The translations under genes were made by a program, and so were the position numbers. 64,000 nt of DNA from contig JAPJBO010001147.1 in the NCBI GenBank assembly GCA_030068145.1, positions 1-64,000 of the forward strand, in the 5' to 3' direction. How positions within the stretch are numbered: position 1 is the stretch's first letter; every line of letters begins with the position of its first letter. The DNA is from Diplonema papillatum. Its lineage: Eukaryota; Euglenozoa; Diplonemea; Diplonemida; Diplonemidae. The notes under the pieces were generated by a model. That model searched no databases. It was not told the origin of the DNA and saw only the letters and a program-made list of their open reading frames with translations. Shown in pieces: positions 1 through 64,000 of the stretch.

Positions 1-2
1 AC

Positions 3-3000
3 GGATCTGACTTTTACGAGATGATGGTGGCGATCAACGTGACAGACCCAGTGGCACCTTCTTACATGGGGCACAGGATGCTTCCGAGGCAAGGCTACAC
101 CTATTCGTACGGACGGGGTATCATGGTGACGGCTACTCTTGGGAACGGTATTGTGAGAGTATTCCAGTGTGGGGAGACGGGAGGTTTGTTCGTGTTCTCG
201 GATACGGCCCCGTTACCGACACCTACGCCGCCCACGCCGTTGCCGCCCCCGCCAGCTGTTCAGCCGGACTGCAGCAAGTTGTCCGTGAAGCAGACGTGTT
301 TAGTAGGTGACATCGTGATGAGCGAGCACATGGTCGAGGCTTGCAAGACTGAAGTCTGCGGCCAGATGACCAACTCGTGGGTCGCTGGTATCGACGGGGC
401 GAAGGATGCAGCGTTCTCCAAAGCTGGTGATGCATGCACATTCACAACCTCATCATCGCCCGGGCGGTACGTCTGTGGTCCTGCGCCACCTTACACCCTG
501 TATATTGAGCAGTATGACAAGGACGCGTTCCCCGACTATTCGTACGTGAGAGACGTTGACATGCCACCCCAGATCCGTTCCACGATCCTGGTTGCTGGCT
601 CGTATGAGCTCACGGTGATGCAGCTCCAGGATAACAACCGGATCAAGCCGGTTGGGCGGATTCCGGGCAACTACAACGGCGTTCTCGCTTCTTCGCAGTA
701 CGGCACCGCCTTCGGTTTGAGGTCAAACTATTTGGACGTCATCGACATCACGAACCCAGAGGCCCCTGAGAAGCTAGGTAGCGTCTCCTGGTCTGCCTAC
801 GGGTGCTCGTACTTGGCGGAGCACAGGCTAACGACGAAGCACTACGTTTACGTGAGTTGCCCGGATGATGGTGTTTGGGGGATCGACGTTACGGATGGCG
901 CGAAGCCGATCTCCATCAATGGTTACTCGGTGGGAGCGGTGAAGCCGGCCACTGGAAAGACGGAGGGCCTTGCGGTTGACTGGGGCAGGCATCTTTTGTT
1001 TGTTGCCACCAGCGGCGGGGAGGACTCGGGTGTGCACATGTACAACATCTCGTCACACCCTGGTGGTCCGGTCGAGATCACCAACTACGAGACTGACGAC
1101 TCAGCGTACGAGATCGTCATCATGGGCACGACTCTTTACGTCTCCGCCGACACAAAGCTTGCCATCTACGACACCACAAATTACGTGCTTCAACAAGTGG
1201 GGGTGTGCTGCGGCTACGGGCCGGACATGCATCTGCGGGGCCTGTCGACCTTCGGAGGATTGATGTACGCGGCTGACGACAGTGGCAGTTTGCTTGTTAT
1301 GAACGTATCGAACCCGGCTCTGCCTTTCTACATCGGCCACCGTTCGTTCTCCTCCTCTACCGGCTCGGTACGTGGTAAGGCTGGCATGCTCGTCGGGGGC
1401 ATGACTGACGGGCAAGTGCGCGTGTTCATGGCCGGAGACGCAGGTGGTTTGTTAGTGTACTCAGACGTTGAGCCGGGTCCGACGCCCGTACCTGAAACCA
1501 TGATGCCTGCGCCGCCTGTTCAGCCGCTCGACTGCGCTCACATTTACGTTGAGTCCGCGTCGACGTGCGCTACCGGGTTTGCGCTGGTGTCCGAACACTT
1601 GATCGACACATGCTTCGACACTTCCGCCCTGTGCAGCACATTGCCAGAAGGCGAGTTCTTGATGGACACAACTTCCTCTTCTCGATACGTCATCAAGTCA
1701 GGCACGAGCTGTCGATTCGGGTGGGCCGCTGAGGTTCCGACCAAGGCAATCTGCGGCAGTGCGCCACCGCATACGACTTATATGGAATCGCACTCGACAG
1801 GTGTCCTCCCCCGATATGCTTACGTTCGCGATGTGACAGTTTTAGGCTCCACCAATAACGACATCGTTCTCGCTACATCATACGGTGTAATCACACTGAG
1901 AGCAGACGACTCGGTAGGCTTTGAACACGTTAGCACGTACGATGGATACTACATGGCGGTTCTTGCGGCAGATGACGATTCTGACGTTGTGTTTGCTTCT
2001 CAGTACGCTGCATTGAAGATCATCAGCTTGGCTCCGCCGGACAAGCCGACCCTGATACGCTCAGTCAGCATCGCCACCGGTTACTGTTACCACATGGAGC
2101 AATTGTCCGACAGCAACGGTCACTACGTCTACCTGTCGTGTTTGTCATTTGGTATTTTTGCAGTAGACGTGTCGATCAAATCCACGGCAGCTGTCCTGAA
2201 CAACAACGTCCGGGTGGGCTCGACGAGCTCAGGGAATACGCAAGGTCTTCGCGTGGACAAAGACCGAAACTTAATGTTCGCTGTCAGCGACGGGAACAAC
2301 GCTGCCGTGCACATGTTGAACATGACAAACAGGGTCGACTTGAAGTCCATCACGAGCTTCAGCCTTGACTACGCTGGGTCCGAAATTGTCATCGTGGGGA
2401 CCACCGTCATAGTCGCAGCTGACGAAATGTTGTACACTTTCGAAACGAGCGACAACACCTTCAAACAAATCGGGTGGTGCTGTCAAAACGACCCGGGTAT
2501 CGATCTGAGAGGCATTGCATACAGTGACGGCTTGATCTACGCGTCGGATTACTACTCGATGCTGGTCGTTATCAACGCTACCGATCCGACCGCTCCGTAT
2601 TACGTCGGACACAAGAGTCTCCCGAGCGTCGGAGGATATGTGGCTCGGGGAACATTCGGGATGGCAGTTGCACCATTGCAGGATGGCGTCGTGAGAGTGT
2701 TCCTCGCAGCGGAAGGTGCAGGTCTGTTCGTGTTTTCGGACACGGTGCCGGCCCCGACGCCGCAGCCGCCAACTCCGATGCCGCCTCCTCCGCTGGCGCC
2801 GTTGGATTGCTCGAAGTTTTCGATTTTCGACGCGTCGAAAGCGTCTGGTGGAAAGCAATGCGAAACCGGCGACGGCGTCGCTCCTGAGTTCCTCGTCGAC
2901 GAGTGCCTCACGTCTATCTGTAGCCAGATGTCCGACGGTTGGATCGCTGGTATCGATGGTGGTTATGCTGCTGTCTTGCAGAAAACCGGTACAACGTGCA

Positions 3001-3293
3001 CTGTCACAACATCATGGGCGATCCTCACGAGGTACGTGTGCGCGCCACTGCCGCCTTTGACGACGTACACAGAGCAATACGATGGTGAAGAATACTGGTC
3101 GCAGTGGGCTTACGTCGACGGTATCGTGCCAGTGCCAGGTACCAAACTAGTGGCGGTTGCAACCTCGTATGAATTGACGTTGTTGGAGCTGCAGGAGAAT
3201 CGCCGGTTCACAAAATACGCATCGCTGGACAGCCTCTACGGAATGAAGAAGTTGTTGATTGTCGATGGTTCGCCGGACAAGCTTTTGGTCTAG
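3..3293 (+). CDS. Giant modular LVIVD beta-propeller surface protein, copy A, segment 1 (end of module 14 to first part of module 17)
   Basis: Partial: the frame is already open at the window edge, and by comparison with copy B about 17.8 kb of this gene lies to the left. The segment holds the end of module 14, modules 15 (from 267) and 16 (from 1530), and the start of 17 (from 2805). Each module begins with a six-cysteine domain (DC, CxxG, paired C, GTxC, CG). A propeller of about 300 residues follows, with LVIVD-like blades such as LDVIDITNP and VVMNVTDP, an SC motif and a vicinal CC. The module ends VFSD plus a Pro/Thr linker. Near 3285 one base is missing relative to copy B (51639-51645). 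This moves the frame and gives a stop at 3291-3293, after which the protein continues in another frame. Known: LVIVD repeats form beta-propellers. Inferred: extracellular adhesion or scaffold role. Confidence 0.85.
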   Translation, partial: GSDFYEMMVAINVTDPVAPSYMGHRMLPRQGYTYSYGRGIMVTATLGNGIVRVFQCGETGGLFVFSDTAPLPTPTPPTPLPPPPAVQPDCSKLSVKQTCLVGDIVMSEHMVEACKTEVCGQMTNSWVAGIDGAKDAAFSKAGDACTFTTSSSPGRYVCGPAPPYTLYIEQYDKDAFPDYSYVRDVDMPPQIRSTILVAGSYELTVMQLQDNNRIKPVGRIPGNYNGVLASSQYGTAFGLRSNYLDVIDITNPEAPEKLGSVSWSAYGCSYLAEHRLTTKHYVYVSCPDDGVWGIDVTDGAKPISINGYSVGAVKPATGKTEGLAVDWGRHLLFVATSGGEDSGVHMYNISSHPGGPVEITNYETDDSAYEIVIMGTTLYVSADTKLAIYDTTNYVLQQVGVCCGYGPDMHLRGLSTFGGLMYAADDSGSLLVMNVSNPALPFYIGHRSFSSSTGSVRGKAGMLVGGMTDGQVRVFMAGDAGGLLVYSDVEPGPTPVPETMMPAPPVQPLDCAHIYVESASTCATGFALVSEHLIDTCFDTSALCSTLPEGEFLMDTTSSSRYVIKSGTSCRFGWAAEVPTKAICGSAPPHTTYMESHSTGVLPRYAYVRDVTVLGSTNNDIVLATSYGVITLRADDSVGFEHVSTYDGYYMAVLAADDDSDVVFASQYAALKIISLAPPDKPTLIRSVSIATGYCYHMEQLSDSNGHYVYLSCLSFGIFAVDVSIKSTAAVLNNNVRVGSTSSGNTQGLRVDKDRNLMFAVSDGNNAAVHMLNMTNRVDLKSITSFSLDYAGSEIVIVGTTVIVAADEMLYTFETSDNTFKQIGWCCQNDPGIDLRGIAYSDGLIYASDYYSMLVVINATDPTAPYYVGHKSLPSVGGYVARGTFGMAVAPLQDGVVRVFLAAEGAGLFVFSDTVPAPTPQPPTPMPPPPLAPLDCSKFSIFDASKASGGKQCETGDGVAPEFLVDECLTSICSQMSDGWIAGIDGGYAAVLQKTGTTCTVTTSWAILTRYVCAPLPPLTTYTEQYDGEEYWSQWAYVDGIVPVPGTKLVAVATSYELTLLELQENRRFTKYASLDSLYGMKKLLIVDGSPDKLLV

Positions 3294-3295
3294 AG

Positions 3296-5209
3296 TCCTA
3301 CGGCTTGTCGGTCATCGACATTTCGAGTCCGAAAACACCGAAGGTTGTAGGGAGCGCAAACCTTGACGGCTGGAGCACCGAGAACATGGCCCAGTACAGA
3401 TCCGGTGCAAACCACTTCGTGTACATCCCGTCTGACACAAACGGAGTATATGTCGTGGATGCCTCGAAGCTGACGTCACCAAAAGCGGTTTCTACAGGGA
3501 AGTTGACGCCAAGCTCAGGTGACCCGAGAGATGCTCTGGTTGACGCGTCACGGGCTGTGTTGTTCATCACAACAGAGCAAGGAAGCAAACAGAATGTGCA
3601 CGGTATCCACGTTTACAACATCACGGTGCCGTCTGCGCCGTCGGAGCTTAGCTACGAAGGGACAGAAGACTCTGCCTACGGCATGGAACTCGTTGACAAA
3701 ACATTGTACGTCGCGTGCATGTCGAAGCTCGAGATCTACGATACTACAGATCTGATGGCGCTGAAACAGCTGAGCTGGTGCTGTTCCGTTGGTCCGACTT
3801 TTGACATTAGGTACCTATCGCTTTACAACGGTCTGGTGTACGCACTGGATTACTACACGAAGGTTCTTGTCTTCAACGCGAGCGATGTTGCGAGCCCGTC
3901 GTACCTCGGGCACCGCAACCTACCAAGCGGCAGTTACGGGATGGAGTTGTGGGTGGGCATGATGGGGGACAACATCCCGCGTATCCTTACCGCTGGTGAT
4001 GGAGGCGGCGTGACGGTGTTGTACGATGTAGAGCCGCTGCCAACACCTATGCCATCAACACCACTGCCCCCGCCGCCGTCTCCGCCCATGGATTGCGCCC
4101 ACGTGTTCGTCACGGCGATGAAGGATTCAAACAAGCCATGCCCAACGGGTACCACACTGATGAGCCAACACATGGCCGAAAAATGCCGCTCTGATTTCTG
4201 CGACGACATGTCGGAAGGCCAGTACGCGCGCATTGACGGGACGGACCAGTCATACATGGTCTACAAAGCAAGCTGGGGCTGCAGTGTATCGTACTACTGG
4301 GGAACAACACCGACACTGGCTGTGTGTGGGTCTGCTCCTCCTCACACCACGTATTTGGAAATGCACACTGCGGACGTTCTTTCAACCGGTGCGTTGGCAA
4401 GGGACGTTGCTGTGCTGGGATCGGACAAGGACGACGTGATTGTTGCCAGTACAAAGGGGCTCACTGTCCTGCGGCCGTACCATTCGACTAGTTTTGAAAA
4501 GGTTGGCCATCTCGACGGAAGCTACGTCGCAGTCCTCGCCGCTTCGCACAGTCCTGACATCGCGTACGCTCTGCTAACCGACGCTTTCGACACGATCAGC
4601 CTCTCACCTCCCTCAGACCCGAAGGTGGAGGCTACTATTTACTTGCCAAGTTCAAACTGTAAATACATCGAGCAGTACAGAGTCGGCACCACGTTCCACA
4701 TCGTCTACACAAGCTGCGGAGCAGACGGCGTGTATGCGATCGACGTCCGTGACAACAAGAAGGCCGAGCTGATGAACAACCATTCAGCCCTTATCGAGGC
4801 CTCATCCGGTGATAGTAAAGGTCTTGTCATGGACGAGGCGAGAAAGCTGATGTTTTTGGTTACCGAAGGGTCGTCATCGGCTGTGCACATGTACAGCATG
4901 GCCAACCCGCTGGCCCCCACCGAAGTGGCGAAGCAGAACACAGAGTTCAAGTGCAGGGATGTAATTGTCAACGGGACCCTGATTTACATCGCGGCTCTGG
5001 ACAAGCTGGAGGTGTACGACACGTCGAACAGCGAATTCAAGCAATTGAGTTGGTGCTGCCAGGGTTCGCCCAGCTTCGAGCTGGTGGGTCTTGCTTTGTA
5101 CGAGGGGATCATTTACGCGTCGGACTACTACTACATGCTCGTTGCCATCAACGTTACAAACCCGTCGGTGCCAGAGTATGTTAGGCATGAGGCAGTTGCC
5201 AGTTGTTGA
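3296..5209 (+). CDS. Giant modular LVIVD beta-propeller surface protein, copy A, segment 2 (rest of module 17, module 18)
   Basis: Direct continuation of the previous segment after the one-base slip near 3285; the first in-frame ATG is at 3305, but this is not a real start. It holds the remaining propeller of module 17 and module 18 (from 4091), ending in the last blade of 18. Visible marks are ELSWCC and QLSWCC vicinal cysteines, YTSC, and the linker PTPMPSTPLPPPP before 4091. An extra T at about 5181 (absent from copy B at 53534) shifts the frame and ends it at 5209. A second slip of opposite sign at about 5341 restores the frame, so only about 53 codons (the last strand of the propeller and the linker) are read out of frame. 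Copy B is intact over this stretch. Confidence 0.85.
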   Translation, partial: SYGLSVIDISSPKTPKVVGSANLDGWSTENMAQYRSGANHFVYIPSDTNGVYVVDASKLTSPKAVSTGKLTPSSGDPRDALVDASRAVLFITTEQGSKQNVHGIHVYNITVPSAPSELSYEGTEDSAYGMELVDKTLYVACMSKLEIYDTTDLMALKQLSWCCSVGPTFDIRYLSLYNGLVYALDYYTKVLVFNASDVASPSYLGHRNLPSGSYGMELWVGMMGDNIPRILTAGDGGGVTVLYDVEPLPTPMPSTPLPPPPSPPMDCAHVFVTAMKDSNKPCPTGTTLMSQHMAEKCRSDFCDDMSEGQYARIDGTDQSYMVYKASWGCSVSYYWGTTPTLAVCGSAPPHTTYLEMHTADVLSTGALARDVAVLGSDKDDVIVASTKGLTVLRPYHSTSFEKVGHLDGSYVAVLAASHSPDIAYALLTDAFDTISLSPPSDPKVEATIYLPSSNCKYIEQYRVGTTFHIVYTSCGADGVYAIDVRDNKKAELMNNHSALIEASSGDSKGLVMDEARKLMFLVTEGSSSAVHMYSMANPLAPTEVAKQNTEFKCRDVIVNGTLIYIAALDKLEVYDTSNSEFKQLSWCCQGSPSFELVGLALYEGIIYASDYYYMLVAINVTNPSVPEYVRHEAVASC

Positions 5210-5368
5210 TTGGAATTACCCGTACGGTGAGCAAGGTATCGTCGTGGCCCCGTTGGGTGATGGGATCGTGCGTGTGTTCCAAGCTGCTGAAAAGGGTGGA
5301 CTGGCGGTGTTCTCTGACGTGCCGACGTTCCAGACGCCAGCCCGCCCACACCGCAGCCACCTCCGCCG

Positions 5369-8300
5369 ATGTCTCCGCCTGACTGCAGTTCGCTCTACGT
5401 GCACACATTCTCGGACGACAACATGCCGTGTGCAAAGGGCGACGTGATGATGAGCGCGCACATTATTTCAGCATGCGAAGACGTTGTTTGCCCGAAGTTG
5501 GGAACTGGCATCCTTTCCACGGCTGGGTACGACGGAGCGTCTGGCAACGTGTACTCGAAATCAGGAAGCACCTGCACGTATCAAGAGGCGCTTGCGACGC
5601 CGACGCAGTACATCTGCGGACCGGCACCGCCGCACACGGCGTTCATGGAGGCTTTCAAGGAGGACTTCCTCCCTGATGGCGACAGAGCTGTTGACGTGTG
5701 TGTCCTCGGCAACAGCCGTCCCGAGAGAGACGTTGTCGTGGTGGCAACGACGTCGGGATTGACTGCGTTGGCAGTTCGGGACAGCGGGAAGTTTGAAAAG
5801 GTCGGTTCCTTGAAGACAGCGTACACCGCAGTTCAGACTGCACTGGGCAAACCGACGGTCGTCTACGGTTTGACGACTTCTGCGGTCGATGTCTTGACCT
5901 TCGAAACGGCCAGTCAGCCTATGACGCTTGGCAGCGTCAGCATTCCGAGCGTGCAGTGCGCAACGCTCGTGCAGCTGATGACCGGCAGGTACCACTACCT
6001 GTACGCTGGGTGCTCGACGAGTGGTGTTTTCGCGATTGACGTTGAGTTCAACAAATCACCGACACTTGTAATTGGAAAGAATTCTAAAGCATTGTTCGTC
6101 CCTGGAGAAGGTGTGGAAGTGAAGGGCATGTTCATCGACGCCAGTCGGTCGATGCTGCTCGTCGCAACGTACAGCACTGTCCGCAGCGGCGTGTCGATGT
6201 ACAACATCTCAGACCCTGCGGTCGCAGTGGCGGTGACAGCTACTGACACTGACTTCACGGCGTACGAGATGACGATGGTGGGCACCGTGGTTTACATTGC
6301 GGCAGACGAGTACCTTGAGATGTACGACACCGCTAGCCTGACCTTCGAGAAGCTCGGGTACTGCTGCGTGAACGGCCCGGAACTCCACATCGTGGGTGTG
6401 GACTACTTTGATGGTCTGATTTATGCTTCTGATTGGACAGGGAAGCTGGTCGTGATGAATGTCACGGACCCCACGGCATCAAGCTACGTAGGCCACAGGG
6501 AGTTGCCGCCAGCGGCGAGCGGGAATTCGAACGGCAAGGAAGGCATCGTCGTCTTGCCTTTGGCCGACAGCATCGTTCGCGTTCTGCAAGCTGCAGACAA
6601 CGGAGGTCTTGTTGTCTTCTCCGACACGGAGCCGTTCCCAACGCCGGTGCCGCAGACGGCCTTGCCGCCTCCACCTTCGCCCCCTTTTGACTGCAGTACG
6701 GTAACAGTTCATGACAAGGTTGAGGGAGAGAACGAGTGCCCACCTGGAAAAGCGGGCGAGAGTATGTACATCGTCGATAAGTGCAACACAGCGATCTGTG
6801 CGCAGATGGTCACCGGGGATTTGGCTTCCTTCGACGGTGACGTGTATTTCACGAAGAAGAGTGATGGAACGTGTGCATGGAACATACTTGGCACGGCTAC
6901 GAAGACCATCTGTGGAATCCCGCCTCCCCACACGGCGTTCGGTGAAGTGCACAGAGGAGATGTGCTGCCGGCGAAGGCAATAGCAAGGGACGTGGCTATC
7001 CAAGGATCTGACTCGAATGATGTTCTTGTTGCCTCGTCGGCGGGTTTGACTGTTCTGCACGCGTTGCACTCGACGGATTTCAGACTAGCGGTGCACATTG
7101 ATGGTGACTACTACTCTGTCCTCCCTGCGTCCAACAACCCGGACATTGCCTTCGCATTGAGAAGTACTCAATTGGACGTCATCTCGTTGTCTCCGTTGGA
7201 TTCTTCGAAGGTTGTAGGCACAGTCGCCCTCCCGAGCAAGGCCTGCTCGTCGATGGTGCAGCTCCGTATCTGGACAGGCTTGCACGTGTTGTATGTCAGC
7301 TGCCACGCCGATGGAGTGTTCCTCGTCGACGTCGCGGATAACGCGAAACCTGAACTTCTGAACAACAAGACCGCCGTGTTCACAACGTCTAGCGGCGAAA
7401 CCAAGGGAATGGTTGTTGATAACACCAGAGGCTACCTCTTCGCTGGAACCTGGGGCGAGACACCCTCTCTGCACATGTACGGTGTAGGATTCCCGAACAA
7501 ACCGAGAGAGGCAGCTGTCGCAACTGTGGACTACGACGCGCACGAGCTTGCGATCTCCGGAAACATCCTTTACGTGGCAGCATCGGAGAAAGTTGTGATC
7601 TTCGACACTACAGACGAAAAACTGACTGTCGTTGGACATTGCTGCAACGAAGAAACAGCAACCATGCAAGCAGTTGGTATCTTCTACTACGACAACATGG
7701 TCTACGTGTCTGACCATGGAGTAGACCAGGGAAAGCTGGTGGTCATCAACGTAGAAGACGAGACAGCGCCATACTACATGGGCCACAAGGACTTGCCGTA
7801 CACCGGCGAGTTCCCTTTCGGAAGGGAGGGTATCGTTGTCGGAAGCCTAGGCGACGGTATTGTTCGTGTGTTCCAAGCGGGTGACGTGGCTGGGCTCTTC
7901 GTTTTCTCAGACGAGGAACCAGTAGCTACTCCATCCCCTCCCACGCCTATGCCACCCCCACCGATGCTTCCGCCGAATTGTCACACCCTCTATGTCCACG
8001 ACTCATCTACCGACGGCGAAATGTGCGAGAAGGGAGACGTGTTGATGAGCAACCACGTCATCAATGCATGCCGGGACGATGTCTGTGGCCTATTAACGTC
8101 AGGGACTGGCGCCGGGTACGACATCGATAACAGAATCTTCAACAAGCAGGGGTCAACGTGCGACTATGGATCGACTACCAGCAGTAGTATTACGAAGTGG
8201 ATCTGCGGTCCGTCGCCGCCGTACACAACGTACATGCAGAGGTTTGACGATGGGTTCCTGCAGGCGTGGTCGCGTGCTGTTGACGTCGCCGTGCTGAAAC

Positions 8301-11300
8301 CCAACGACGATGCTGTGTTCGTCGCCACGACTAAAGACTTGACAGTCCTGCAGCTGGACGCTGGGTCGTTTAAGAGGGTTGGTTACTGGCCGACGTCGTA
8401 CATTGCAGTCATCGCTGCAGAGGGACACGAAAACATTTTGTTCGCCCTGGCCTCCAGTTCTCTCGACATCATTAGCGTCGAGTCGCTAACCAGCCCGAGC
8501 AGGGTCGCAACCGTCACCATCTCGAGCTTCGCTTGCGCCAACCTTGAGCAGCTCCGAACAAGCACCAAGCACGTCGTCTTCTGCAGTTGTGCCAACAGCG
8601 GCATTTTCGCCGTCGACGTATCGACCATTGCGAGCCCGAAGCTGCTGAACAGCAACAAGGCCATCGTGTTACCCTCTTCGGGCACTTCAAAAGGCATGGC
8701 CATTGACGAGCCTCGCCAGATTCTGTTTGCAGTCACCACCGGCTCTGCAGCAGGCGTGCACATGTACAACATCAGCATCGTCTCTGCACCGAAGGAGCTT
8801 GATATGACGGCGACGGACAACTCCGCTTACGAGTTGGATATCGACGGTACGATTATATACATTGCAGCCTCCAGCAGGCTTGAAATCTACGAAACCGCCG
8901 CTGGTACCTTCGAACAACTGTCGTGGTGCTGCCACTACGGGCCGGGGATGTTCTTGGTCGGCATTCAGCACTTCAACGGGTTGGTGTACGCGTCGGACTA
9001 CAGCGCGAGACTTGTGGTTATGAACGTGACGGACCCGGAAGCACCATTCTACATAGGACACAAAGAGATGCCGGCTGGTTCGGGTGGCAATTCGAACGGA
9101 AAGGAAGGCATCGTCGTCGTGCAGATGAGCGACAACATTGTGCGAGTGTTTGAAGCTGCGGACAACGGAGGACTTGTTGTGTTCTCTGACGTGGAGCCGA
9201 GACCGACATCAGCCCCGAATACACCTCTCCCGCGGCCACCCTCGCTTCCTGTCGACTGTTCGGCAGTCTTCATCGTTGAAGGTGATGAATGCCCGGCTGG
9301 CAGTGTTCTGCTGAACGAACACATGCTCAACCAATGCACAGCTGATTTCTGTTCTACGCTTGAAACAAGTGATTACGTGAAGTACGATCAACTGTCTTAT
9401 TACTGGTACAGAAAGAGTGGCAGCGGTTGCACGAGTCTGTTCTACGACTACTATGGTGTTGCGACACACGCGGCTTGTGGTCCGCCACCGCCGTTGACGG
9501 CATACTTGGAGCAGCACCAGAACGATATTCTTGTGAACTATGCTCAGTGCAGGGACGTTGCTGTTCTTGGGTCGGACAGCAACGACATTGTGGCCGCGAC
9601 GTCTGGTGGTGTGACGATCCTGCACGCATACCACTCGGTCGGCTTCAAGAAGGTTGGTCACGTCAACGGTAACTATTTCGCGGTCACTGCATCACAGAGT
9701 GACCCGGATCTTCTGTACGCACTGAAGAACAACGCCTTCGACGTCATCTCGTTGACACCGCCTGAGAATCCTGAAAACATGGGCACTGTTTCAATCCCGA
9801 GCACTGCTTGCCAGAGAATGGTTCAGTTCAAGACGCAGCGCGAGCACATCATGTACGTAGCTTGCCACAGTCAAGGCATCTTTGCAGTCGACCTATTGCA
9901 GAACTCGAAGCCTGTGCTGATGAACAACGGCAGTGCTGTGATGCACACCCTTAGTGGCGAGACGAAGGGCATTACTGCGGACGTGACGCGTCAATTGCTG
10001 TTCGCTTCCACTTGGGGTGATGCTCACGCTGTGCACATGTACGACATCACTGACAGAATCTCGCCAGTCAGCTTGGATGATGCGACGACGCTCTACAATG
10101 CGTACGAATTCACACTCCAGGGGACTATTCTTTACGTGGCTGCTGATAGGGACTTGGAGATCTACGAGACTGCGACCCTCAAGTTTGTCGCTATCGGCGC
10201 GTGCTGCGAGAGCGGCCCAGACTTCATGATGGTCGGAATTGCGTACTATGACGGCTTTGTGTATGGATCAGGTTTCAACCAGAAGCTGGTGGTCATGAAC
10301 GTGACGGATCCGTACAACCCGTTCTACGTCGGCTACAGGCAGCTGCCGCAGAAGAACTACATGTGGCCGAATGGCAAAGAAGGCATTATTGTGGCGGCAC
10401 TCGAAGACGGAGTACCGAGAGTGTTCCAAGCGGCTGGTAGCGGTGGTGTGATGGTGTTTTCAGACATTGAACCCGTGGCGACTCCGTCGCCTCCTACGCC
10501 GATGCCTCCACCGCCGATGCTGCCGCCTGACTGCACTCTGTTGTACGTTCATGAGTACGCTACCAACACACTCCAGTGTAACGAGGGTCACGTCTTGATG
10601 AGCACGCACCTCATTGAAGTTTGCGCTGAAATCTGTGACGACATGCAGGAGGGTTGGCAGGCTGGCTTTGACGGAAACACCGGCAAGTTGTACACCAAGA
10701 CGGCAACTGGTTGCGAATTCGTAGAATCGACTGCAATTCCAGACAGGTACATCTGCGGGGTACCGCCACCACACACGGCGTACATGACTGTTTACGATGA
10801 CGGGTTCTTGCCGGACTACTCACGCGCGGTTGATGTGGTGGCGCTGGGCGAGAGCAAAGATGAAGTTCTTGTCGCCACGACGACGGCATTGACGGTTCTG
10901 CAGATGCAGGGCAATGGGTACCTGAAGACGTTCGGATCCTTGGACGGTGCTTACGTCAGCCTTTTGCCGGCCGGCGGACAGCCAAACGTCTTGTACGGTC
11001 TGAAATCACACCAGCTGGACATCATCAGTGTCATCGATGTCAGCTCACCTGTGGTTGTGGGTCGGGTACCCATCCCAAGCTACCTATGCGCGAACCTGGA
11101 ACAGTTCACGACGCAGGATGATCACGTTGTGTACGCAAGCTGTAACAAAGACGGCATCTATGCTATCAACGTCGACTCCAACACCGCGCCGAAGCTTCTG
11201 AACGGTGGAAGTCCTATTGTGAAGCTGGAATCTGGTGAAAGCAAAGGAATGCTGGTTGACGCACCGAGAGCGTACCTCTTTGTTGCCAGCGCAGGTGGAG

Positions 11301-14300
11301 ACAGTGCCTTCCACTTGTACAACATCAGTGACCCGTCCGTGGCTTACCACTTGGCGAAAACGTCTACTGGCGACTCGGCGTATGAGATGGCGATGCACGG
11401 CACGGTACTGTACGTTGTGGCTGCCTCGAAACTCGATATATTCGAGACGGGCAATGGTTTGCTCACGCAGATCAGCTTCTGCTGCAGCTTTGCTCCTGAC
11501 ATGCACCTGGTGGGCATCCAATACTATAACGGGATGATCTACGCGTCGGACTGGATGGGCAAACTTGTGGTGATGAACGTGCAGGACAACACAGCACCGG
11601 CGTACATTGGCCACAGGGACCTTCCGCCCGCTTCTGGCGGCAACTCGAACGGTAAAGAAGGGTTGTTCGTGACGACGTTGGGAGACGGCATTGTGCGAGT
11701 GTTCCAAGCCGCCGACAACGGTGGTCTTGTTATGTTCTCTGACGTGCAGCCGATTCCAACACCAGCACCCCCAACTCCGATGCCCGCTGCACCGGTTCCG
11801 CCGTTCAACTGCGACAACATTGTTGTGAACACATACGTTGAAGGAGCGTCTAGCTGCACCGATGGCACCGTCCTTGAGAACAGCCACGCCATCAACAAGT
11901 GCATCACGGAGATCTGCTCGCGCATGTCGGATTCGGATGTTGCGTCATTCGACGGCCCAGACGGCATGTACTTTGTAAGGACGGGCACCAGCTGCTCTGT
12001 CAAGAGCTCAAGCTCGGCGGCATCGAAAGTCCTCTGCGGCGTAGCCCCGCCGCACACAGCCTACATGGTGAGTCACAAGAGTGGGACGCTCATGTCGGGT
12101 TCGTATGCGAGAGAAGTCTGTGTCCTCGGATCGCACTCTAACGACGTCGCAGTTGCCACGTCGAAGGGTCTTTCAATCTTGAACTCGTACGCGTCCGTCG
12201 GTTTGAAGACTGTGGGGACTCTTTCCGGCAACTACTACTCTGTGCTGGCTGCTGAGGATGACGCAGACCTGCTCTTCGCACTGACACCAAGCTCGCTGCA
12301 AATTGTGTCGCTGACGCCTCCTTCGTCGCCGCAAGTGCTGGGTACTGCTGTGCTCGGTAGCTGGAGTTGCCACGGCCTGGCGCAGCTGAGGAGAGGTACA
12401 ACCGTGCATGTCGTTTACGCGAGCTGCCACGCGCAGGGCGTGTATGCAGTCGATGTCAGGGTCAATGACAAGCCGGTGGTGATGAACGACGGTGCTGCTG
12501 TGTTGAAGCCTGCATCTGGAGAACCGAAGGGCTTTGCTGTCGATGAAACACACACTCTGTTGTTTGTGGCTACGTGGGGGAACACCCCGGCAGTGCACAT
12601 GTACGACGTGAGCGTGCCAGACACGCCGACCGAAGTGGCGAGTGCAGAGACGTCGGGTTCTGCATTCGAGGTGGTATCCATTGGTACGTATGTGTACGTT
12701 GCGGCTCAGCGTACTCTGGACGTATTCGACTCGGCGAACCAGGCGATGGTGAAACTTGGCTGGTGCTGCGGAGAAGGATCAGCCCCGAGCATGTTCATGG
12801 TCGGCTTGACCGTTTACGACAACGTAGCGTACGCATCGGACTTCAATGGGAAGCTCATTGCTTTCAACGTTACAGTCCCGTCGGAGCCGTACTACATCGG
12901 GCACAGGGACCTGCCGCAGGGTAATGGCAAAGAAGGCATCACAGCGGCGGCACTGAACGACGGAGTCGTCCGTGTGTTCCAAGCATCAGACTCTGGAGGT
13001 CTCGTCGTCTTCTCTGACGAGGAACCTGGCCCAACCCCAGCGCCACTGACGCCGATGCCGCCTCCACCTGTCATCCCGCCTGACTGCTCTGCGATGTACG
13101 TGTTCACACGTACAGCTGACACGGCTGCTGAGGTGACTTGCAACAAGGGCGACGTGCTGATGAGCGAGCACCTGGCATTGAACTGCATGGATGACATGTG
13201 CGTCGACATCGAAGAAGGTTGGATGGTTGCTATCGACGAAAGCGAGCAAGCCATGACGAAGGAGAGTGGTGTCTGCAAGATCGTCGACTACAGCGAACTG
13301 CCCGAGCGGTACGCCTGCAGCCCGGCTCCTGCTTACACAACGTACATCTCGGTGTTCGATGACGGCGTGCTTCCTACTTCTTCGCAGACGTATGACGTTG
13401 CTGCGGTTGGTGCGGACACGTGCCATGTTCTCGTTGCAACGTCGGGCGAGTTGTCGATGCTGCGCTTGAAAGACAACGGCAACTACGAAAGGATCGGCGG
13501 CGTTGAAAACACTGGGTACATGGCAGTGGTGCCGGCTGAAGGCAGTGCGGACAAGGCATTCGCTTTGCGCTCCAACGGCTTGGACGTTGTGGACATCACC
13601 GACTTCAGCAACCCGACTGTTTCGTCGTCTGTCTCCTTATCCAGCTACCGATGCTCCCGTTTGCGTGAATACAAGACGTCGACGTTCGACGTAGTTTACG
13701 CGAGCTGTCACGACCAAGGCGTCTTCGCCATCGACGTTCGCAACGAACCGACGCTCCTCAACAACGGTGTTGGGTTGAAGCCTTTGACGGGAGAAGCGAA
13801 GGGTCTGTACGTTGATGTTGCTCGAAACCTGCTTTTCGTGGTTACATGGGGGAGCGACCCCCACGTGCACATGTACGACCTAAGTTCACCGGGTCCAGGT
13901 GCTCCGGCCGAGTTGTCTTCGATGAAAACTGACCGCTCTTCGTACGAGATTGCTATGTCCGGCACGTACCTGTTCCTTGCTGCAGAACCGGAGCTTGAGG
14001 TGATGAACAGTGACGGAGGTCAGCTCACGCGGATTTCTTCGTGTTGCAGCCACGCGCCGAGCATGCACCTTGTTGGGTTGACTTACTTCAACGGGATGGT
14101 GTACGCGTCGGACTACATGGGGAAGTTGGTTGTCATGAACGTTACTGAGCCGACGGCGCCGTATTACGTCGGGCACCGCGACCTCCCGTCCGGATTCAAC
14201 GGAAAGGAGGGCATCATTGTGGCCACGTGCGAGTCGACGCCTCGTGTCTTCCAAGCGGGTGCCGGAGGAGGTCTTGCTGTTTTCGGTGACATTGAGCCGA

Positions 14301-16264
14301 TGAGCACGCCTGTGCCGCCGACCCTGGCACCGCCGCCACCGCCGATGCCGCCGTCGTGCGATGACATTGAGGTGTACGAGGGTGACAACGCGACTGGTGT
14401 CTGCCCTGAAGGCAAGGTGATCATGACGAAGCACGTTGTGAACTGGTGCATGACCGAGGTTTGTGAGAAGATGGTGGATGGGACCAGTGTTGCGCTCGAC
14501 GGGGAGGACAGCATGATCCTGCGCAAGGTGGGGACCACATGCGAGATTGTATCTGGCACAGCCGACAGCGGAGCAGCGTGTGGCCCACCTGCTCCTCTGA
14601 CGAAGTTCGTTTCGTCGTACAGAGAGGATCTCCTGCCCGACGGCAGCAGTGCCACGGACGTTGCTGTCCTCGGCACAGATGACCGGAACATCGTTGTGGT
14701 CGGTTCAGGCGGTCTGACCATCATCAGAACGACAGAAGACGGCAAGTTCCAGAGAGCGGCACAGGTTTCCGGAGGCGATTACGTTGCAGTCCTCGCCGCA
14801 GACCACAACCCGGACATTGTGTACGCACTGACGAAAGACAGCTTGCACATATACTCGGTGATGCCGGCCAGCTCTGCTGGGCTCATCGGCGAAGTCAGCA
14901 TCGACAGCTCGTCTTGCAAGAGCTTGTCTCAGTTGAGGTGGTCGTCGAACACGCACATCGCGTACCTGAACTGTGGAGAGTCTGGTGTCTTCGCTGTCGA
15001 CGTCCTTGACAGCAAGGCCCCGAAGGTTCTGGCAGAGGGCAAGCCTGTCATCGACGCGCCTGTGCCAGGTATGATTACGGACGTCTTCGTCGATGAGAAG
15101 AGGTCGACGTTGTTCGCAACGATGAAGACTGCTGACCAGGCGTCCGTAGCCATGTACAGCCTGACAAACCCTACGAAGCCCGAACTGTTGGACAGTATCC
15201 TGTCTGACCACACTTCGTTCGATGCGGAGGTAGTTGGCACCCTGGTGTATGTTGCCGCGGGTGACAAGCTCGAAGTGTATGAGACGGCCAGTGGAAAGTT
15301 CCAGCTTCTGAGCGCATGCTGCGACGAAGGACCGGTGATGAACTTGGTAAGCATCAAGCACATGGGTGGATTGATCTACGCTACGGATGCTTCGGGTAAG
15401 TTGGTGGTGCTGAACGTGACGGATCCGAGGGCGCCGTACTATGCCGGCCACCGCGACATGCCCGATGGTGTGCAGGTTGACGGCAACAACCGCCTCACCA
15501 TTGCGGCTTTGGCCGACGGCGAGGTTCGTGTGTTCCAAGCTGCCGGTGATTCTGGACTCGTCGTGTTCTCGAACGTTGAGAGCGCCGGCAATGCTCCGCC
15601 AATGACGCCATCACCCAACGTTCAGCCTACGACGCCGGCCCCCGTCTCTTGCGAGGCGTACACTTTGGTCGACTACAATGATGGCACTAGTTCTGGAGAT
15701 TCCGAAAGTTCGGGTTCAGGTTTGAACGGTGCTCCACGGGATTCCAGCAGCTCGGATACGCCTATGCCGTTCTGTCCCGACGGGATGACGATGCCTCCTC
15801 TGGAAGAGGTGCAGGTTTGTTGGGATGCCATCTGCAGTCAGTTGGACGCAGGAGCATCTGCGGGTTTCGGAGACGGAAGCAGCACAATCGTAGCGAACAA
15901 GAAGAACGACTGTGGCCTGGGTGGTGGTGGAGTCGTGGCAACGAAGGCCATCTGCCGTGCCAAGGAATCAAACGGAACACCGGCACCTCCAAACAGCGCC
16001 GCAAACAACGAAGAGTCGGGTGACAACACAGGTCTCCTGGTGGCGGCAATCATCGGGCCTATTTTCGTAATGCTGCTGGCCGCTGGTGCCCTTGCTGCGG
16101 TTTACGTGTACATGAAGAAAATGATCAACAAATCCGTCGACGAGGAGCTGCAGGACTTCGACTACGTGCGTACGCAGGAGTTTGACGGCCCGGAGGAACA
16201 GCTTACCGAGGCTGAGATCTTGCAGGCAACGGTCAGCAACAACAGCAACTACGACAAGCTGTAG
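5369..16264 (+). CDS. Giant modular LVIVD beta-propeller surface protein, copy A, segment 3 (modules 19-26, terminal half-module, TM and tail)
   Basis: 3,631 codons in one frame; the ATG at 5369 is only the first methionine after the slips, not a start of translation. Modules begin at 5381, 6689, 7976, 9254, 10529, 11807, 13082 and 14354 (424-436 residues each) and form four dimers. Each has about ten cysteines: six in the N-terminal domain, one before the third blade, one in VYxSC, and a vicinal CC. Most have an NVT sequon in the blade VVMNVTDP and another in MYNIS. At 15647 a last six-cysteine domain begins without a propeller, interrupted by a Ser/Gly-rich insert. A hydrophobic helix (16031-16114) and a charged tail follow, ending in YDKL and the TAG stop at 16262-16264. 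Topology is type I membrane protein. The ligand is unknown. Confidence 0.92.
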   Translation: MSPPDCSSLYVHTFSDDNMPCAKGDVMMSAHIISACEDVVCPKLGTGILSTAGYDGASGNVYSKSGSTCTYQEALATPTQYICGPAPPHTAFMEAFKEDFLPDGDRAVDVCVLGNSRPERDVVVVATTSGLTALAVRDSGKFEKVGSLKTAYTAVQTALGKPTVVYGLTTSAVDVLTFETASQPMTLGSVSIPSVQCATLVQLMTGRYHYLYAGCSTSGVFAIDVEFNKSPTLVIGKNSKALFVPGEGVEVKGMFIDASRSMLLVATYSTVRSGVSMYNISDPAVAVAVTATDTDFTAYEMTMVGTVVYIAADEYLEMYDTASLTFEKLGYCCVNGPELHIVGVDYFDGLIYASDWTGKLVVMNVTDPTASSYVGHRELPPAASGNSNGKEGIVVLPLADSIVRVLQAADNGGLVVFSDTEPFPTPVPQTALPPPPSPPFDCSTVTVHDKVEGENECPPGKAGESMYIVDKCNTAICAQMVTGDLASFDGDVYFTKKSDGTCAWNILGTATKTICGIPPPHTAFGEVHRGDVLPAKAIARDVAIQGSDSNDVLVASSAGLTVLHALHSTDFRLAVHIDGDYYSVLPASNNPDIAFALRSTQLDVISLSPLDSSKVVGTVALPSKACSSMVQLRIWTGLHVLYVSCHADGVFLVDVADNAKPELLNNKTAVFTTSSGETKGMVVDNTRGYLFAGTWGETPSLHMYGVGFPNKPREAAVATVDYDAHELAISGNILYVAASEKVVIFDTTDEKLTVVGHCCNEETATMQAVGIFYYDNMVYVSDHGVDQGKLVVINVEDETAPYYMGHKDLPYTGEFPFGREGIVVGSLGDGIVRVFQAGDVAGLFVFSDEEPVATPSPPTPMPPPPMLPPNCHTLYVHDSSTDGEMCEKGDVLMSNHVINACRDDVCGLLTSGTGAGYDIDNRIFNKQGSTCDYGSTTSSSITKWICGPSPPYTTYMQRFDDGFLQAWSRAVDVAVLKPNDDAVFVATTKDLTVLQLDAGSFKRVGYWPTSYIAVIAAEGHENILFALASSSLDIISVESLTSPSRVATVTISSFACANLEQLRTSTKHVVFCSCANSGIFAVDVSTIASPKLLNSNKAIVLPSSGTSKGMAIDEPRQILFAVTTGSAAGVHMYNISIVSAPKELDMTATDNSAYELDIDGTIIYIAASSRLEIYETAAGTFEQLSWCCHYGPGMFLVGIQHFNGLVYASDYSARLVVMNVTDPEAPFYIGHKEMPAGSGGNSNGKEGIVVVQMSDNIVRVFEAADNGGLVVFSDVEPRPTSAPNTPLPRPPSLPVDCSAVFIVEGDECPAGSVLLNEHMLNQCTADFCSTLETSDYVKYDQLSYYWYRKSGSGCTSLFYDYYGVATHAACGPPPPLTAYLEQHQNDILVNYAQCRDVAVLGSDSNDIVAATSGGVTILHAYHSVGFKKVGHVNGNYFAVTASQSDPDLLYALKNNAFDVISLTPPENPENMGTVSIPSTACQRMVQFKTQREHIMYVACHSQGIFAVDLLQNSKPVLMNNGSAVMHTLSGETKGITADVTRQLLFASTWGDAHAVHMYDITDRISPVSLDDATTLYNAYEFTLQGTILYVAADRDLEIYETATLKFVAIGACCESGPDFMMVGIAYYDGFVYGSGFNQKLVVMNVTDPYNPFYVGYRQLPQKNYMWPNGKEGIIVAALEDGVPRVFQAAGSGGVMVFSDIEPVATPSPPTPMPPPPMLPPDCTLLYVHEYATNTLQCNEGHVLMSTHLIEVCAEICDDMQEGWQAGFDGNTGKLYTKTATGCEFVESTAIPDRYICGVPPPHTAYMTVYDDGFLPDYSRAVDVVALGESKDEVLVATTTALTVLQMQGNGYLKTFGSLDGAYVSLLPAGGQPNVLYGLKSHQLDIISVIDVSSPVVVGRVPIPSYLCANLEQFTTQDDHVVYASCNKDGIYAINVDSNTAPKLLNGGSPIVKLESGESKGMLVDAPRAYLFVASAGGDSAFHLYNISDPSVAYHLAKTSTGDSAYEMAMHGTVLYVVAASKLDIFETGNGLLTQISFCCSFAPDMHLVGIQYYNGMIYASDWMGKLVVMNVQDNTAPAYIGHRDLPPASGGNSNGKEGLFVTTLGDGIVRVFQAADNGGLVMFSDVQPIPTPAPPTPMPAAPVPPFNCDNIVVNTYVEGASSCTDGTVLENSHAINKCITEICSRMSDSDVASFDGPDGMYFVRTGTSCSVKSSSSAASKVLCGVAPPHTAYMVSHKSGTLMSGSYAREVCVLGSHSNDVAVATSKGLSILNSYASVGLKTVGTLSGNYYSVLAAEDDADLLFALTPSSLQIVSLTPPSSPQVLGTAVLGSWSCHGLAQLRRGTTVHVVYASCHAQGVYAVDVRVNDKPVVMNDGAAVLKPASGEPKGFAVDETHTLLFVATWGNTPAVHMYDVSVPDTPTEVASAETSGSAFEVVSIGTYVYVAAQRTLDVFDSANQAMVKLGWCCGEGSAPSMFMVGLTVYDNVAYASDFNGKLIAFNVTVPSEPYYIGHRDLPQGNGKEGITAAALNDGVVRVFQASDSGGLVVFSDEEPGPTPAPLTPMPPPPVIPPDCSAMYVFTRTADTAAEVTCNKGDVLMSEHLALNCMDDMCVDIEEGWMVAIDESEQAMTKESGVCKIVDYSELPERYACSPAPAYTTYISVFDDGVLPTSSQTYDVAAVGADTCHVLVATSGELSMLRLKDNGNYERIGGVENTGYMAVVPAEGSADKAFALRSNGLDVVDITDFSNPTVSSSVSLSSYRCSRLREYKTSTFDVVYASCHDQGVFAIDVRNEPTLLNNGVGLKPLTGEAKGLYVDVARNLLFVVTWGSDPHVHMYDLSSPGPGAPAELSSMKTDRSSYEIAMSGTYLFLAAEPELEVMNSDGGQLTRISSCCSHAPSMHLVGLTYFNGMVYASDYMGKLVVMNVTEPTAPYYVGHRDLPSGFNGKEGIIVATCESTPRVFQAGAGGGLAVFGDIEPMSTPVPPTLAPPPPPMPPSCDDIEVYEGDNATGVCPEGKVIMTKHVVNWCMTEVCEKMVDGTSVALDGEDSMILRKVGTTCEIVSGTADSGAACGPPAPLTKFVSSYREDLLPDGSSATDVAVLGTDDRNIVVVGSGGLTIIRTTEDGKFQRAAQVSGGDYVAVLAADHNPDIVYALTKDSLHIYSVMPASSAGLIGEVSIDSSSCKSLSQLRWSSNTHIAYLNCGESGVFAVDVLDSKAPKVLAEGKPVIDAPVPGMITDVFVDEKRSTLFATMKTADQASVAMYSLTNPTKPELLDSILSDHTSFDAEVVGTLVYVAAGDKLEVYETASGKFQLLSACCDEGPVMNLVSIKHMGGLIYATDASGKLVVLNVTDPRAPYYAGHRDMPDGVQVDGNNRLTIAALADGEVRVFQAAGDSGLVVFSNVESAGNAPPMTPSPNVQPTTPAPVSCEAYTLVDYNDGTSSGDSESSGSGLNGAPRDSSSSDTPMPFCPDGMTMPPLEEVQVCWDAICSQLDAGASAGFGDGSSTIVANKKNDCGLGGGGVVATKAICRAKESNGTPAPPNSAANNEESGDNTGLLVAAIIGPIFVMLLAAGALAAVYVYMKKMINKSVDEELQDFDYVRTQEFDGPEEQLTEAEILQATVSNNSNYDKL
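5381..15646 (+). repeat. Four two-module (dimer) repeats at the C-terminal end of copy A
   Basis: Dimers lie at 5381-7975, 7976-10528, 10529-13081 and 13082-15646 (865, 851, 851 and 855 codons). In each, the first module has the a-type propeller start (FLPDYSRAVDV-like, then a short-chain blade with NG and VG) and the second has the b-type (RDVAVLGSDSNDIV-like, then LDVISLxPP). Modules 19-26 resemble each other more than the upstream hexamers. For example, NGKEGI near the end of the propeller recurs in most of them. Confidence 0.8.
16031..16114 (+). other. Predicted transmembrane helix of the giant protein (copy A)
   Basis: Some 28 residues of mostly Ala, Val, Leu, Ile and Gly, starting GLLVAAIIGPIFVMLLAAG. 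They are preceded by an acidic/Asn-rich segment and followed at once by KKMINK, which fits a stop-transfer with the lysines inside. The tail of 49 residues is acidic with several tyrosines and ends NYDKL. YDKL matches the YxxPhi pattern used for endocytic sorting in many eukaryotes; whether it works here is a guess. Copy B should carry the same segment just outside the right edge. Confidence 0.85.
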
Positions 16265-17439
16265 AAGCAGGACCGCACAAGCACAAGGGTCATAGGCGCT
16301 GAGCCCCACGTTGGAAACAGATGCATCCCAGGATATTTCGAGGCTTTAATCGAAGGGTGTTCCGACGTCGAGGACTTGATAGGTACCCTCTGCCGAGTCT
16401 GTTTGCGGGTTGGTCCCAGGATAAATCCGTGGACCGGCGAACGTGGGGTGAAACCAGATCACAGCCCGTTGTCCCGACATGGGTGTCGCGGTGCCAACAG
16501 GGCTTGATGATCGCCACTGAAGGGTGAAGTGTACGTAGGGAGCCCCCAGGCACCCATCCCCTTCTTCTGGCTAGGAGCTGTGTGTGCCGCGGCATTCTCT
16601 GCATCCGTCCCTCGAATATCGCGAAGGGCGGTGTTCCGCCAAGCAGACATCCACTTCAATCCCCAACGAGAAAGAAACGAAGGGATAAGAAGTGGAACCA
16701 CGGTTAAATCTCAAAAATGGAAAAATAAAATTAAGCAAAAACAAAACGAAGGAATAGATTTTTAGAAACACGGATACATTGCATGGAAAACACGGATACA
16801 CATTGCATGGAAAAATTCTGGAGCGGGATGAACAGGATCGCCGCCGAGTAACAATCGTTCACAAGTCATACAGTAAGTCGTCCGCTATACAACCCGCTCA
16901 GAAGACCGAGAGCCGTTGAGGAAAGCAGTCTTGCAACGCACGGTGTTCTTGCTCAACATTTTTTTACGATTTTCATCTCACCACCAAGCGTGCACATGGA
17001 AAGCCACCGGAACACTTTGATTCTATATGTCGTTGTTGCTCGAAAATGGTTGCGCACGAAGGGGAGACATCTTCGTTTTTTGTATCCGTAACGTTCGTGA
17101 CCAATTACGCTCTGCCCCGAAGAAGCCGTGTCAGCATGCATGCGAGGCAGAGTTTCTGCCTGAAACTTAAATGGAGATACCCCGTCGCAAGCCAGAAATC
17201 GGAGAGATTCTTGGCCACGAACGCTAGCTGATAGTAGTATTTTGTCGCTCAATCTCTTTCTTTTCCCTGTTCGTCAGTACGTATACACACAGATAAATTT
17301 TTACCTTTTTGCATTTTTTCCCCGGCGCGTACAAACAAACACACGCCTCCTCTTTTCTTCATCAACCAAGCCTGCTCCGGCTGCTATCGTGGGAAAACTG
17401 GCTCTCAGTAGCACTGAAAACGCGGGAAGGGGGCGATAT
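16265..17439. other. 3' flank of copy A: probable 3' UTR, no gene seen
   Basis: The first 450 bases after the stop keep a coding-like, GC-rich composition but have no open frame that continues the protein. An AATAAA lies at 16724-16729, about 460 bases after the stop, and could serve as a polyadenylation signal; the motif is short and unproven. A small direct repeat follows at 16766-16815. The stretch then becomes AT-richer with T-runs, and I recognise no gene. Confidence 0.45.
16766..16815. repeat. Short tandem duplication (about 22-bp unit, two copies)
   Basis: The unit AAACACGGATACATTGCATGG at 16766-16786 is repeated at 16788-16810 with two extra bases (CA) inside. It lies just downstream of the candidate AATAAA of copy A. 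Confidence 0.75.
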
Positions 17440-17493
17440 CCAGCGACTTTGTTAAGAATCGGTGAAGTCCGCTCTTCTTAACAAAGTCCCTGG
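17440..17493. repeat. Hairpin: 19-bp inverted repeat with 16-base loop
   Basis: ACTTTGTTAAGAA (17446-17458) is the exact reverse complement of TTCTTAACAAAGT (17475-17487). The stem extends outward to 17440 and 17493 with a single C-C mismatch. It sits in non-coding DNA 1.2 kb after the stop of copy A. It could be an RNA fold, a transposon relic or a terminator-like element; nothing decides between them. Confidence 0.75.
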
Positions 17494-18824
17494 CGATTTC
17501 GCCTGGTTGGAAACGGCCAGCTTTGCTGTTTCGGTTTAATCAAAGAACAGCAGAGTGATGAGCAACCTTTTCAACATTGTCCTGTTTCATTCTTTTCTCC
17601 GAGCGTTCATCACAATCTCGTCACAGTCAACCAAAGAACGGTGTTGCACGCGAGTATCCGCGGATTGAAAATTGTTTCCCTCTACACCCGCAACCCGTTT
17701 TATTTTGAACGCATACAAATCCTGAATTCAGAAAATAGGGAATCAAACCTCTTGAGTTGCTGCCGCTCGCGATAGCGGACAGTCACTCCTACCTAACGTA
17801 CGGTATAGCAGGACCAACCCCCCTCCCCTTTCGTGAGAAGGATTCAAACATATACTCATCAATTCTGTAGTGTCGGTCCGTCGCATTCTCGCATTCTCTC
17901 TCAGGATCACCAGCAACGAATCGTTCCAGGCTCCTTCGCTTATCGCGGTCGAATTCTATAGATTTCATCAAACCTTCCTGTGAGCTACGCTACCCGAGTA
18001 CACACTCGTGGTGCTACACAGTGTGCACGGTGCTGGTGGTGCTACCGTCAGGTTTGTACGTAGTAGTTATTGTTATAATGGTCTCTGCCGTAACAAAGTC
18101 CTGAAAGTGCTAGTTCCGTTTCACTGCCTGGGGCTGAGGCTCCGTGAAAGTTGTGCTAGCTTGAGAGGACGTCGAACAGACAGCTCTTTGCTCTGCGCTG
18201 CAGAGTGAAGAACGGCTTCCCAGAGCAGCGCGCCTAAGAGTTCCTCGGTGAGCAGGCTGGTTCAAAGCCACAGAAAGCACGCGCGAACGATGGAGCTTGT
18301 GTCGGACACTAGCAACGCCGGCGACTCAGAAAATTGGGTTCCACGTGGGCCTTGACCGAAGGCCGCTGCGCACGTGAGTCGAATACACACCCCCCCCGAA
18401 ACTAAGGTTTCCCCCCCGCAACAATAGAAAACTTCGACACTTCTATAGCTCAAAGCACCTGCAGAGTAAGTGTTAAGTCTTGTCTCCGTCCGCAAAGAGT
18501 GAAGGATAATACGTCCGTCAGTCCGCCCAGGAAGGAGTTTCTCCCGTCTGTGCGGCGAAATTCGGAGATTATGAATAAAGTCTGTCCCCTTCCCCATCCC
18601 CTCCCCGCTCCAAAAATAAGAACAGATAGAGTACAGTAGTTTAACCGGAGATACAATCCGATAGAATGCAAATCCATGCTTTTGTTTCTCAAGGGAATGA
18701 TGAACTTTCCGTTTCCTCGCTGATTTTTGTCAGGCTGCCAACATTGAGAGCTGCTATTGCGATCTGTTGGAGTTTTGCGTTCCTACAAAGCAAGAGTTTC
18801 CCCTCTGACGTAGGAGCACCTACT
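17494..18824. other. Intergenic, no gene recognised
   Basis: Unique-looking sequence with pyrimidine-rich tracts and homopolymer C runs (18390-18397 and 18411-18417). Open frames are short (under 115 codons), overlap on both strands and have no recognisable motif. I found no tRNA-like or rRNA-like segment. Confidence 0.5.
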
Positions 18825-19087
18825 GAGCCAATTCACCTCCCTTCCCTGAAAACGATCTGAGCTCGATTCCGCGACGAAGAGAGGTGGCACGAAACGACCG
18901 CCCGAGACCGACGGCCCAGACGAGAACAAGCGCCGGAAACATGACACGGTGCGCGCTAAGAGGTAGCCACGAAAGAGAGCAGATGCAGATTATCGCCACG
19001 GATTCTTTGCATTCTAACCCAAACTACGAAACTCGGTTACGCTCTACAAGGCTCGACCATTTGATCGGGCAGGGGGTGAATTGGCTC
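18825..19087. mobile_element. MITE-like element, family M2, copy 1
   Basis: Bounded by inverted ends: GAGCCAATTCACC at 18825-18837 and its reverse complement (GGGTGAATTGGCTC-like) ending at 19087. The interior of about 150 bases is shared, in reverse orientation, with 23940-24217. The shared part includes the block whose complement reads TTAGAATGCAAAGAATC. It has no coding capacity, so it would be a non-autonomous DNA transposon. No clear target-site duplication was seen, and the ends are inferred from two copies only. Confidence 0.6.
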
Positions 19088-19147
19088 GCTCGTCCCCTCG
19101 GTATTTTTGACAATGCCCTTCCCCGCATTCCTCTAATTCGGAACGAC

Positions 19148-19307
19148 AAAGGGGGGGGGGGGGTCGAATAATAACACCTGTGTTATTATTCGATTTGTCG
19201 AATAATAATAAAAGTTCCGGGTAGCCGAACAGTAGCAGAATCAAATAGTGGTAGTGTTTAGACAACCAGACGCGTGTCAAATAACTGTTGTTATTCGACC
19301 CCCCTTT
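19148..19307. mobile_element. MITE-like element, family M1, with G-rich inverted ends and nested palindrome
   Basis: The left end is AAA, thirteen G, then TCGAATAATAACA (19148-19176). The right end is the complement of AAA, six G, then TCGAATAACAACA (19286-19307). Directly inside the left end is a perfect 14-bp palindrome pair with a two-base spacer (19164-19193). The whole is 160 bp with no open frame. The unequal G-tracts suggest slippage. No target-site duplication was recognised. Confidence 0.65.
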
Positions 19308-19747
19308 AGCACTCGACTTGCAGCGTAAGAGGCCTTGCCGAGGGGAAGAAGAAAACAAACCGACGCATTTCTTTCCGGAAAAGGCTCGGGGGAAGTTGCG
19401 AAGTAAGAACGAATCACGCACTGTGGTCACAGCGAAAGCGGAATCGCGCTCCTTTCGGAACTGTTGGCGTTTCAACAAAGGTTGGCAAACGCCAGTACCT
19501 CCAGAAAGACGCCCGCCGTGAGTTGCGCCTCCGCGTAGTTTTCTCCCACCCTCCCCCCGTAAAAAGTAGACACGTCAGTGCTGCCTAGCTCGTCGCAGTC
19601 ACAATCAGGGCGGGGCCCTGAGTTTTTTAACTGATTGCTCAGACACGGTTTGTAGGAGCCTCCTCCCCGTGACGGATTCGCCTGCTCTGGTAGCACATGG
19701 GAATCCAGGTGGTCTTGGCTGTGACAAGCTACGAACAGCCGCCTGAC
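19308..19747. other. Intergenic, no gene recognised
   Basis: Mixed-composition DNA between the M1 element and repeat R6. I see no conserved open frame or structural RNA. Confidence 0.45.
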
Positions 19748-19892
19748 AAACCAGACTCACACCACTGTCCTGTCTGCAGACACTCAGCCGCGCTGATGAT
19801 GGTCCGCCTTATGTCCGTGGCTTAACGGACCGAAACACGGCGCAGACGGAACCAATGCGTTGAGCACATATCCATTCCAAGCACGTTCTTGC
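19748..19892. repeat. Dispersed repeat R6, copy 1
   Basis: Matches 26873-26997 with gaps. Shared blocks are CACTGTCCTGTCTGCAGACA, then TGATGGTCCGCC, TGTCCGTGGCT, AACACGG, GCGTTGAGCA and CCATTCCAAGCA. Same orientation in both copies. No terminal repeats or coding capacity recognised; class unknown. Confidence 0.7.
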
Positions 19893-20453
19893 AATGCCCC
19901 CCTTTCCCAAGGAGTCTCTCGACTTCAGCACATGCGCTACTTCAGAATCATCACTGACGAAGCATCAAAGATGCGTCGTCGTGATGTTGTTTCATTCGCA
20001 GGCTCCCACTTATTCGCAAATGCCTCTCCCGAGGGTTCCTCTGTGTTGGCACCTCTGTTTGTGAAAATGCTTGGAGAAGATTTTCAGATTAGACCGCAAA
20101 AAGGACATTGTCGCGAAGTCTCCACCTACTACCAGTCGCGAGATTAGTGCGAAGAGCGCTTCCCCCCCGGGTGACCAGAGTAAACACAAAAACACCAACA
20201 CGACGGAAACGTCGCGACATAAAGTGTGGAATTCAAGCAGCTGGTTCAGCCCAGGCAAGCACTCTCGTGCTTGGTTGACCTGTCGTGCCCAGTTGCACAA
20301 TTTCCTTTCTTCCTTGGTTCTGCCCGCTATCGCTGTGACGCTTTTTGTCTCATTCTTTTTTTGGCTGTACCCCACACTGAGATGCCACCTTTGCGAAAGG
20401 TATACCTCATCCGAATGCTGTCACGGCTGGACAATTTCTGCTGCCACCGCACA
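19893..20453. other. Intergenic, no gene recognised
   Basis: Sequence leading to the microsatellite. Two frames run through it into the TAC repeat and only appear long because the repeat has no stop. No domain can be recognised in the non-repeat part. Confidence 0.5.
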
Positions 20454-20886
<433 letters not shown>

Positions 20887-21001
20887 GTATAAGCACCTGC
20901 TTTGCAGGAAATGCTTGAGGAGACTGCCAGTTGCGAAAGATCAAAGGTGACTCCCCACTATCGCAACAATAGGTAGATGGTTTAGTGGCGGGCGAGCGTT
21001 C
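20887..21001 (-). mobile_element. Dispersed repeat R1, copy 1 (SINE/LINE-3'-end-like, minus strand)
   Basis: Shares GTATAAGCACCTGCTTTG, GGAAATGCTTGAGGAGACTG and CCAGTTGCGA with copy 2 at 22466. It shares the block around GACTCCCCACTATCGCAACA with copy 3 at 26006. On the minus strand, copies 1 and 2 end at the same base (GTGCTTATAC) and are followed by different simple sequence, (AGT)144 here and A10 there. That is the pattern of an element copied through RNA with a variable tail. No reverse transcriptase is seen, so the class is inferred. Confidence 0.6.
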
Positions 21002-21338
21002 AAAAAAAAAAAACAAAAAAAAGGGGGGAGACCCTGCCTGAAGGAATCAACCACCCCCGGGTGGGCTAGTCTGACACATGTTGTCAACAGGAAAAAAAAA
21101 AAAAAAAAAAACGTGCAGACAAGTATTGGATGAATTTGCGGCCCGCAACACAGCAGTCATACTGTCTGTTTGCGCGCGAGTCCGCTATCCGGAGCCCAGC
21201 GGAAAAGCAACAGAATGGGCCACTTGGCTAATGCACGAGATCAAGTCTAGCTCGAAGATACGATAACACGGAACATTTTCTTTTGGGAACCCCACCGATC
21301 ACCACAAGCACGCACTAAGGTGAACTTCATAAGCATCC
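21002..21338. other. Intergenic with A-tracts, no gene recognised
   Basis: Contains two A-rich runs (21002-21022 interrupted, 21091-21110) around a G-run. There is no credible open frame. Confidence 0.45.
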
Positions 21339-21394
21339 AAAAGGTCGAAAGACACCAATCTGTACGTCCATTCGGATCGTCGGAAACACAAAAA
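21339..21394. repeat. Solo end of MITE-like family M3
   Basis: AAAAGGTCGAAAGACACCAA, then CTGTACGTCC and GGATCGTCGGAAACACAAAA, matches the left end of the full M3 element at 24680. The matching right end was not found nearby, so this is a fragment or a diverged copy. Confidence 0.6.
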
Positions 21395-21447
21395 ACCGTC
21401 GCAGGCAACTGACTGCGCGACAATTGCTGGAAACATAAAAAAAAACC

Positions 21448-21493
21448 CTAGCCTCCTTCGAAATGAGCACAAGGCAGTCCCTCGAGTATTTTT
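21448..21493. repeat. Dispersed repeat R2, copy 1
   Basis: CTAGCCTCCTTCGAAATGAG, continuing to CTCGAGTATTTTT, recurs essentially exactly at 22636-22682. 46 bases, same strand, outside any other recognised element. Confidence 0.85.
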
Positions 21494-22465
21494 GCGCTCC
21501 TTCTGCCCGCTAACCCCCTGCAAACCCGGGTGCGTGCCGTTCGAGGACCCAATGAGAGACAAGAGGTATTGGGCGACAAGCCCTGAGTGTTTAAAGGCCA
21601 CTTGCTTTAGAAGCAAGGTTGGAAGGGGACGACTCTGAAACTTAAGGATTCGGAATTGGAAAAATAACCACAGGCAATTCCTCCCTCTTCCTTGTTCCCG
21701 ACCTCGCTCCCCTCGATCGATTTTGCGGTAATCGCCCCAAGAGTACAGGTCCGAACGAGACCTCCCTCTCTCTCTGCGGTATCTGCTTGCTGTTCATGCC
21801 CGAGTGGGATTTGCGCAACAGGCAACAATAATGTAGGAAAATTATGGGTCGGTTGGGTGGAACCTTGGGTAGTTGTGGGTCAAAAACAAGAGCGTCCAGC
21901 AGCACCGAATCCTAGCAACCCGTGCAGGTTTATTTTCCGCACATTTTGGCATTTGCAGAGAGAGAGAACACTATGAGAAAGAATTGCGCGTGTCCAGCAT
22001 AGAAGAAAAACGGTTCAGAGGGTTTGGGCTTTTTGGGGAGACGCGCTTGTGTCGATCCTGTGATGTGCATGGGATCCCCCCCTTTTCATAGCGGTCAGCA
22101 GCACAGCTGGCTGCTTGCGATGTTGTCGAATAGCAACGGCAGATTGCAGCCACCACCGGGGGGCAGCACCGCGCACCCACACCTTTCCCACAATGGATGC
22201 TGTGGCTATTCTGACAGCATTGTGAGAAAGTTGTGGGTACACAGACTGCCGGCGGGTTGCTCGTGGAAATTTCGACCGATGGTCACAGTCGGGGTTGCCA
22301 GGCACCCGCCCATAGGGGCATCGGAACAAGGCAACCAGGCTGGTTAATAAGAAAGCTGTCATCAGCCCGGAGCCCAGCCGTTGGCTGGGGACATTTTCAC
22401 TGCAGCAACCCCACGGCATTTAAGGTGGTCTCCAGAGGAAGCCAGTGAAAAAGAATTTTTTTTTT
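21494..22465. other. Intergenic, no gene recognised
   Basis: Holds an imperfect inverted repeat around 22183-22223 (CTTTCCCACAATG against CATTGTGAGAAAG) and ends in a T10 run (22456-22465) that abuts R1 copy 2. No open frame has recognisable content. Confidence 0.45.
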
Positions 22466-22599
22466 GTATAAGCACCTGCTTTGTAGGAAATGCTTGAGGA
22501 GACTGCCAGTTGCGATAGATCAAAGGAGGTAAATGTGCTGTAGCCCACACGAAACACAGGTAAATCTGGGTTTAGTGGCGGGCGTAAGCGTTCAACGAA
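22466..22599 (-). mobile_element. Dispersed repeat R1, copy 2 (A10-tailed on the minus strand)
   Basis: Second, longer copy of R1. On the minus strand it ends GTGCTTATAC followed by A10. It extends further at its other end than copy 1 and shares ACAGGTAAATCTGGGTT and AGTGGCGG with copy 3. In one minus-strand frame, copies 2 and 3 both read RPPLNPDLPV and then, further on, SSSISY. That could be the decayed end of a coding element. The ends are inferred from alignment by eye. Confidence 0.6.
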
Positions 22600-22635
22600 A
22601 AAGACCACTTTGTAGTTGTATTGTTTTCTCCCCCT

Positions 22636-22682
22636 CTAGCCTCCTTCGAAATGAGCACAAGGCAGTCCCTCGAGTATTTTTT
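22636..22682. repeat. Dispersed repeat R2, copy 2
   Basis: Near-exact repeat of 21448-21493, 37 bases downstream of R1 copy 2. Confidence 0.85.
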
Positions 22683-23939
22683 AGCCCCATGCAATGTGTG
22701 AGGAAACTGAACCGCCCGAGTAGGACCTTCTGATCATGAACCACGTCCAGGATTTGGGCTCAGGGTAGTGCGGTCAACGAAAACGTACGGTTCAAGTGCC
22801 GGAATGACCTAGAATCCGCACGTCGTAAAAGGTTTGTCCCACAGTTTTTCCAGGGGATTCTGACCATTTCACCGTGGAGAATCTGCCGTTCCCAGAGGCC
22901 CGTGGCGGGTTCGACGTGGCCACGATAGACGGCCGGCAATGGGAGCGCTGGGCTTGCTGCGGACTCGACCACGATGGACGGCCGCCTCCGACGACAGAGT
23001 CTGAGTGTAAAACGCGATGACCACCGCCCTGGTGGGCGGGCTGCACCCGGAACGTCGCAAACGGTCGTCAACTGGCACGATGGCCAGGAGCACACACTTC
23101 CTCTGTGGTAAATAAGGGACTGGCAGCCCGGAAGCTCCCCAAACCACTGTTTTTTATCAACCAGCCTGAAGGCAACCCCCTTGCGCCTGCTGCCTCCGGG
23201 TGCTGGCCACCCGACGAAAACCGGTTTACCGCCTGCGAGCCGGTGGGCCGCGCCCTGCACTATTTTCGTCGCGCGCTCAATCTTTTCCCCCCCATACCAA
23301 CGCAAATAAACAGAGATAAATTTTTACGTTAGTATTTGTTCCCTCTCGCTTCAATCAAAAACAAACCAAGCCCGTGTGCCACGAAAGTCAAGGACCCGTG
23401 GGCTGCCATGAAAGGAAAAATAGTTGTGGAGGATAGACGTGTAGATTCCTGAAGGACCGGCCGGTTCAAGTTAACCATGCTGTATGTATGTATGGTGGTG
23501 CACCCGATGGACCTGTGAACAAGCCCGAACACCGACGGGGCGACGCCGGAAGTGGTTACGGCTACCAAACCATATCTCACGGATGCCTGCGCACAGTCGC
23601 CAAATTGCTCTGTTTCAGCTCCCCTTGCACGTGGCAAGTAACTTGTGTCCCTTATTTTTGCGCACTAGAAGTCCACAGAAGCTGGGAGCTGTGGGGATTA
23701 TAAAAGAGTTTTGATTTTGCTTGCGCCTCCGCATCCAGGAAAGTGACAATAATTAGGCTCACGTACAGAACAAAGAACACGTTTACCCTTCCAGCTTCTC
23801 CCACTGAACCAGATCTGTTCTTCTGTCGTTTGGGGTTTCAGTCTGAACCTGCTGAAATGAAGTGAACATTTCCGCCTCAGCGGAAAAAGACCTGTTTTCA
23901 CTATGAAGGAAAATATCATAGCATGTTTCGTCATTCCAT
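22683..23939. other. Intergenic with a GC-rich, coding-like block, no gene recognised
   Basis: About 22850-23290 is clearly richer in G and C than its surroundings. Short frames read like coding sequence (for example VVNWHDGQEHTLPLW on the plus strand), but stops interrupt every frame and I recognise no family. It may be a decayed exon or transposon remnant. The rest holds nothing I can name. Confidence 0.4.
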
Positions 23940-24217
23940 GAGCCAATTCACCCCCTGCCCGATCGAACGTTGCGAGCCTTCTAGTTTGGATTAGAATGCA
24001 AAGAATCTGCGGCGATAATCTGCAGCGCCTTGTAGAACGGAATGTTCGTAGAGCATAATCGAGCAAAAATCTGAGCGTAACCGAGTGTAATCGCCGCTCA
24101 ATCTTTTGGGTTAGAATGCAAAGAATCTGTGGAGGTAGTCTGCATCTGCTCTCTTTCGTGATTGTGACGACCGCGCAATCGAACTCGGGTCGCTACAGGG
24201 GAGGGGTGAATAGGCTC
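23940..24217. mobile_element. MITE-like element, family M2, copy 2
   Basis: Starts GAGCCAATTCACCCCCTGCC at 23940 and ends with the imperfect complement at 24198-24217 (GGGTGAATAGGCTC). The interior matches the complement of 18825-19087. It also carries an internal duplication: TTAGAATGCAAAGAATCTG occurs at 23991 and 24111, a 120-bp period. No coding capacity. Confidence 0.6.
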
Positions 24218-24679
24218 ATTTCTTGTTTTTTTATCAGAGAAGCGGCATATATCACTCAATCAAACACCCACTACCCCAGGTCAGAAGATAGGCCAAGACG
24301 GATGCAAAGACGTTCTTGGGCTTAGAGTGGCTGAAGTGTTTTTTGTTGAGGAGTGTTCAATCGAAGCAGGCCACTCCCTGCATGGATGGCTGAATTTGCT
24401 TTCTCTGAATGAAGCACGGGATAATCCCCACGAACCTCCAAAAAGCAAACACGAAGTGGGCCCGCTCCGAACACGAATCAGCTTTTAAAGGACCCATCGA
24501 ACCCAGAGACTCTAAAATCCCGGGTTCTCAAGCGAACTTTACTCTAAAAAGCGAACACTTGCTCTAAGAAGCAAACAGGAATCAAAACTTTGCCGTATGT
24601 AGTAGTGGTAAAGACAAAAAAAATATCGCCGGAAACACCAAAAAAACCGACCACACGCACCAAGCTGCACAAAACAATT
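24218..24679. other. Intergenic, no gene recognised
   Basis: AT-rich with A-tracts. There is no repeat that I could pair elsewhere in the window and no credible open frame. Confidence 0.45.
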
Positions 24680-24950
24680 AAAAGGTCGAAAGACACGAAT
24701 CTGTACGTCCCACGGGATCGTCGGAAACACAAAAACATACTGCTGCGGTGCGGCGCGGCAGGTCAACAGCCTGCCAAACAATTCTTGAGCCCTCCATTCA
24801 AAAAACCCGCCCTCAAAAAGCAACTGACGGAGCGAATTCTTCCCGAAACAAACACAGAAAGGTTTATATGCAGCTGTTTGGCATACGAGAAGGTTCATTC
24901 TCCTACTTGTTTCTGACGATCCCGTACAGAGTTCAACCATTCGACCTTTT
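24680..24950. mobile_element. MITE-like element, family M3, full copy
   Basis: The left end AAAAGGTCGAAAGACACGAA with CTGTAC and GGGATCGTCGGAAAC (24680-24728) is matched in inverse orientation at the right end (24910-24950: GACGATCCCGTACAGAG, then TTCGACCTTTT). The inverted repeats are about 41-49 bp and imperfect, with a 7-base indel. The total length is 271 bp. A second left end lies at 21339. No open frame and no clear target-site duplication. Confidence 0.65.
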
Positions 24951-26005
24951 CTTTGTCTCCCAACGACATCAAAACTAGGACGTCGTTGATGCCTGCATTG
25001 TTGGCCCGGGGATTGGGCCCCGCTCCAGGTAGTACTCGGCTACGGCATCACGCTGCGCGTCAAGTAGAACCACGCTCCGAACAGCAAGTTAACACAACCG
25101 TCAGTTAGTCACGCCGCTCCGTCACGGAAGCGCACACAACTGCACCGACCAGCTACCCATCCCTGCCTGGGCAACAGCGAATAACTTTCCCGCCGCACCC
25201 CTACGCATACATTGCATTACGAGTCGGCTTCTCGTCAGGGCATCGCGGGGCGACACTCGAAAAGAGTAACATATGCCAACGGAAAGGGGCAGGTGTCATA
25301 TTACCACTCTTTCTTAGCATGCGCATAGAAACGACAGCGCGATGACTATGAGGTCGTGACTAGGGGGCACACAGGGCGCAGTCCTCCCAACCTCCCCGCT
25401 TCCCTGGGTGAGGCAAAAAAAGAAAGGACGCCCCTTCACAGGCAACTGAGCCCGGCAGTGAGCCGTAAACAAAAAAAAAGCTTCGCCAAATTAGAGTCCG
25501 CCCTCTGCTGAAGTGTTTAACTCCAGCTTCTGAGGCTCGACTTCGTCGTGCAACAACGGAGGAGGGAACTCGCTTAGTATACGCCTGCGGCTGTGTTCAG
25601 TGCTCACGCTGGGACTGCTTGTAGTCAGACAGTTCGCTCGAAACTCCGGGGTTTTAGGGTCTCAAAAAAAAGTCTCCGGGCGTCCTTTGGCAATATGGGA
25701 GTCCTTTATGCTCTGCGTGGGGTGGTTACGAGGTAAGAGGATAGGTGTGCATCTTCGTTGCTGGTTTTGGCCATTTTGACAACATCCCGACACACGCAAG
25801 CTTACAACCGACCGCATTTTGCTTCAATAGTACTCGGCCTAGCTACTTGTAGGCAAATACCGATGTACGGTCACTCATGTGGCTGTTTTTTGCTGATTGC
25901 ACCCGGGAGGAAAACAAGCCAACAACAGTTAAAAAGAAAACGTCCGCAGAAAAAGAAAACGTGCAAAAGCACCCGATTTCTTCGTCTTTTTTTCTTGTCT
26001 CTTGT
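24951..26005. other. Intergenic, no gene recognised
   Basis: Contains a short coding-like patch on the minus strand near 24970-25070 that is closed by stops on both sides, several A-tracts, and a purine/pyrimidine-rich run at 25910-26005. Nothing nameable. Confidence 0.45.
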
Positions 26006-26198
26006 GTAGGAAATACTTGAGGAGGCTGCCAGTAGCGAAATCTCGAGGCTTAGTGTGGTACTCATCAGCATGCCGATGACTCCCCACTATCGCAACAACA
26101 TTCCAATCTCAAAGGAGAAACATGTTCTGTAGTCCACACGAACGACAGGTAAATCTGGGTTCAGTGGCGGACGTTGAACGCTTACGAAGCCGCCACTT
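26006..26198 (-). mobile_element. Dispersed repeat R1, copy 3
   Basis: Longest R1 copy. It contains GTAGGAAATACTTGAGGAGG, GACTCCCCACTATCGCAACA and CAGGTAAATCTGGGTTCAGT in the order expected from copies 1 and 2. On the minus strand it lacks the GCAGGTGCTTATAC end and runs into A-rich sequence instead. Confidence 0.6.
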
Positions 26199-26872
26199 AG
26201 AAGTTGCAAAATATTTACTCGTAACTCTGGGATTCGTTCCAGCTGTAGTAAAGCGCCCGGCGGCCTCCCGAGCATTTTCCGAGTTTCTGAAATTTGAAAA
26301 AGTGGCCTCAAGAACAAGTTGTAGACCCGTGGCTTCGGTACTTTCATGTTCAACGTTATCCATCTGTTCCTCCGAAATAGCAGCAGCAGTTAACGCGAAA
26401 TTGTGACGCTAAACCCCATACCACTTGGTTTGTAAGTTCCAGCAGTAAGCGGTCGGTATTGTGGTTGTGCTTGTGTAAAGATTTCGCTCTCTGATAGCGA
26501 GAATCGAAGCCATGGCACGCAACTCTGAAGGAATGGCCTTGGCGCGGACCGGGAACTCAGCTATTGGTCGGCAGAAGGCGCTGGCTCGCATGCCGGATTA
26601 ATTGCAAGAGGGCTTGTCTCCGTGCGAAAAAAGTAAAACGTTTTTTTTTAGTTTCCCGAGGAACTCCCGTTTCTAGCCCCCTGGTAAAAGTTGTTGGACG
26701 AACTCAAGAGGCGTGTCCCTGTTCCCTGCTTTCTAATGGTTATTCCTATGGAGGTCCATTCTTCCCGTTTGCACACTTCTTCGGAACCCGAAGATCTTGC
26801 TTTCATGGAAATCGTAGATGCATGCAGCACCGACACTTTTGGCGTGTTTTGTTGTCATTTGTGTTCACTACC
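26199..26872. other. Intergenic, no gene recognised
   Basis: Open frames on both strands reach about 95 codons, and a 234-codon frame starts at 26564, but the latter runs through two unrelated repeats (R6, M4). I see no domain. Confidence 0.45.
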
Positions 26873-26997
26873 AGGCTCTCATCACTGTCCTGTCTGCAGA
26901 CACTGAGACTCAGCGCTGATGGTCCGCCGGATGTGTCCGTGGCTAAAACACGGTACAGATGTGATGCAGCGTTGAGCATACCATTCCAAGCATCCCC
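26873..26997. repeat. Dispersed repeat R6, copy 2
   Basis: Second copy of the sequence at 19748-19892, shorter by several small gaps, same orientation. Confidence 0.7.
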
Positions 26998-27035
26998 TCC
27001 CCATTTCTTTTTTAATAGTACATCTGTACTGACGG

Positions 27036-27246
27036 GAACATTTCCGGAACAACGGTTGCACATGAAAGAGAAAACGAAGCCAACGAACAAAGTGCTAATA
27101 CAGGAAAATCCCCCCAGAGAGGTTTATACCCTGTACACGCGAAGAACAAGAAACTTTTGCCTTATCATTTTCATCATCTTTGGTCAGTTGATGCTGATCG
27201 TCCGTTGCTTCGTTTATCAGTGCAAGCCCCAACTCCGGAAATGTTC
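27036..27246. mobile_element. MITE-like element, family M4, copy 1
   Basis: Perfect 13-bp terminal inverted repeats (GAACATTTCCGGA at 27036-27048, TCCGGAAATGTTC at 27234-27246). Similarity continues inward to about 45 bp, with GTTGCA, ACGAAGC and AAC blocks on both arms. 211 bp, no coding capacity. Flanked on the left by AGTACATCTGTACTGACGG; the near-identical AGTACATTCGTACTGACGG follows on the right. Confidence 0.7.
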
Positions 27247-27271
27247 TGAATTAGTACATTCGTACTGACGG

Positions 27272-27396
27272 GAACATTTCCGGAACCACGGTCGCACGTG
27301 AAAGAGAAAAAACGAAGCCAATTATCTTTCATATGTCATATTATCATTTTGCTTCGTTTATCAGGTGCAAAAAATAGCCTAACTCCGGAAATGTTC
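27272..27396. mobile_element. MITE-like element, family M4, copy 2 (short)
   Basis: Same 13-bp inverted ends (27272-27284, 27384-27396) and the same inner blocks as copy 1, but only 125 bp long. It lies 25 bp from copy 1 in the same orientation, so the pair reads as a tandem array. R1 copy 4 begins 7 bp after it. Confidence 0.7.
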
Positions 27397-27403
27397 TTGA
27401 AAA

Positions 27404-27480
27404 GGCACCTGTCGTAGGAAATAGTTATGGAGGTCGCCAGTTGCAAAATCTTAAGTAGTGCGTGGTTTTCATCGGCATAA
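27404..27480 (-). mobile_element. Dispersed repeat R1, copy 4 (partial)
   Basis: GGCACCTGTCGTAGGAAATA, then GGAGG and CCAGTTGC, followed by a block like copy 3 (GTGG, TCATC.GCAT). More diverged than the others. Confidence 0.45.
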
Positions 27481-28817
27481 TAATACATGCCTTCAATTTG
27501 CAAACATCCGTTCCTCCGAGTGTGTTACCGCGCTGTTTCTTTCTTACCGCTTCCCTCACAAGAGAACGAAGAGAAACATGAATGAAAATGAAATGAGAAA
27601 AAAGAAAATGGAACTACAACTTCAACCAAGTTTGGACCTCTCGTATTTATCTTTTTCTTTCATCATGTTCCACTGCTACCCCCGCCCCCCCTCCTGTGCC
27701 GACTGAAGGTGCTTCGGCCGCTGATTAGAAGTGCACGTCGAGTTTTGAGCGCGTACTCCACGTTGGAGACGCATCAAACTTGGGGTGCCGCTTATCTGGA
27801 ATCCTGGGGTCGCTCTAGGCGACATGGTTCGACCCCCTGTGTCTTTTGGTGGTTCGTCGTGTGGTAGTGCTCTGCCTGCCTTTCGTAGCACATTTTGAAC
27901 GTCGCCCTCGCCTTCCTTCCTCGTGATACCCGCGATTTCTTCAACTTGGTGCGAAAGAAATACAAAGAAAACGCGCACCAGCCCGCAGTGCCACACAGTC
28001 TTTGACCCTTTCGTGCGACCTGGGCGCGGCGTGTTATTCAAAGTCCCACCAGGTTCTTTCATCTCCCACCACACACATGTTCGTATTTCAGAGCAGATAT
28101 AGAACCTGTACCTCTCCCTTGCTTTCGCCAGCCGCCCCTGCTGCCCGTATGTTTCCAGCGTTGTCACTACCTTTCTTGATGATGCGAAAGCCTGGCGAAT
28201 AGTCAGCACGAAGTATGGCATGCATGATTCCGAACATTCACGACTGATGCGGTCGTCGCGTGCAAAGAAGTAGCCGCCTGATGTACTAATCCAGAGGCAT
28301 GTGAAAACTGCAGGGGGATATCAGACCTGCGCAGCCGGCCTGGCCAGTGCTGCAAACGAGGCCACCGCTACCAGGTATTGCAACTTCGACGCGAGCAACA
28401 GCGCCGCAGAAGCGTGTGGGTGGTGGACGTGACGGTGTGTGTCGTTGGTGAACTCCAGCTAACCGAGTTTACATCCATAATAATAATAATAAGCTAGGCT
28501 CCTGGCTCTTCGGGTTTAATTCTCAATCATTGGGTACAAATGTTTAACATACCGACGTACCAGTGCACGAACTGAGCATCATGCGAGCTTAGAATCGCCC
28601 GAACTAACAGGTCTAAAGTCTTTCCCCCTATTCTCGCTTTGATTCGTCGTCTTGTTGCGTTAGTGGGAAGTCATGAGTACCACACTACGCCAGCTTTTCG
28701 CTACGTGACTCCAGAAGGGTCACTTTTTCCACGCTTTGATTCGAGAACAACCGAACCCCCGAAACAAACAATAGAAAATAAAACCGGAAACTATTGTTGT
28801 CTCTCTGCGAGACTTGG
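27481..28817. other. Intergenic upstream of the collapsed paralogue, no gene recognised
   Basis: Holds a small (ATA)n run at about 28478-28494. A GC-rich coding-like patch near 28325-28440 has a short plus-strand frame reading TRYCNFDASNSAAEACGWW before a stop. The last 80 bases (GAAACAAAC, then a pyrimidine tract and ACTTGGATG) resemble the 5' flank of copy B, so they are probably the inherited leader of the paralogue. Confidence 0.45.
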
Positions 28818-30155
28818 ATGCACGTCGTCATGCAGCTATTGCTGGCCTCGATGGCGGCTGGCGACGCCACCGAGTATTGTTCCCTGGTCACACTTTGGTG
28901 CCGCGTGTCCCGAGGGGAAAGCTCACATTGCCAGTGACGTGTACAACCTATGCGCGCCGAGCGTGTGTGCGATGCTTCCATCAGACACCTCTGCCGCGTT
29001 TGACGCGCCGTCAGCACGTACACTTACAAAACATCGGGCATGTGCTCCATAAAGTTCGTTCCCGGTGCCTCACCCAGTTACTCCATTTGCGGTACGCCCC
29101 CGCTGACGCCAGCACCGCCGTCTTCCCCACCACCCACGTATCATTGCTCAAGCGTGGTAGTGCACTTTGGCAGCGAGTGTCCCGCGGGGAAAGCGCTCAT
29201 TGCTGGTGACGTGTTCAACCTGTGCGCGGCAACCTCGTGTGCGATGCTTCCATCAGACACCTTGGTTGCGTGTGACGGCGCCGTCAGCACGTACATTTAC
29301 AAAACATCGGGCATGTGCTCCATAAAGTTCGTTCCCGGCGCCTCACCCAGTTACTCCATTTACGGTACGCCCCCGCTGCCGCCAGCACCGCCGACTCCGA
29401 TGCCGTCTTCCCCACCACCCACGTATAATTGCTCAAGCGTAGTGCACTTTGGCAGCGAGTGTCCCGCGGGGAAAGCGCTCATTGCTGGTGACGTGTTCAA
29501 CCTGTGCGCGGCAACCTCGTGTGCGATGCTTCCATCAGACACCTTAGTTGCTTGTGACGGCGCCGTCAGCACGTACATTTACAAAACATCGGGCATGTGC
29601 TCCATAAAGTTCGTTCCCGGCGCCTCACCCAGTTACTCCATTTACGGTACGCCCCCGCTGCCGCCAGCACCGCCGACTCCGATGCCGTCTTCCCCACCAC
29701 CCACGTATAATTGCTCAAGCGTAGTGCACTTTGGCAGCGAGTGTCCCGCGGGGAAAGCGCTCATTGCTGGTGACGTGTTCAACCTGTGCGCGGCAACCTC
29801 GTGTGCGATGCTTCCATCAGACACCTTAGTTGCTTGTGACGGCGCCGTCAGCACGTACATTTACAAAACATCGGGCATGTGCTCCATAAAGTTCGTTCCC
29901 GGCGCCTCACCCAGTTACTCCATTTACGGTACGCCCCCGCTGCCGCCAGCACCGCCGACTCCGATGCCGTCTTCCCCACCACCCACGTATAATTGCTCAA
30001 GCGTAGTGCACTTTGGCAGCGAGTGTCCCGCGGGCGCGGACGCGACGGTAAGTGAGCAGGTGGAAGCGCTCGCAGCAGCCGCCTGCGAACGAGGGGCTCA
30101 CATCAAAGGTAGACAGCCCACTAACCCCACCGGAGCCGCGAAGACGGGCAGGTGA
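28818..30155 (+). pseudogene. Collapsed paralogue of the giant gene: signal peptide plus five propeller-less cysteine domains
   Basis: At 28818 ATG begins MHVVMQLLLASMAAGDATEY, closely matching the start of copy B (MRVAMQLLLLAATAAGDTTG). A cysteine domain like that of module 2 follows (ECPAGKALIAGDVFNLC; compare ECPEGKALIDRHMLNLC). Instead of a propeller, each unit passes straight into a Pro linker (PPAPPTPMPSSPPP) and the next cysteine domain. The first unit has lost two bases near 28890 and one near 29005 relative to later units. The signal-peptide frame therefore stops after 40 codons and the original frame resumes near 29010. From 29040 the frame is open to the stop at 30155. Homology to the units ends near 30034 and the last 40 codons are unrelated. 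Probably broken, unless the indels are assembly errors. Confidence 0.75.
28890..30034 (+). repeat. Tandem array of cysteine-domain units, 282-bp period
   Basis: Units start (at GGTACGCCCCC) at 29091, 29364, 29646 and 29928. The spacings are 273, 282 and 282 bp, a multiple of three each time. A more diverged unit precedes 29091 and a truncated one ends at 30034. Units 29364-29645 and 29646-29927 look identical, including a shared ACCTTAGTTGCTTGTG that differs from the first unit, so the last duplication is recent. Confidence 0.92.
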
Positions 30156-30593
30156 AGGCAAGGCACGTAGGGGAGTCGAGATCTCGGTCGCGGAGACAAC
30201 CTGCGAGGGAGAAAAGGAAGTGTGCCGAATCATCTGGCGATTCCTCGGGCCCGTCAGACTGGACAGCTGACGTGAAGCGCGAACGGATACAAACAGTACG
30301 CGCGGCAAGAAGCGACCGAAGCATGACACGACGCGTGCAACGAGGGTTGTGCAGTCTATCGTCACAGATTGTTGCTGCATATCAAGTTCAAAACTTCTAC
30401 TCCTACTGCACCAAGACTTTGTTTACCACGCTCTTCACCACCACCACCACCCAACCCAAACAGGACAGCAAGACAGAGAAAGGTAAAGAAAGAAAACAAA
30501 TTACCACAAATAGAGAAGGAGAGAGAGAGCGACACCCCCCCCCCACAAAAGAGGAAACAAACGGAGTTTTTTTTGTCTCCCCCCGGGACTCGG
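30156..30593. promoter_or_regulatory. 5' flank and probable leader of copy B
   Basis: The first part (30285-30395) resembles the interior of M2 (18930-19015), for instance CATGACACG followed by GCAG and TATCG. The last 130 bases are a purine-rich tract (30470-30532), a C-run (30534-30543) and an eight-T run (30567-30574) leading to CCCCGGGACTCGGATG. No TATA-like box could be assigned. The in-frame upstream ATG at 30369 is treated as leader because the paralogue at 28818 conserves only the later start. Promoter function is inferred from position. Confidence 0.35.
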
Positions 30594-33500
30594 ATGCGAG
30601 TCGCCATGCAGCTTTTGCTGCTGGCCGCAACAGCGGCTGGCGATACCACCGGGTATTGTGCGTCGTTGGTGGTCAACACCCCGTCGACAGCCGCTGATCC
30701 GGATTGCCCGGCTACAATGGGGCCTGCGACGAGGTACGCCCTTGACACGTGCACGGACGAGCTTTGCGCTCTGATGACCACCGGCGTCGTCGCTTTGGGA
30801 TTCGACGAAGAATCGCAGGTTTTGCGCAAAGTCGGCACTTCTTGCAGTATTGGCTCCTTTACCGGAACTCCCGACGCGTTCGTTTGCTCGGTGAACCCGC
30901 CGTACCTGCAGTACAGCCAGAATTACGACATCGATTTCCTGCCCGACTATGCTTACGTGTACGACGTCGCTGTTCAGTCGAATACGAGTGACCTGGCCTT
31001 CGCGGCCGGTACAGAGCTGACGGTCTTGCGCATGAAGTCGAACGGTCGCTTTGAGCGCATCGGCAAGTCTCCGATCTACCACTATGGCGTTCAATCTTCG
31101 CAGTTCGTCGACGGACTCGTTTTTGCGACGCAATCGAGCGCGTTTGCGATCCTCGACGTGACGAACCCTTCTATTCCAAAGGAATACACTGTTCCCATCG
31201 ACGGATACAGCTGCGCCGCGATGGGTGAGTACAAGACCAGCACCGCCCACGTCGTATACGTGGGGTGCCCGTATTACGGGGTCTGGCCCGTCGACGTTTC
31301 AACGACTACCAAGCCGGTGATGCTTGGCAACGGAACCGCGTCGCTGTTCTATGAGATTGGCTGGGAAACGTCGTTGATCAGGGGATTGCTGGTCGACAGT
31401 GACCGCGACCTACTCTTTTCAGCGTGGACTAGTTACCAAGTGGGGATTCGCATGTCTGACTTGAAAACCGACAAGGAGTACCCGACCCTACTCGACCATT
31501 ACGAGAACATTTCTCCGTACCGCATGATGCTCCGTGGAACTGTCTTGTACGCTGCAACCACGTCGGGGTTAGAGGTGCTTGAAACGGTCAACCGGAAGCT
31601 CGAATCCCTTTCATCATGCTGTGACGACGGGCCCATCCTCAACCTGCGTGGTGTTACCATGTACGGGGAATATCTTTATGCATCGGATTACAACGGACGG
31701 ATTGTCGTCATGAACGCAACGAACCCGACCCAACCGACGTACGCTGCGCACAAAGACTTCCCTGCAGAAATGGGTACCTATGCGTACGGAGGCGATGGAA
31801 TCGTCGCTTCCGCTTTTTCTGACGGGTCGGTACGCATCATGCAAGCGGCCCGAGGTAACGGGTTCTTGGTGTGGAGCGACCTCACTCCGGCTGCGACGCC
31901 TATTCCGGAGACATTCATTCCGGCGCCGCCAGCGCTTCCGATGGATTGTTCACACGTGAGTGCGCACGTCGGAGTCGAGTGTCCCGAGGGGAAGGCGCTC
32001 ATTGACAGACATATGTTGAACCTATGCACAGCAAGCGCGTGTGCGACACTTCCGGACACCACATCCTTAGCCGTGTTTGACGGCCCCTCCGTCACCACAT
32101 ACGTATACAAAACATCGACGGGTTCGTGCTCCACGAAGTTCGTTTCCGGTGCCACACCCGCGTACTCCATGTGCGGTACGCCTGCACCCCACACGACGTA
32201 CAGTGAGCCTCACACTACAGACGTGCTTCTTCCAAACGCCTACGCGTACGATGTTGCGGTTCTTGGGACAGACAGGAATGACATCGTTGTAGCTACAAGT
32301 TCCGGCCTTACTATCTTGCGCGCAGAGCATTCTGTCGGATTCGAAACTGTTGCTCACGTAGCAGGAGGAGATTACGTAAACTACGTCGCTGTCAGGCCTG
32401 CCGAGAACGACAAAGATGTCCTATTCGCTCTGCGTCAGTCGGGCTTCGACATCGTGGCCCTGACCCCACCGCAGTCTCCCAAAGTCCTCACCTCGGTGAA
32501 GATCGATGCACCCTACTCGTGTGTCGCGATGGACCAGATCCGCAGGGGAGCTCTGGTGCACGTTGTCTTCGCGAGTTGTAAGAAGTACGGTGTTTACGGG
32601 ATCGACGTGAGAGACAACGCAAACCCCGTGTTGCTGAACAATGGCGCGCCTGTGATGCAACCGCTTAGCGGCGTAGCGAAAGGTATCGCGACCGACGAAG
32701 ACCGTAAGTTGCTTTTCGTTACTACTATCGAATCCGGGGCTTCGTTGTACATGTACGACGTCACGGATCCCTCGAAGCCGACCACCGTCTCTTCGCTTTC
32801 GGTACAGTTCGATGCGCACGGTGTCACACGAGCAGGCACGCTTCTTTACATCGCGGCATCGGACAAAATGTACGTCTACGAGTCGAAAGACAAGGCGCTG
32901 TCGGCTGTCGGCAGCTGCTGCACCAATGCCGCCGCCATGGATTTGTACGGCGGGACATTGTACGAAGACGTCTACTACGGGTCAGACTATAAGGGGAAAC
33001 TCGTAATGATGAACGTTTCGGAGCCGACCGCCCCGTTTTACATTGGTCACAAGAACATTCCACAACCGCCCGTCAGCTGGCAGTATCCAACCGGCCGTGA
33101 AGGTGTCGTGGTGTCCGCACTGGGTGACGGCATCGTGCGTGTTTTCCAAGCGGCTTACAGCACGGGGTTGATGGTATACTCCGACGAGAAACCCCCGCCG
33201 ACGCCAGTACCGCAGACTCCGATGCCGCCTCCCCCGGTCCTCCCACCTGATTGCTCGGAACTAACGATTCACGCTCAGGCACTCGACGAATTCTGCGACA
33301 CCGGCGATGTCCTCATGAGCGCAGCGATGATTGACACGTGCGGACCCACCACGTTGTGTGCCCTGATGCCGGACAACACCGAAGCAGGATTCGATAGTTC
33401 CGATGAGACGTACAAGAAGACAGCCGGTGTTTGCTCAATCGAATCGAGCAGTACAAAGCCGAGTCGCTTCGTTTGCGGGCCCCCTCCACCGCTCACCACG

Positions 33501-36500
33501 TTCGTGGTCCAGTACGACCAGGATTTCTTTCCCGACTACACTTCTGTCAGAGCCGTGGCGGTCATGGGGCCGACCTATCGCGAAGCTTTCGTGGCGACCA
33601 CCAACGGTCTTATGATCCTGCAAATCTCGGACACCGGTCGCTTCAAAAGGGTCGGAACCGCAACCGGCGACTACTACGGAGCGCTTGCCTCGGAAGCCCT
33701 TCCAGGAGTATTTTACGGTTTGAGGTCGAGTTATCTTGACATCTTCATCTTGGACGACCCGACGAACCCGACTCTGAAGGCGAGCAGCAACTGGTGGGGA
33801 TACAGCTGCGCTTCGCTGAAGGAGTACAAGCAGGGGTCAGATGTGTTCGTCTACGTAAGCTGTCCGTCGTATGGCGTGTGGGCGGTGAACGTGACGGATA
33901 TATCGAACCCTGCTCTTACAACCAGCCAGGGCGACGGCTTTTTTGAGCCGGTTGATGGTGACACCAGAGGCCTGGCAGTCGACACCGACCGTAGTTTGCT
34001 CTACCTGGCCACGAGCGGCACCGGTTCCGGTCTCTACGCCTTGAACATCGGAGGTAATGCAGCTCTTCCCGTGAAGGTGACGTACTACCCCTCGGACAAC
34101 AGCGTCTACGAGGTCGCGGTGTCCGATGGGAAGATTTACGCTGCAGCAAAATCCGAACTCGAGGTTTACGACTTCGTGAACAACGAGTTCGTGGCGCTCA
34201 CCTCGTGCTGCAGCCACGGTCCTAAGCTGGATCTCCGTGGTGTGACGATCTACGGTGATCTGGCGTACTTGTCGGATTACAATGCGAAGCTGGTTGTCAT
34301 GAACGTGTCCTCCGCGTTGTCCTCACCGTACTACATTGGCCACCGCGACTTGCCGAGCGACTCTGGTAGTATGGCAGGTCAGGCCGGTGTTGTCGTTACG
34401 ATGCTCGGTGACGGACAGATGCACGTTTTGCAGGCGGGTTACTCTGCCGGGCTGATGACGTTTTCGGACGTCGAGCCTGGGCCGACGCCAGCGCCACCGA
34501 CGCCGTTGCCACCGCCTCCTGTCGAGCCAATGGACTGCAGCCACGTTTTTGTGGAGGCAACCTCCACTAGATGCCCGGAGGGTTTTGTCTTGATGAACGA
34601 ACACCTCATCGAATCTTGCTTCGACGACAGCCTGTGCGCGAAGCTGACCGCTGGTGTCGTGTACAAATGTGACACGACAACAGGTGTAGCCGTCGTCAAG
34701 ACGGGTACGCAGTGCTTTTTCAGCGACTTGCCGGCATCTGAACCTTCACAGGCACTTTGCGGGACGCCGCCTCCGTACACGACGTACTCTCTACTGCACA
34801 AGGTATTGGACACCTACTCATACGCGCGGGATCTGGACATCATGGGGTCGGCCGGGAAAGAAATTGTGCTGGCGCACACGGACGGTGTCTCAGTATTCTC
34901 CGCCGAGCACTCTACCGGGTTCGAGTTGCGCGGAACGTACCCAGGATACTTCTACTCCGTGATGGCCGCTGCGCACAACGCTGACCTTGTCTATGCAGCG
35001 AGATATGGCACCGTCGAGCTGGTGAGCTTCTCTCCTCCAACAGCCCCCAGGAAGGTTAGTGCAGTGGACATAACCAACCCTTGGCCGACTTGCTACCACA
35101 TGGAGCAGCTGTACGTCAAATCCGAGGGACTGCACGTGCTTTACCTGAGCTGCGGTTACCGCGGGTTGTACGGAGTCGATGTCAGCGATGACAACAACCT
35201 GGTTGTCCTGAACAACGGCCAAAAGCTTCTTTCTCCAGCCAACGGTGACATCCAGGGTCTGTTCGTTGACCTCCCCCGTCGATTCCTCTTTGCCGTGTCC
35301 GATACGGCAGCGGCCGAAGTCTACATGTTCAACGTTTCCACCGCTGAGAAGCCGATGCGGCTTTCGTCGTACGAACTGGAGAGTCCTGGGATTGCGATCG
35401 TCGTCGAGGGAACCGTTGCCTATGCTGCAGGGCAGAAGAAGGTGGAAATCTTCGAAACAAACACTATGGCATTCGTGCCGATCTCCTGGTGCTGCCAGCA
35501 GGCGCCGGACATGAACCTCCGTGGCATCACGTGGTACAATGGCCTTTTGTACGCGTCGGACAGCTCGCCTAGATTGTTCGTCATGAACGTCACCGACCCC
35601 ACACTTCCGTATTATGACGGCCACCGCGAGATCTCGGAGGGTGGAACCACTTCCAGCAACCCCCAAAAAATCAAGGTCGGCAAACTTGCTGACAACGTGA
35701 TGCGGGTATTCCAAGTGGTGTACAGCTCAGGGTTCGTTGTGTACAGCGACGAGGTGCCCCCCCCGACGCCTGCTCCTCCTACGCCTCTGCCACCACCCCC
35801 CATTATCCCGCCTGACTGCTCGCAGTTGTACGTATTCGATACAAGCACTGTCACCGACGACTCTGTGTGCAACGAAGGTCATGTGCTGTTGAGCGAGCAC
35901 ATCATCGAAGCTTGTGACGAAGCGTGCGATGCTATGAGTGATGGGTGGATTGTCAACTTCGACGGACAAGCTGGCCAGGTTTACAAGAAAACGGGAACAT
36001 CGTGCACTTTCGAGGACGGTGGCGATCAGACCCGAAAGTTGTGCGGCCCCCCTCCGCCTCTCACTGCTTACAAAACCGACATCGACGACGGCTATTTTCA
36101 GTCTACTTATGCTTCTATTTACAGTGTTCTGTTGTTGGGCGATGCGCGATCTGAGTTCCTTGTTGCACACAGTGATGGAATGACGGTTGTAACCCTCAAC
36201 AACGAAGGTTTGTTCAACCCCATGACACAATACGAATCTACCAACACCTACTATGACCTGCAGATCATGATGGGGGAGAACGCTGTTGTTATCGCTGCGA
36301 GAGCGTACGGTATCGACATTCTGGACGTGTCGAATCTCCTGAAACCGAAGAAGATAGGTTCCGCCGAGGGTAATGGTTATTCGTGCTACGATCTCGCCCA
36401 GTACCAAACCGCAACATCTCACACGGTATACGAGGGGTGTGACTACAGCGGTGTCTACATCTACGATGTGACAGATAAGACCAAACCGGCGAAGAAGGGC

Positions 36501-39500
36501 TCTGCCCTCGAACCCTCCACCAGCGCCGACATTGGCGGTGTCCTGGTGGACAACTCACGTGCGGCACTTTTCATCACAGGAGAATCCTGGAGTGATAACG
36601 GTGGTATTTATCTGTACAATCTGACCACCTCGCCGCTCGATCCTGAGTATGTGTCTTCTACGAAGACGGACATCTCGTGTTTCGACATGGTCATGGTGGG
36701 TACAACTCTTTACGTCGCAGGGGGAACTCAGTTGTTGATTTACGATACTTCTGACTTGGCATCGTGGGTGCAGTTGGGGTTCTGCTGCCACTTTGGTCCG
36801 GAATTGGACATCCAGTCTCTGGATGTTTACAGTGGGATGGTGTACGCGGCAGACTACGACGGACGCTTGATTGTCATGAACGTCACGGACCCACAGGCGC
36901 CGTACTACCTCGGCCACCACGAGCTGACGAGTTCGTACGCAGCGAGGAAAGTTGTCGTGGGAACTTTGAAGGACAACGTCCAGCGTGTCTTTGCTGCCAA
37001 CGATTACTACGGTTTGTCGATTTTGACGGACGTCGAGCCTCCCCCCACACCAGCCCCTCCGACACCGTTCCCGCCTCCGCCTATGCCGCCCATGGACTGC
37101 AGCAACACGCAGTTGGTGTCTTACGTGAGCACTGGCGATTCTTGTCCGAAAGGCATGATTGTCATTCCGGATCACTTTGCTGGTATTTGCGCAACAACGA
37201 TATGCGACCAACTCACAGCAACAGACTTCGTTGAAATCGATTATTTCAGCAACTACTACTACGTGAAGGATGGAACGACTTGTAAACGAGTCTATGATTC
37301 GACTGGATACCCGACGAAGACCTTTTGCATCGTCCCGCCGGCACACATGACCTACAAAGAGGGGCACACCGAGGTACTTGCAACAAGTGCGAAAGCGTAC
37401 GACGTAGCGATCCTTGGATACGACTCGAACGACGTCGTCGTGGCTACCGACAAAGGGCTCACGGTCCTGCGGGGCGCTCAATCTACTGGACTCGTGAAGG
37501 TTGGACACGTGGACGGTGATTACGTAGCTGTCATTGCTGCTGAGCACACCACTGACGTTGTATTTGCACTGCTGACCGACAAGCTGGACGTGATCAGTCT
37601 GATGCCACCAGCCACTCCGAAGGTTATGAGCTACGTGTTCCTGGCCAGCACCGAGTGTAACTCTCTTGCGCAGTACAGGAAGAATACTGTGTACCACATG
37701 ATCTACACGAGCTGTGGCAAAGATGGTGTGTTTGCCTTCGACGCGAAGGATATGGAGAACCTGACGGCGGCCAACAACGGGGACGCTGTGATCACTGTTT
37801 CCGGGAGCCAAGGGGTCGCGATCGACGAACAGAGACAGCTGCTCTTCCTGGTCACCGACGGGTCGGCATCCGCCGTGTACATGTACGACATCACCGATCC
37901 AAAGGTTCCGGTGTTGAAGGCGACGAGTGCCACCGAGTTCGAGTCGACAGAGGTTGTCATGAACGGCGATATTGCGTACATCGCGGCGCGGGACAAGCTC
38001 GAGATTTACAGCACTTCGGGGCTCACCTTCGAGCAACTCGGGTACTGCTGCGTGAATTCTCCGTCTCTAGAGATCGAGGGTATTGCATACCGCGACGGGA
38101 TTGTGTACGCATCGGACAGGTACGACGAATTGATGGCCTTCAACGTGTCCGACCCGTATGTGCCGTACTATGCTGGGCACCGAGAAATTGGTGGGTACAA
38201 CTACGGAGCGAGAGGAGTAGTTGTTGCAGCTTTGGGAGACGGGATTGTGCGTGTGTTCCAGGCCGCAACGGGAGCGGGAATCATGGTGTACTCTGACATG
38301 GAACCCGTCACGACGCCGACGCCAGCAACAGCGCCACCACCACCGCCACTGCCGCCGATGACTTGCGATGATTTGTACATCACAGCTGAGAACGTGGCTT
38401 GCGCTGATGATGAGATCATGATGAACGAGCATATGATCAACCGGTGCAAAACCGAAGTCTGCTCAAAGCTGGCCGTGTCCACTTCAGCCATGTACGACGC
38501 TAACAACATGATGTTCAGCAAGGATGCCGCCGGCACGTGCTCACTCACGACATCCACCGGAACCGTGACGCGATCAGTATGCGGCCCATCGCCGCCATAC
38601 ACCAGGCACTACGACATTTACGACATCGGCTTTCTCCCCGACTATGCTTACGTGTACGACGTGAACATGCTCGGGTTCGACAGTGACGTAGCGGTGTCAG
38701 CTGGTACGGAACTGACCATCATGCAAATGAACTCCAACACTGGACGATTTGCAAGAGTTGGCAGGGTGGGTCGGTACTACTACGCAGCGTTGCCTGCTTT
38801 GAACCAGAAGAACATTGTGTATGCCACGCAATCGAGTTTCTTGGATGTTATTGACTTGAGTGACCCAACGTCACCGGTATTGGTCGGAACAACCGATCGC
38901 ATTCCGAGCGCCTACGGTTGTGACGGTTTGTCGGAACTGGTCAGTACCCATGGACACCTTATGTACGTTAGTTGCGGATACTACGGTGTTTTTGTCATCG
39001 ACATCAGCAAGAATGATGCTCCAAAAGTGTTGAACACTGTTGACGATGGTCCTTCAGTCCGGATGCAGAGCTTGACCACCACCTCGTACGGTTACGCCGA
39101 AGGTATCGCGGTCGATGCTAGCCGTAGTCTTCTATTTACGGGTTGGGCGATAAGCAGAAAGGGTATCGCTATGCACGACATCTTGAAGGACACAGTGTAC
39201 CCCGAAGAGATCGAGGTCCTGGATACGACTCCCGACATTTACCAGATCGAACTTGTCGACACGGTTTTGTACGTCTGCGCTAGGACGGAGCTCTCAATTT
39301 ACGAAACTGCCACACGCGCGTTTTCTAAGTTGAGCTCTTGCTGTGACCACGGACCTACCATGTATCTGCGTGGGTTGCAATATTACGAGGGGTTGGTGTA
39401 CGCGTCAGACAACTACGGTATGCTGATCGTCATGAACGTCACTGACACTGCAGATCCTTACTACATCGGCCACCGAGAGCTCCCGCCGTCCTCGGGAACG

Positions 39501-40811
39501 TATAAATATGCGAGAGAAGGAGTGCATGTGGGACAGATGAAGGATGGGATCACGCGTGTGTTCCAGGCAGCTGCAAGTGGTGGTGTCGCTATTTGGTCCG
39601 ACGTTGTGCCGCCTCCGACGCCTGTTCCTAACACCCCAATGCCGCCCCCTCCGCCGGTGCCGATGGACTGCGGTCACGTTTTCCTGTACGAAAAAGGTGA
39701 CGATGGTGAGGACTGTCCTGTGGGGAAGGTTACCGTGTCCCAGTACATCATCGACGAGTGCGACAACATTTGTGACAACGTGACCTCAGACATGGAGGTA
39801 GGCTACGACGGGTCAACAAACAGCGTGTATTACAACTCGGGCACTGCATGCGTGCGAAAGACTTCGTCGAAACCCACAAAGTTCGCTTTCTGCGGGTCTG
39901 CTGCGCCGCATACAACATACGTTGAGCCGCATGGTTCTGACGTTGTGATACCCAACTCGCGCGCATACTATGTCGCGGTGCTCGGAAGAGACAGCAATGA
40001 CATTGTGGTAGCAACAACAGGGGGGCTCACCATCTTGACAGCTGAGAGCAACCTGGGCTTCAAGGCGGTCAGTCACGTCTCCAACACCGCCGGGTACTAT
40101 TGCGTGAAGCCGGCGGAGAACGACAAGGATATGGTGTTCGCCCTGTCGTACAAGGCATTGGACATCATTTCGCTTTCGCCGCCGACCAACCCTACACTTC
40201 TCAGTTCGATTGCTATCCCCTCGCTCAGCAACTGTCTACTGATGGACCAGATTCGCAGGAGCGCGCGCGTGCATATTGTGTACATCACGTGCCAAGCCGG
40301 TGGTGTCTTCGGCGTGGACGTCGCTGACTCAAACAATCCTGTTCTTCTCAACGGGGGCAACCCGGTCATGAGTCCGTTGAACGGGAACAGCAAAGGCATC
40401 ACTACTGACGAGGACCGTCAGCTGTTGTTCATCTCGACCATCAGCAGTTCAGCCTCTGTGTACATGTACGATGTTAAGAACGCTACTTCGCCTGTTCTTT
40501 TGGATGACGCGGCTGTTGCCAACTACGCCGCAGGCATTGTTATTCATGGCACGATCCTCTACGTTGGCGCGGACGAGCAGCTGGTGATTTTCGAAACCAA
40601 AACGCTCGAGTTTGAGCAACTGTCTTTCTGCTGCGACGGCGGCCCCCCGCTTGAGTTTTACGGTCTGGCCTACTACGATGGGCTGATCTACGGGTCGGAC
40701 TATTACCAGAAGGTCTTCGTCTTCAACGTTACCGACCCCCGGGCACCACACTACTTGTCGCACAAGACGATGCCAATGAAGGTTCTACCCCGTACGGACG
40801 AGAAGGTATAG
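30594..40811 (+). CDS. Giant modular LVIVD beta-propeller surface protein, copy B, segment 1 (signal peptide, modules 1-8)
   Basis: True N-terminus of the gene. ATG 30594 (or 30606, four codons later) begins MRVAMQLLLLAATAAG, a signal peptide with likely cleavage before DTTGYC. The start is chosen because the paralogue at 28818 conserves both methionines and nothing upstream. Modules start near 30642, then 31944, 33249, 34533, 35814, 37095, 38361 and 39666. Odd modules are a-type (for example FLPDYAYVYDV) and even ones b-type (DVAVLGTDRNDIVVATSSGL). Each has the six-cysteine domain, LVIVD-like blades, VYxSC, CC and a PTPAPPTPLPPPP-like linker. Near 40776 one base appears to be missing (CCAATGAAGG where CCAAATGAAGG would keep frame). 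This stops the frame at 40811 inside the last blade of module 8. Confidence 0.93.
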   Translation: MRVAMQLLLLAATAAGDTTGYCASLVVNTPSTAADPDCPATMGPATRYALDTCTDELCALMTTGVVALGFDEESQVLRKVGTSCSIGSFTGTPDAFVCSVNPPYLQYSQNYDIDFLPDYAYVYDVAVQSNTSDLAFAAGTELTVLRMKSNGRFERIGKSPIYHYGVQSSQFVDGLVFATQSSAFAILDVTNPSIPKEYTVPIDGYSCAAMGEYKTSTAHVVYVGCPYYGVWPVDVSTTTKPVMLGNGTASLFYEIGWETSLIRGLLVDSDRDLLFSAWTSYQVGIRMSDLKTDKEYPTLLDHYENISPYRMMLRGTVLYAATTSGLEVLETVNRKLESLSSCCDDGPILNLRGVTMYGEYLYASDYNGRIVVMNATNPTQPTYAAHKDFPAEMGTYAYGGDGIVASAFSDGSVRIMQAARGNGFLVWSDLTPAATPIPETFIPAPPALPMDCSHVSAHVGVECPEGKALIDRHMLNLCTASACATLPDTTSLAVFDGPSVTTYVYKTSTGSCSTKFVSGATPAYSMCGTPAPHTTYSEPHTTDVLLPNAYAYDVAVLGTDRNDIVVATSSGLTILRAEHSVGFETVAHVAGGDYVNYVAVRPAENDKDVLFALRQSGFDIVALTPPQSPKVLTSVKIDAPYSCVAMDQIRRGALVHVVFASCKKYGVYGIDVRDNANPVLLNNGAPVMQPLSGVAKGIATDEDRKLLFVTTIESGASLYMYDVTDPSKPTTVSSLSVQFDAHGVTRAGTLLYIAASDKMYVYESKDKALSAVGSCCTNAAAMDLYGGTLYEDVYYGSDYKGKLVMMNVSEPTAPFYIGHKNIPQPPVSWQYPTGREGVVVSALGDGIVRVFQAAYSTGLMVYSDEKPPPTPVPQTPMPPPPVLPPDCSELTIHAQALDEFCDTGDVLMSAAMIDTCGPTTLCALMPDNTEAGFDSSDETYKKTAGVCSIESSSTKPSRFVCGPPPPLTTFVVQYDQDFFPDYTSVRAVAVMGPTYREAFVATTNGLMILQISDTGRFKRVGTATGDYYGALASEALPGVFYGLRSSYLDIFILDDPTNPTLKASSNWWGYSCASLKEYKQGSDVFVYVSCPSYGVWAVNVTDISNPALTTSQGDGFFEPVDGDTRGLAVDTDRSLLYLATSGTGSGLYALNIGGNAALPVKVTYYPSDNSVYEVAVSDGKIYAAAKSELEVYDFVNNEFVALTSCCSHGPKLDLRGVTIYGDLAYLSDYNAKLVVMNVSSALSSPYYIGHRDLPSDSGSMAGQAGVVVTMLGDGQMHVLQAGYSAGLMTFSDVEPGPTPAPPTPLPPPPVEPMDCSHVFVEATSTRCPEGFVLMNEHLIESCFDDSLCAKLTAGVVYKCDTTTGVAVVKTGTQCFFSDLPASEPSQALCGTPPPYTTYSLLHKVLDTYSYARDLDIMGSAGKEIVLAHTDGVSVFSAEHSTGFELRGTYPGYFYSVMAAAHNADLVYAARYGTVELVSFSPPTAPRKVSAVDITNPWPTCYHMEQLYVKSEGLHVLYLSCGYRGLYGVDVSDDNNLVVLNNGQKLLSPANGDIQGLFVDLPRRFLFAVSDTAAAEVYMFNVSTAEKPMRLSSYELESPGIAIVVEGTVAYAAGQKKVEIFETNTMAFVPISWCCQQAPDMNLRGITWYNGLLYASDSSPRLFVMNVTDPTLPYYDGHREISEGGTTSSNPQKIKVGKLADNVMRVFQVVYSSGFVVYSDEVPPPTPAPPTPLPPPPIIPPDCSQLYVFDTSTVTDDSVCNEGHVLLSEHIIEACDEACDAMSDGWIVNFDGQAGQVYKKTGTSCTFEDGGDQTRKLCGPPPPLTAYKTDIDDGYFQSTYASIYSVLLLGDARSEFLVAHSDGMTVVTLNNEGLFNPMTQYESTNTYYDLQIMMGENAVVIAARAYGIDILDVSNLLKPKKIGSAEGNGYSCYDLAQYQTATSHTVYEGCDYSGVYIYDVTDKTKPAKKGSALEPSTSADIGGVLVDNSRAALFITGESWSDNGGIYLYNLTTSPLDPEYVSSTKTDISCFDMVMVGTTLYVAGGTQLLIYDTSDLASWVQLGFCCHFGPELDIQSLDVYSGMVYAADYDGRLIVMNVTDPQAPYYLGHHELTSSYAARKVVVGTLKDNVQRVFAANDYYGLSILTDVEPPPTPAPPTPFPPPPMPPMDCSNTQLVSYVSTGDSCPKGMIVIPDHFAGICATTICDQLTATDFVEIDYFSNYYYVKDGTTCKRVYDSTGYPTKTFCIVPPAHMTYKEGHTEVLATSAKAYDVAILGYDSNDVVVATDKGLTVLRGAQSTGLVKVGHVDGDYVAVIAAEHTTDVVFALLTDKLDVISLMPPATPKVMSYVFLASTECNSLAQYRKNTVYHMIYTSCGKDGVFAFDAKDMENLTAANNGDAVITVSGSQGVAIDEQRQLLFLVTDGSASAVYMYDITDPKVPVLKATSATEFESTEVVMNGDIAYIAARDKLEIYSTSGLTFEQLGYCCVNSPSLEIEGIAYRDGIVYASDRYDELMAFNVSDPYVPYYAGHREIGGYNYGARGVVVAALGDGIVRVFQAATGAGIMVYSDMEPVTTPTPATAPPPPPLPPMTCDDLYITAENVACADDEIMMNEHMINRCKTEVCSKLAVSTSAMYDANNMMFSKDAAGTCSLTTSTGTVTRSVCGPSPPYTRHYDIYDIGFLPDYAYVYDVNMLGFDSDVAVSAGTELTIMQMNSNTGRFARVGRVGRYYYAALPALNQKNIVYATQSSFLDVIDLSDPTSPVLVGTTDRIPSAYGCDGLSELVSTHGHLMYVSCGYYGVFVIDISKNDAPKVLNTVDDGPSVRMQSLTTTSYGYAEGIAVDASRSLLFTGWAISRKGIAMHDILKDTVYPEEIEVLDTTPDIYQIELVDTVLYVCARTELSIYETATRAFSKLSSCCDHGPTMYLRGLQYYEGLVYASDNYGMLIVMNVTDTADPYYIGHRELPPSSGTYKYAREGVHVGQMKDGITRVFQAAASGGVAIWSDVVPPPTPVPNTPMPPPPPVPMDCGHVFLYEKGDDGEDCPVGKVTVSQYIIDECDNICDNVTSDMEVGYDGSTNSVYYNSGTACVRKTSSKPTKFAFCGSAAPHTTYVEPHGSDVVIPNSRAYYVAVLGRDSNDIVVATTGGLTILTAESNLGFKAVSHVSNTAGYYCVKPAENDKDMVFALSYKALDIISLSPPTNPTLLSSIAIPSLSNCLLMDQIRRSARVHIVYITCQAGGVFGVDVADSNNPVLLNGGNPVMSPLNGNSKGITTDEDRQLLFISTISSSASVYMYDVKNATSPVLLDDAAVANYAAGIVIHGTILYVGADEQLVIFETKTLEFEQLSFCCDGGPPLEFYGLAYYDGLIYGSDYYQKVFVFNVTDPRAPHYLSHKTMPMKVLPRTDEKV
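30642..38360 (+). repeat. Six-module super-repeat 1 (modules 1-6)
   Basis: Module n resembles module n+6 more than its neighbours. Modules 1, 7 and 13 share an aberrant blade with LLF followed by a W/Y-rich segment in place of VATxG. Modules 2, 8 and 14 share YGSDY/F, modules 3, 9 and 15 share YVSCP, modules 4, 10 and 16 share CYHMEQ, and modules 5, 11 and 17 share IYDT/ETxDLA before the CC. This unit is about 2,573 codons. Confidence 0.75.
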
Positions 40812-43800
40812 TCGTTGCTCCTTTGGGCGACGGCATCGTTCGTGTGTTCCAAGCAGCATACTACGCAGGTCTGATGGTTTACTCTGACGAACCACCGTCG
40901 CCAACCCCGGAACCGCCGACGCCTATGCCGGAGCCGCCAGTAATTCCACCAGACTGCTCGAAGCTGTACGTTCACACGACGGCGGAGTGTCTGGAAGGTG
41001 ACGAGCAGATGAACGAACACATGGTCCTTGCGTGCAACGCCGACATTTGCGCTGACATGACCAACGGAGGAGAAGCAGGTTTTGATGCCAACGGAAGATC
41101 ATTCAAGAAGTCAGGTACGACATGCCAAACCGGATCCACAACCCTCACAAAGTTCACTCAGTACATCTGCGGGCCGCCACCTCCGTACACCAGATACATC
41201 GAGCAGTACGATCTCAATGTTTTCCCAGACTACTCCTACATACGGGATGTTGATGCGCTGTCGCAAGAATCTGGTCTTGTTATAGTTGCTGGTTCGTACG
41301 AGCTGTCGGTTATGCAACTGCAATCAAACGGATGGCTCAAAAGGGTTGGTCGTATTCCTGGATACTACTACGGTGCGCTTGCGTCGACTGACAAGAACAC
41401 GGTCTACGGACTGAGATCCGGATACCTTGACGTTGTCGACGTGAGTGACCCTACAAGTCCTAAGATCCAGGGAACGGCGCAATGGTACGGGTACTCGTGT
41501 GAATATCTTGAGGAGTACGAGGTCGGAAGCAAGCGCTACGTCTTTGTTAGTTGTCCGAGTTACGGAGTCTGGGTAGTTGACGTCACCGACAGGAAAACAC
41601 CGGCGGTTGTGACATCCATGTCTACCCCGTCCTTGAAGCCGACGACTGGTATGGTAGAAGGTATGGTCATTGACCACGTCAGAAAGCTGCTTTTCCTTGG
41701 GACCAGCGGCAAGGTCGACGAATCCGGTGTCCACATGTACAGCCTCGGGTCCTCCCCTGCTATCCCTCTTGAGCAGCATCGTTATGCGACCGATGATTAC
41801 ACGTACGCAATCGCGCTGCACGGCACCACGATCTTCGTTGCAGCCGATACAAAAGTTGAAGTCTACGAGACCAAGAACCTCAAGCTCGAACCCATCACCT
41901 CGTGCTGCGGCTTCGGTCCGGATCTGGATCTCCGCGGCATTACGTACTACAACGGTCTCCTTTACGCGTCGGACTACGCAGGGCTGCTGGTTGTGATGAA
42001 TGCTACGGACCCGCAAGCTCCCTTCTACATTGGCCACAGAGCCATGCCAGCTGAATCTGGTTTCTCCCAAGGCCATCCGGGTATTGTTGTCGCACCTTTG
42101 AGTGACGGTGTGGTGAGAGTCATTCAATCAGCGTACTCCGGAGGTATCATTGTGTACACTGATCAAGAACCTGGTCCGACGCCAGCCCCTCCGACCCCGA
42201 TGCCGGCTCCTCCTGTCGCACCGGTAGACTGCGATCATATTTTCATAAACCCGGGATCATCGTGCCCGCTAGGCTTCGTGCACATGTCCGAGCACCTCCT
42301 TGGGAAGTGCATTGCACTGTGCTCGTCCGTTCCTGTTGGCAATTACTTTTACGATACACCGACGGCCAACCGCTACTTCGTCAAATCTGGCACGTCGTGC
42401 AGGTTCAGCACGTCGTCGACATTGGTAGCTACCGATTCCGTCTGCGGCTCTCCGCCCCCTCACACGACATACATGGAAGGACACAAGGGCATTTTCCCTT
42501 CGAACGCGTATGTAAGGGACGTAGACTCCCTTGGTGAATCTGGGAACGCAATCGCAGTTGCATCAGGCGGGGGTTTGATGGTATTGACATCCGACGATTC
42601 CGTGGGTTTCGACCTTGTTGACACGTACTCCGGATACTACTACGCTGTTCTTACTAGCGCGAAGAACAAGGATGTCGTGTTTGCTGCTCGTTCGACTTAT
42701 GTCGACATCTTAAGCGTTTCGCCACTCGACGACATCTCAAAACTTTCTACGGCGACTGTCAAAGGCGCGTGTTACCACATGGAGCAAATTTACAAGAGCA
42801 CAACCTCGCACACACTGCTTGTCAGTTGCCTGACCAACGGAATCTACACTGTGGACGTGCACGACACGTCCTCCCCACAAAGCTCCGCCACCGGATTTGC
42901 TCCGTTGTCGGGCTCAGTGCAAGGCATCCGATACGACGCTGATAGAGACCTATTGTTTGCCGTCACCACTGGCGGGAATGCGGGTGTGCACATGTACAAT
43001 ATTTCAGACGTCACGGATCCGGATGAACACGACTATTTTGACATGAACGACAACGGGTACGAAGTGATGCTCATGGGCACCATTATTTATGTGTCTGCCG
43101 ACGAGAAGCTCCACGTCTTCGAGACGAAGACCCTAAAGTTCGAGCAGGTGGGTGTCTGTTGCACGAACGCACCGAACCTTGAGCTCCGTGGTATTTGGCT
43201 GGAAGATGGGTTGATCTACGGCAACGACTACTACGCAAAGCTGATTGTCATGAACGTGACTGACCCAACTGCGCCGTACTACGTTGGTCACCGAGAGCTT
43301 CCGAGAAACGATGGTACCTTGGCGTATGGTCAAGTAGGTGCGATGATAGCGACGTTGAAGGATGGCGTCACGAGGGTGTTCCTTGCAGCTGGAAGCGCGG
43401 GGCTTTACGTGCTCTCGGACACTGTACCGGCACCGACACCGGCCCCGCCGACGGCCATGCCGCCACCACCGATGGTGGAACCTGACTGTACAATGTTGAA
43501 CGTGTTTTCAGCATCAGCTGGCGACTCGGCCGTCTGCAGTGAAGGAGAAGTCCTCATGAACGAGCACATCATCGAGCTCTGCGCCGCTGACTTGTGCGGC
43601 AAGATGTCGGTCGGTGCAGTGGCCGGTTTTGATGGCCCCGCCAACAAGGTGTTTGCACAGGACACATGCGGCATCAAAACGTCTAGTGCCATCACCACGC
43701 AGTACATTTGCGGACCACCACCGCCTCTAACAACGTACATGGAAGTATACGGCGAATTCTTCTTCCTTCCATATGCGTATACCTTATCAGTGATGCCCAT

Positions 43801-46030
43801 GGGGCAACTCAGAGACGAGGTTCTGGTCGGCAACAGCGAGATCAACGTTATGAGTCTCAAAGACAACGGAAGGCTCGAAAAAATAGGTGCATACACCGGC
43901 ACGGGTTGGGACGACTTCATGCAGTACCCGGGCGACATGTTCACTGTATACGCGGTCCGGCCGTACTACCTCGACGTGATTGACCTTTCAGACCTTGAAA
44001 ACCCTTCCAGGTTGAATACCTTTTCCTTGTACGTTTCGAGCTATTACTGCGACACGCTTGCGCAGTACAAGACGTCGTCTGCGCACGTTATTTACATGGC
44101 TTGTGATTTGAACGGGGTGAAGTTGGTCGATGCCTCCAAGAAAGCGTCACCGGTGATGATTTCAACGGGGTTGACTGTATTGGAAGGCGACCCTCGTGGT
44201 GTTCTTGTCGACGACACGCGCGGAGTGTTGTTTGTCGCGACAGAGGGGTCCAGTTCGACAAGTACTCAACACGGCATTTACGCATACGACATCAAGACGG
44301 CGCCCAAGGCACCTGTGGAATTGGCGCACGCGTCGTCTGCGGATTCGGCATATTCGCTGAGACTCGACGGGACCATTTTGTACGTCGGCGCCAAGACAAG
44401 AGTCGAGATCTACGAGACGAAGGACCTGGCTACGCTGGAGCAGCTCTCTTGGTGCTGCACCTACGGGCCGTCCTTGGACGTCAGGAACATAGACTTCTAC
44501 AACGGAATGATTTACGCTTCGGACTACTACGCGAAGCTTATCGTGATGAACGTTACGAACACTGAGACGCCGTACTACGTGGGCCACAGAGACTTGCCTT
44601 CGGGGTCGTACGGGTACAAGGTCGCCGTCTCGTCACTGAAAGACAACGTTGTTCGAGTTTTCCAGGCGGGATACAGTAAGGGGCTGATGGTGTTCTCTGA
44701 TGTCATGCCGGCACCCACACCTGTGCCGCCCACCCCCCTGCCACCGCCGCCTGTCGAGCCATTGACGTGCTCGCATGTTTTTGCGGTAGAGATCACTGGT
44801 GTGGTGACGCAATGTCCTGATGGCACCACCCTCATGAATGATCAGCATGCTGCGGACTGCCAAGATCAGTGGTGCGATGACGTTCCCATGTCGGAGTACG
44901 CAAAGTACGACTACACGGCGGACAACTACTATTTCCGCAAGACAGCCACCGGCTGCATTAAGTACTACTCGTCCACCGCTGTCCCTACGTGGCTTATTTG
45001 CGGCACTGCTCCGCCGCACACGGCTTACGTACAAAGCCACAGGCTCTCGGGTACTGCGAGAGATGTAGCTGTTCTGGGTTTCGACTCAAACGACGTCATC
45101 GTGGCCACAACAAGCGGTCTGTCCATTATGTCCGCGTCGCTGTCTACTGAGTTCAAGGAAGTCGGAAGTATCTCTGGCAATTTCTGGTCCGTCATTGCGT
45201 CGGAGCACAACAAGGACCTTGCCTACGCATTGCAAAGCAACAGTTTGTTGGTAGTTTCCCTCACGCCTCCCTCGAGCCCCGAGAAGGTAAGCAGCGTCGT
45301 TCTGCCTGTGTCGACGTGTGAGTTCATGGAGCAATATCGGAAGACGGGCGAGTTCCACTACGTTTACGTCAGCTGCAACGCGAACGGCGTGTATCTGGTA
45401 GACGTGCGCGATGATTACGCCGCGAAGCTGAATAACAAGACGGCGATCCTCACTACGACTGGAACAGGCGAAGGGCTAGTCATCGACGAGCCCCGGAAGC
45501 TGTTGTTCATTGCCACTTCAACTCAGCAGAGTGTAACCATGTTCAACTTGGCCAATCCTGTAGCTCCGGAATTGATCGTCAGGGAGACAACTGAATACAC
45601 GGCGGGACAGATGAAAATCATTGGGACTCTGCTCTACGTGGGCGCCGACGAGAAACTCGAGATATACGACACGGCGGGTAACAAGTTCGAGCAGGTTGGC
45701 TGGTGTTGCTCATCATACAATCTCCTCGAGATCATGGGCATCTCTATCTATGACAACATGGCGTATTTGTCGGACTACTACTACAAGCTCACGGTGGTCA
45801 ACGTCACAGACCCGGCGAGTCCTCAGTACATCGGCCACCGTCATTTGCCGTTGGTCGACAACATTTACCCGTACGGAGACGCCGGTATCGAAGTAACGCC
45901 ACTGGGAGACGGGATTGTGCGCGTGTTCCAAGCTGCTAGATCAGGCGGATTAATGGTGTTTTCCGACACGAAGCCGATGGCTACGCCTGTACCAGACACG
46001 GTTGTGCCAGCGCCGCCTCTTCCGGCATTG
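38361..46030 (+). repeat. Six-module super-repeat 2 (modules 7-12)
   Basis: Second hexamer, 7,670 bp, or 2,557 codons once the single missing base near 40776 is counted. Order of module sub-types is the same as in super-repeat 1. Confidence 0.75.
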
Positions 46031-47479
46031 ACGTGTGATGACTTGTACTTCAACGACAAGGCGGCAACAGGGAGTACCTGCAAGGATAATGATGTGATGG
46101 CCAACCGTCACGTGATTGAAAGATGTCTTGTGGAGGTCTGCGCGAAGATGACGCCTTCGACGACAGCTCTGTTCGATACTGACGACAAGGAGGCTCTCAA
46201 GAAGGATGCTTCGGGGCAGTGTACTTTCGGGGTCAGATCCGGAACAATCACGAGCTCCGTCTGCGGTACGCCTCCTCCGTTCACGACGTTCCGAGACCAA
46301 TACAGCGACGGTGACCTGCCTTCGTGGACGTACATCTATGACGTCATGGTACCGTCGAAGCAGTCGGATGTTGTCGTGCTCGCCGGTTCTGAATTGATCT
46401 TCATGCAGATGCAGTCTGGAGGGCGTTTGAAGCGAGTAGGCAGGATGCCCAACTCCTACTGGTACTACGCCTGTGTGGCGGCGCGAGAACAGGACAACGT
46501 CATCTTCGCAACGCGATCAAGGACACTGGACATCATCGACATCACGACGCCATCGAGCCCTGTTGTTCTGGGTTCGGCCATTTTGGATACTGGATACAGC
46601 TGCGATGGTGTCTCGGAGGTGATCAGCACGCAGGGACACCTCGTGTTTCTCAGCTGCGGATACTACGGCATCTGGGCTGCCGAAGTTACCACAAACGATG
46701 CACCAAAAAGCCTCGGAGAAATCTTCCGGTACAAGGTCGGTACGAGTTACTCGTATGTGGAAGGGATCATCGCGGACGAAACGCGCAACTTGTTGTTCAC
46801 TGCCTATGCATGGCTGTCCCCAGGTTTGCGGATGCACGACTTTGTCAAAGGCGTCACCGCGCTAGAACTTGTTGAGTTCAAGGAAACATCTGACGACGTT
46901 TACCAGATGGAACTACACGGCACAGTTCTGTACGTGGCCGCCACAGGAAAGCTTGAAATCTACGAGACTAAGAACCGTAAATTCGAGTTGTTAAGCAGCT
47001 GCTGTACACATGGACCTACTCTTGACTTGCGCGGCCTTTACTTTTACGAAGGCTTGATGTACGGTTCCGAATACTACGGGCTGTTGGTGGTGATGAACGT
47101 GTCAGACACGACTGCCCCGTTCTACGTTGGACACCGTGAGTTGCCGCCTACGGATTGGTCGGGAGGAAGAGAAGGCATTGTCGTGTCTCACCTCAACGAC
47201 GGAATCATGCGCGTTTTCCAAGCAGGGTACAGCGCCGGATTGATTGTCTGGTCTGATGTCGAGATCCCCCCGACACCGGCGCCACAGACGCCGCTTCCCC
47301 AGCCTCCCCCGGTGCCTGCTGACTGTTCGCATGTTTTCCTTCAAGCCCTGGTGGATGGTCAACCAGCGTGCCCAGTGGGCACAGCCCTCATGCCTAAGCA
47401 CATAGTCACGTCGTGTGGCGACGCGTGTAGTACGTTGCCGGATGGTGGATGTGTATGCTTTGTACGACGGAGAATCTAA
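40777..47479 (+). CDS. Giant modular LVIVD beta-propeller surface protein, copy B, segment 2 (end of module 8, modules 9-13, start of 14)
   Basis: Continues the protein in a new frame. From 40777 it reads NEGSTPYGREGIVVAPLGDG, exactly the expected end of a propeller, so no start codon is needed. Modules start at 40952, 42227, 43484, 44765, 46031 and 47321, with the same domain order and alternation. Module 14 is cut in its cysteine domain by an extra base near 47446: after STLPDG the frame gives unrelated residues and a stop at 47479, while the next segment resumes VYALYDGESNW. Copy A does not reach this region inside the window, so whether the sister gene shares this break cannot be seen. 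Confidence 0.9.
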
Positions 47480-49730
47480 CTGGTTCGCATTCAAAACCGG
47501 GACTGGGTGCGCGACGAAGTCTGCATGGGGTGTCACCCCCACGTACGCGGTTTGTGGGACACCGCCTCCACACACTACCTACGTGGAGCAGCACGTCGGC
47601 GATGTTCTCTTGCCGAAGGCGAGGGCCATGGACGTAGCGGTGCTAGGATCCGACGGCAACGACATCGCCGTGGCGACCAGTGGTGGTGTCACGATTCTGC
47701 GAGCGGAAGATGCGACCGGCTTCAAGACGGTAAGCCACATTGCGGGCACCGACTACCAATGCGTCCTCGGCTCAGCAGGCAACAAAGACGTCCTTTTCGC
47801 GCTCACCCGCACTCAGATGATGGTGATCTCTCTCGCCCCGCCGAGCAATCCTGAGCTCCTCAAGACGATCAATGTTGGGACACAGTGCTGGCAACTGAGC
47901 CAGATTCGTAGAAGTGCGAAGGAACACGTTGTGTACGTCACCTGTGGTTCCAGCGGTGTGTATGGCGTCGACGTATCGGACGTCAGAAACCCATTCGTGA
48001 TTGGCGGCCGTCCTATCGTGGTCCCGATCGACGGGGACAGTAAAGGGATAGTGATAGATGACGATCGAAAGATCATGATCGTGTCCACGATATACGACGA
48101 CTCCAGTATTTACCTCTACGACGTGTCGAATTCTTCGAACCCCGTCCAGAAGGACAGTGACAAAATGGAGGGTGATTGGGAACACTACGCGCATGATGTT
48201 ACACTGCACGGCACGACTCTCTACGTAGCTGCGTCGGACCGCATGGTCATCTACGAGACCAAGAACATGCAGCTTCAACAAATCGGTTGGTGCTGCGGTG
48301 ATGGTCCAGACCTTGAGCTTTACGGCGTTGCGTATTTCGACGGTGTTGTTTACGGATCTGACTTTTACGAGATGATGGTGGCGATCAACGTGACAGACCC
48401 AGTGGCACCTTCTTACATGGGGCACAGGATGCTTCCGAGGCAAGGCTACACCTATTCGTACGGACGGGGTATCATGGTGACGGCTACTCTTGGGAACGGT
48501 ATTGTGAGAGTATTCCAGTGTGGGGAGACGGGAGGTTTGTTCGTGTTCTCGGATACGGCCCCGTTACCGACACCTACGCCGCCCACGCCGTTGCCGCCCC
48601 CGCCAGCTGTTCAGCCGGACTGCAGCAAGTTGTCCGTGAAGCAGACGTGTTTAGTAGGTGACATCGTGATGAGCGAGCACATGGTCGAGGCTTGCAAGAC
48701 TGAAGTCTGCGGCCAGATGACCAACTCGTGGGTCGCTGGTATCGACGGGGCGAAGGATGCAGCGTTCTCCAAAGCTGGTGATGCATGCACATTCACAACC
48801 TCATCATCGCCCGGGCGGTACGTCTGTGGTCCTGCGCCACCTTACACCCTGTATATTGAGCAGTATGACAAGGACGCGTTCCCCGACTATTCGTACGTGA
48901 GAGACGTTGACATGCCACCCCAGATCCGTTCCACGATCCTGGTTGCTGGCTCGTATGAGCTCACGGTGATGCAGCTCCAGGATAACAACCGGATCAAGCC
49001 GGTTGGGCGGATTCCGGGCAACTACAACGGCGTTCTCGCTTCTTCGCAGTACGGCACCGCCTTCGGTTTGAGGTCAAACTATTTGGACGTCATCGACATC
49101 ACGAACCCAGAGGCCCCTGAGAAGCTAGGTAGCGTCTCCTGGTCTGCCTACGGGTGCTCGTACTTGGCGGAGCACAGGCTAACGACGAAGCACTACGTTT
49201 ACGTGAGTTGCCCGGATGATGGTGTTTGGGGGATCGACGTTACGGATGGCGCGAAGCCGATCTCCATCAATGGTTACTCGGTGGGAGCGGTGAAGCCGGC
49301 CACTGGAAAGACGGAGGGCCTTGCGGTTGACTGGGGCAGGCATCTTTTGTTTGTTGCCACCAGCGGCGGGGAGGACTCGGGTGTGCACATGTACAACATC
49401 TCGTCACACCCTGGTGGTCCGGTCGAGATCACCAACTACGAGACTGACGACTCAGCGTACGAGATCGTCATCATGGGCACGACTCTTTACGTCTCCGCCG
49501 ACACAAAGCTTGCCATCTACGACACCACAAATTACGTGCTTCAACAAGTGGGGGTGTGCTGCGGCTACGGGCCGGACATGCATCTGCGGGGCCTGTCGAC
49601 CTTCGGAGGATTGATGTACGCGGCTGACGACAGTGGCAGTTTGCTTGTTATGAACGTATCGAACCCGGCTCTGCCTTTCTACATCGGCCACCGTTCGTTC
49701 TCCTCCTCTACCGGCTCTGGTACGTGGTAA
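47447..49730 (+). CDS. Giant modular LVIVD beta-propeller surface protein, copy B, segment 3 (module 14, most of 15)
   Basis: Rest of module 14 and module 15 (from 48618). The b-type propeller of 14 has YGSDFYEMMVAINVTDP, paralleling modules 2 and 8. From 48352 on it is nearly identical to the left edge of the window. An extra T at about 49717 (GGCTCTGGTACG, against GGCTCGGTACG at 1366-1376) shifts the frame and produces the TAA at 49728-49730. Copy A is open here. Confidence 0.9.
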
Positions 49731-51240
49731 GGCTGGCATGCTCGTCGGGGGCATGACTGACGGGCAAGTGCGCGTGTTCATGGCCGGAGACGCAGGTGGT
49801 TTGCTAGTGTACTCAGACGTTGAGCCGGGTCCGACGCCCGTACCTGAAACCATGATGCCTGCGCCGCCTGTTCAGCCGCTCGACTGCGCTCACATTTACG
49901 TTGAGTCCGCGTCGACGTGCGCTCCCGGCTTTGCGCTGGTGTCCGAACACTTGATCGACACATGCTTCGACACTTCCGCCCTGTGCAGCACATTGCCAGA
50001 AGGCGAGTTCTTGATGGACACAACTTCCTCTTCTCGATACGTCATCAAGTCAGGCACGAGCTGTCGATTCGGGTGGGCCGCTGAGGTTCCGACCAAGGCA
50101 ATCTGCGGCAGTGCGCCACCGCATACGACTTATATGGAATCGCACTCGACAGGTGTCCTCCCCCGATATGCTTACGTTCGCGATGTGACAGTTTTAGGCT
50201 CCACCAATAACGACATCGTTCTCGCTACATCATACGGTGTAATCACACTGAGAGCAGACGACTCGGTAGGCTTTGAACACGTTAGCACGTACGATGGATA
50301 CTACATGGCGGTTCTTGCGGCAGATGACGATTCTGACGTTGTGTTTGCTTCTCAGTACGCTGCATTGCAGATCATCAGCTTGGCTCCGCCGGACAAGCCG
50401 ACCCTGATACGCTCAGTCAGCATCGCCACCGGTTACTGTTACCACATGGAGCAATTGTCCGACAGCAACGGTCACTACGTCTACCTGTCGTGTTTGTCAT
50501 TTGGTATTTTTGCGGTTGACGTGTCGATCAAATCCAAGGCAGCTGTCCTGAACAACAACGTCCGGGTGGGCTCGACGAGCTCAGGGAATACGCAAGGTCT
50601 TCGCGTGGACAAAGACCGAAACTTAATGTTCGCTGTCAGCGACGGGAACAACGCTGCCGTGCACATGTTGAACATGACAAACAGAGTCGACTTGAAGTCC
50701 ATCGCGAGCTTCAGCCTTGACTACGCTGGGTCCGAAATTGTCATCGTGGGGACCACCGTCATAGTCGCAGCTGACGAAATGTTGTACACTTTCGAAACGA
50801 GCGACAACACCTTCAAACAAATCGGGTGGTGCTGTCAAAACGACCCGGGTATCGATCTGAGAGGCATTGCGTACAGTCGACGGCTTGATCTACGCGTCGG
50901 ATTACTACTCGATGCTGGTCGTTATCAACGCTACCGATCCGACCGCTCCGTATTACGTCGGACACAAGAGTCTCCCGAGCGTCGGAGGATATGTGGCTCG
51001 GGGAACATTCGGGATGGCAGTTGCACCATTGCAGGATGGCGTCGTGAGAGTGTTCCTCGCAGCGGAAGGTGCAGGTCTGTTCGTGTTTTCGGACACGGTG
51101 CCGGCCCCGACGCCGCAGCCGCCAACTCCGATGCCGCCTCCTCCGCTGGCGCCGTTGGATTGCTCGAAGTTTTCGATTTTCGACGCGTCGAAAGCGTCTG
51201 GTGGAAAGCAATGCGAAACCGGCGACGGCGTCGCTCCTGA
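49718..51240 (+). CDS. Giant modular LVIVD beta-propeller surface protein, copy B, segment 4 (end of 15, most of module 16)
   Basis: Resumes VRGKAGMLVGGMTDGQVRVF just after the slip; the first ATG is at 49738. Module 16 begins at 49882. It differs from copy A at a few residues (Pro for Thr near 49923, Gln for Lys near 50368, Lys for Thr near 50536, Ala for Thr near 50704). An extra C at about 50877 (AGTCGACGG, against AGTGACGG at 2523-2530) moves the frame. From there to the stop at 51240 the reading is not homologous. Confidence 0.88.
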
Positions 51241-51826
51241 GTTCCTCGTCGACGAGTGCCTCACGTCTATCTGTAGCCAGATGTCCGACGGTTGGATCGC
51301 TGGTATCGATGGTGGTTATGCTGCTGTCCTGCAGAAAACCGGTACAACGTGCACTGTCACAACATCATGGGCGATCCTCACGAGGTACGTGTGCGCGCCA
51401 CTGCCGCCTTTGACGACGTACACAGAGCAATACGATGGTGAAGAATACTGGTCGCAGTGGGCTTACGTCGACGGTATCGTGCCAGTGCCAGGTACCAAAC
51501 TAGTTGCGGTTGCAACCTCGTATGAATTGACGTTGTTGGAGCTGCAGGAGAATCGCCGGTTCACAAAATACGCATCGCTGGACAGCCTCTACGGAATGAA
51601 GAAGTTGTTGATTGTCGATGGTTCGCCGGACAAGCTTTTCGGGCTAGAGTCCTACGGCTTGTCGGTCATCGACATTTCGAGTCCGAAAACACCGAAGGTT
51701 GTAGGAGCGCGAACCTTGACGGCTATTACACCGAGAACATGGCCCAGTACAGATCCGGTGCAAACCACTTCGTGTACATCCCGTCTGACACAAACGGAGT
51801 ATATGTCGTGGATGCCTCGAAGCTGA
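50867..51826 (+). CDS. Giant modular LVIVD beta-propeller surface protein, copy B, segment 5 (end of 16, first half of 17)
   Basis: Picks up DGLIYASDYYSMLVVINATD immediately after the extra base. It carries the linker PTPQPPTPMPPPP and the cysteine domain of module 17 (from 51158). The stretch broken in copy A (3285) is intact here and reads KLFGLESYGLSVIDISSP. A missing G at about 51705, with several nearby substitutions (GCTATTACA against GCTGGAGCA), shifts the frame, and the non-homologous tail stops at 51826. Confidence 0.88.
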   Translation: MRTVDGLIYASDYYSMLVVINATDPTAPYYVGHKSLPSVGGYVARGTFGMAVAPLQDGVVRVFLAAEGAGLFVFSDTVPAPTPQPPTPMPPPPLAPLDCSKFSIFDASKASGGKQCETGDGVAPEFLVDECLTSICSQMSDGWIAGIDGGYAAVLQKTGTTCTVTTSWAILTRYVCAPLPPLTTYTEQYDGEEYWSQWAYVDGIVPVPGTKLVAVATSYELTLLELQENRRFTKYASLDSLYGMKKLLIVDGSPDKLFGLESYGLSVIDISSPKTPKVVGARTLTAITPRTWPSTDPVQTTSCTSRLTQTEYMSWMPRS

Positions 51827-54800
51827 CGTCACCAAAAGCGGTTTCTACAGGGAAGTTGACGCCAAGCTCAGGTGACCCGAGAGATGCTCTGGTTGACGCG
51901 TCACGGGCTGTGTTGTTCATCACAACAGAGCAAGGAAGCAAACAGAATGTGCACGGTATCCACGTTTACAACATCACGGTGCCGTCTGCGCCGTCGGAGC
52001 TTAGCTACGAAGGGACAGAAGACTCTGCCTACGGCATGGAACTCGTTGACAAAACATTGTACGTCGCGTGCATGTCGAAGCTCGAGATCTACGATACTAC
52101 AGATCTGATGGCGCTGAAACAGCTGAGCTGGTGCTGTTCCGTTGGTCCGACTTTTGACATTAGGTACCTATCGCTTTACAACGGTCTGGTGTACGCACTG
52201 GATTACTACACGAAGGTTCTTGTCTTCAACGCGAGCGATGTTGCGAGCCCGTCGTACCTCGGGCACCGCAACCTACCAAGCGGCAGTTACGGGATGGAGT
52301 TGTGGGTGGGCATGATGGGGGACAACATCCCGCGTATCCTTACCGCTGGTGATGGAGGCGGCGTGACGGTGTTGTACGATGTAGAGCCGCTGCCAACACC
52401 TATGCCATCAACACCACTGCCCCCGCCGCCGTCTCCGCCCATGGATTGCGCCCACGTGTTCGTCACGGCGATGAAGGATTCAAACAAGCCATGCCCAACG
52501 GGTACCACACTGATGAGCCAACACATGGCCGAAAAATGCCGCTCTGATTTCTGCGACGACATGTCGGAAGGCCAGTACGCGCGCATTGACGGGACGGACC
52601 AGTCATACATGGTCTACAAAGCAAGCTGGGGCTGCAGTGTATCGTACTACTGGGGAACAACACCGACACTGGCTGTGTGTGGGTCTGCTCCTCCTCACAC
52701 CACGTATTTGGAAATGCACACTGCGGACGTTCTTTCAACCGGTGCGTTGGCAAGGGACGTTGCTGTGCTGGGATCGGACAAGGACGACGTGATTGTTGCC
52801 AGTACAAAGGGGCTCACTGTCCTGCGGCCGTACCATTCGACTAGTTTTGAAAAGGTTGGCCATCTCGACGGAAGCTACGTCGCAGTCCTCGCCGCTTCGC
52901 ACAGTCCTGACATCGCGTACGCTCTGCTAACCGACGCTTTCGACACGATCAGCCTCTCACCTCCCTCAGACCCGAAGGTGGAGGCTACTATTTACTTGCC
53001 AAGTTCAAACTGTAAATACATCGAGCAGTACAGAGTCGGCACCACGTTCCACATCGTCTACACAAGCTGCGGAGCAGACGGCGTGTATGCGATCGACGTC
53101 CGTGACAACAAGAAGGCCGAGCTGATGAACAACCATTCAGCCCTTATCGAGGCCTCATCCGGTGATAGTAAAGGTCTTGTCATGGACGAGGCGAGAAAGC
53201 TGATGTTTTTGGTTACCGAAGGGTCGTCATCGGCTGTGCACATGTACAGCATGGCCAACCCGCTGGCCCCCACCGAAGTGGCGAAGCAGAACACAGAGTT
53301 CAAGTGCAGGGATGTAATTGTCAACGGGACCCTGATTTACATCGCGGCTCTGGACAAGCTGGAGGTGTACGACACGTCGAACAGCGAATTCAAGCAATTG
53401 AGTTGGTGCTGCCAGGGTTCGCCCAGCTTCGAGCTGGTGGGTCTTGCTTTGTACGAGGGTATCATTTACGCGTCGGACTACTACTACATGCTCGTTGCCA
53501 TCAACGTTACAAACCCGTCCGTGCCAGAGTATGTAGGCATGAGGCAGTTGCCAGTTGTTGATTGGAATTACCCGTACGGTGAGCAAGGTATCGTCGTGGC
53601 CCCGTTGGGTGATGGGATCGTGCGTGTGTTCCAAGCTGCTGAAAAGGGTGGACTGGCGGTGTTCTCTGACGTGCCGACGTTCCAGACGCCAGCACCGCCC
53701 ACACCGCAGCCACCTCCGCCGATGTCTCCGCCTGACTGCAGTTCGCTCTACGTGCACACATTCTCGGACGACAACATGCCGTGTGCAAAGGGCGACGTGA
53801 TGATGAGCGCGCACATTATTTCAGCATGCGAAGACGTTGTTTGCCCGAAGTTGGGAACTGGCATCCTTTCCACGGCTGGGTACGACGGAGCGTCTGGCAA
53901 CGTGTACTCGAAATCGGGAAGCACCTGCACGTATCAAGAGGCGCTTGCGACGCCGACGCAGTACATCTGCGGACCGGCACCGCCGCACACGGCGTTCATG
54001 GAGGCTTTCAAGGAGGACTTCCTCCCTGATGGCGACAGAGCTGTTGACGTGTGTGTCCTCGGCAACAGCCGTCCCGAGAGAGACGTTGTCGTGGTGGCAA
54101 CGACGTCGGGATTGACTGCGTTGGCAGTTCGGGACAGCGGGAAGTTTGAAAAGGTCGGTTCCTTGAAGACAGCGTACACCGCAGTTCAGACTGCACTGGG
54201 CAAACCGACGGTCGTCTACGGTTTGACGACTTCTGCGGTCGATGTCTTGACCTTCGAAACGGCCAGTCAGCCTATGACGCTTGGCAGCGTCAGCATTCCG
54301 AGCGTGCAGTGCGCAACGCTCGTGCAGCTGATGACCGGCAGGTACCACTACCTGTACGCTGGGTGCTCGACGAGTGGTGTTTTCGCGATTGACGTTGAGT
54401 TCAACAAATCACCGACACTTGTAATTGGAAAGAATTCTAAAGCATTGTTCGTCCCTGGAGAAGGTGTGGAAGTGAAGGGCATGTTCATCGACGCCAGTCG
54501 GTCGATGCTGCTCGTCGCAACGTACAGCACTGTCCGCAGCGGCGTGTCGATGTACAACATCTCAGACCCTGCGGTCGCAGTGGCGGTGACAGCTACTGAC
54601 ACTGACTTCACGGCGTACGAGATGACGATGGTGGGCACCGTGGTTTACATTGCGGCAGACGAGTACCTTGAGATGTACGACACCGCTAGCCTGACCTTCG
54701 AGAAGCTCGGGTACTGCTGCGTGAACGGCCCGGAACTCCACATCGTGGGTGTGGACTACTTTGATGGTCTGATTTATGCTTCTGATTGGACAGGGAAGCT

Positions 54801-57800
54801 GGTCGTGATGAATGTCACGGACCCCACGGCATCAAGCTACGTAGGCCACAGGGAGTTGCCGCCAGCGGCGAGCGGGAATTCGAACGGCAAGGAAGGCATC
54901 GTCGTCTTGCCTTTGGCCGACAGCATCGTTCGCGTTCTGCAAGCTGCAGACAACGGAGGTCTTGTTGTCTTCTCCGACACGGAGCCGTTCCCAACGCCGG
55001 TGCCGCAGACGGCCTTGCCGCCTCCACCTTCGCCCCCTTTTGACTGCAGTACGGTAACAGTTCATGACAAGGTTGAGGGAGAGAACGAGTGCCCACCTGG
55101 AAAAGCGGGCGAGAGTATGTACATCGTCGATAAGTGCAACACAGCGATCTGTGCGCAGATGGTCACCGGGGATTTGGCTTCCTTCGACGGTGACGTGTAT
55201 TTCACGAAGAAGAGTGATGGAACGTGTGCATGGAACATACTTGGCACGGCTACGAAGACCATCTGTGGAATCCCGCCTCCCCACACGGCGTTCGGTGAAG
55301 TGCACAGAGGAGATGTGCTGCCGGCGAAGGCAATAGCAAGGGACGTGGCTATCCAAGGATCTGACTCGAATGATGTTCTTGTTGCCTCGTCGGCGGGTTT
55401 GACTGTTCTGCACGCGTTGCACTCGACGGATTTCAGACTAGCGGTGCACATTGATGGTGACTACTACTCTGTCCTCCCTGCGTCCAACAACCCGGACATT
55501 GCCTTCGCATTGAGAAGTACTCAATTGGACGTCATCTCGTTGTCTCCGTTGGATTCTTCGAAGGTTGTAGGCACAGTCGCCCTCCCGAGCAAGGCCTGCT
55601 CGTCGATGGTGCAGCTCCGTATCTGGACAGGCTTGCACGTGTTGTATGTCAGCTGCCACGCCGATGGAGTGTTCCTCGTCGACGTCGCGGATAACGCGAA
55701 ACCTGAACTTCTGAACAACAAGACCGCCGTGTTCACAACGTCTAGCGGCGAAACCAAGGGAATGGTTGTTGATAACACCAGAGGCTACCTCTTCGCTGGA
55801 ACCTGGGGCGAGACACCCTCTCTGCACATGTACGGTGTAGGATTCCCGAACAAACCGAGAGAGGCAGCTGTCGCAACTGTGGACTACGACGCGCACGAGC
55901 TTGCGATCTCCGGAAACATCCTTTACGTGGCAGCATCGGAGAAAGTTGTGATCTTCGACACTACAGACGAAAAACTGACTGTCGTTGGACATTGCTGCAA
56001 CGAAGAAACAGCAACCATGCAAGCAGTTGGTATCTTCTACTACGACAACATGGTCTACGTGTCTGACCATGGAGTAGACCAGGGAAAGCTGGTGGTCATC
56101 AACGTAGAAGACGAGACAGCGCCATACTACATGGGCCACAAGGACTTGCCGTACACCGGCGAGTTCCCTTTCGGAAGGGAGGGTATCGTTGTCGGAAGCC
56201 TAGGCGACGGTATTGTTCGTGTGTTCCAAGCGGGTGACGTGGCTGGGCTCTTCGTTTTCTCAGACGAGGAACCAGTAGCTACTCCATCCCCTCCCACGCC
56301 TATGCCACCCCCACCGATGCTTCCGCCGAATTGTCACACCCTCTATGTCCACGACTCATCTACCGACGGCGAAATGTGCGAGAAGGGAGACGTGTTGATG
56401 AGCAACCACGTCATCAATGCATGCCGGGACGATGTCTGTGGCCTATTAACGTCAGGGACTGGCGCCGGGTACGACATCGATAACAGAATCTTCAACAAGC
56501 AGGGGTCAACGTGCGACTATGGATCGACTACCAGCAGTAGTATTACGAAGTGGATCTGCGGTCCGTCGCCGCCGTACACAACGTACATGCAGAGGTTTGA
56601 CGATGGGTTCCTGCAGGCGTGGTCGCGTGCTGTTGACGTCGCCGTGCTGAAACCCAACGACGATGCTGTGTTCGTCGCCACGACTAAAGACTTGACAGTC
56701 CTGCAGCTGGACGCTGGGTCGTTTAAGAGGGTTGGTTACTGGCCGACGTCGTACATTGCAGTCATCGCTGCAGAGGGACACGAAAACATTTTGTTCGCCC
56801 TGGCCCCCAGTTCTCTCGACATCATTAGCGTCGAGTCGCTAACCAGCCCGAGCAGGGTCGCAACCGTCACCATCTCGAGCTTCGCTTGCGCCAACCTTGA
56901 GCAGCTCCGAACAAGCACCAAGCACGTCGTCTTCTGCAGTTGTGCCAACAGCGGCATTTTCGCCGTCGACGTATCGACCATTGCGAGCCCGAAGCTGCTG
57001 AACAGCAACAAGGCCATCGTGTTACCCTCTTCGGGCACTTCAAAAGGCATGGCCATTGACGAGCCTCGCCAGATTCTGTTTGCAGTCACCACCGGCTCTG
57101 CAGCAGGCGTGCACATGTACAACATCAGCATCGTCTCTGCACCGAAGGAGCTTGATATGACGGCGACGGACAACTCCGCTTACGAGTTGGATATCGACGG
57201 TACGATTATATACATTGCAGCCTCCAGCAGGCTTGAAATCTACGAAACCGCCGCTGGTACCTTCGAACAACTGTCGTGGTGCTGCCACTACGGGCCGGGG
57301 ATGTTCTTGGTCGGCATTCAGCACTTCAACGGGTTGGTGTACGCGTCGGACTACAGCGCGAGACTTGTGGTTATGAACGTGACGGACCCGGAAGCACCAT
57401 TCTACATGGGACACAAGGAGATGCCGGCTGGTTCGGGGGGCAATTCGAACGGAAAGGAAGGCATCGTCGTCGTTCAGATGAGCGACAACATTGTGCGAGT
57501 GTTTGAAGCTGCGGACAACGGAGGACTTGTTGTGTTCTCTGACGTGGAGCCGAGACCGACATCAGCCCCGAATACACCTCTCCCGCGGCCACCCTCGCTT
57601 CCTGTCGACTGTTCGGCAGTCTTCATCGTTGAAGGTGATGAATGCCCGGCTGGCAGTGTTCTGCTGAACGAACACATGATCAACCAATGCACAGCTGATT
57701 TCTGTTCTACGCTTGAAACAAGTGATTACGTGAAGTACGATCAACTGTCTTATTACTGGTACAGAAAGAGTGGCAGCGGTTGCACGTCGCGGTCTTACGA

Positions 57801-60800
57801 CTACTATGGTGTGGCGACACACGCGGCCTGTGGTCCGCCACCGCCGTTGACGGCATACTTGGAGCAGCACCAGAACGATATTCTTGTGAACTATGCTCAG
57901 TGCAGGGACGTTGCTGTTCTTGGGTCGGACAGCAACGACATTGTGGCCGCGACGTCTGGTGGTGTGACGATCCTGCACGCATACCACTCGGTCGGCTTCA
58001 AGAAGGTTGGTCACGTCAACGGTAACTATTTCGCGGTCACTGCATCACAGAGTGACCCGGATCTTCTGTACGCACTGAAGAACAACGCCTTCGACGTCAT
58101 CTCGTTGACACCGCCTGAGAATCCTGAAAACATGGGCACTGTTTCAATCCCGAGCACTGCTTGCCAGAGAATGGTTCAGTTCAAGACGCAGCGCGAGCAC
58201 ATCATGTACGTAGCTTGCCACAGTCAAGGCATCTTTGCAGTCGACCTATTGCAGAACTCGAAGCCTGTGCTGATGAACAACGGCAGTGCTGTGATGCACA
58301 CCCTTAGTGGCGAGACGAAGGGCATTACTGCGGACGTGACGCGTCAATTGCTGTTCGCTTCCACTTGGGGTGATGCTCACGCTGTGCACATGTACGACAT
58401 CACTGACAGAATCTCGCCAGTCAGCTTGGATGATGCGACGACGCTCTACAATGCGTACGAATTCACACTCCAGGGGACTATTCTTTACGTGGCTGCTGAT
58501 AGGGACTTGGAGATCTACGAGACTGCGACCCTCAAGTTTGTCGCTATCGGCGCGTGCTGCGAGAGCGGCCCAGACTTCATGATGGTCGGAATTGCATACT
58601 ATGACGGCTTTGTGTATGGATCAGGTTTCAACCAGAAGCTGGTGGTCATGAACGTGACGGATCCGTACAACCCGTTCTACGTCGGCTACAGGCAGCTGCC
58701 GCAGAAGAACTACATGTGGCCGAATGGCAAAGAAGGCATTATTGTGGCGGCACTCGAAGACGGAGTACCGAGAGTGTTCCAAGCGGCTGGTAGCGGTGGT
58801 GTGATGGTGTTTTCAGACATTGAACCCGTGGCGACTCCGTCGCCTCCTACGCCGATGCCTCCACCGCCGATGCTGCCGCCTGACTGCACTCTGTTGTACG
58901 TTCATGAGTACGCTACCAACACACTCCAGTGTAACGAGGGTCACGTCTTGATGAGCACGCACCTCATTGAAGTTTGCGCTGAAATCTGTGACGACATGCA
59001 GGAGGGTTGGCAGGCTGGCTTTGACGGAAACACCGGCAAGTTGTACACCAAGACGGCAACTGGTTGCGAATTCGTAGAATCGACTGCAATTCCAGACAGG
59101 TACATCTGCGGGGTACCGCCACCACACACGGCGTACATGACTGTTTACGATGACGGGTTCTTGCCGGACTACTCACGCGCGGTTGATGTGGTGGCGCTGG
59201 GCGAGAGCAAAGATGAAGTTCTTGTCGCCACGACGACGGCATTGACGGTTCTGCAGATGCAGGGCAATGGGTACCTGAAGACGTTCGGATCCTTGGACGG
59301 TGCTTACGTCAGCCTTTTGCCGGCCGGCGGACAGCCAAACGTCTTGTACGGTCTGAAATCACACCAGCTGGACATCATCAGTGTCATCGATGTCAGCTCA
59401 CCTGTGGTTGTGGGTCGGGTACCCATCCCAAGCTACCTATGCGCGAACCTGGAACAGTTCACGACGCCGAATGATCACGTTGTGTACGCAAGCTGTAACA
59501 AAGACGGTATCTATGCTATCAACGTCGACTCCAACACCGCGCCGAAGCTTCTGAACGGTGGAAGTCCTATTGTGAAGCTGGAATCTGGTGAAAGCAAAGG
59601 AATGCTGGTCGACGCATCGAGAGCGTACCTCTTTGTTGCCAGCGCAGGTGGAGACAGTGCCTTCCACTTGTACAACATCAGTGACCCGTCCGTGGCTTAC
59701 CACTTGGCGAAAACGTCTACTGGCGACTCGGCGTATGAGATGGCGATGCACGGCACGGTACTGTACGTTGTGGCTGCCTCGAAACTCGATATATTCGAGA
59801 CGGGCAATGGTTTGCTCACGCAGATCAGCTTCTGCTGCAGCTTTGCTCCTGACATGCACCTGGTGGGCATCCAATACTATAACGGGATGATCTACGCGTC
59901 GGACTGGATGGGCAAACTTGTGGTGATGAACGTGCAGGACAACACAGCACCGGCGTACATTGGCCACAGGGACCTTCCGCCCGCTTCTGGCGGCAACTCG
60001 AACGGTAAAGAAGGGTTGTTCGTGACGACGTTGGGAGACGGCATTGTGCGAGTGTTCCAAGCCGCCGACAACGGTGGTCTTGTTATGTTCTCTGACGTGC
60101 AGCCGATTCCAACACCAGCACCCCCAACTCCGATGCCCGCTGCACCGGTTCCGCCGTTCAACTGCGACAACATTGTTGTGAACACATACGTTGAAGGAGC
60201 GTCTAGCTGCACCGATGGCACCGTCCTTGAGAACAGCCACGCCATCAACAAGTGCATCACGGAGATCTGCTCGCGCATGTCGGATTCGGATGTTGCGTCA
60301 TTCGACGGCCCAGACGGCATGTACTTTGTAAGGACGGGCACCAGCTGCTCTATCAAGAGCTCAAGCTCGGCGGCATCGAAAGTCCTCTGCGGCGTAGCCC
60401 CGCCGCACACAGCCTACATGGTGAGTCACAAGAGTGGGACGCTCATGTCGGGTTCGTATGCGAGAGAAGTCTGTGTCCTCGGATCGCACTCTAACGACGT
60501 CGCAGTTGCCACGTCGAAGGGTCTTTCAATCTTGAACTCGTACACGTCCGTCGGTTTGAAGACTGTGGGGACTCTTTCCGGCAACTACTACTCTGTGCTG
60601 GCTGCTGAGGATGACGCAGACCTGCTCTTCGCACTGACACCAAGCTCGCTGCAAATTGTGTCGCTGACGCCTCCTTCGTCGCCGCAAGTGCTGGGTACTG
60701 CTGTGCTCGGTAGCTGGAGTTGCCACGGCCTGGCGCAGCTGAGGAGAGGTACAACCGTGCATGTCGTTTACGCGAGCTGCCACGCGCAGGGCGTGTATGC

Positions 60801-63800
60801 AGTCGATGTCAGGGTCAATGACAATCCGGTGGTGATGAACGACGGTGCTGCTGTGTTGAAGCCTGCATCTGGAGAACCGAAGGGCTTTGCTGTCGATGAA
60901 ACACACACTCTGTTGTTTGTGGCTACGTGGGGGAACACCCCGGCAGTGCACATGTACGACGTGAGCGTGCCAGACACGCCGACCGAAGTGGCGAGTGCAG
61001 AGACGTCGGGTTCTGCATTCGAGGTGGTATCCATTGGTACGTATGTGTACGTTGCGGCTCAGCGTACTCTGGACGTATTCGACTCGGCGAACCAGGCGAT
61101 GGTGAAACTTGGCTGGTGCTGCGGAGAAGGATCAGCCCCGAGCATGTTCATGGTCGGCTTGACCGTTTACGACAACGTAGCGTACGCATCGGACTTCAAT
61201 GGGAAGCTCATTGCTTTCAACGTTACAGTCCCGTCGGAGCCGTACTACATCGGGCACAGGGACCTGCCGCAGGGTAATGGCAAAGAAGGCATCACAGCGG
61301 CGGCACTGAACGACGGAGTCGTCCGTGTGTTCCAAGCATCAGACTCTGGAGGTCTCGTCGTCTTCTCTGACGAGGAACCTGGCCCAACCCCAGCGCCACT
61401 GACGCCGATGCCGCCTCCACCTGTCATCCCGCCTGACTGCTCTGCGATGTACGTGTTCACACGTACAGCTGACACGGCTGCTGAGGTGACTTGCAACAAG
61501 GGCGACGTGCTGATGAGCGAGCACCTGGCATTGAACTGCATGGATGACATGTGCGTCGACATCGAAGAAGGTTGGATGGTTGCTATCGACGAAAGCGAGC
61601 AAGCCATGACGAAGGAGAGTGGTGTCTGCAAGATCGTCGACTACAGCGAACTGCCCGAGCGGTACGCCTGCAGCCCGGCTCCTGCTTACACAACGTACAT
61701 CTCGGTGTTCGATGACGGCGTGCTTCCTACTTCTTCGCAGACGTATGACGTTGCTGCGGTTGGTGCGGACACGTGCCATGTTCTCGTTGCAACGTCGGGC
61801 GAGTTGTCGATGCTGCGCTTGAAAGACAACGGCAACTACGAAAGGATCGGCGGCGTTGAAAACACTGGGTACATGGCAGTGGTGCCGGCTGAAGGCAGTG
61901 CGGACAAGGCATTCGCTTTGCGCTCCAACGGCTTGGACGTTGTGGACATCACCGACTTCAGCAACCCGACTGTTTCGTCGTCTGTCTCCTTATCCAGCTA
62001 CCGATGCTCCCGTTTGCGTGAATACAAGACGTCGACGTTCGACGTAGTTTACGCGAGCTGTCACGACCAAGGCGTCTTCGCCATCGACGTTCGCAACGAA
62101 CCGACGCTCCTCAACAACGGTGTTGGGTTGAAGCCTTTGACGGGAGAAGCGAAGGGTCTGTACGTTGATGTTGCTCGAAACCTGCTTTTCGTGGTTACAT
62201 GGGGGAGCGACCCCCACGTGCACATGTACGACCTAAGTTCACCGGGTCCAGGTGCTCCGGCCGAGTTGTCTTCGATGAAAACTGACCGCTCTTCGTACGA
62301 GATTGCTATGTCCGGCACGTACCTGTTCCTTGCTGCAGAACCGGAGCTTGAGGTGATGAACAGTGACGGAGGTCAGCTCACGCGGATTTCTTCGTGTTGC
62401 AGCCACGCGCCGAGCATGCACCTTGTTGGGTTGACTTACTTCAACGGGATGGTGTACGCGTCGGACTACATGGGGAAGTTGGTTGTCATGAACGTTACTG
62501 AGCCGACGGCGCCGTATTACGTCGGGCACCGCGACCTCCCGTCCGGATTCAACGGAAAGGAGGGCATCATTGTGGCCACGTGCGAGTCGACGCCTCGTGT
62601 CTTCCAAGCGGGTGCCGGAGGAGGTCTTGCTGTTTTCGGTGACATTGAGCCGATGAGCACGCCTGTGCCGCCGACCCTGGCACCGCCGCCACCGCCGATG
62701 CCGCCGTCGTGCGATGACATTGAGGTGTACGAGGGTGACAACGCGACTGGTGTCTGCCCTGAAGGCAAGGTGATCATGACGAAGCACGTTGTGAACTGGT
62801 GCATGACCGAGGTTTGTGAGAAGATGGTGGATGGGACCAGTGTTGCGCTCGACGGGGAGGACAGCATGATCCTGCGCAAGGTGGGGACCACATGCGAGAT
62901 TGTATCTGGCACAGCCGACAGCGGAGCAGCGTGTGGCCCACCTGCTCCTCTGACGAAGTTCGTTTCGTCGTACAGAGAGGATCTCCTGCCCGACGGCAGC
63001 AGTGCCACGGACGTTGCTGTCCTCGGCACAGATGACCGGAACATCGTTGTGGTCGGTTCAGGCGGTCTGACCATCATCAGAACGACAGAAGACGGCAAGT
63101 TCCAGAGAGCGGCACAGGTTTCCGGAGGCGATTACGTTGCAGTCCTCGCCGCAGACCACAACCCGGACATTGTGTACGCACTGACGAAAGACAGCTTGCA
63201 CATATACTCGGTGATGCCGGCCAGCTCTGCTGGGCTCATCGGCGAAGTCAGCATCGACAGCTCGTCTTGCAAGAGCTTGTCTCAGTTGAGGTGGTCGTCG
63301 AACACGCACATCGCGTACCTGAACTGTGGAGAGTCTGGTGTCTTCGCTGTCGACGTCCTTGACAGCAAGGCCCCGAAGGTTCTGGCAGAGGGCAAGCCTG
63401 TCATCGACGCGCCTGTGCCAGGTATGATTACGGACGTCTTCGTCGATGAGAAGAGGTCGACGTTGTTCGCAACGATGAAGACTGCTGACCAGGCGTCCGT
63501 AGCCATGTACAGCCTGACAAACCCTACGAAGCCCGAACTGTTGGACAGTATCCTGTCTGACCACACTTCGTTCGATGCGGAGGTAGTTGGCACCCTGGTG
63601 TATGTTGCCGCGGGTGACAAGCTCGAAGTGTATGAGACGGCCAGTGGAAAGTTCCAGCTTCTGAGCGCATGCTGCGACGAAGGACCGGTGATGAACTTGG
63701 TAAGCATCAAGCACATGGGTGGATTGATCTACGCTACGGATGCTTCGGGTAAGTTGGTGGTGCTGAACGTGACGGATCCGAGGGCGCCGTACTATGCCGG

Positions 63801-64000
63801 CCACCGCGACATGCCCGATGGTGTGCAGGTTGACGGCAACAACCGCCTCACCATTGCGGCTTTGGCCGACGGCGAGGTTCGTGTGTTCCAAGCTGCCGGT
63901 GATTCTGGACTCGTCGTGTTCTCGAACGTTGAGAGCGCCGGCAATGCTCCGCCAATGACGCCATCACCCAACGTTCAGCCTACGACGCCGGCCCCCGTCT
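51706..64000 (+). CDS. Giant modular LVIVD beta-propeller surface protein, copy B, segment 6 (rest of 17, modules 18-26), cut by window edge
   Basis: Open without interruption from about 51706 to the right edge (first ATG 51739, not a start). Modules start at 52444, 53734, 55042, 56329, 57607, 58882, 60160, 61435 and 62707. The region that is out of frame in copy A (5181-5341) is intact here, giving VPEYVGMRQLPVVDWNYPYG and an unbroken linker to 53734. The last base of the window is the first base of the terminal half-module, so the stalk, transmembrane helix and tail seen at 15647-16264 should follow outside. Expected stop is about 617 bases beyond the window. Confidence 0.93.
53734..63999 (+). 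repeat. Four two-module (dimer) repeats of copy B
   Basis: Dimers at 53734-56328, 56329-58881, 58882-61434 and 61435-63999, the same layout and lengths as 5381-15646 in copy A. Confidence 0.8.

Follow-up and report, generated by a model that had tools for sequence, protein, structure and literature searches.

Giant genes arranged head to tail in the genome of the marine flagellate Diplonema papillatum carry a string of 26 modules, each with a six-cysteine domain, a beta-propeller and a proline-rich linker, and would give rise to type I membrane proteins with a mass of about 1.2 MDa (at 106 Da per residue). In the proposed protein the ectodomain of 26 modules is closed by a 27th cysteine domain, followed by a transmembrane helix and a cytoplasmic tail of about 50 residues, and the chain may serve as a long multivalent capture receptor. 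A receptor for capture and uptake is our best guess, in view of the many binding modules, the predicted lectin-like fold and the glycosylation sites, together with the single helix and the tyrosine-based tail.

The window, i.e. the whole stretch of DNA analysed, comprises positions 1-64,000 (C1147:1-64000) of a 64,144-bp contig of D. papillatum and was compared with the complete assembly (271,365,524 bp in 2910 contigs). It is organized as follows:

1..16264, forward strand: copy A, the 3' part of the upstream tandem gene from the end of module 14 to the stop, with modules 14 (end)-26, the cysteine half-module, membrane helix, tail and stop codon
16265..30593, forward strand: spacer of 14.3 kb between the tandem copies
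28818..30155, forward strand: partial 5' duplicate upstream of the gene, with a frame-broken signal-peptide-like start and about four tandem 282-bp units
30547..30593, forward strand: leader of 47 bp, at which near-identity with the copy on contig C1613 starts
30594..64000, forward strand: copy B with 26 modules, its 3' end lying beyond the window and beyond the contig
Modules 8, 14, 15, 16 and 17, forward strand: frame breaks of copy B
30594..30644, forward strand: signal-peptide-like start, MRVAMQLLLLAATAAGD, identified by eye and by comparison with paralogues

The duplication of 1-15647 at 48352-64000, on which the first-pass annotation relied, is real, the two stretches being 99.68% identical over 15.65 kb without a single difference between 12,473 and 15,647. 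The same annotation had joined the start of B (30594) to the end of A (16264) and obtained a gene of 34,023 bp. This arithmetic holds, with the start and the end of B out of frame by one net base, but the gene so constructed spans two different tandem genes because B's own end lies beyond the 64,144-bp contig.

A module profile recovers the 26 repeats counted earlier as 26 whole modules of about 426 aa in copy B (30699-63972), and the scores of the unbroken ones, about 440-580 bits, exclude chance. The string of cysteine domains, propellers and proline linkers that had been noticed is likewise supported, the order within the module being six-cysteine domain, propeller and 26-residue proline-rich linker. 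The following segments served as examples:

31941..32195, forward strand: six-cysteine domain of module 2
10526-10777, forward strand: six-cysteine domain of module 23 (copy A), used for fold prediction
31965..33275, forward strand: module 2 as modelled, with a closed beta-propeller (structure prediction, pLDDT 87.9, pTM 0.88)

In the one module modelled, module 2, structure prediction returned the closed beta-propeller that had been expected, and it is probably seven-bladed, since the model has 27 strands and matches seven-bladed folds. Assignment of the propeller to the LVIVD type stands for a 1210-aa N-terminal piece taken as a whole (PF08309, 28.3 bits, the curated cut-off being 20.2), in which no single stretch passes alone; eight of 22 single modules match PF08309 at E<=0.1, and a 2210-aa piece of copy A matches the KIB1-4 beta-propeller instead (29.3 against a cut-off of 27.4 bits). 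The six-cysteine domain of module 23 is predicted to adopt an aerolysin/C-type-lectin-like fold. Searches with 25 cysteine domains (E<=10) gave no convincing Pfam match, one of the 25 matching the Intimin_C C-type lectin at only E 0.13, and the domain had no sequence match in the PDB. The modules have invariant cysteines and one N-glycosylation sequon each; together with the signal-peptide-like start, these marks support the assumption that the protein would be secreted or exposed at the surface.

Both ends of the chain agree with what had been annotated. The signal peptide corresponds to a signal-peptide-like start at 30594, judged by eye and from the paralogues, and those paralogues for which the N-terminus is available have signal-peptide-like starts as well (by eye). 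The C-terminal elements were located in copy A, where a single hydrophobic helix precedes the stop at 16264:

15650..15955, forward strand: 27th cysteine domain, a half-module without propeller
16031..16114, forward strand: single transmembrane helix (Kyte-Doolittle)
16115..16264, forward strand: cytoplasmic tail and stop (EELQDFDYV ... NSNYDKL; about 50 residues)

This helix is the only 19-residue window above 1.7 on the Kyte-Doolittle scale in the three open-frame pieces scanned (3405, 2218 and 3631 aa), which represent the chain outside modules 14-18. All five aligned family tails combine one hydrophobic helix with the motif (E/Q)EL(Q/E)(D/E)F and a YDKL end, the tail of sister gene III on contig C687 ends in YDKM, and six family tails altogether end in Y-D-K-L/M, which we take to fit the Y-x-x-hydrophobic sorting motif. 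The combination of half-module, helix and Y-D-K-hydrophobic end that characterizes the family is present at this locus in copy A, the end of copy B being unassembled.

Pairwise identities among all 26 modules (23 whole and modules 8, 14 and 17 as single open pieces) reveal two alternating classes, odd and even, with even lags exceeding odd lags by 4.6 points, a difference reached in none of 20,000 shuffles. Modules 1-18 furthermore follow a period of six (44.1% versus 34.6% identity; 0 of 20,000 shuffles). In a midpoint-rooted tree of 80 modules, 23 from this gene and 57 from six paralogue models, modules 1/7/13, 3/9/15, 4/10/16, 5/11 and 6/12/18 form groups, each with the matching first-six modules of other genes, and modules 19-26 join late modules of other genes. 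The groupings in the tree and the period of six show that the front block was tripled, such that 26 = 3 x 6 + 8:

30651..38357, forward strand: six-module block I, modules 1-6
38358..46027, forward strand: six-module block II, modules 7-12, with a frame break in module 8
46028..53730, forward strand: six-module block III, modules 13-18, with frame breaks in modules 14, 15, 16 and 17
53731..63972, forward strand: C-terminal eight-module block, modules 19-26, placed by the tree with late modules of paralogues

The related protein DIPPA_20903 repeats one two-module unit instead. There are exceptions: the even side of the tree takes in module 25 as well as module 26, the latter shows weak similarity to every other module, and module 1 of DIPPA_20903 groups with module 19. 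Growth in pairs is a pattern drawn from few independent events and not a law.

The gene class is represented in the assembly by five 3' ends, on contigs C1147, C1887, C1613, C2289 and C687 (end pieces 99-100% identical for C1887, C1613 and C2289, and 88% for C687), and by three 5' ends, on C1147, C1613 and C400 (97%). The 2-kb 3' flanks of A, of the C1613 copy and of the C687 copy each find a full match only on their own contig, and there are therefore at least four different gene copies: A, C1613, C687, and C1887/C2289 taken as one group. Two 2-kb pieces of the spacer also have a full-length match in the assembly only at this locus. Contig C1613 has the same order of gene end, spacer and gene start as C1147 with a different spacer, which, together with the contig-specific flanks and the five 3' and three 5' ends, rules out that an assembly artefact or a circular molecule lies behind A and B. 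Haplotypes are an unlikely source of the copies, the laboratory strain being reported as haploid (PMC10161547).

Copy A and the C1613 copy are 99.8% identical over 10.95 kb and 27% identical in the 140 bp past the stop, and near-identity between B and C1613 begins 47 bp ahead of the ATG. Near-identity between the gene copies is confined to the coding sequence, and the flank after the stop does not align. Some relationship exists between the spacers as well: pieces dispersed through them are about 75-98% identical, many of these being repeats, and a stretch of about 89 bp directly after the stop is 85% alike in C1613 and C687. Compared with the C687 copy, which adjoins family genes II-IV, A has one differing site between 12.5 and 15.5 kb, whereas the final ~770 bp contain 49 differing sites and, in addition, 27 gap columns. 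We infer that this mosaic of near-identity is best explained by gene conversion between tandem copies of some age. Another group of giant family genes, likewise very similar to one another, is located on contig C853 (51.7-72.5 kb and 80.1-98.1 kb), with an open frame of 7411 aa and a second copy downstream, and pieces of genes of this type occur on the small contigs C2590, C2161, C1957 and C2723; this set is perhaps another tandem array that was collapsed in the assembly.

The spacer of the window holds a perfect 144-copy TAC microsatellite (20454-20886) and two dispersed repeats, at 30034-30409 and 22457-22785, each of which occurs at dozens of places in the genome among the matches listed, the main ones at about 78-85% and at 84-99% identity, respectively. 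The 282-bp units of the partial 5' duplicate (94% matches; 28.9-30.0 kb) consist of a module-2-like cysteine domain and a proline linker without propeller, and the later units sit within an open frame of 371 codons. In D. papillatum, 5' parts of genes are described as often being tandemly repeated upstream (PMC10161547). The stretch from 28818 to 30155 fits this habit, or else it constitutes a small secreted multi-lectin gene. The window contains no tRNA and no Rfam family at gathering score, and the dinoflagellate spliced leader had no match. An origin from giant viruses was discarded after one IMG/VR scan that turned up no relative; in a list of viral folds, propellers were common and the best match was a pithovirus protein.

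The single-frame gene of about 34 kb that had been annotated is upheld as a string of 26 modules and not as an uninterrupted frame, as no copy seen reads as one frame. Copy A shifts frame three times, in module 17 and at two points of module 18, downstream of which it has a single open frame of 3631 aa (5369-16264). Where A and B overlap, every break is matched by an open frame in the other copy. The 5' half of the C1613 copy is broken in modules 2, 7 and 8, of which 2 and 7 are open in B. The break in module 8 is identical in both assembled copies covering this module (B and C1613), the module-14 stretch has a full match in the assembly only in B, and for modules 8 and 14 the assembly offers no open version. 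A fragment 78% alike to the module 13/14 junction lies at C17:270570-270826, overlapped by a short inverted match. At the five breaks in B, open frames meet or overlap and no part of a module is missing; introns were therefore rejected as their cause, the breaks look like small indels, and the gene is apparently intronless. Among the sister genes on C687, III and IV are unbroken, each reading as one open frame through 14 modules (6196 and 6197 aa), and II has 12 modules and one break. Long open frames are also found on C278 (8224 aa, with 16 consecutive modules among the matches listed), C853 (7411 aa) and C595 (7043 aa).

Purifying selection acts on the class of 26-module genes. In modules 19-26 or parts of them, downstream of every break in B, the C687 copy differs from A by 43.5 synonymous and 58.5 non-synonymous changes in about 2720 codons (dN/dS 0.41, Fisher p 1.6e-5), C1613 from A by 9 and 6 in 3631 codons (dN/dS 0.21, p 0.003), and B from A by 10.5 and 13.5 in 3426 codons (dN/dS 0.40, p 0.052), the numbers being small and the comparisons, which all include A, not independent. 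A value of 0.69 for C1613 versus B in modules 2-7 was set aside, as the frame crosses two breaks there and out-of-frame codons are aligned. A synonymous bias between copies is not expected from random consensus errors. The breaks themselves are probably consensus errors, because sister genes have single open frames and the differences between copies favour synonymous sites, and the long frame is believable for the gene class. The deposited model DIPPA_25414 represents a copy of this gene in fragmentary form; like DIPPA_10716, 10719, 10720 and 10723 it splits or shortens giant single-exon genes, and the introns in the deposited models are probably spurious.

These data also bear on the proposal that the 26-module genes are decaying pseudogenes and that only the shorter sister genes work. 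Five breaks in B, three in A and three in the 5' half of C1613 would agree with decay, as would the module-8 break common to two copies and the single break in sister gene II. We nevertheless regard it as highly improbable, given the long open frames past every break in B, the bias towards synonymous changes, the intact genes III and IV, and the fact that all breaks in A, B and C1613 other than those of modules 8 and 14 lie at places open in another copy. Even less credence is due to a polyprotein that is cut after secretion into single lectin-propeller units: the near-regular modules and uniform linkers would suit it, but the linkers contain hardly any basic residues (4 in 624), and the 10,984 residues scanned have 14 KR/RR pairs and only two RX(K/R)R motifs, both of these motifs within propellers. 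Cleavage by other proteases is conceivable.

The main rival to a capture receptor, possible though doubtful, is a structural role as a coat, a stalk or a fibre for attachment, in which the chain spaces or cross-links the cell surface and is anchored by its tail without any uptake. The constant linker length and the many repeats speak for such a role, and the conserved tail could bind the cytoskeleton and not adaptors. On the other hand, the modules within one chain are only 28-50% identical and thus more varied than a uniform fibre needs, and the predicted lectin-like cysteine fold and the Y-x-x-hydrophobic end are better suited to ligand capture. The stalk-like adhesin or scaffold originally proposed for this locus keeps some probability in this form, with fold and tail pointing rather to a receptor for capture and uptake. 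Distinctly less likely is a receptor for cell-cell recognition or aggregation (kin or mating), the copies of which exchange sequence by gene conversion. It would account for tandem copies with mosaic near-identity and for the genes of 12 and 14 modules beside one copy on C687, yet copies that are almost identical and change mostly at synonymous sites are the opposite of a diversified set.

The genome paper infers that D. papillatum feeds on living eukaryotes by breaking cell walls and engulfing particles (PMC10161547). A capture receptor would find its place here: at the cell surface or in the feeding pocket, the lectin-like domains and propellers may attach to glycans or glycoproteins from prey or its debris, and the tail with its YDKL end could hand the loaded receptor to the endocytic machinery. 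We put the chances at about even that the protein is, by convergence, a multivalent glycan-binding uptake or prey receptor that works in the manner of LRP1/megalin or the mannose receptor and is a member of neither family.

Literature searches on LVIVD repeats, giant or diplonemid propeller proteins and diplonemid surface proteins returned no description of such a protein, a search for LVIVD repeat plus beta-propeller in eukaryotes had no match, and the words 'propeller', 'giant' and 'adhesi' are absent from the main text of the D. papillatum genome paper (PMC10161547). As far as searched, both folds are known and their combination, count and pairwise plan are new. If translated as read, the gene would provide a single-celled predator with a megadalton receptor. 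It would then also rank, to our knowledge, among the longest strings of complete beta-propellers, and we know of no molecular account of how these predators recognise and take up food. Gene replacement is reported to work in D. papillatum (PMC10161547), which together with the intact 14-module sister genes makes the idea directly testable. Growth in pairs and six-module blocks and a near-identity that ends at the coding sequence moreover offer a clean case in which to study how repeat genes of this size expand and are kept similar.

The closest relatives are hypothetical proteins of D. papillatum itself (DIPPA_20903, 10716, 10719, 10720, 10723, 09931 and 25414), found in searches that scored word-sharing candidates of similar length and covered D. 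papillatum as the only eukaryote genome. They have the same module, and all four models reaching the end share the tail; the eight family proteins retrieved contain 5-16 full modules each, in contrast to 26 in the gene described here. The repeated module, present in copy B and in these relatives, defines a Diplonema lectin-propeller family. Bacterial and metagenomic LVIVD-repeat proteins (KQI52_01465; P0020, 4568 aa) belong to the same propeller family, with profile E values of 9e-38 and 4.9e-135 when 11 sequences were searched, and none of nine LVIVD-repeat hits scanned contains the cysteine domain at sequence E 10. A receptor-binding domain common to aerolysin and pertussis toxin was reportedly described by Rossjohn in 1997 (cited in PMC3605176); the cysteine domain has 12% identity and no profile match to it, and the chain showed no feature of a pore-former or a toxin.

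The mannose receptor is an endocytic receptor with multiple C-type lectin domains, a cysteine-rich and a fibronectin-II domain, and is not known to contain propellers, whereas the Diplonema chain has propellers and 27 cysteine domains. When 22 modules (E<=0.1) and 25 cysteine domains (E<=10) were compared with Pfam, neither the mannose-receptor domains (C-type-lectin, cysteine-rich, fibronectin-II) nor the LDL-receptor families (LDL-A, YWTD) appeared, apart from the one match to the Intimin_C C-type lectin at E 0.13. LRP1 and LRP2 (megalin) of animals come closest in layout, being giant type I receptors with cysteine-rich binding domains and propellers, one helix and a tail with tyrosine motifs. 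Their propellers are of the YWTD type, eight per chain, and are combined with complement-type and EGF repeats; the Diplonema chain instead has 26 pairs of an LVIVD-related propeller and a cysteine domain of predicted aerolysin/C-type-lectin-like fold, joined by proline-rich linkers. The main endocytosis signal of LRP1 is described as YXXL (PMC11325810). The likeness to LRP is taken as convergence in layout: the Diplonema protein may work like an LRP and is not one. We tentatively suggest, though on balance it is somewhat doubtful, that diplonemids independently evolved megadalton endocytic lectin receptors as a third route next to LRP/megalin and the mannose receptor, with an odd-even pair of modules as the functional unit that was multiplied in whole pairs, as pairs, six-module blocks and whole genes, and with gene conversion, limited to the coding sequence, keeping the tandem copies nearly identical.
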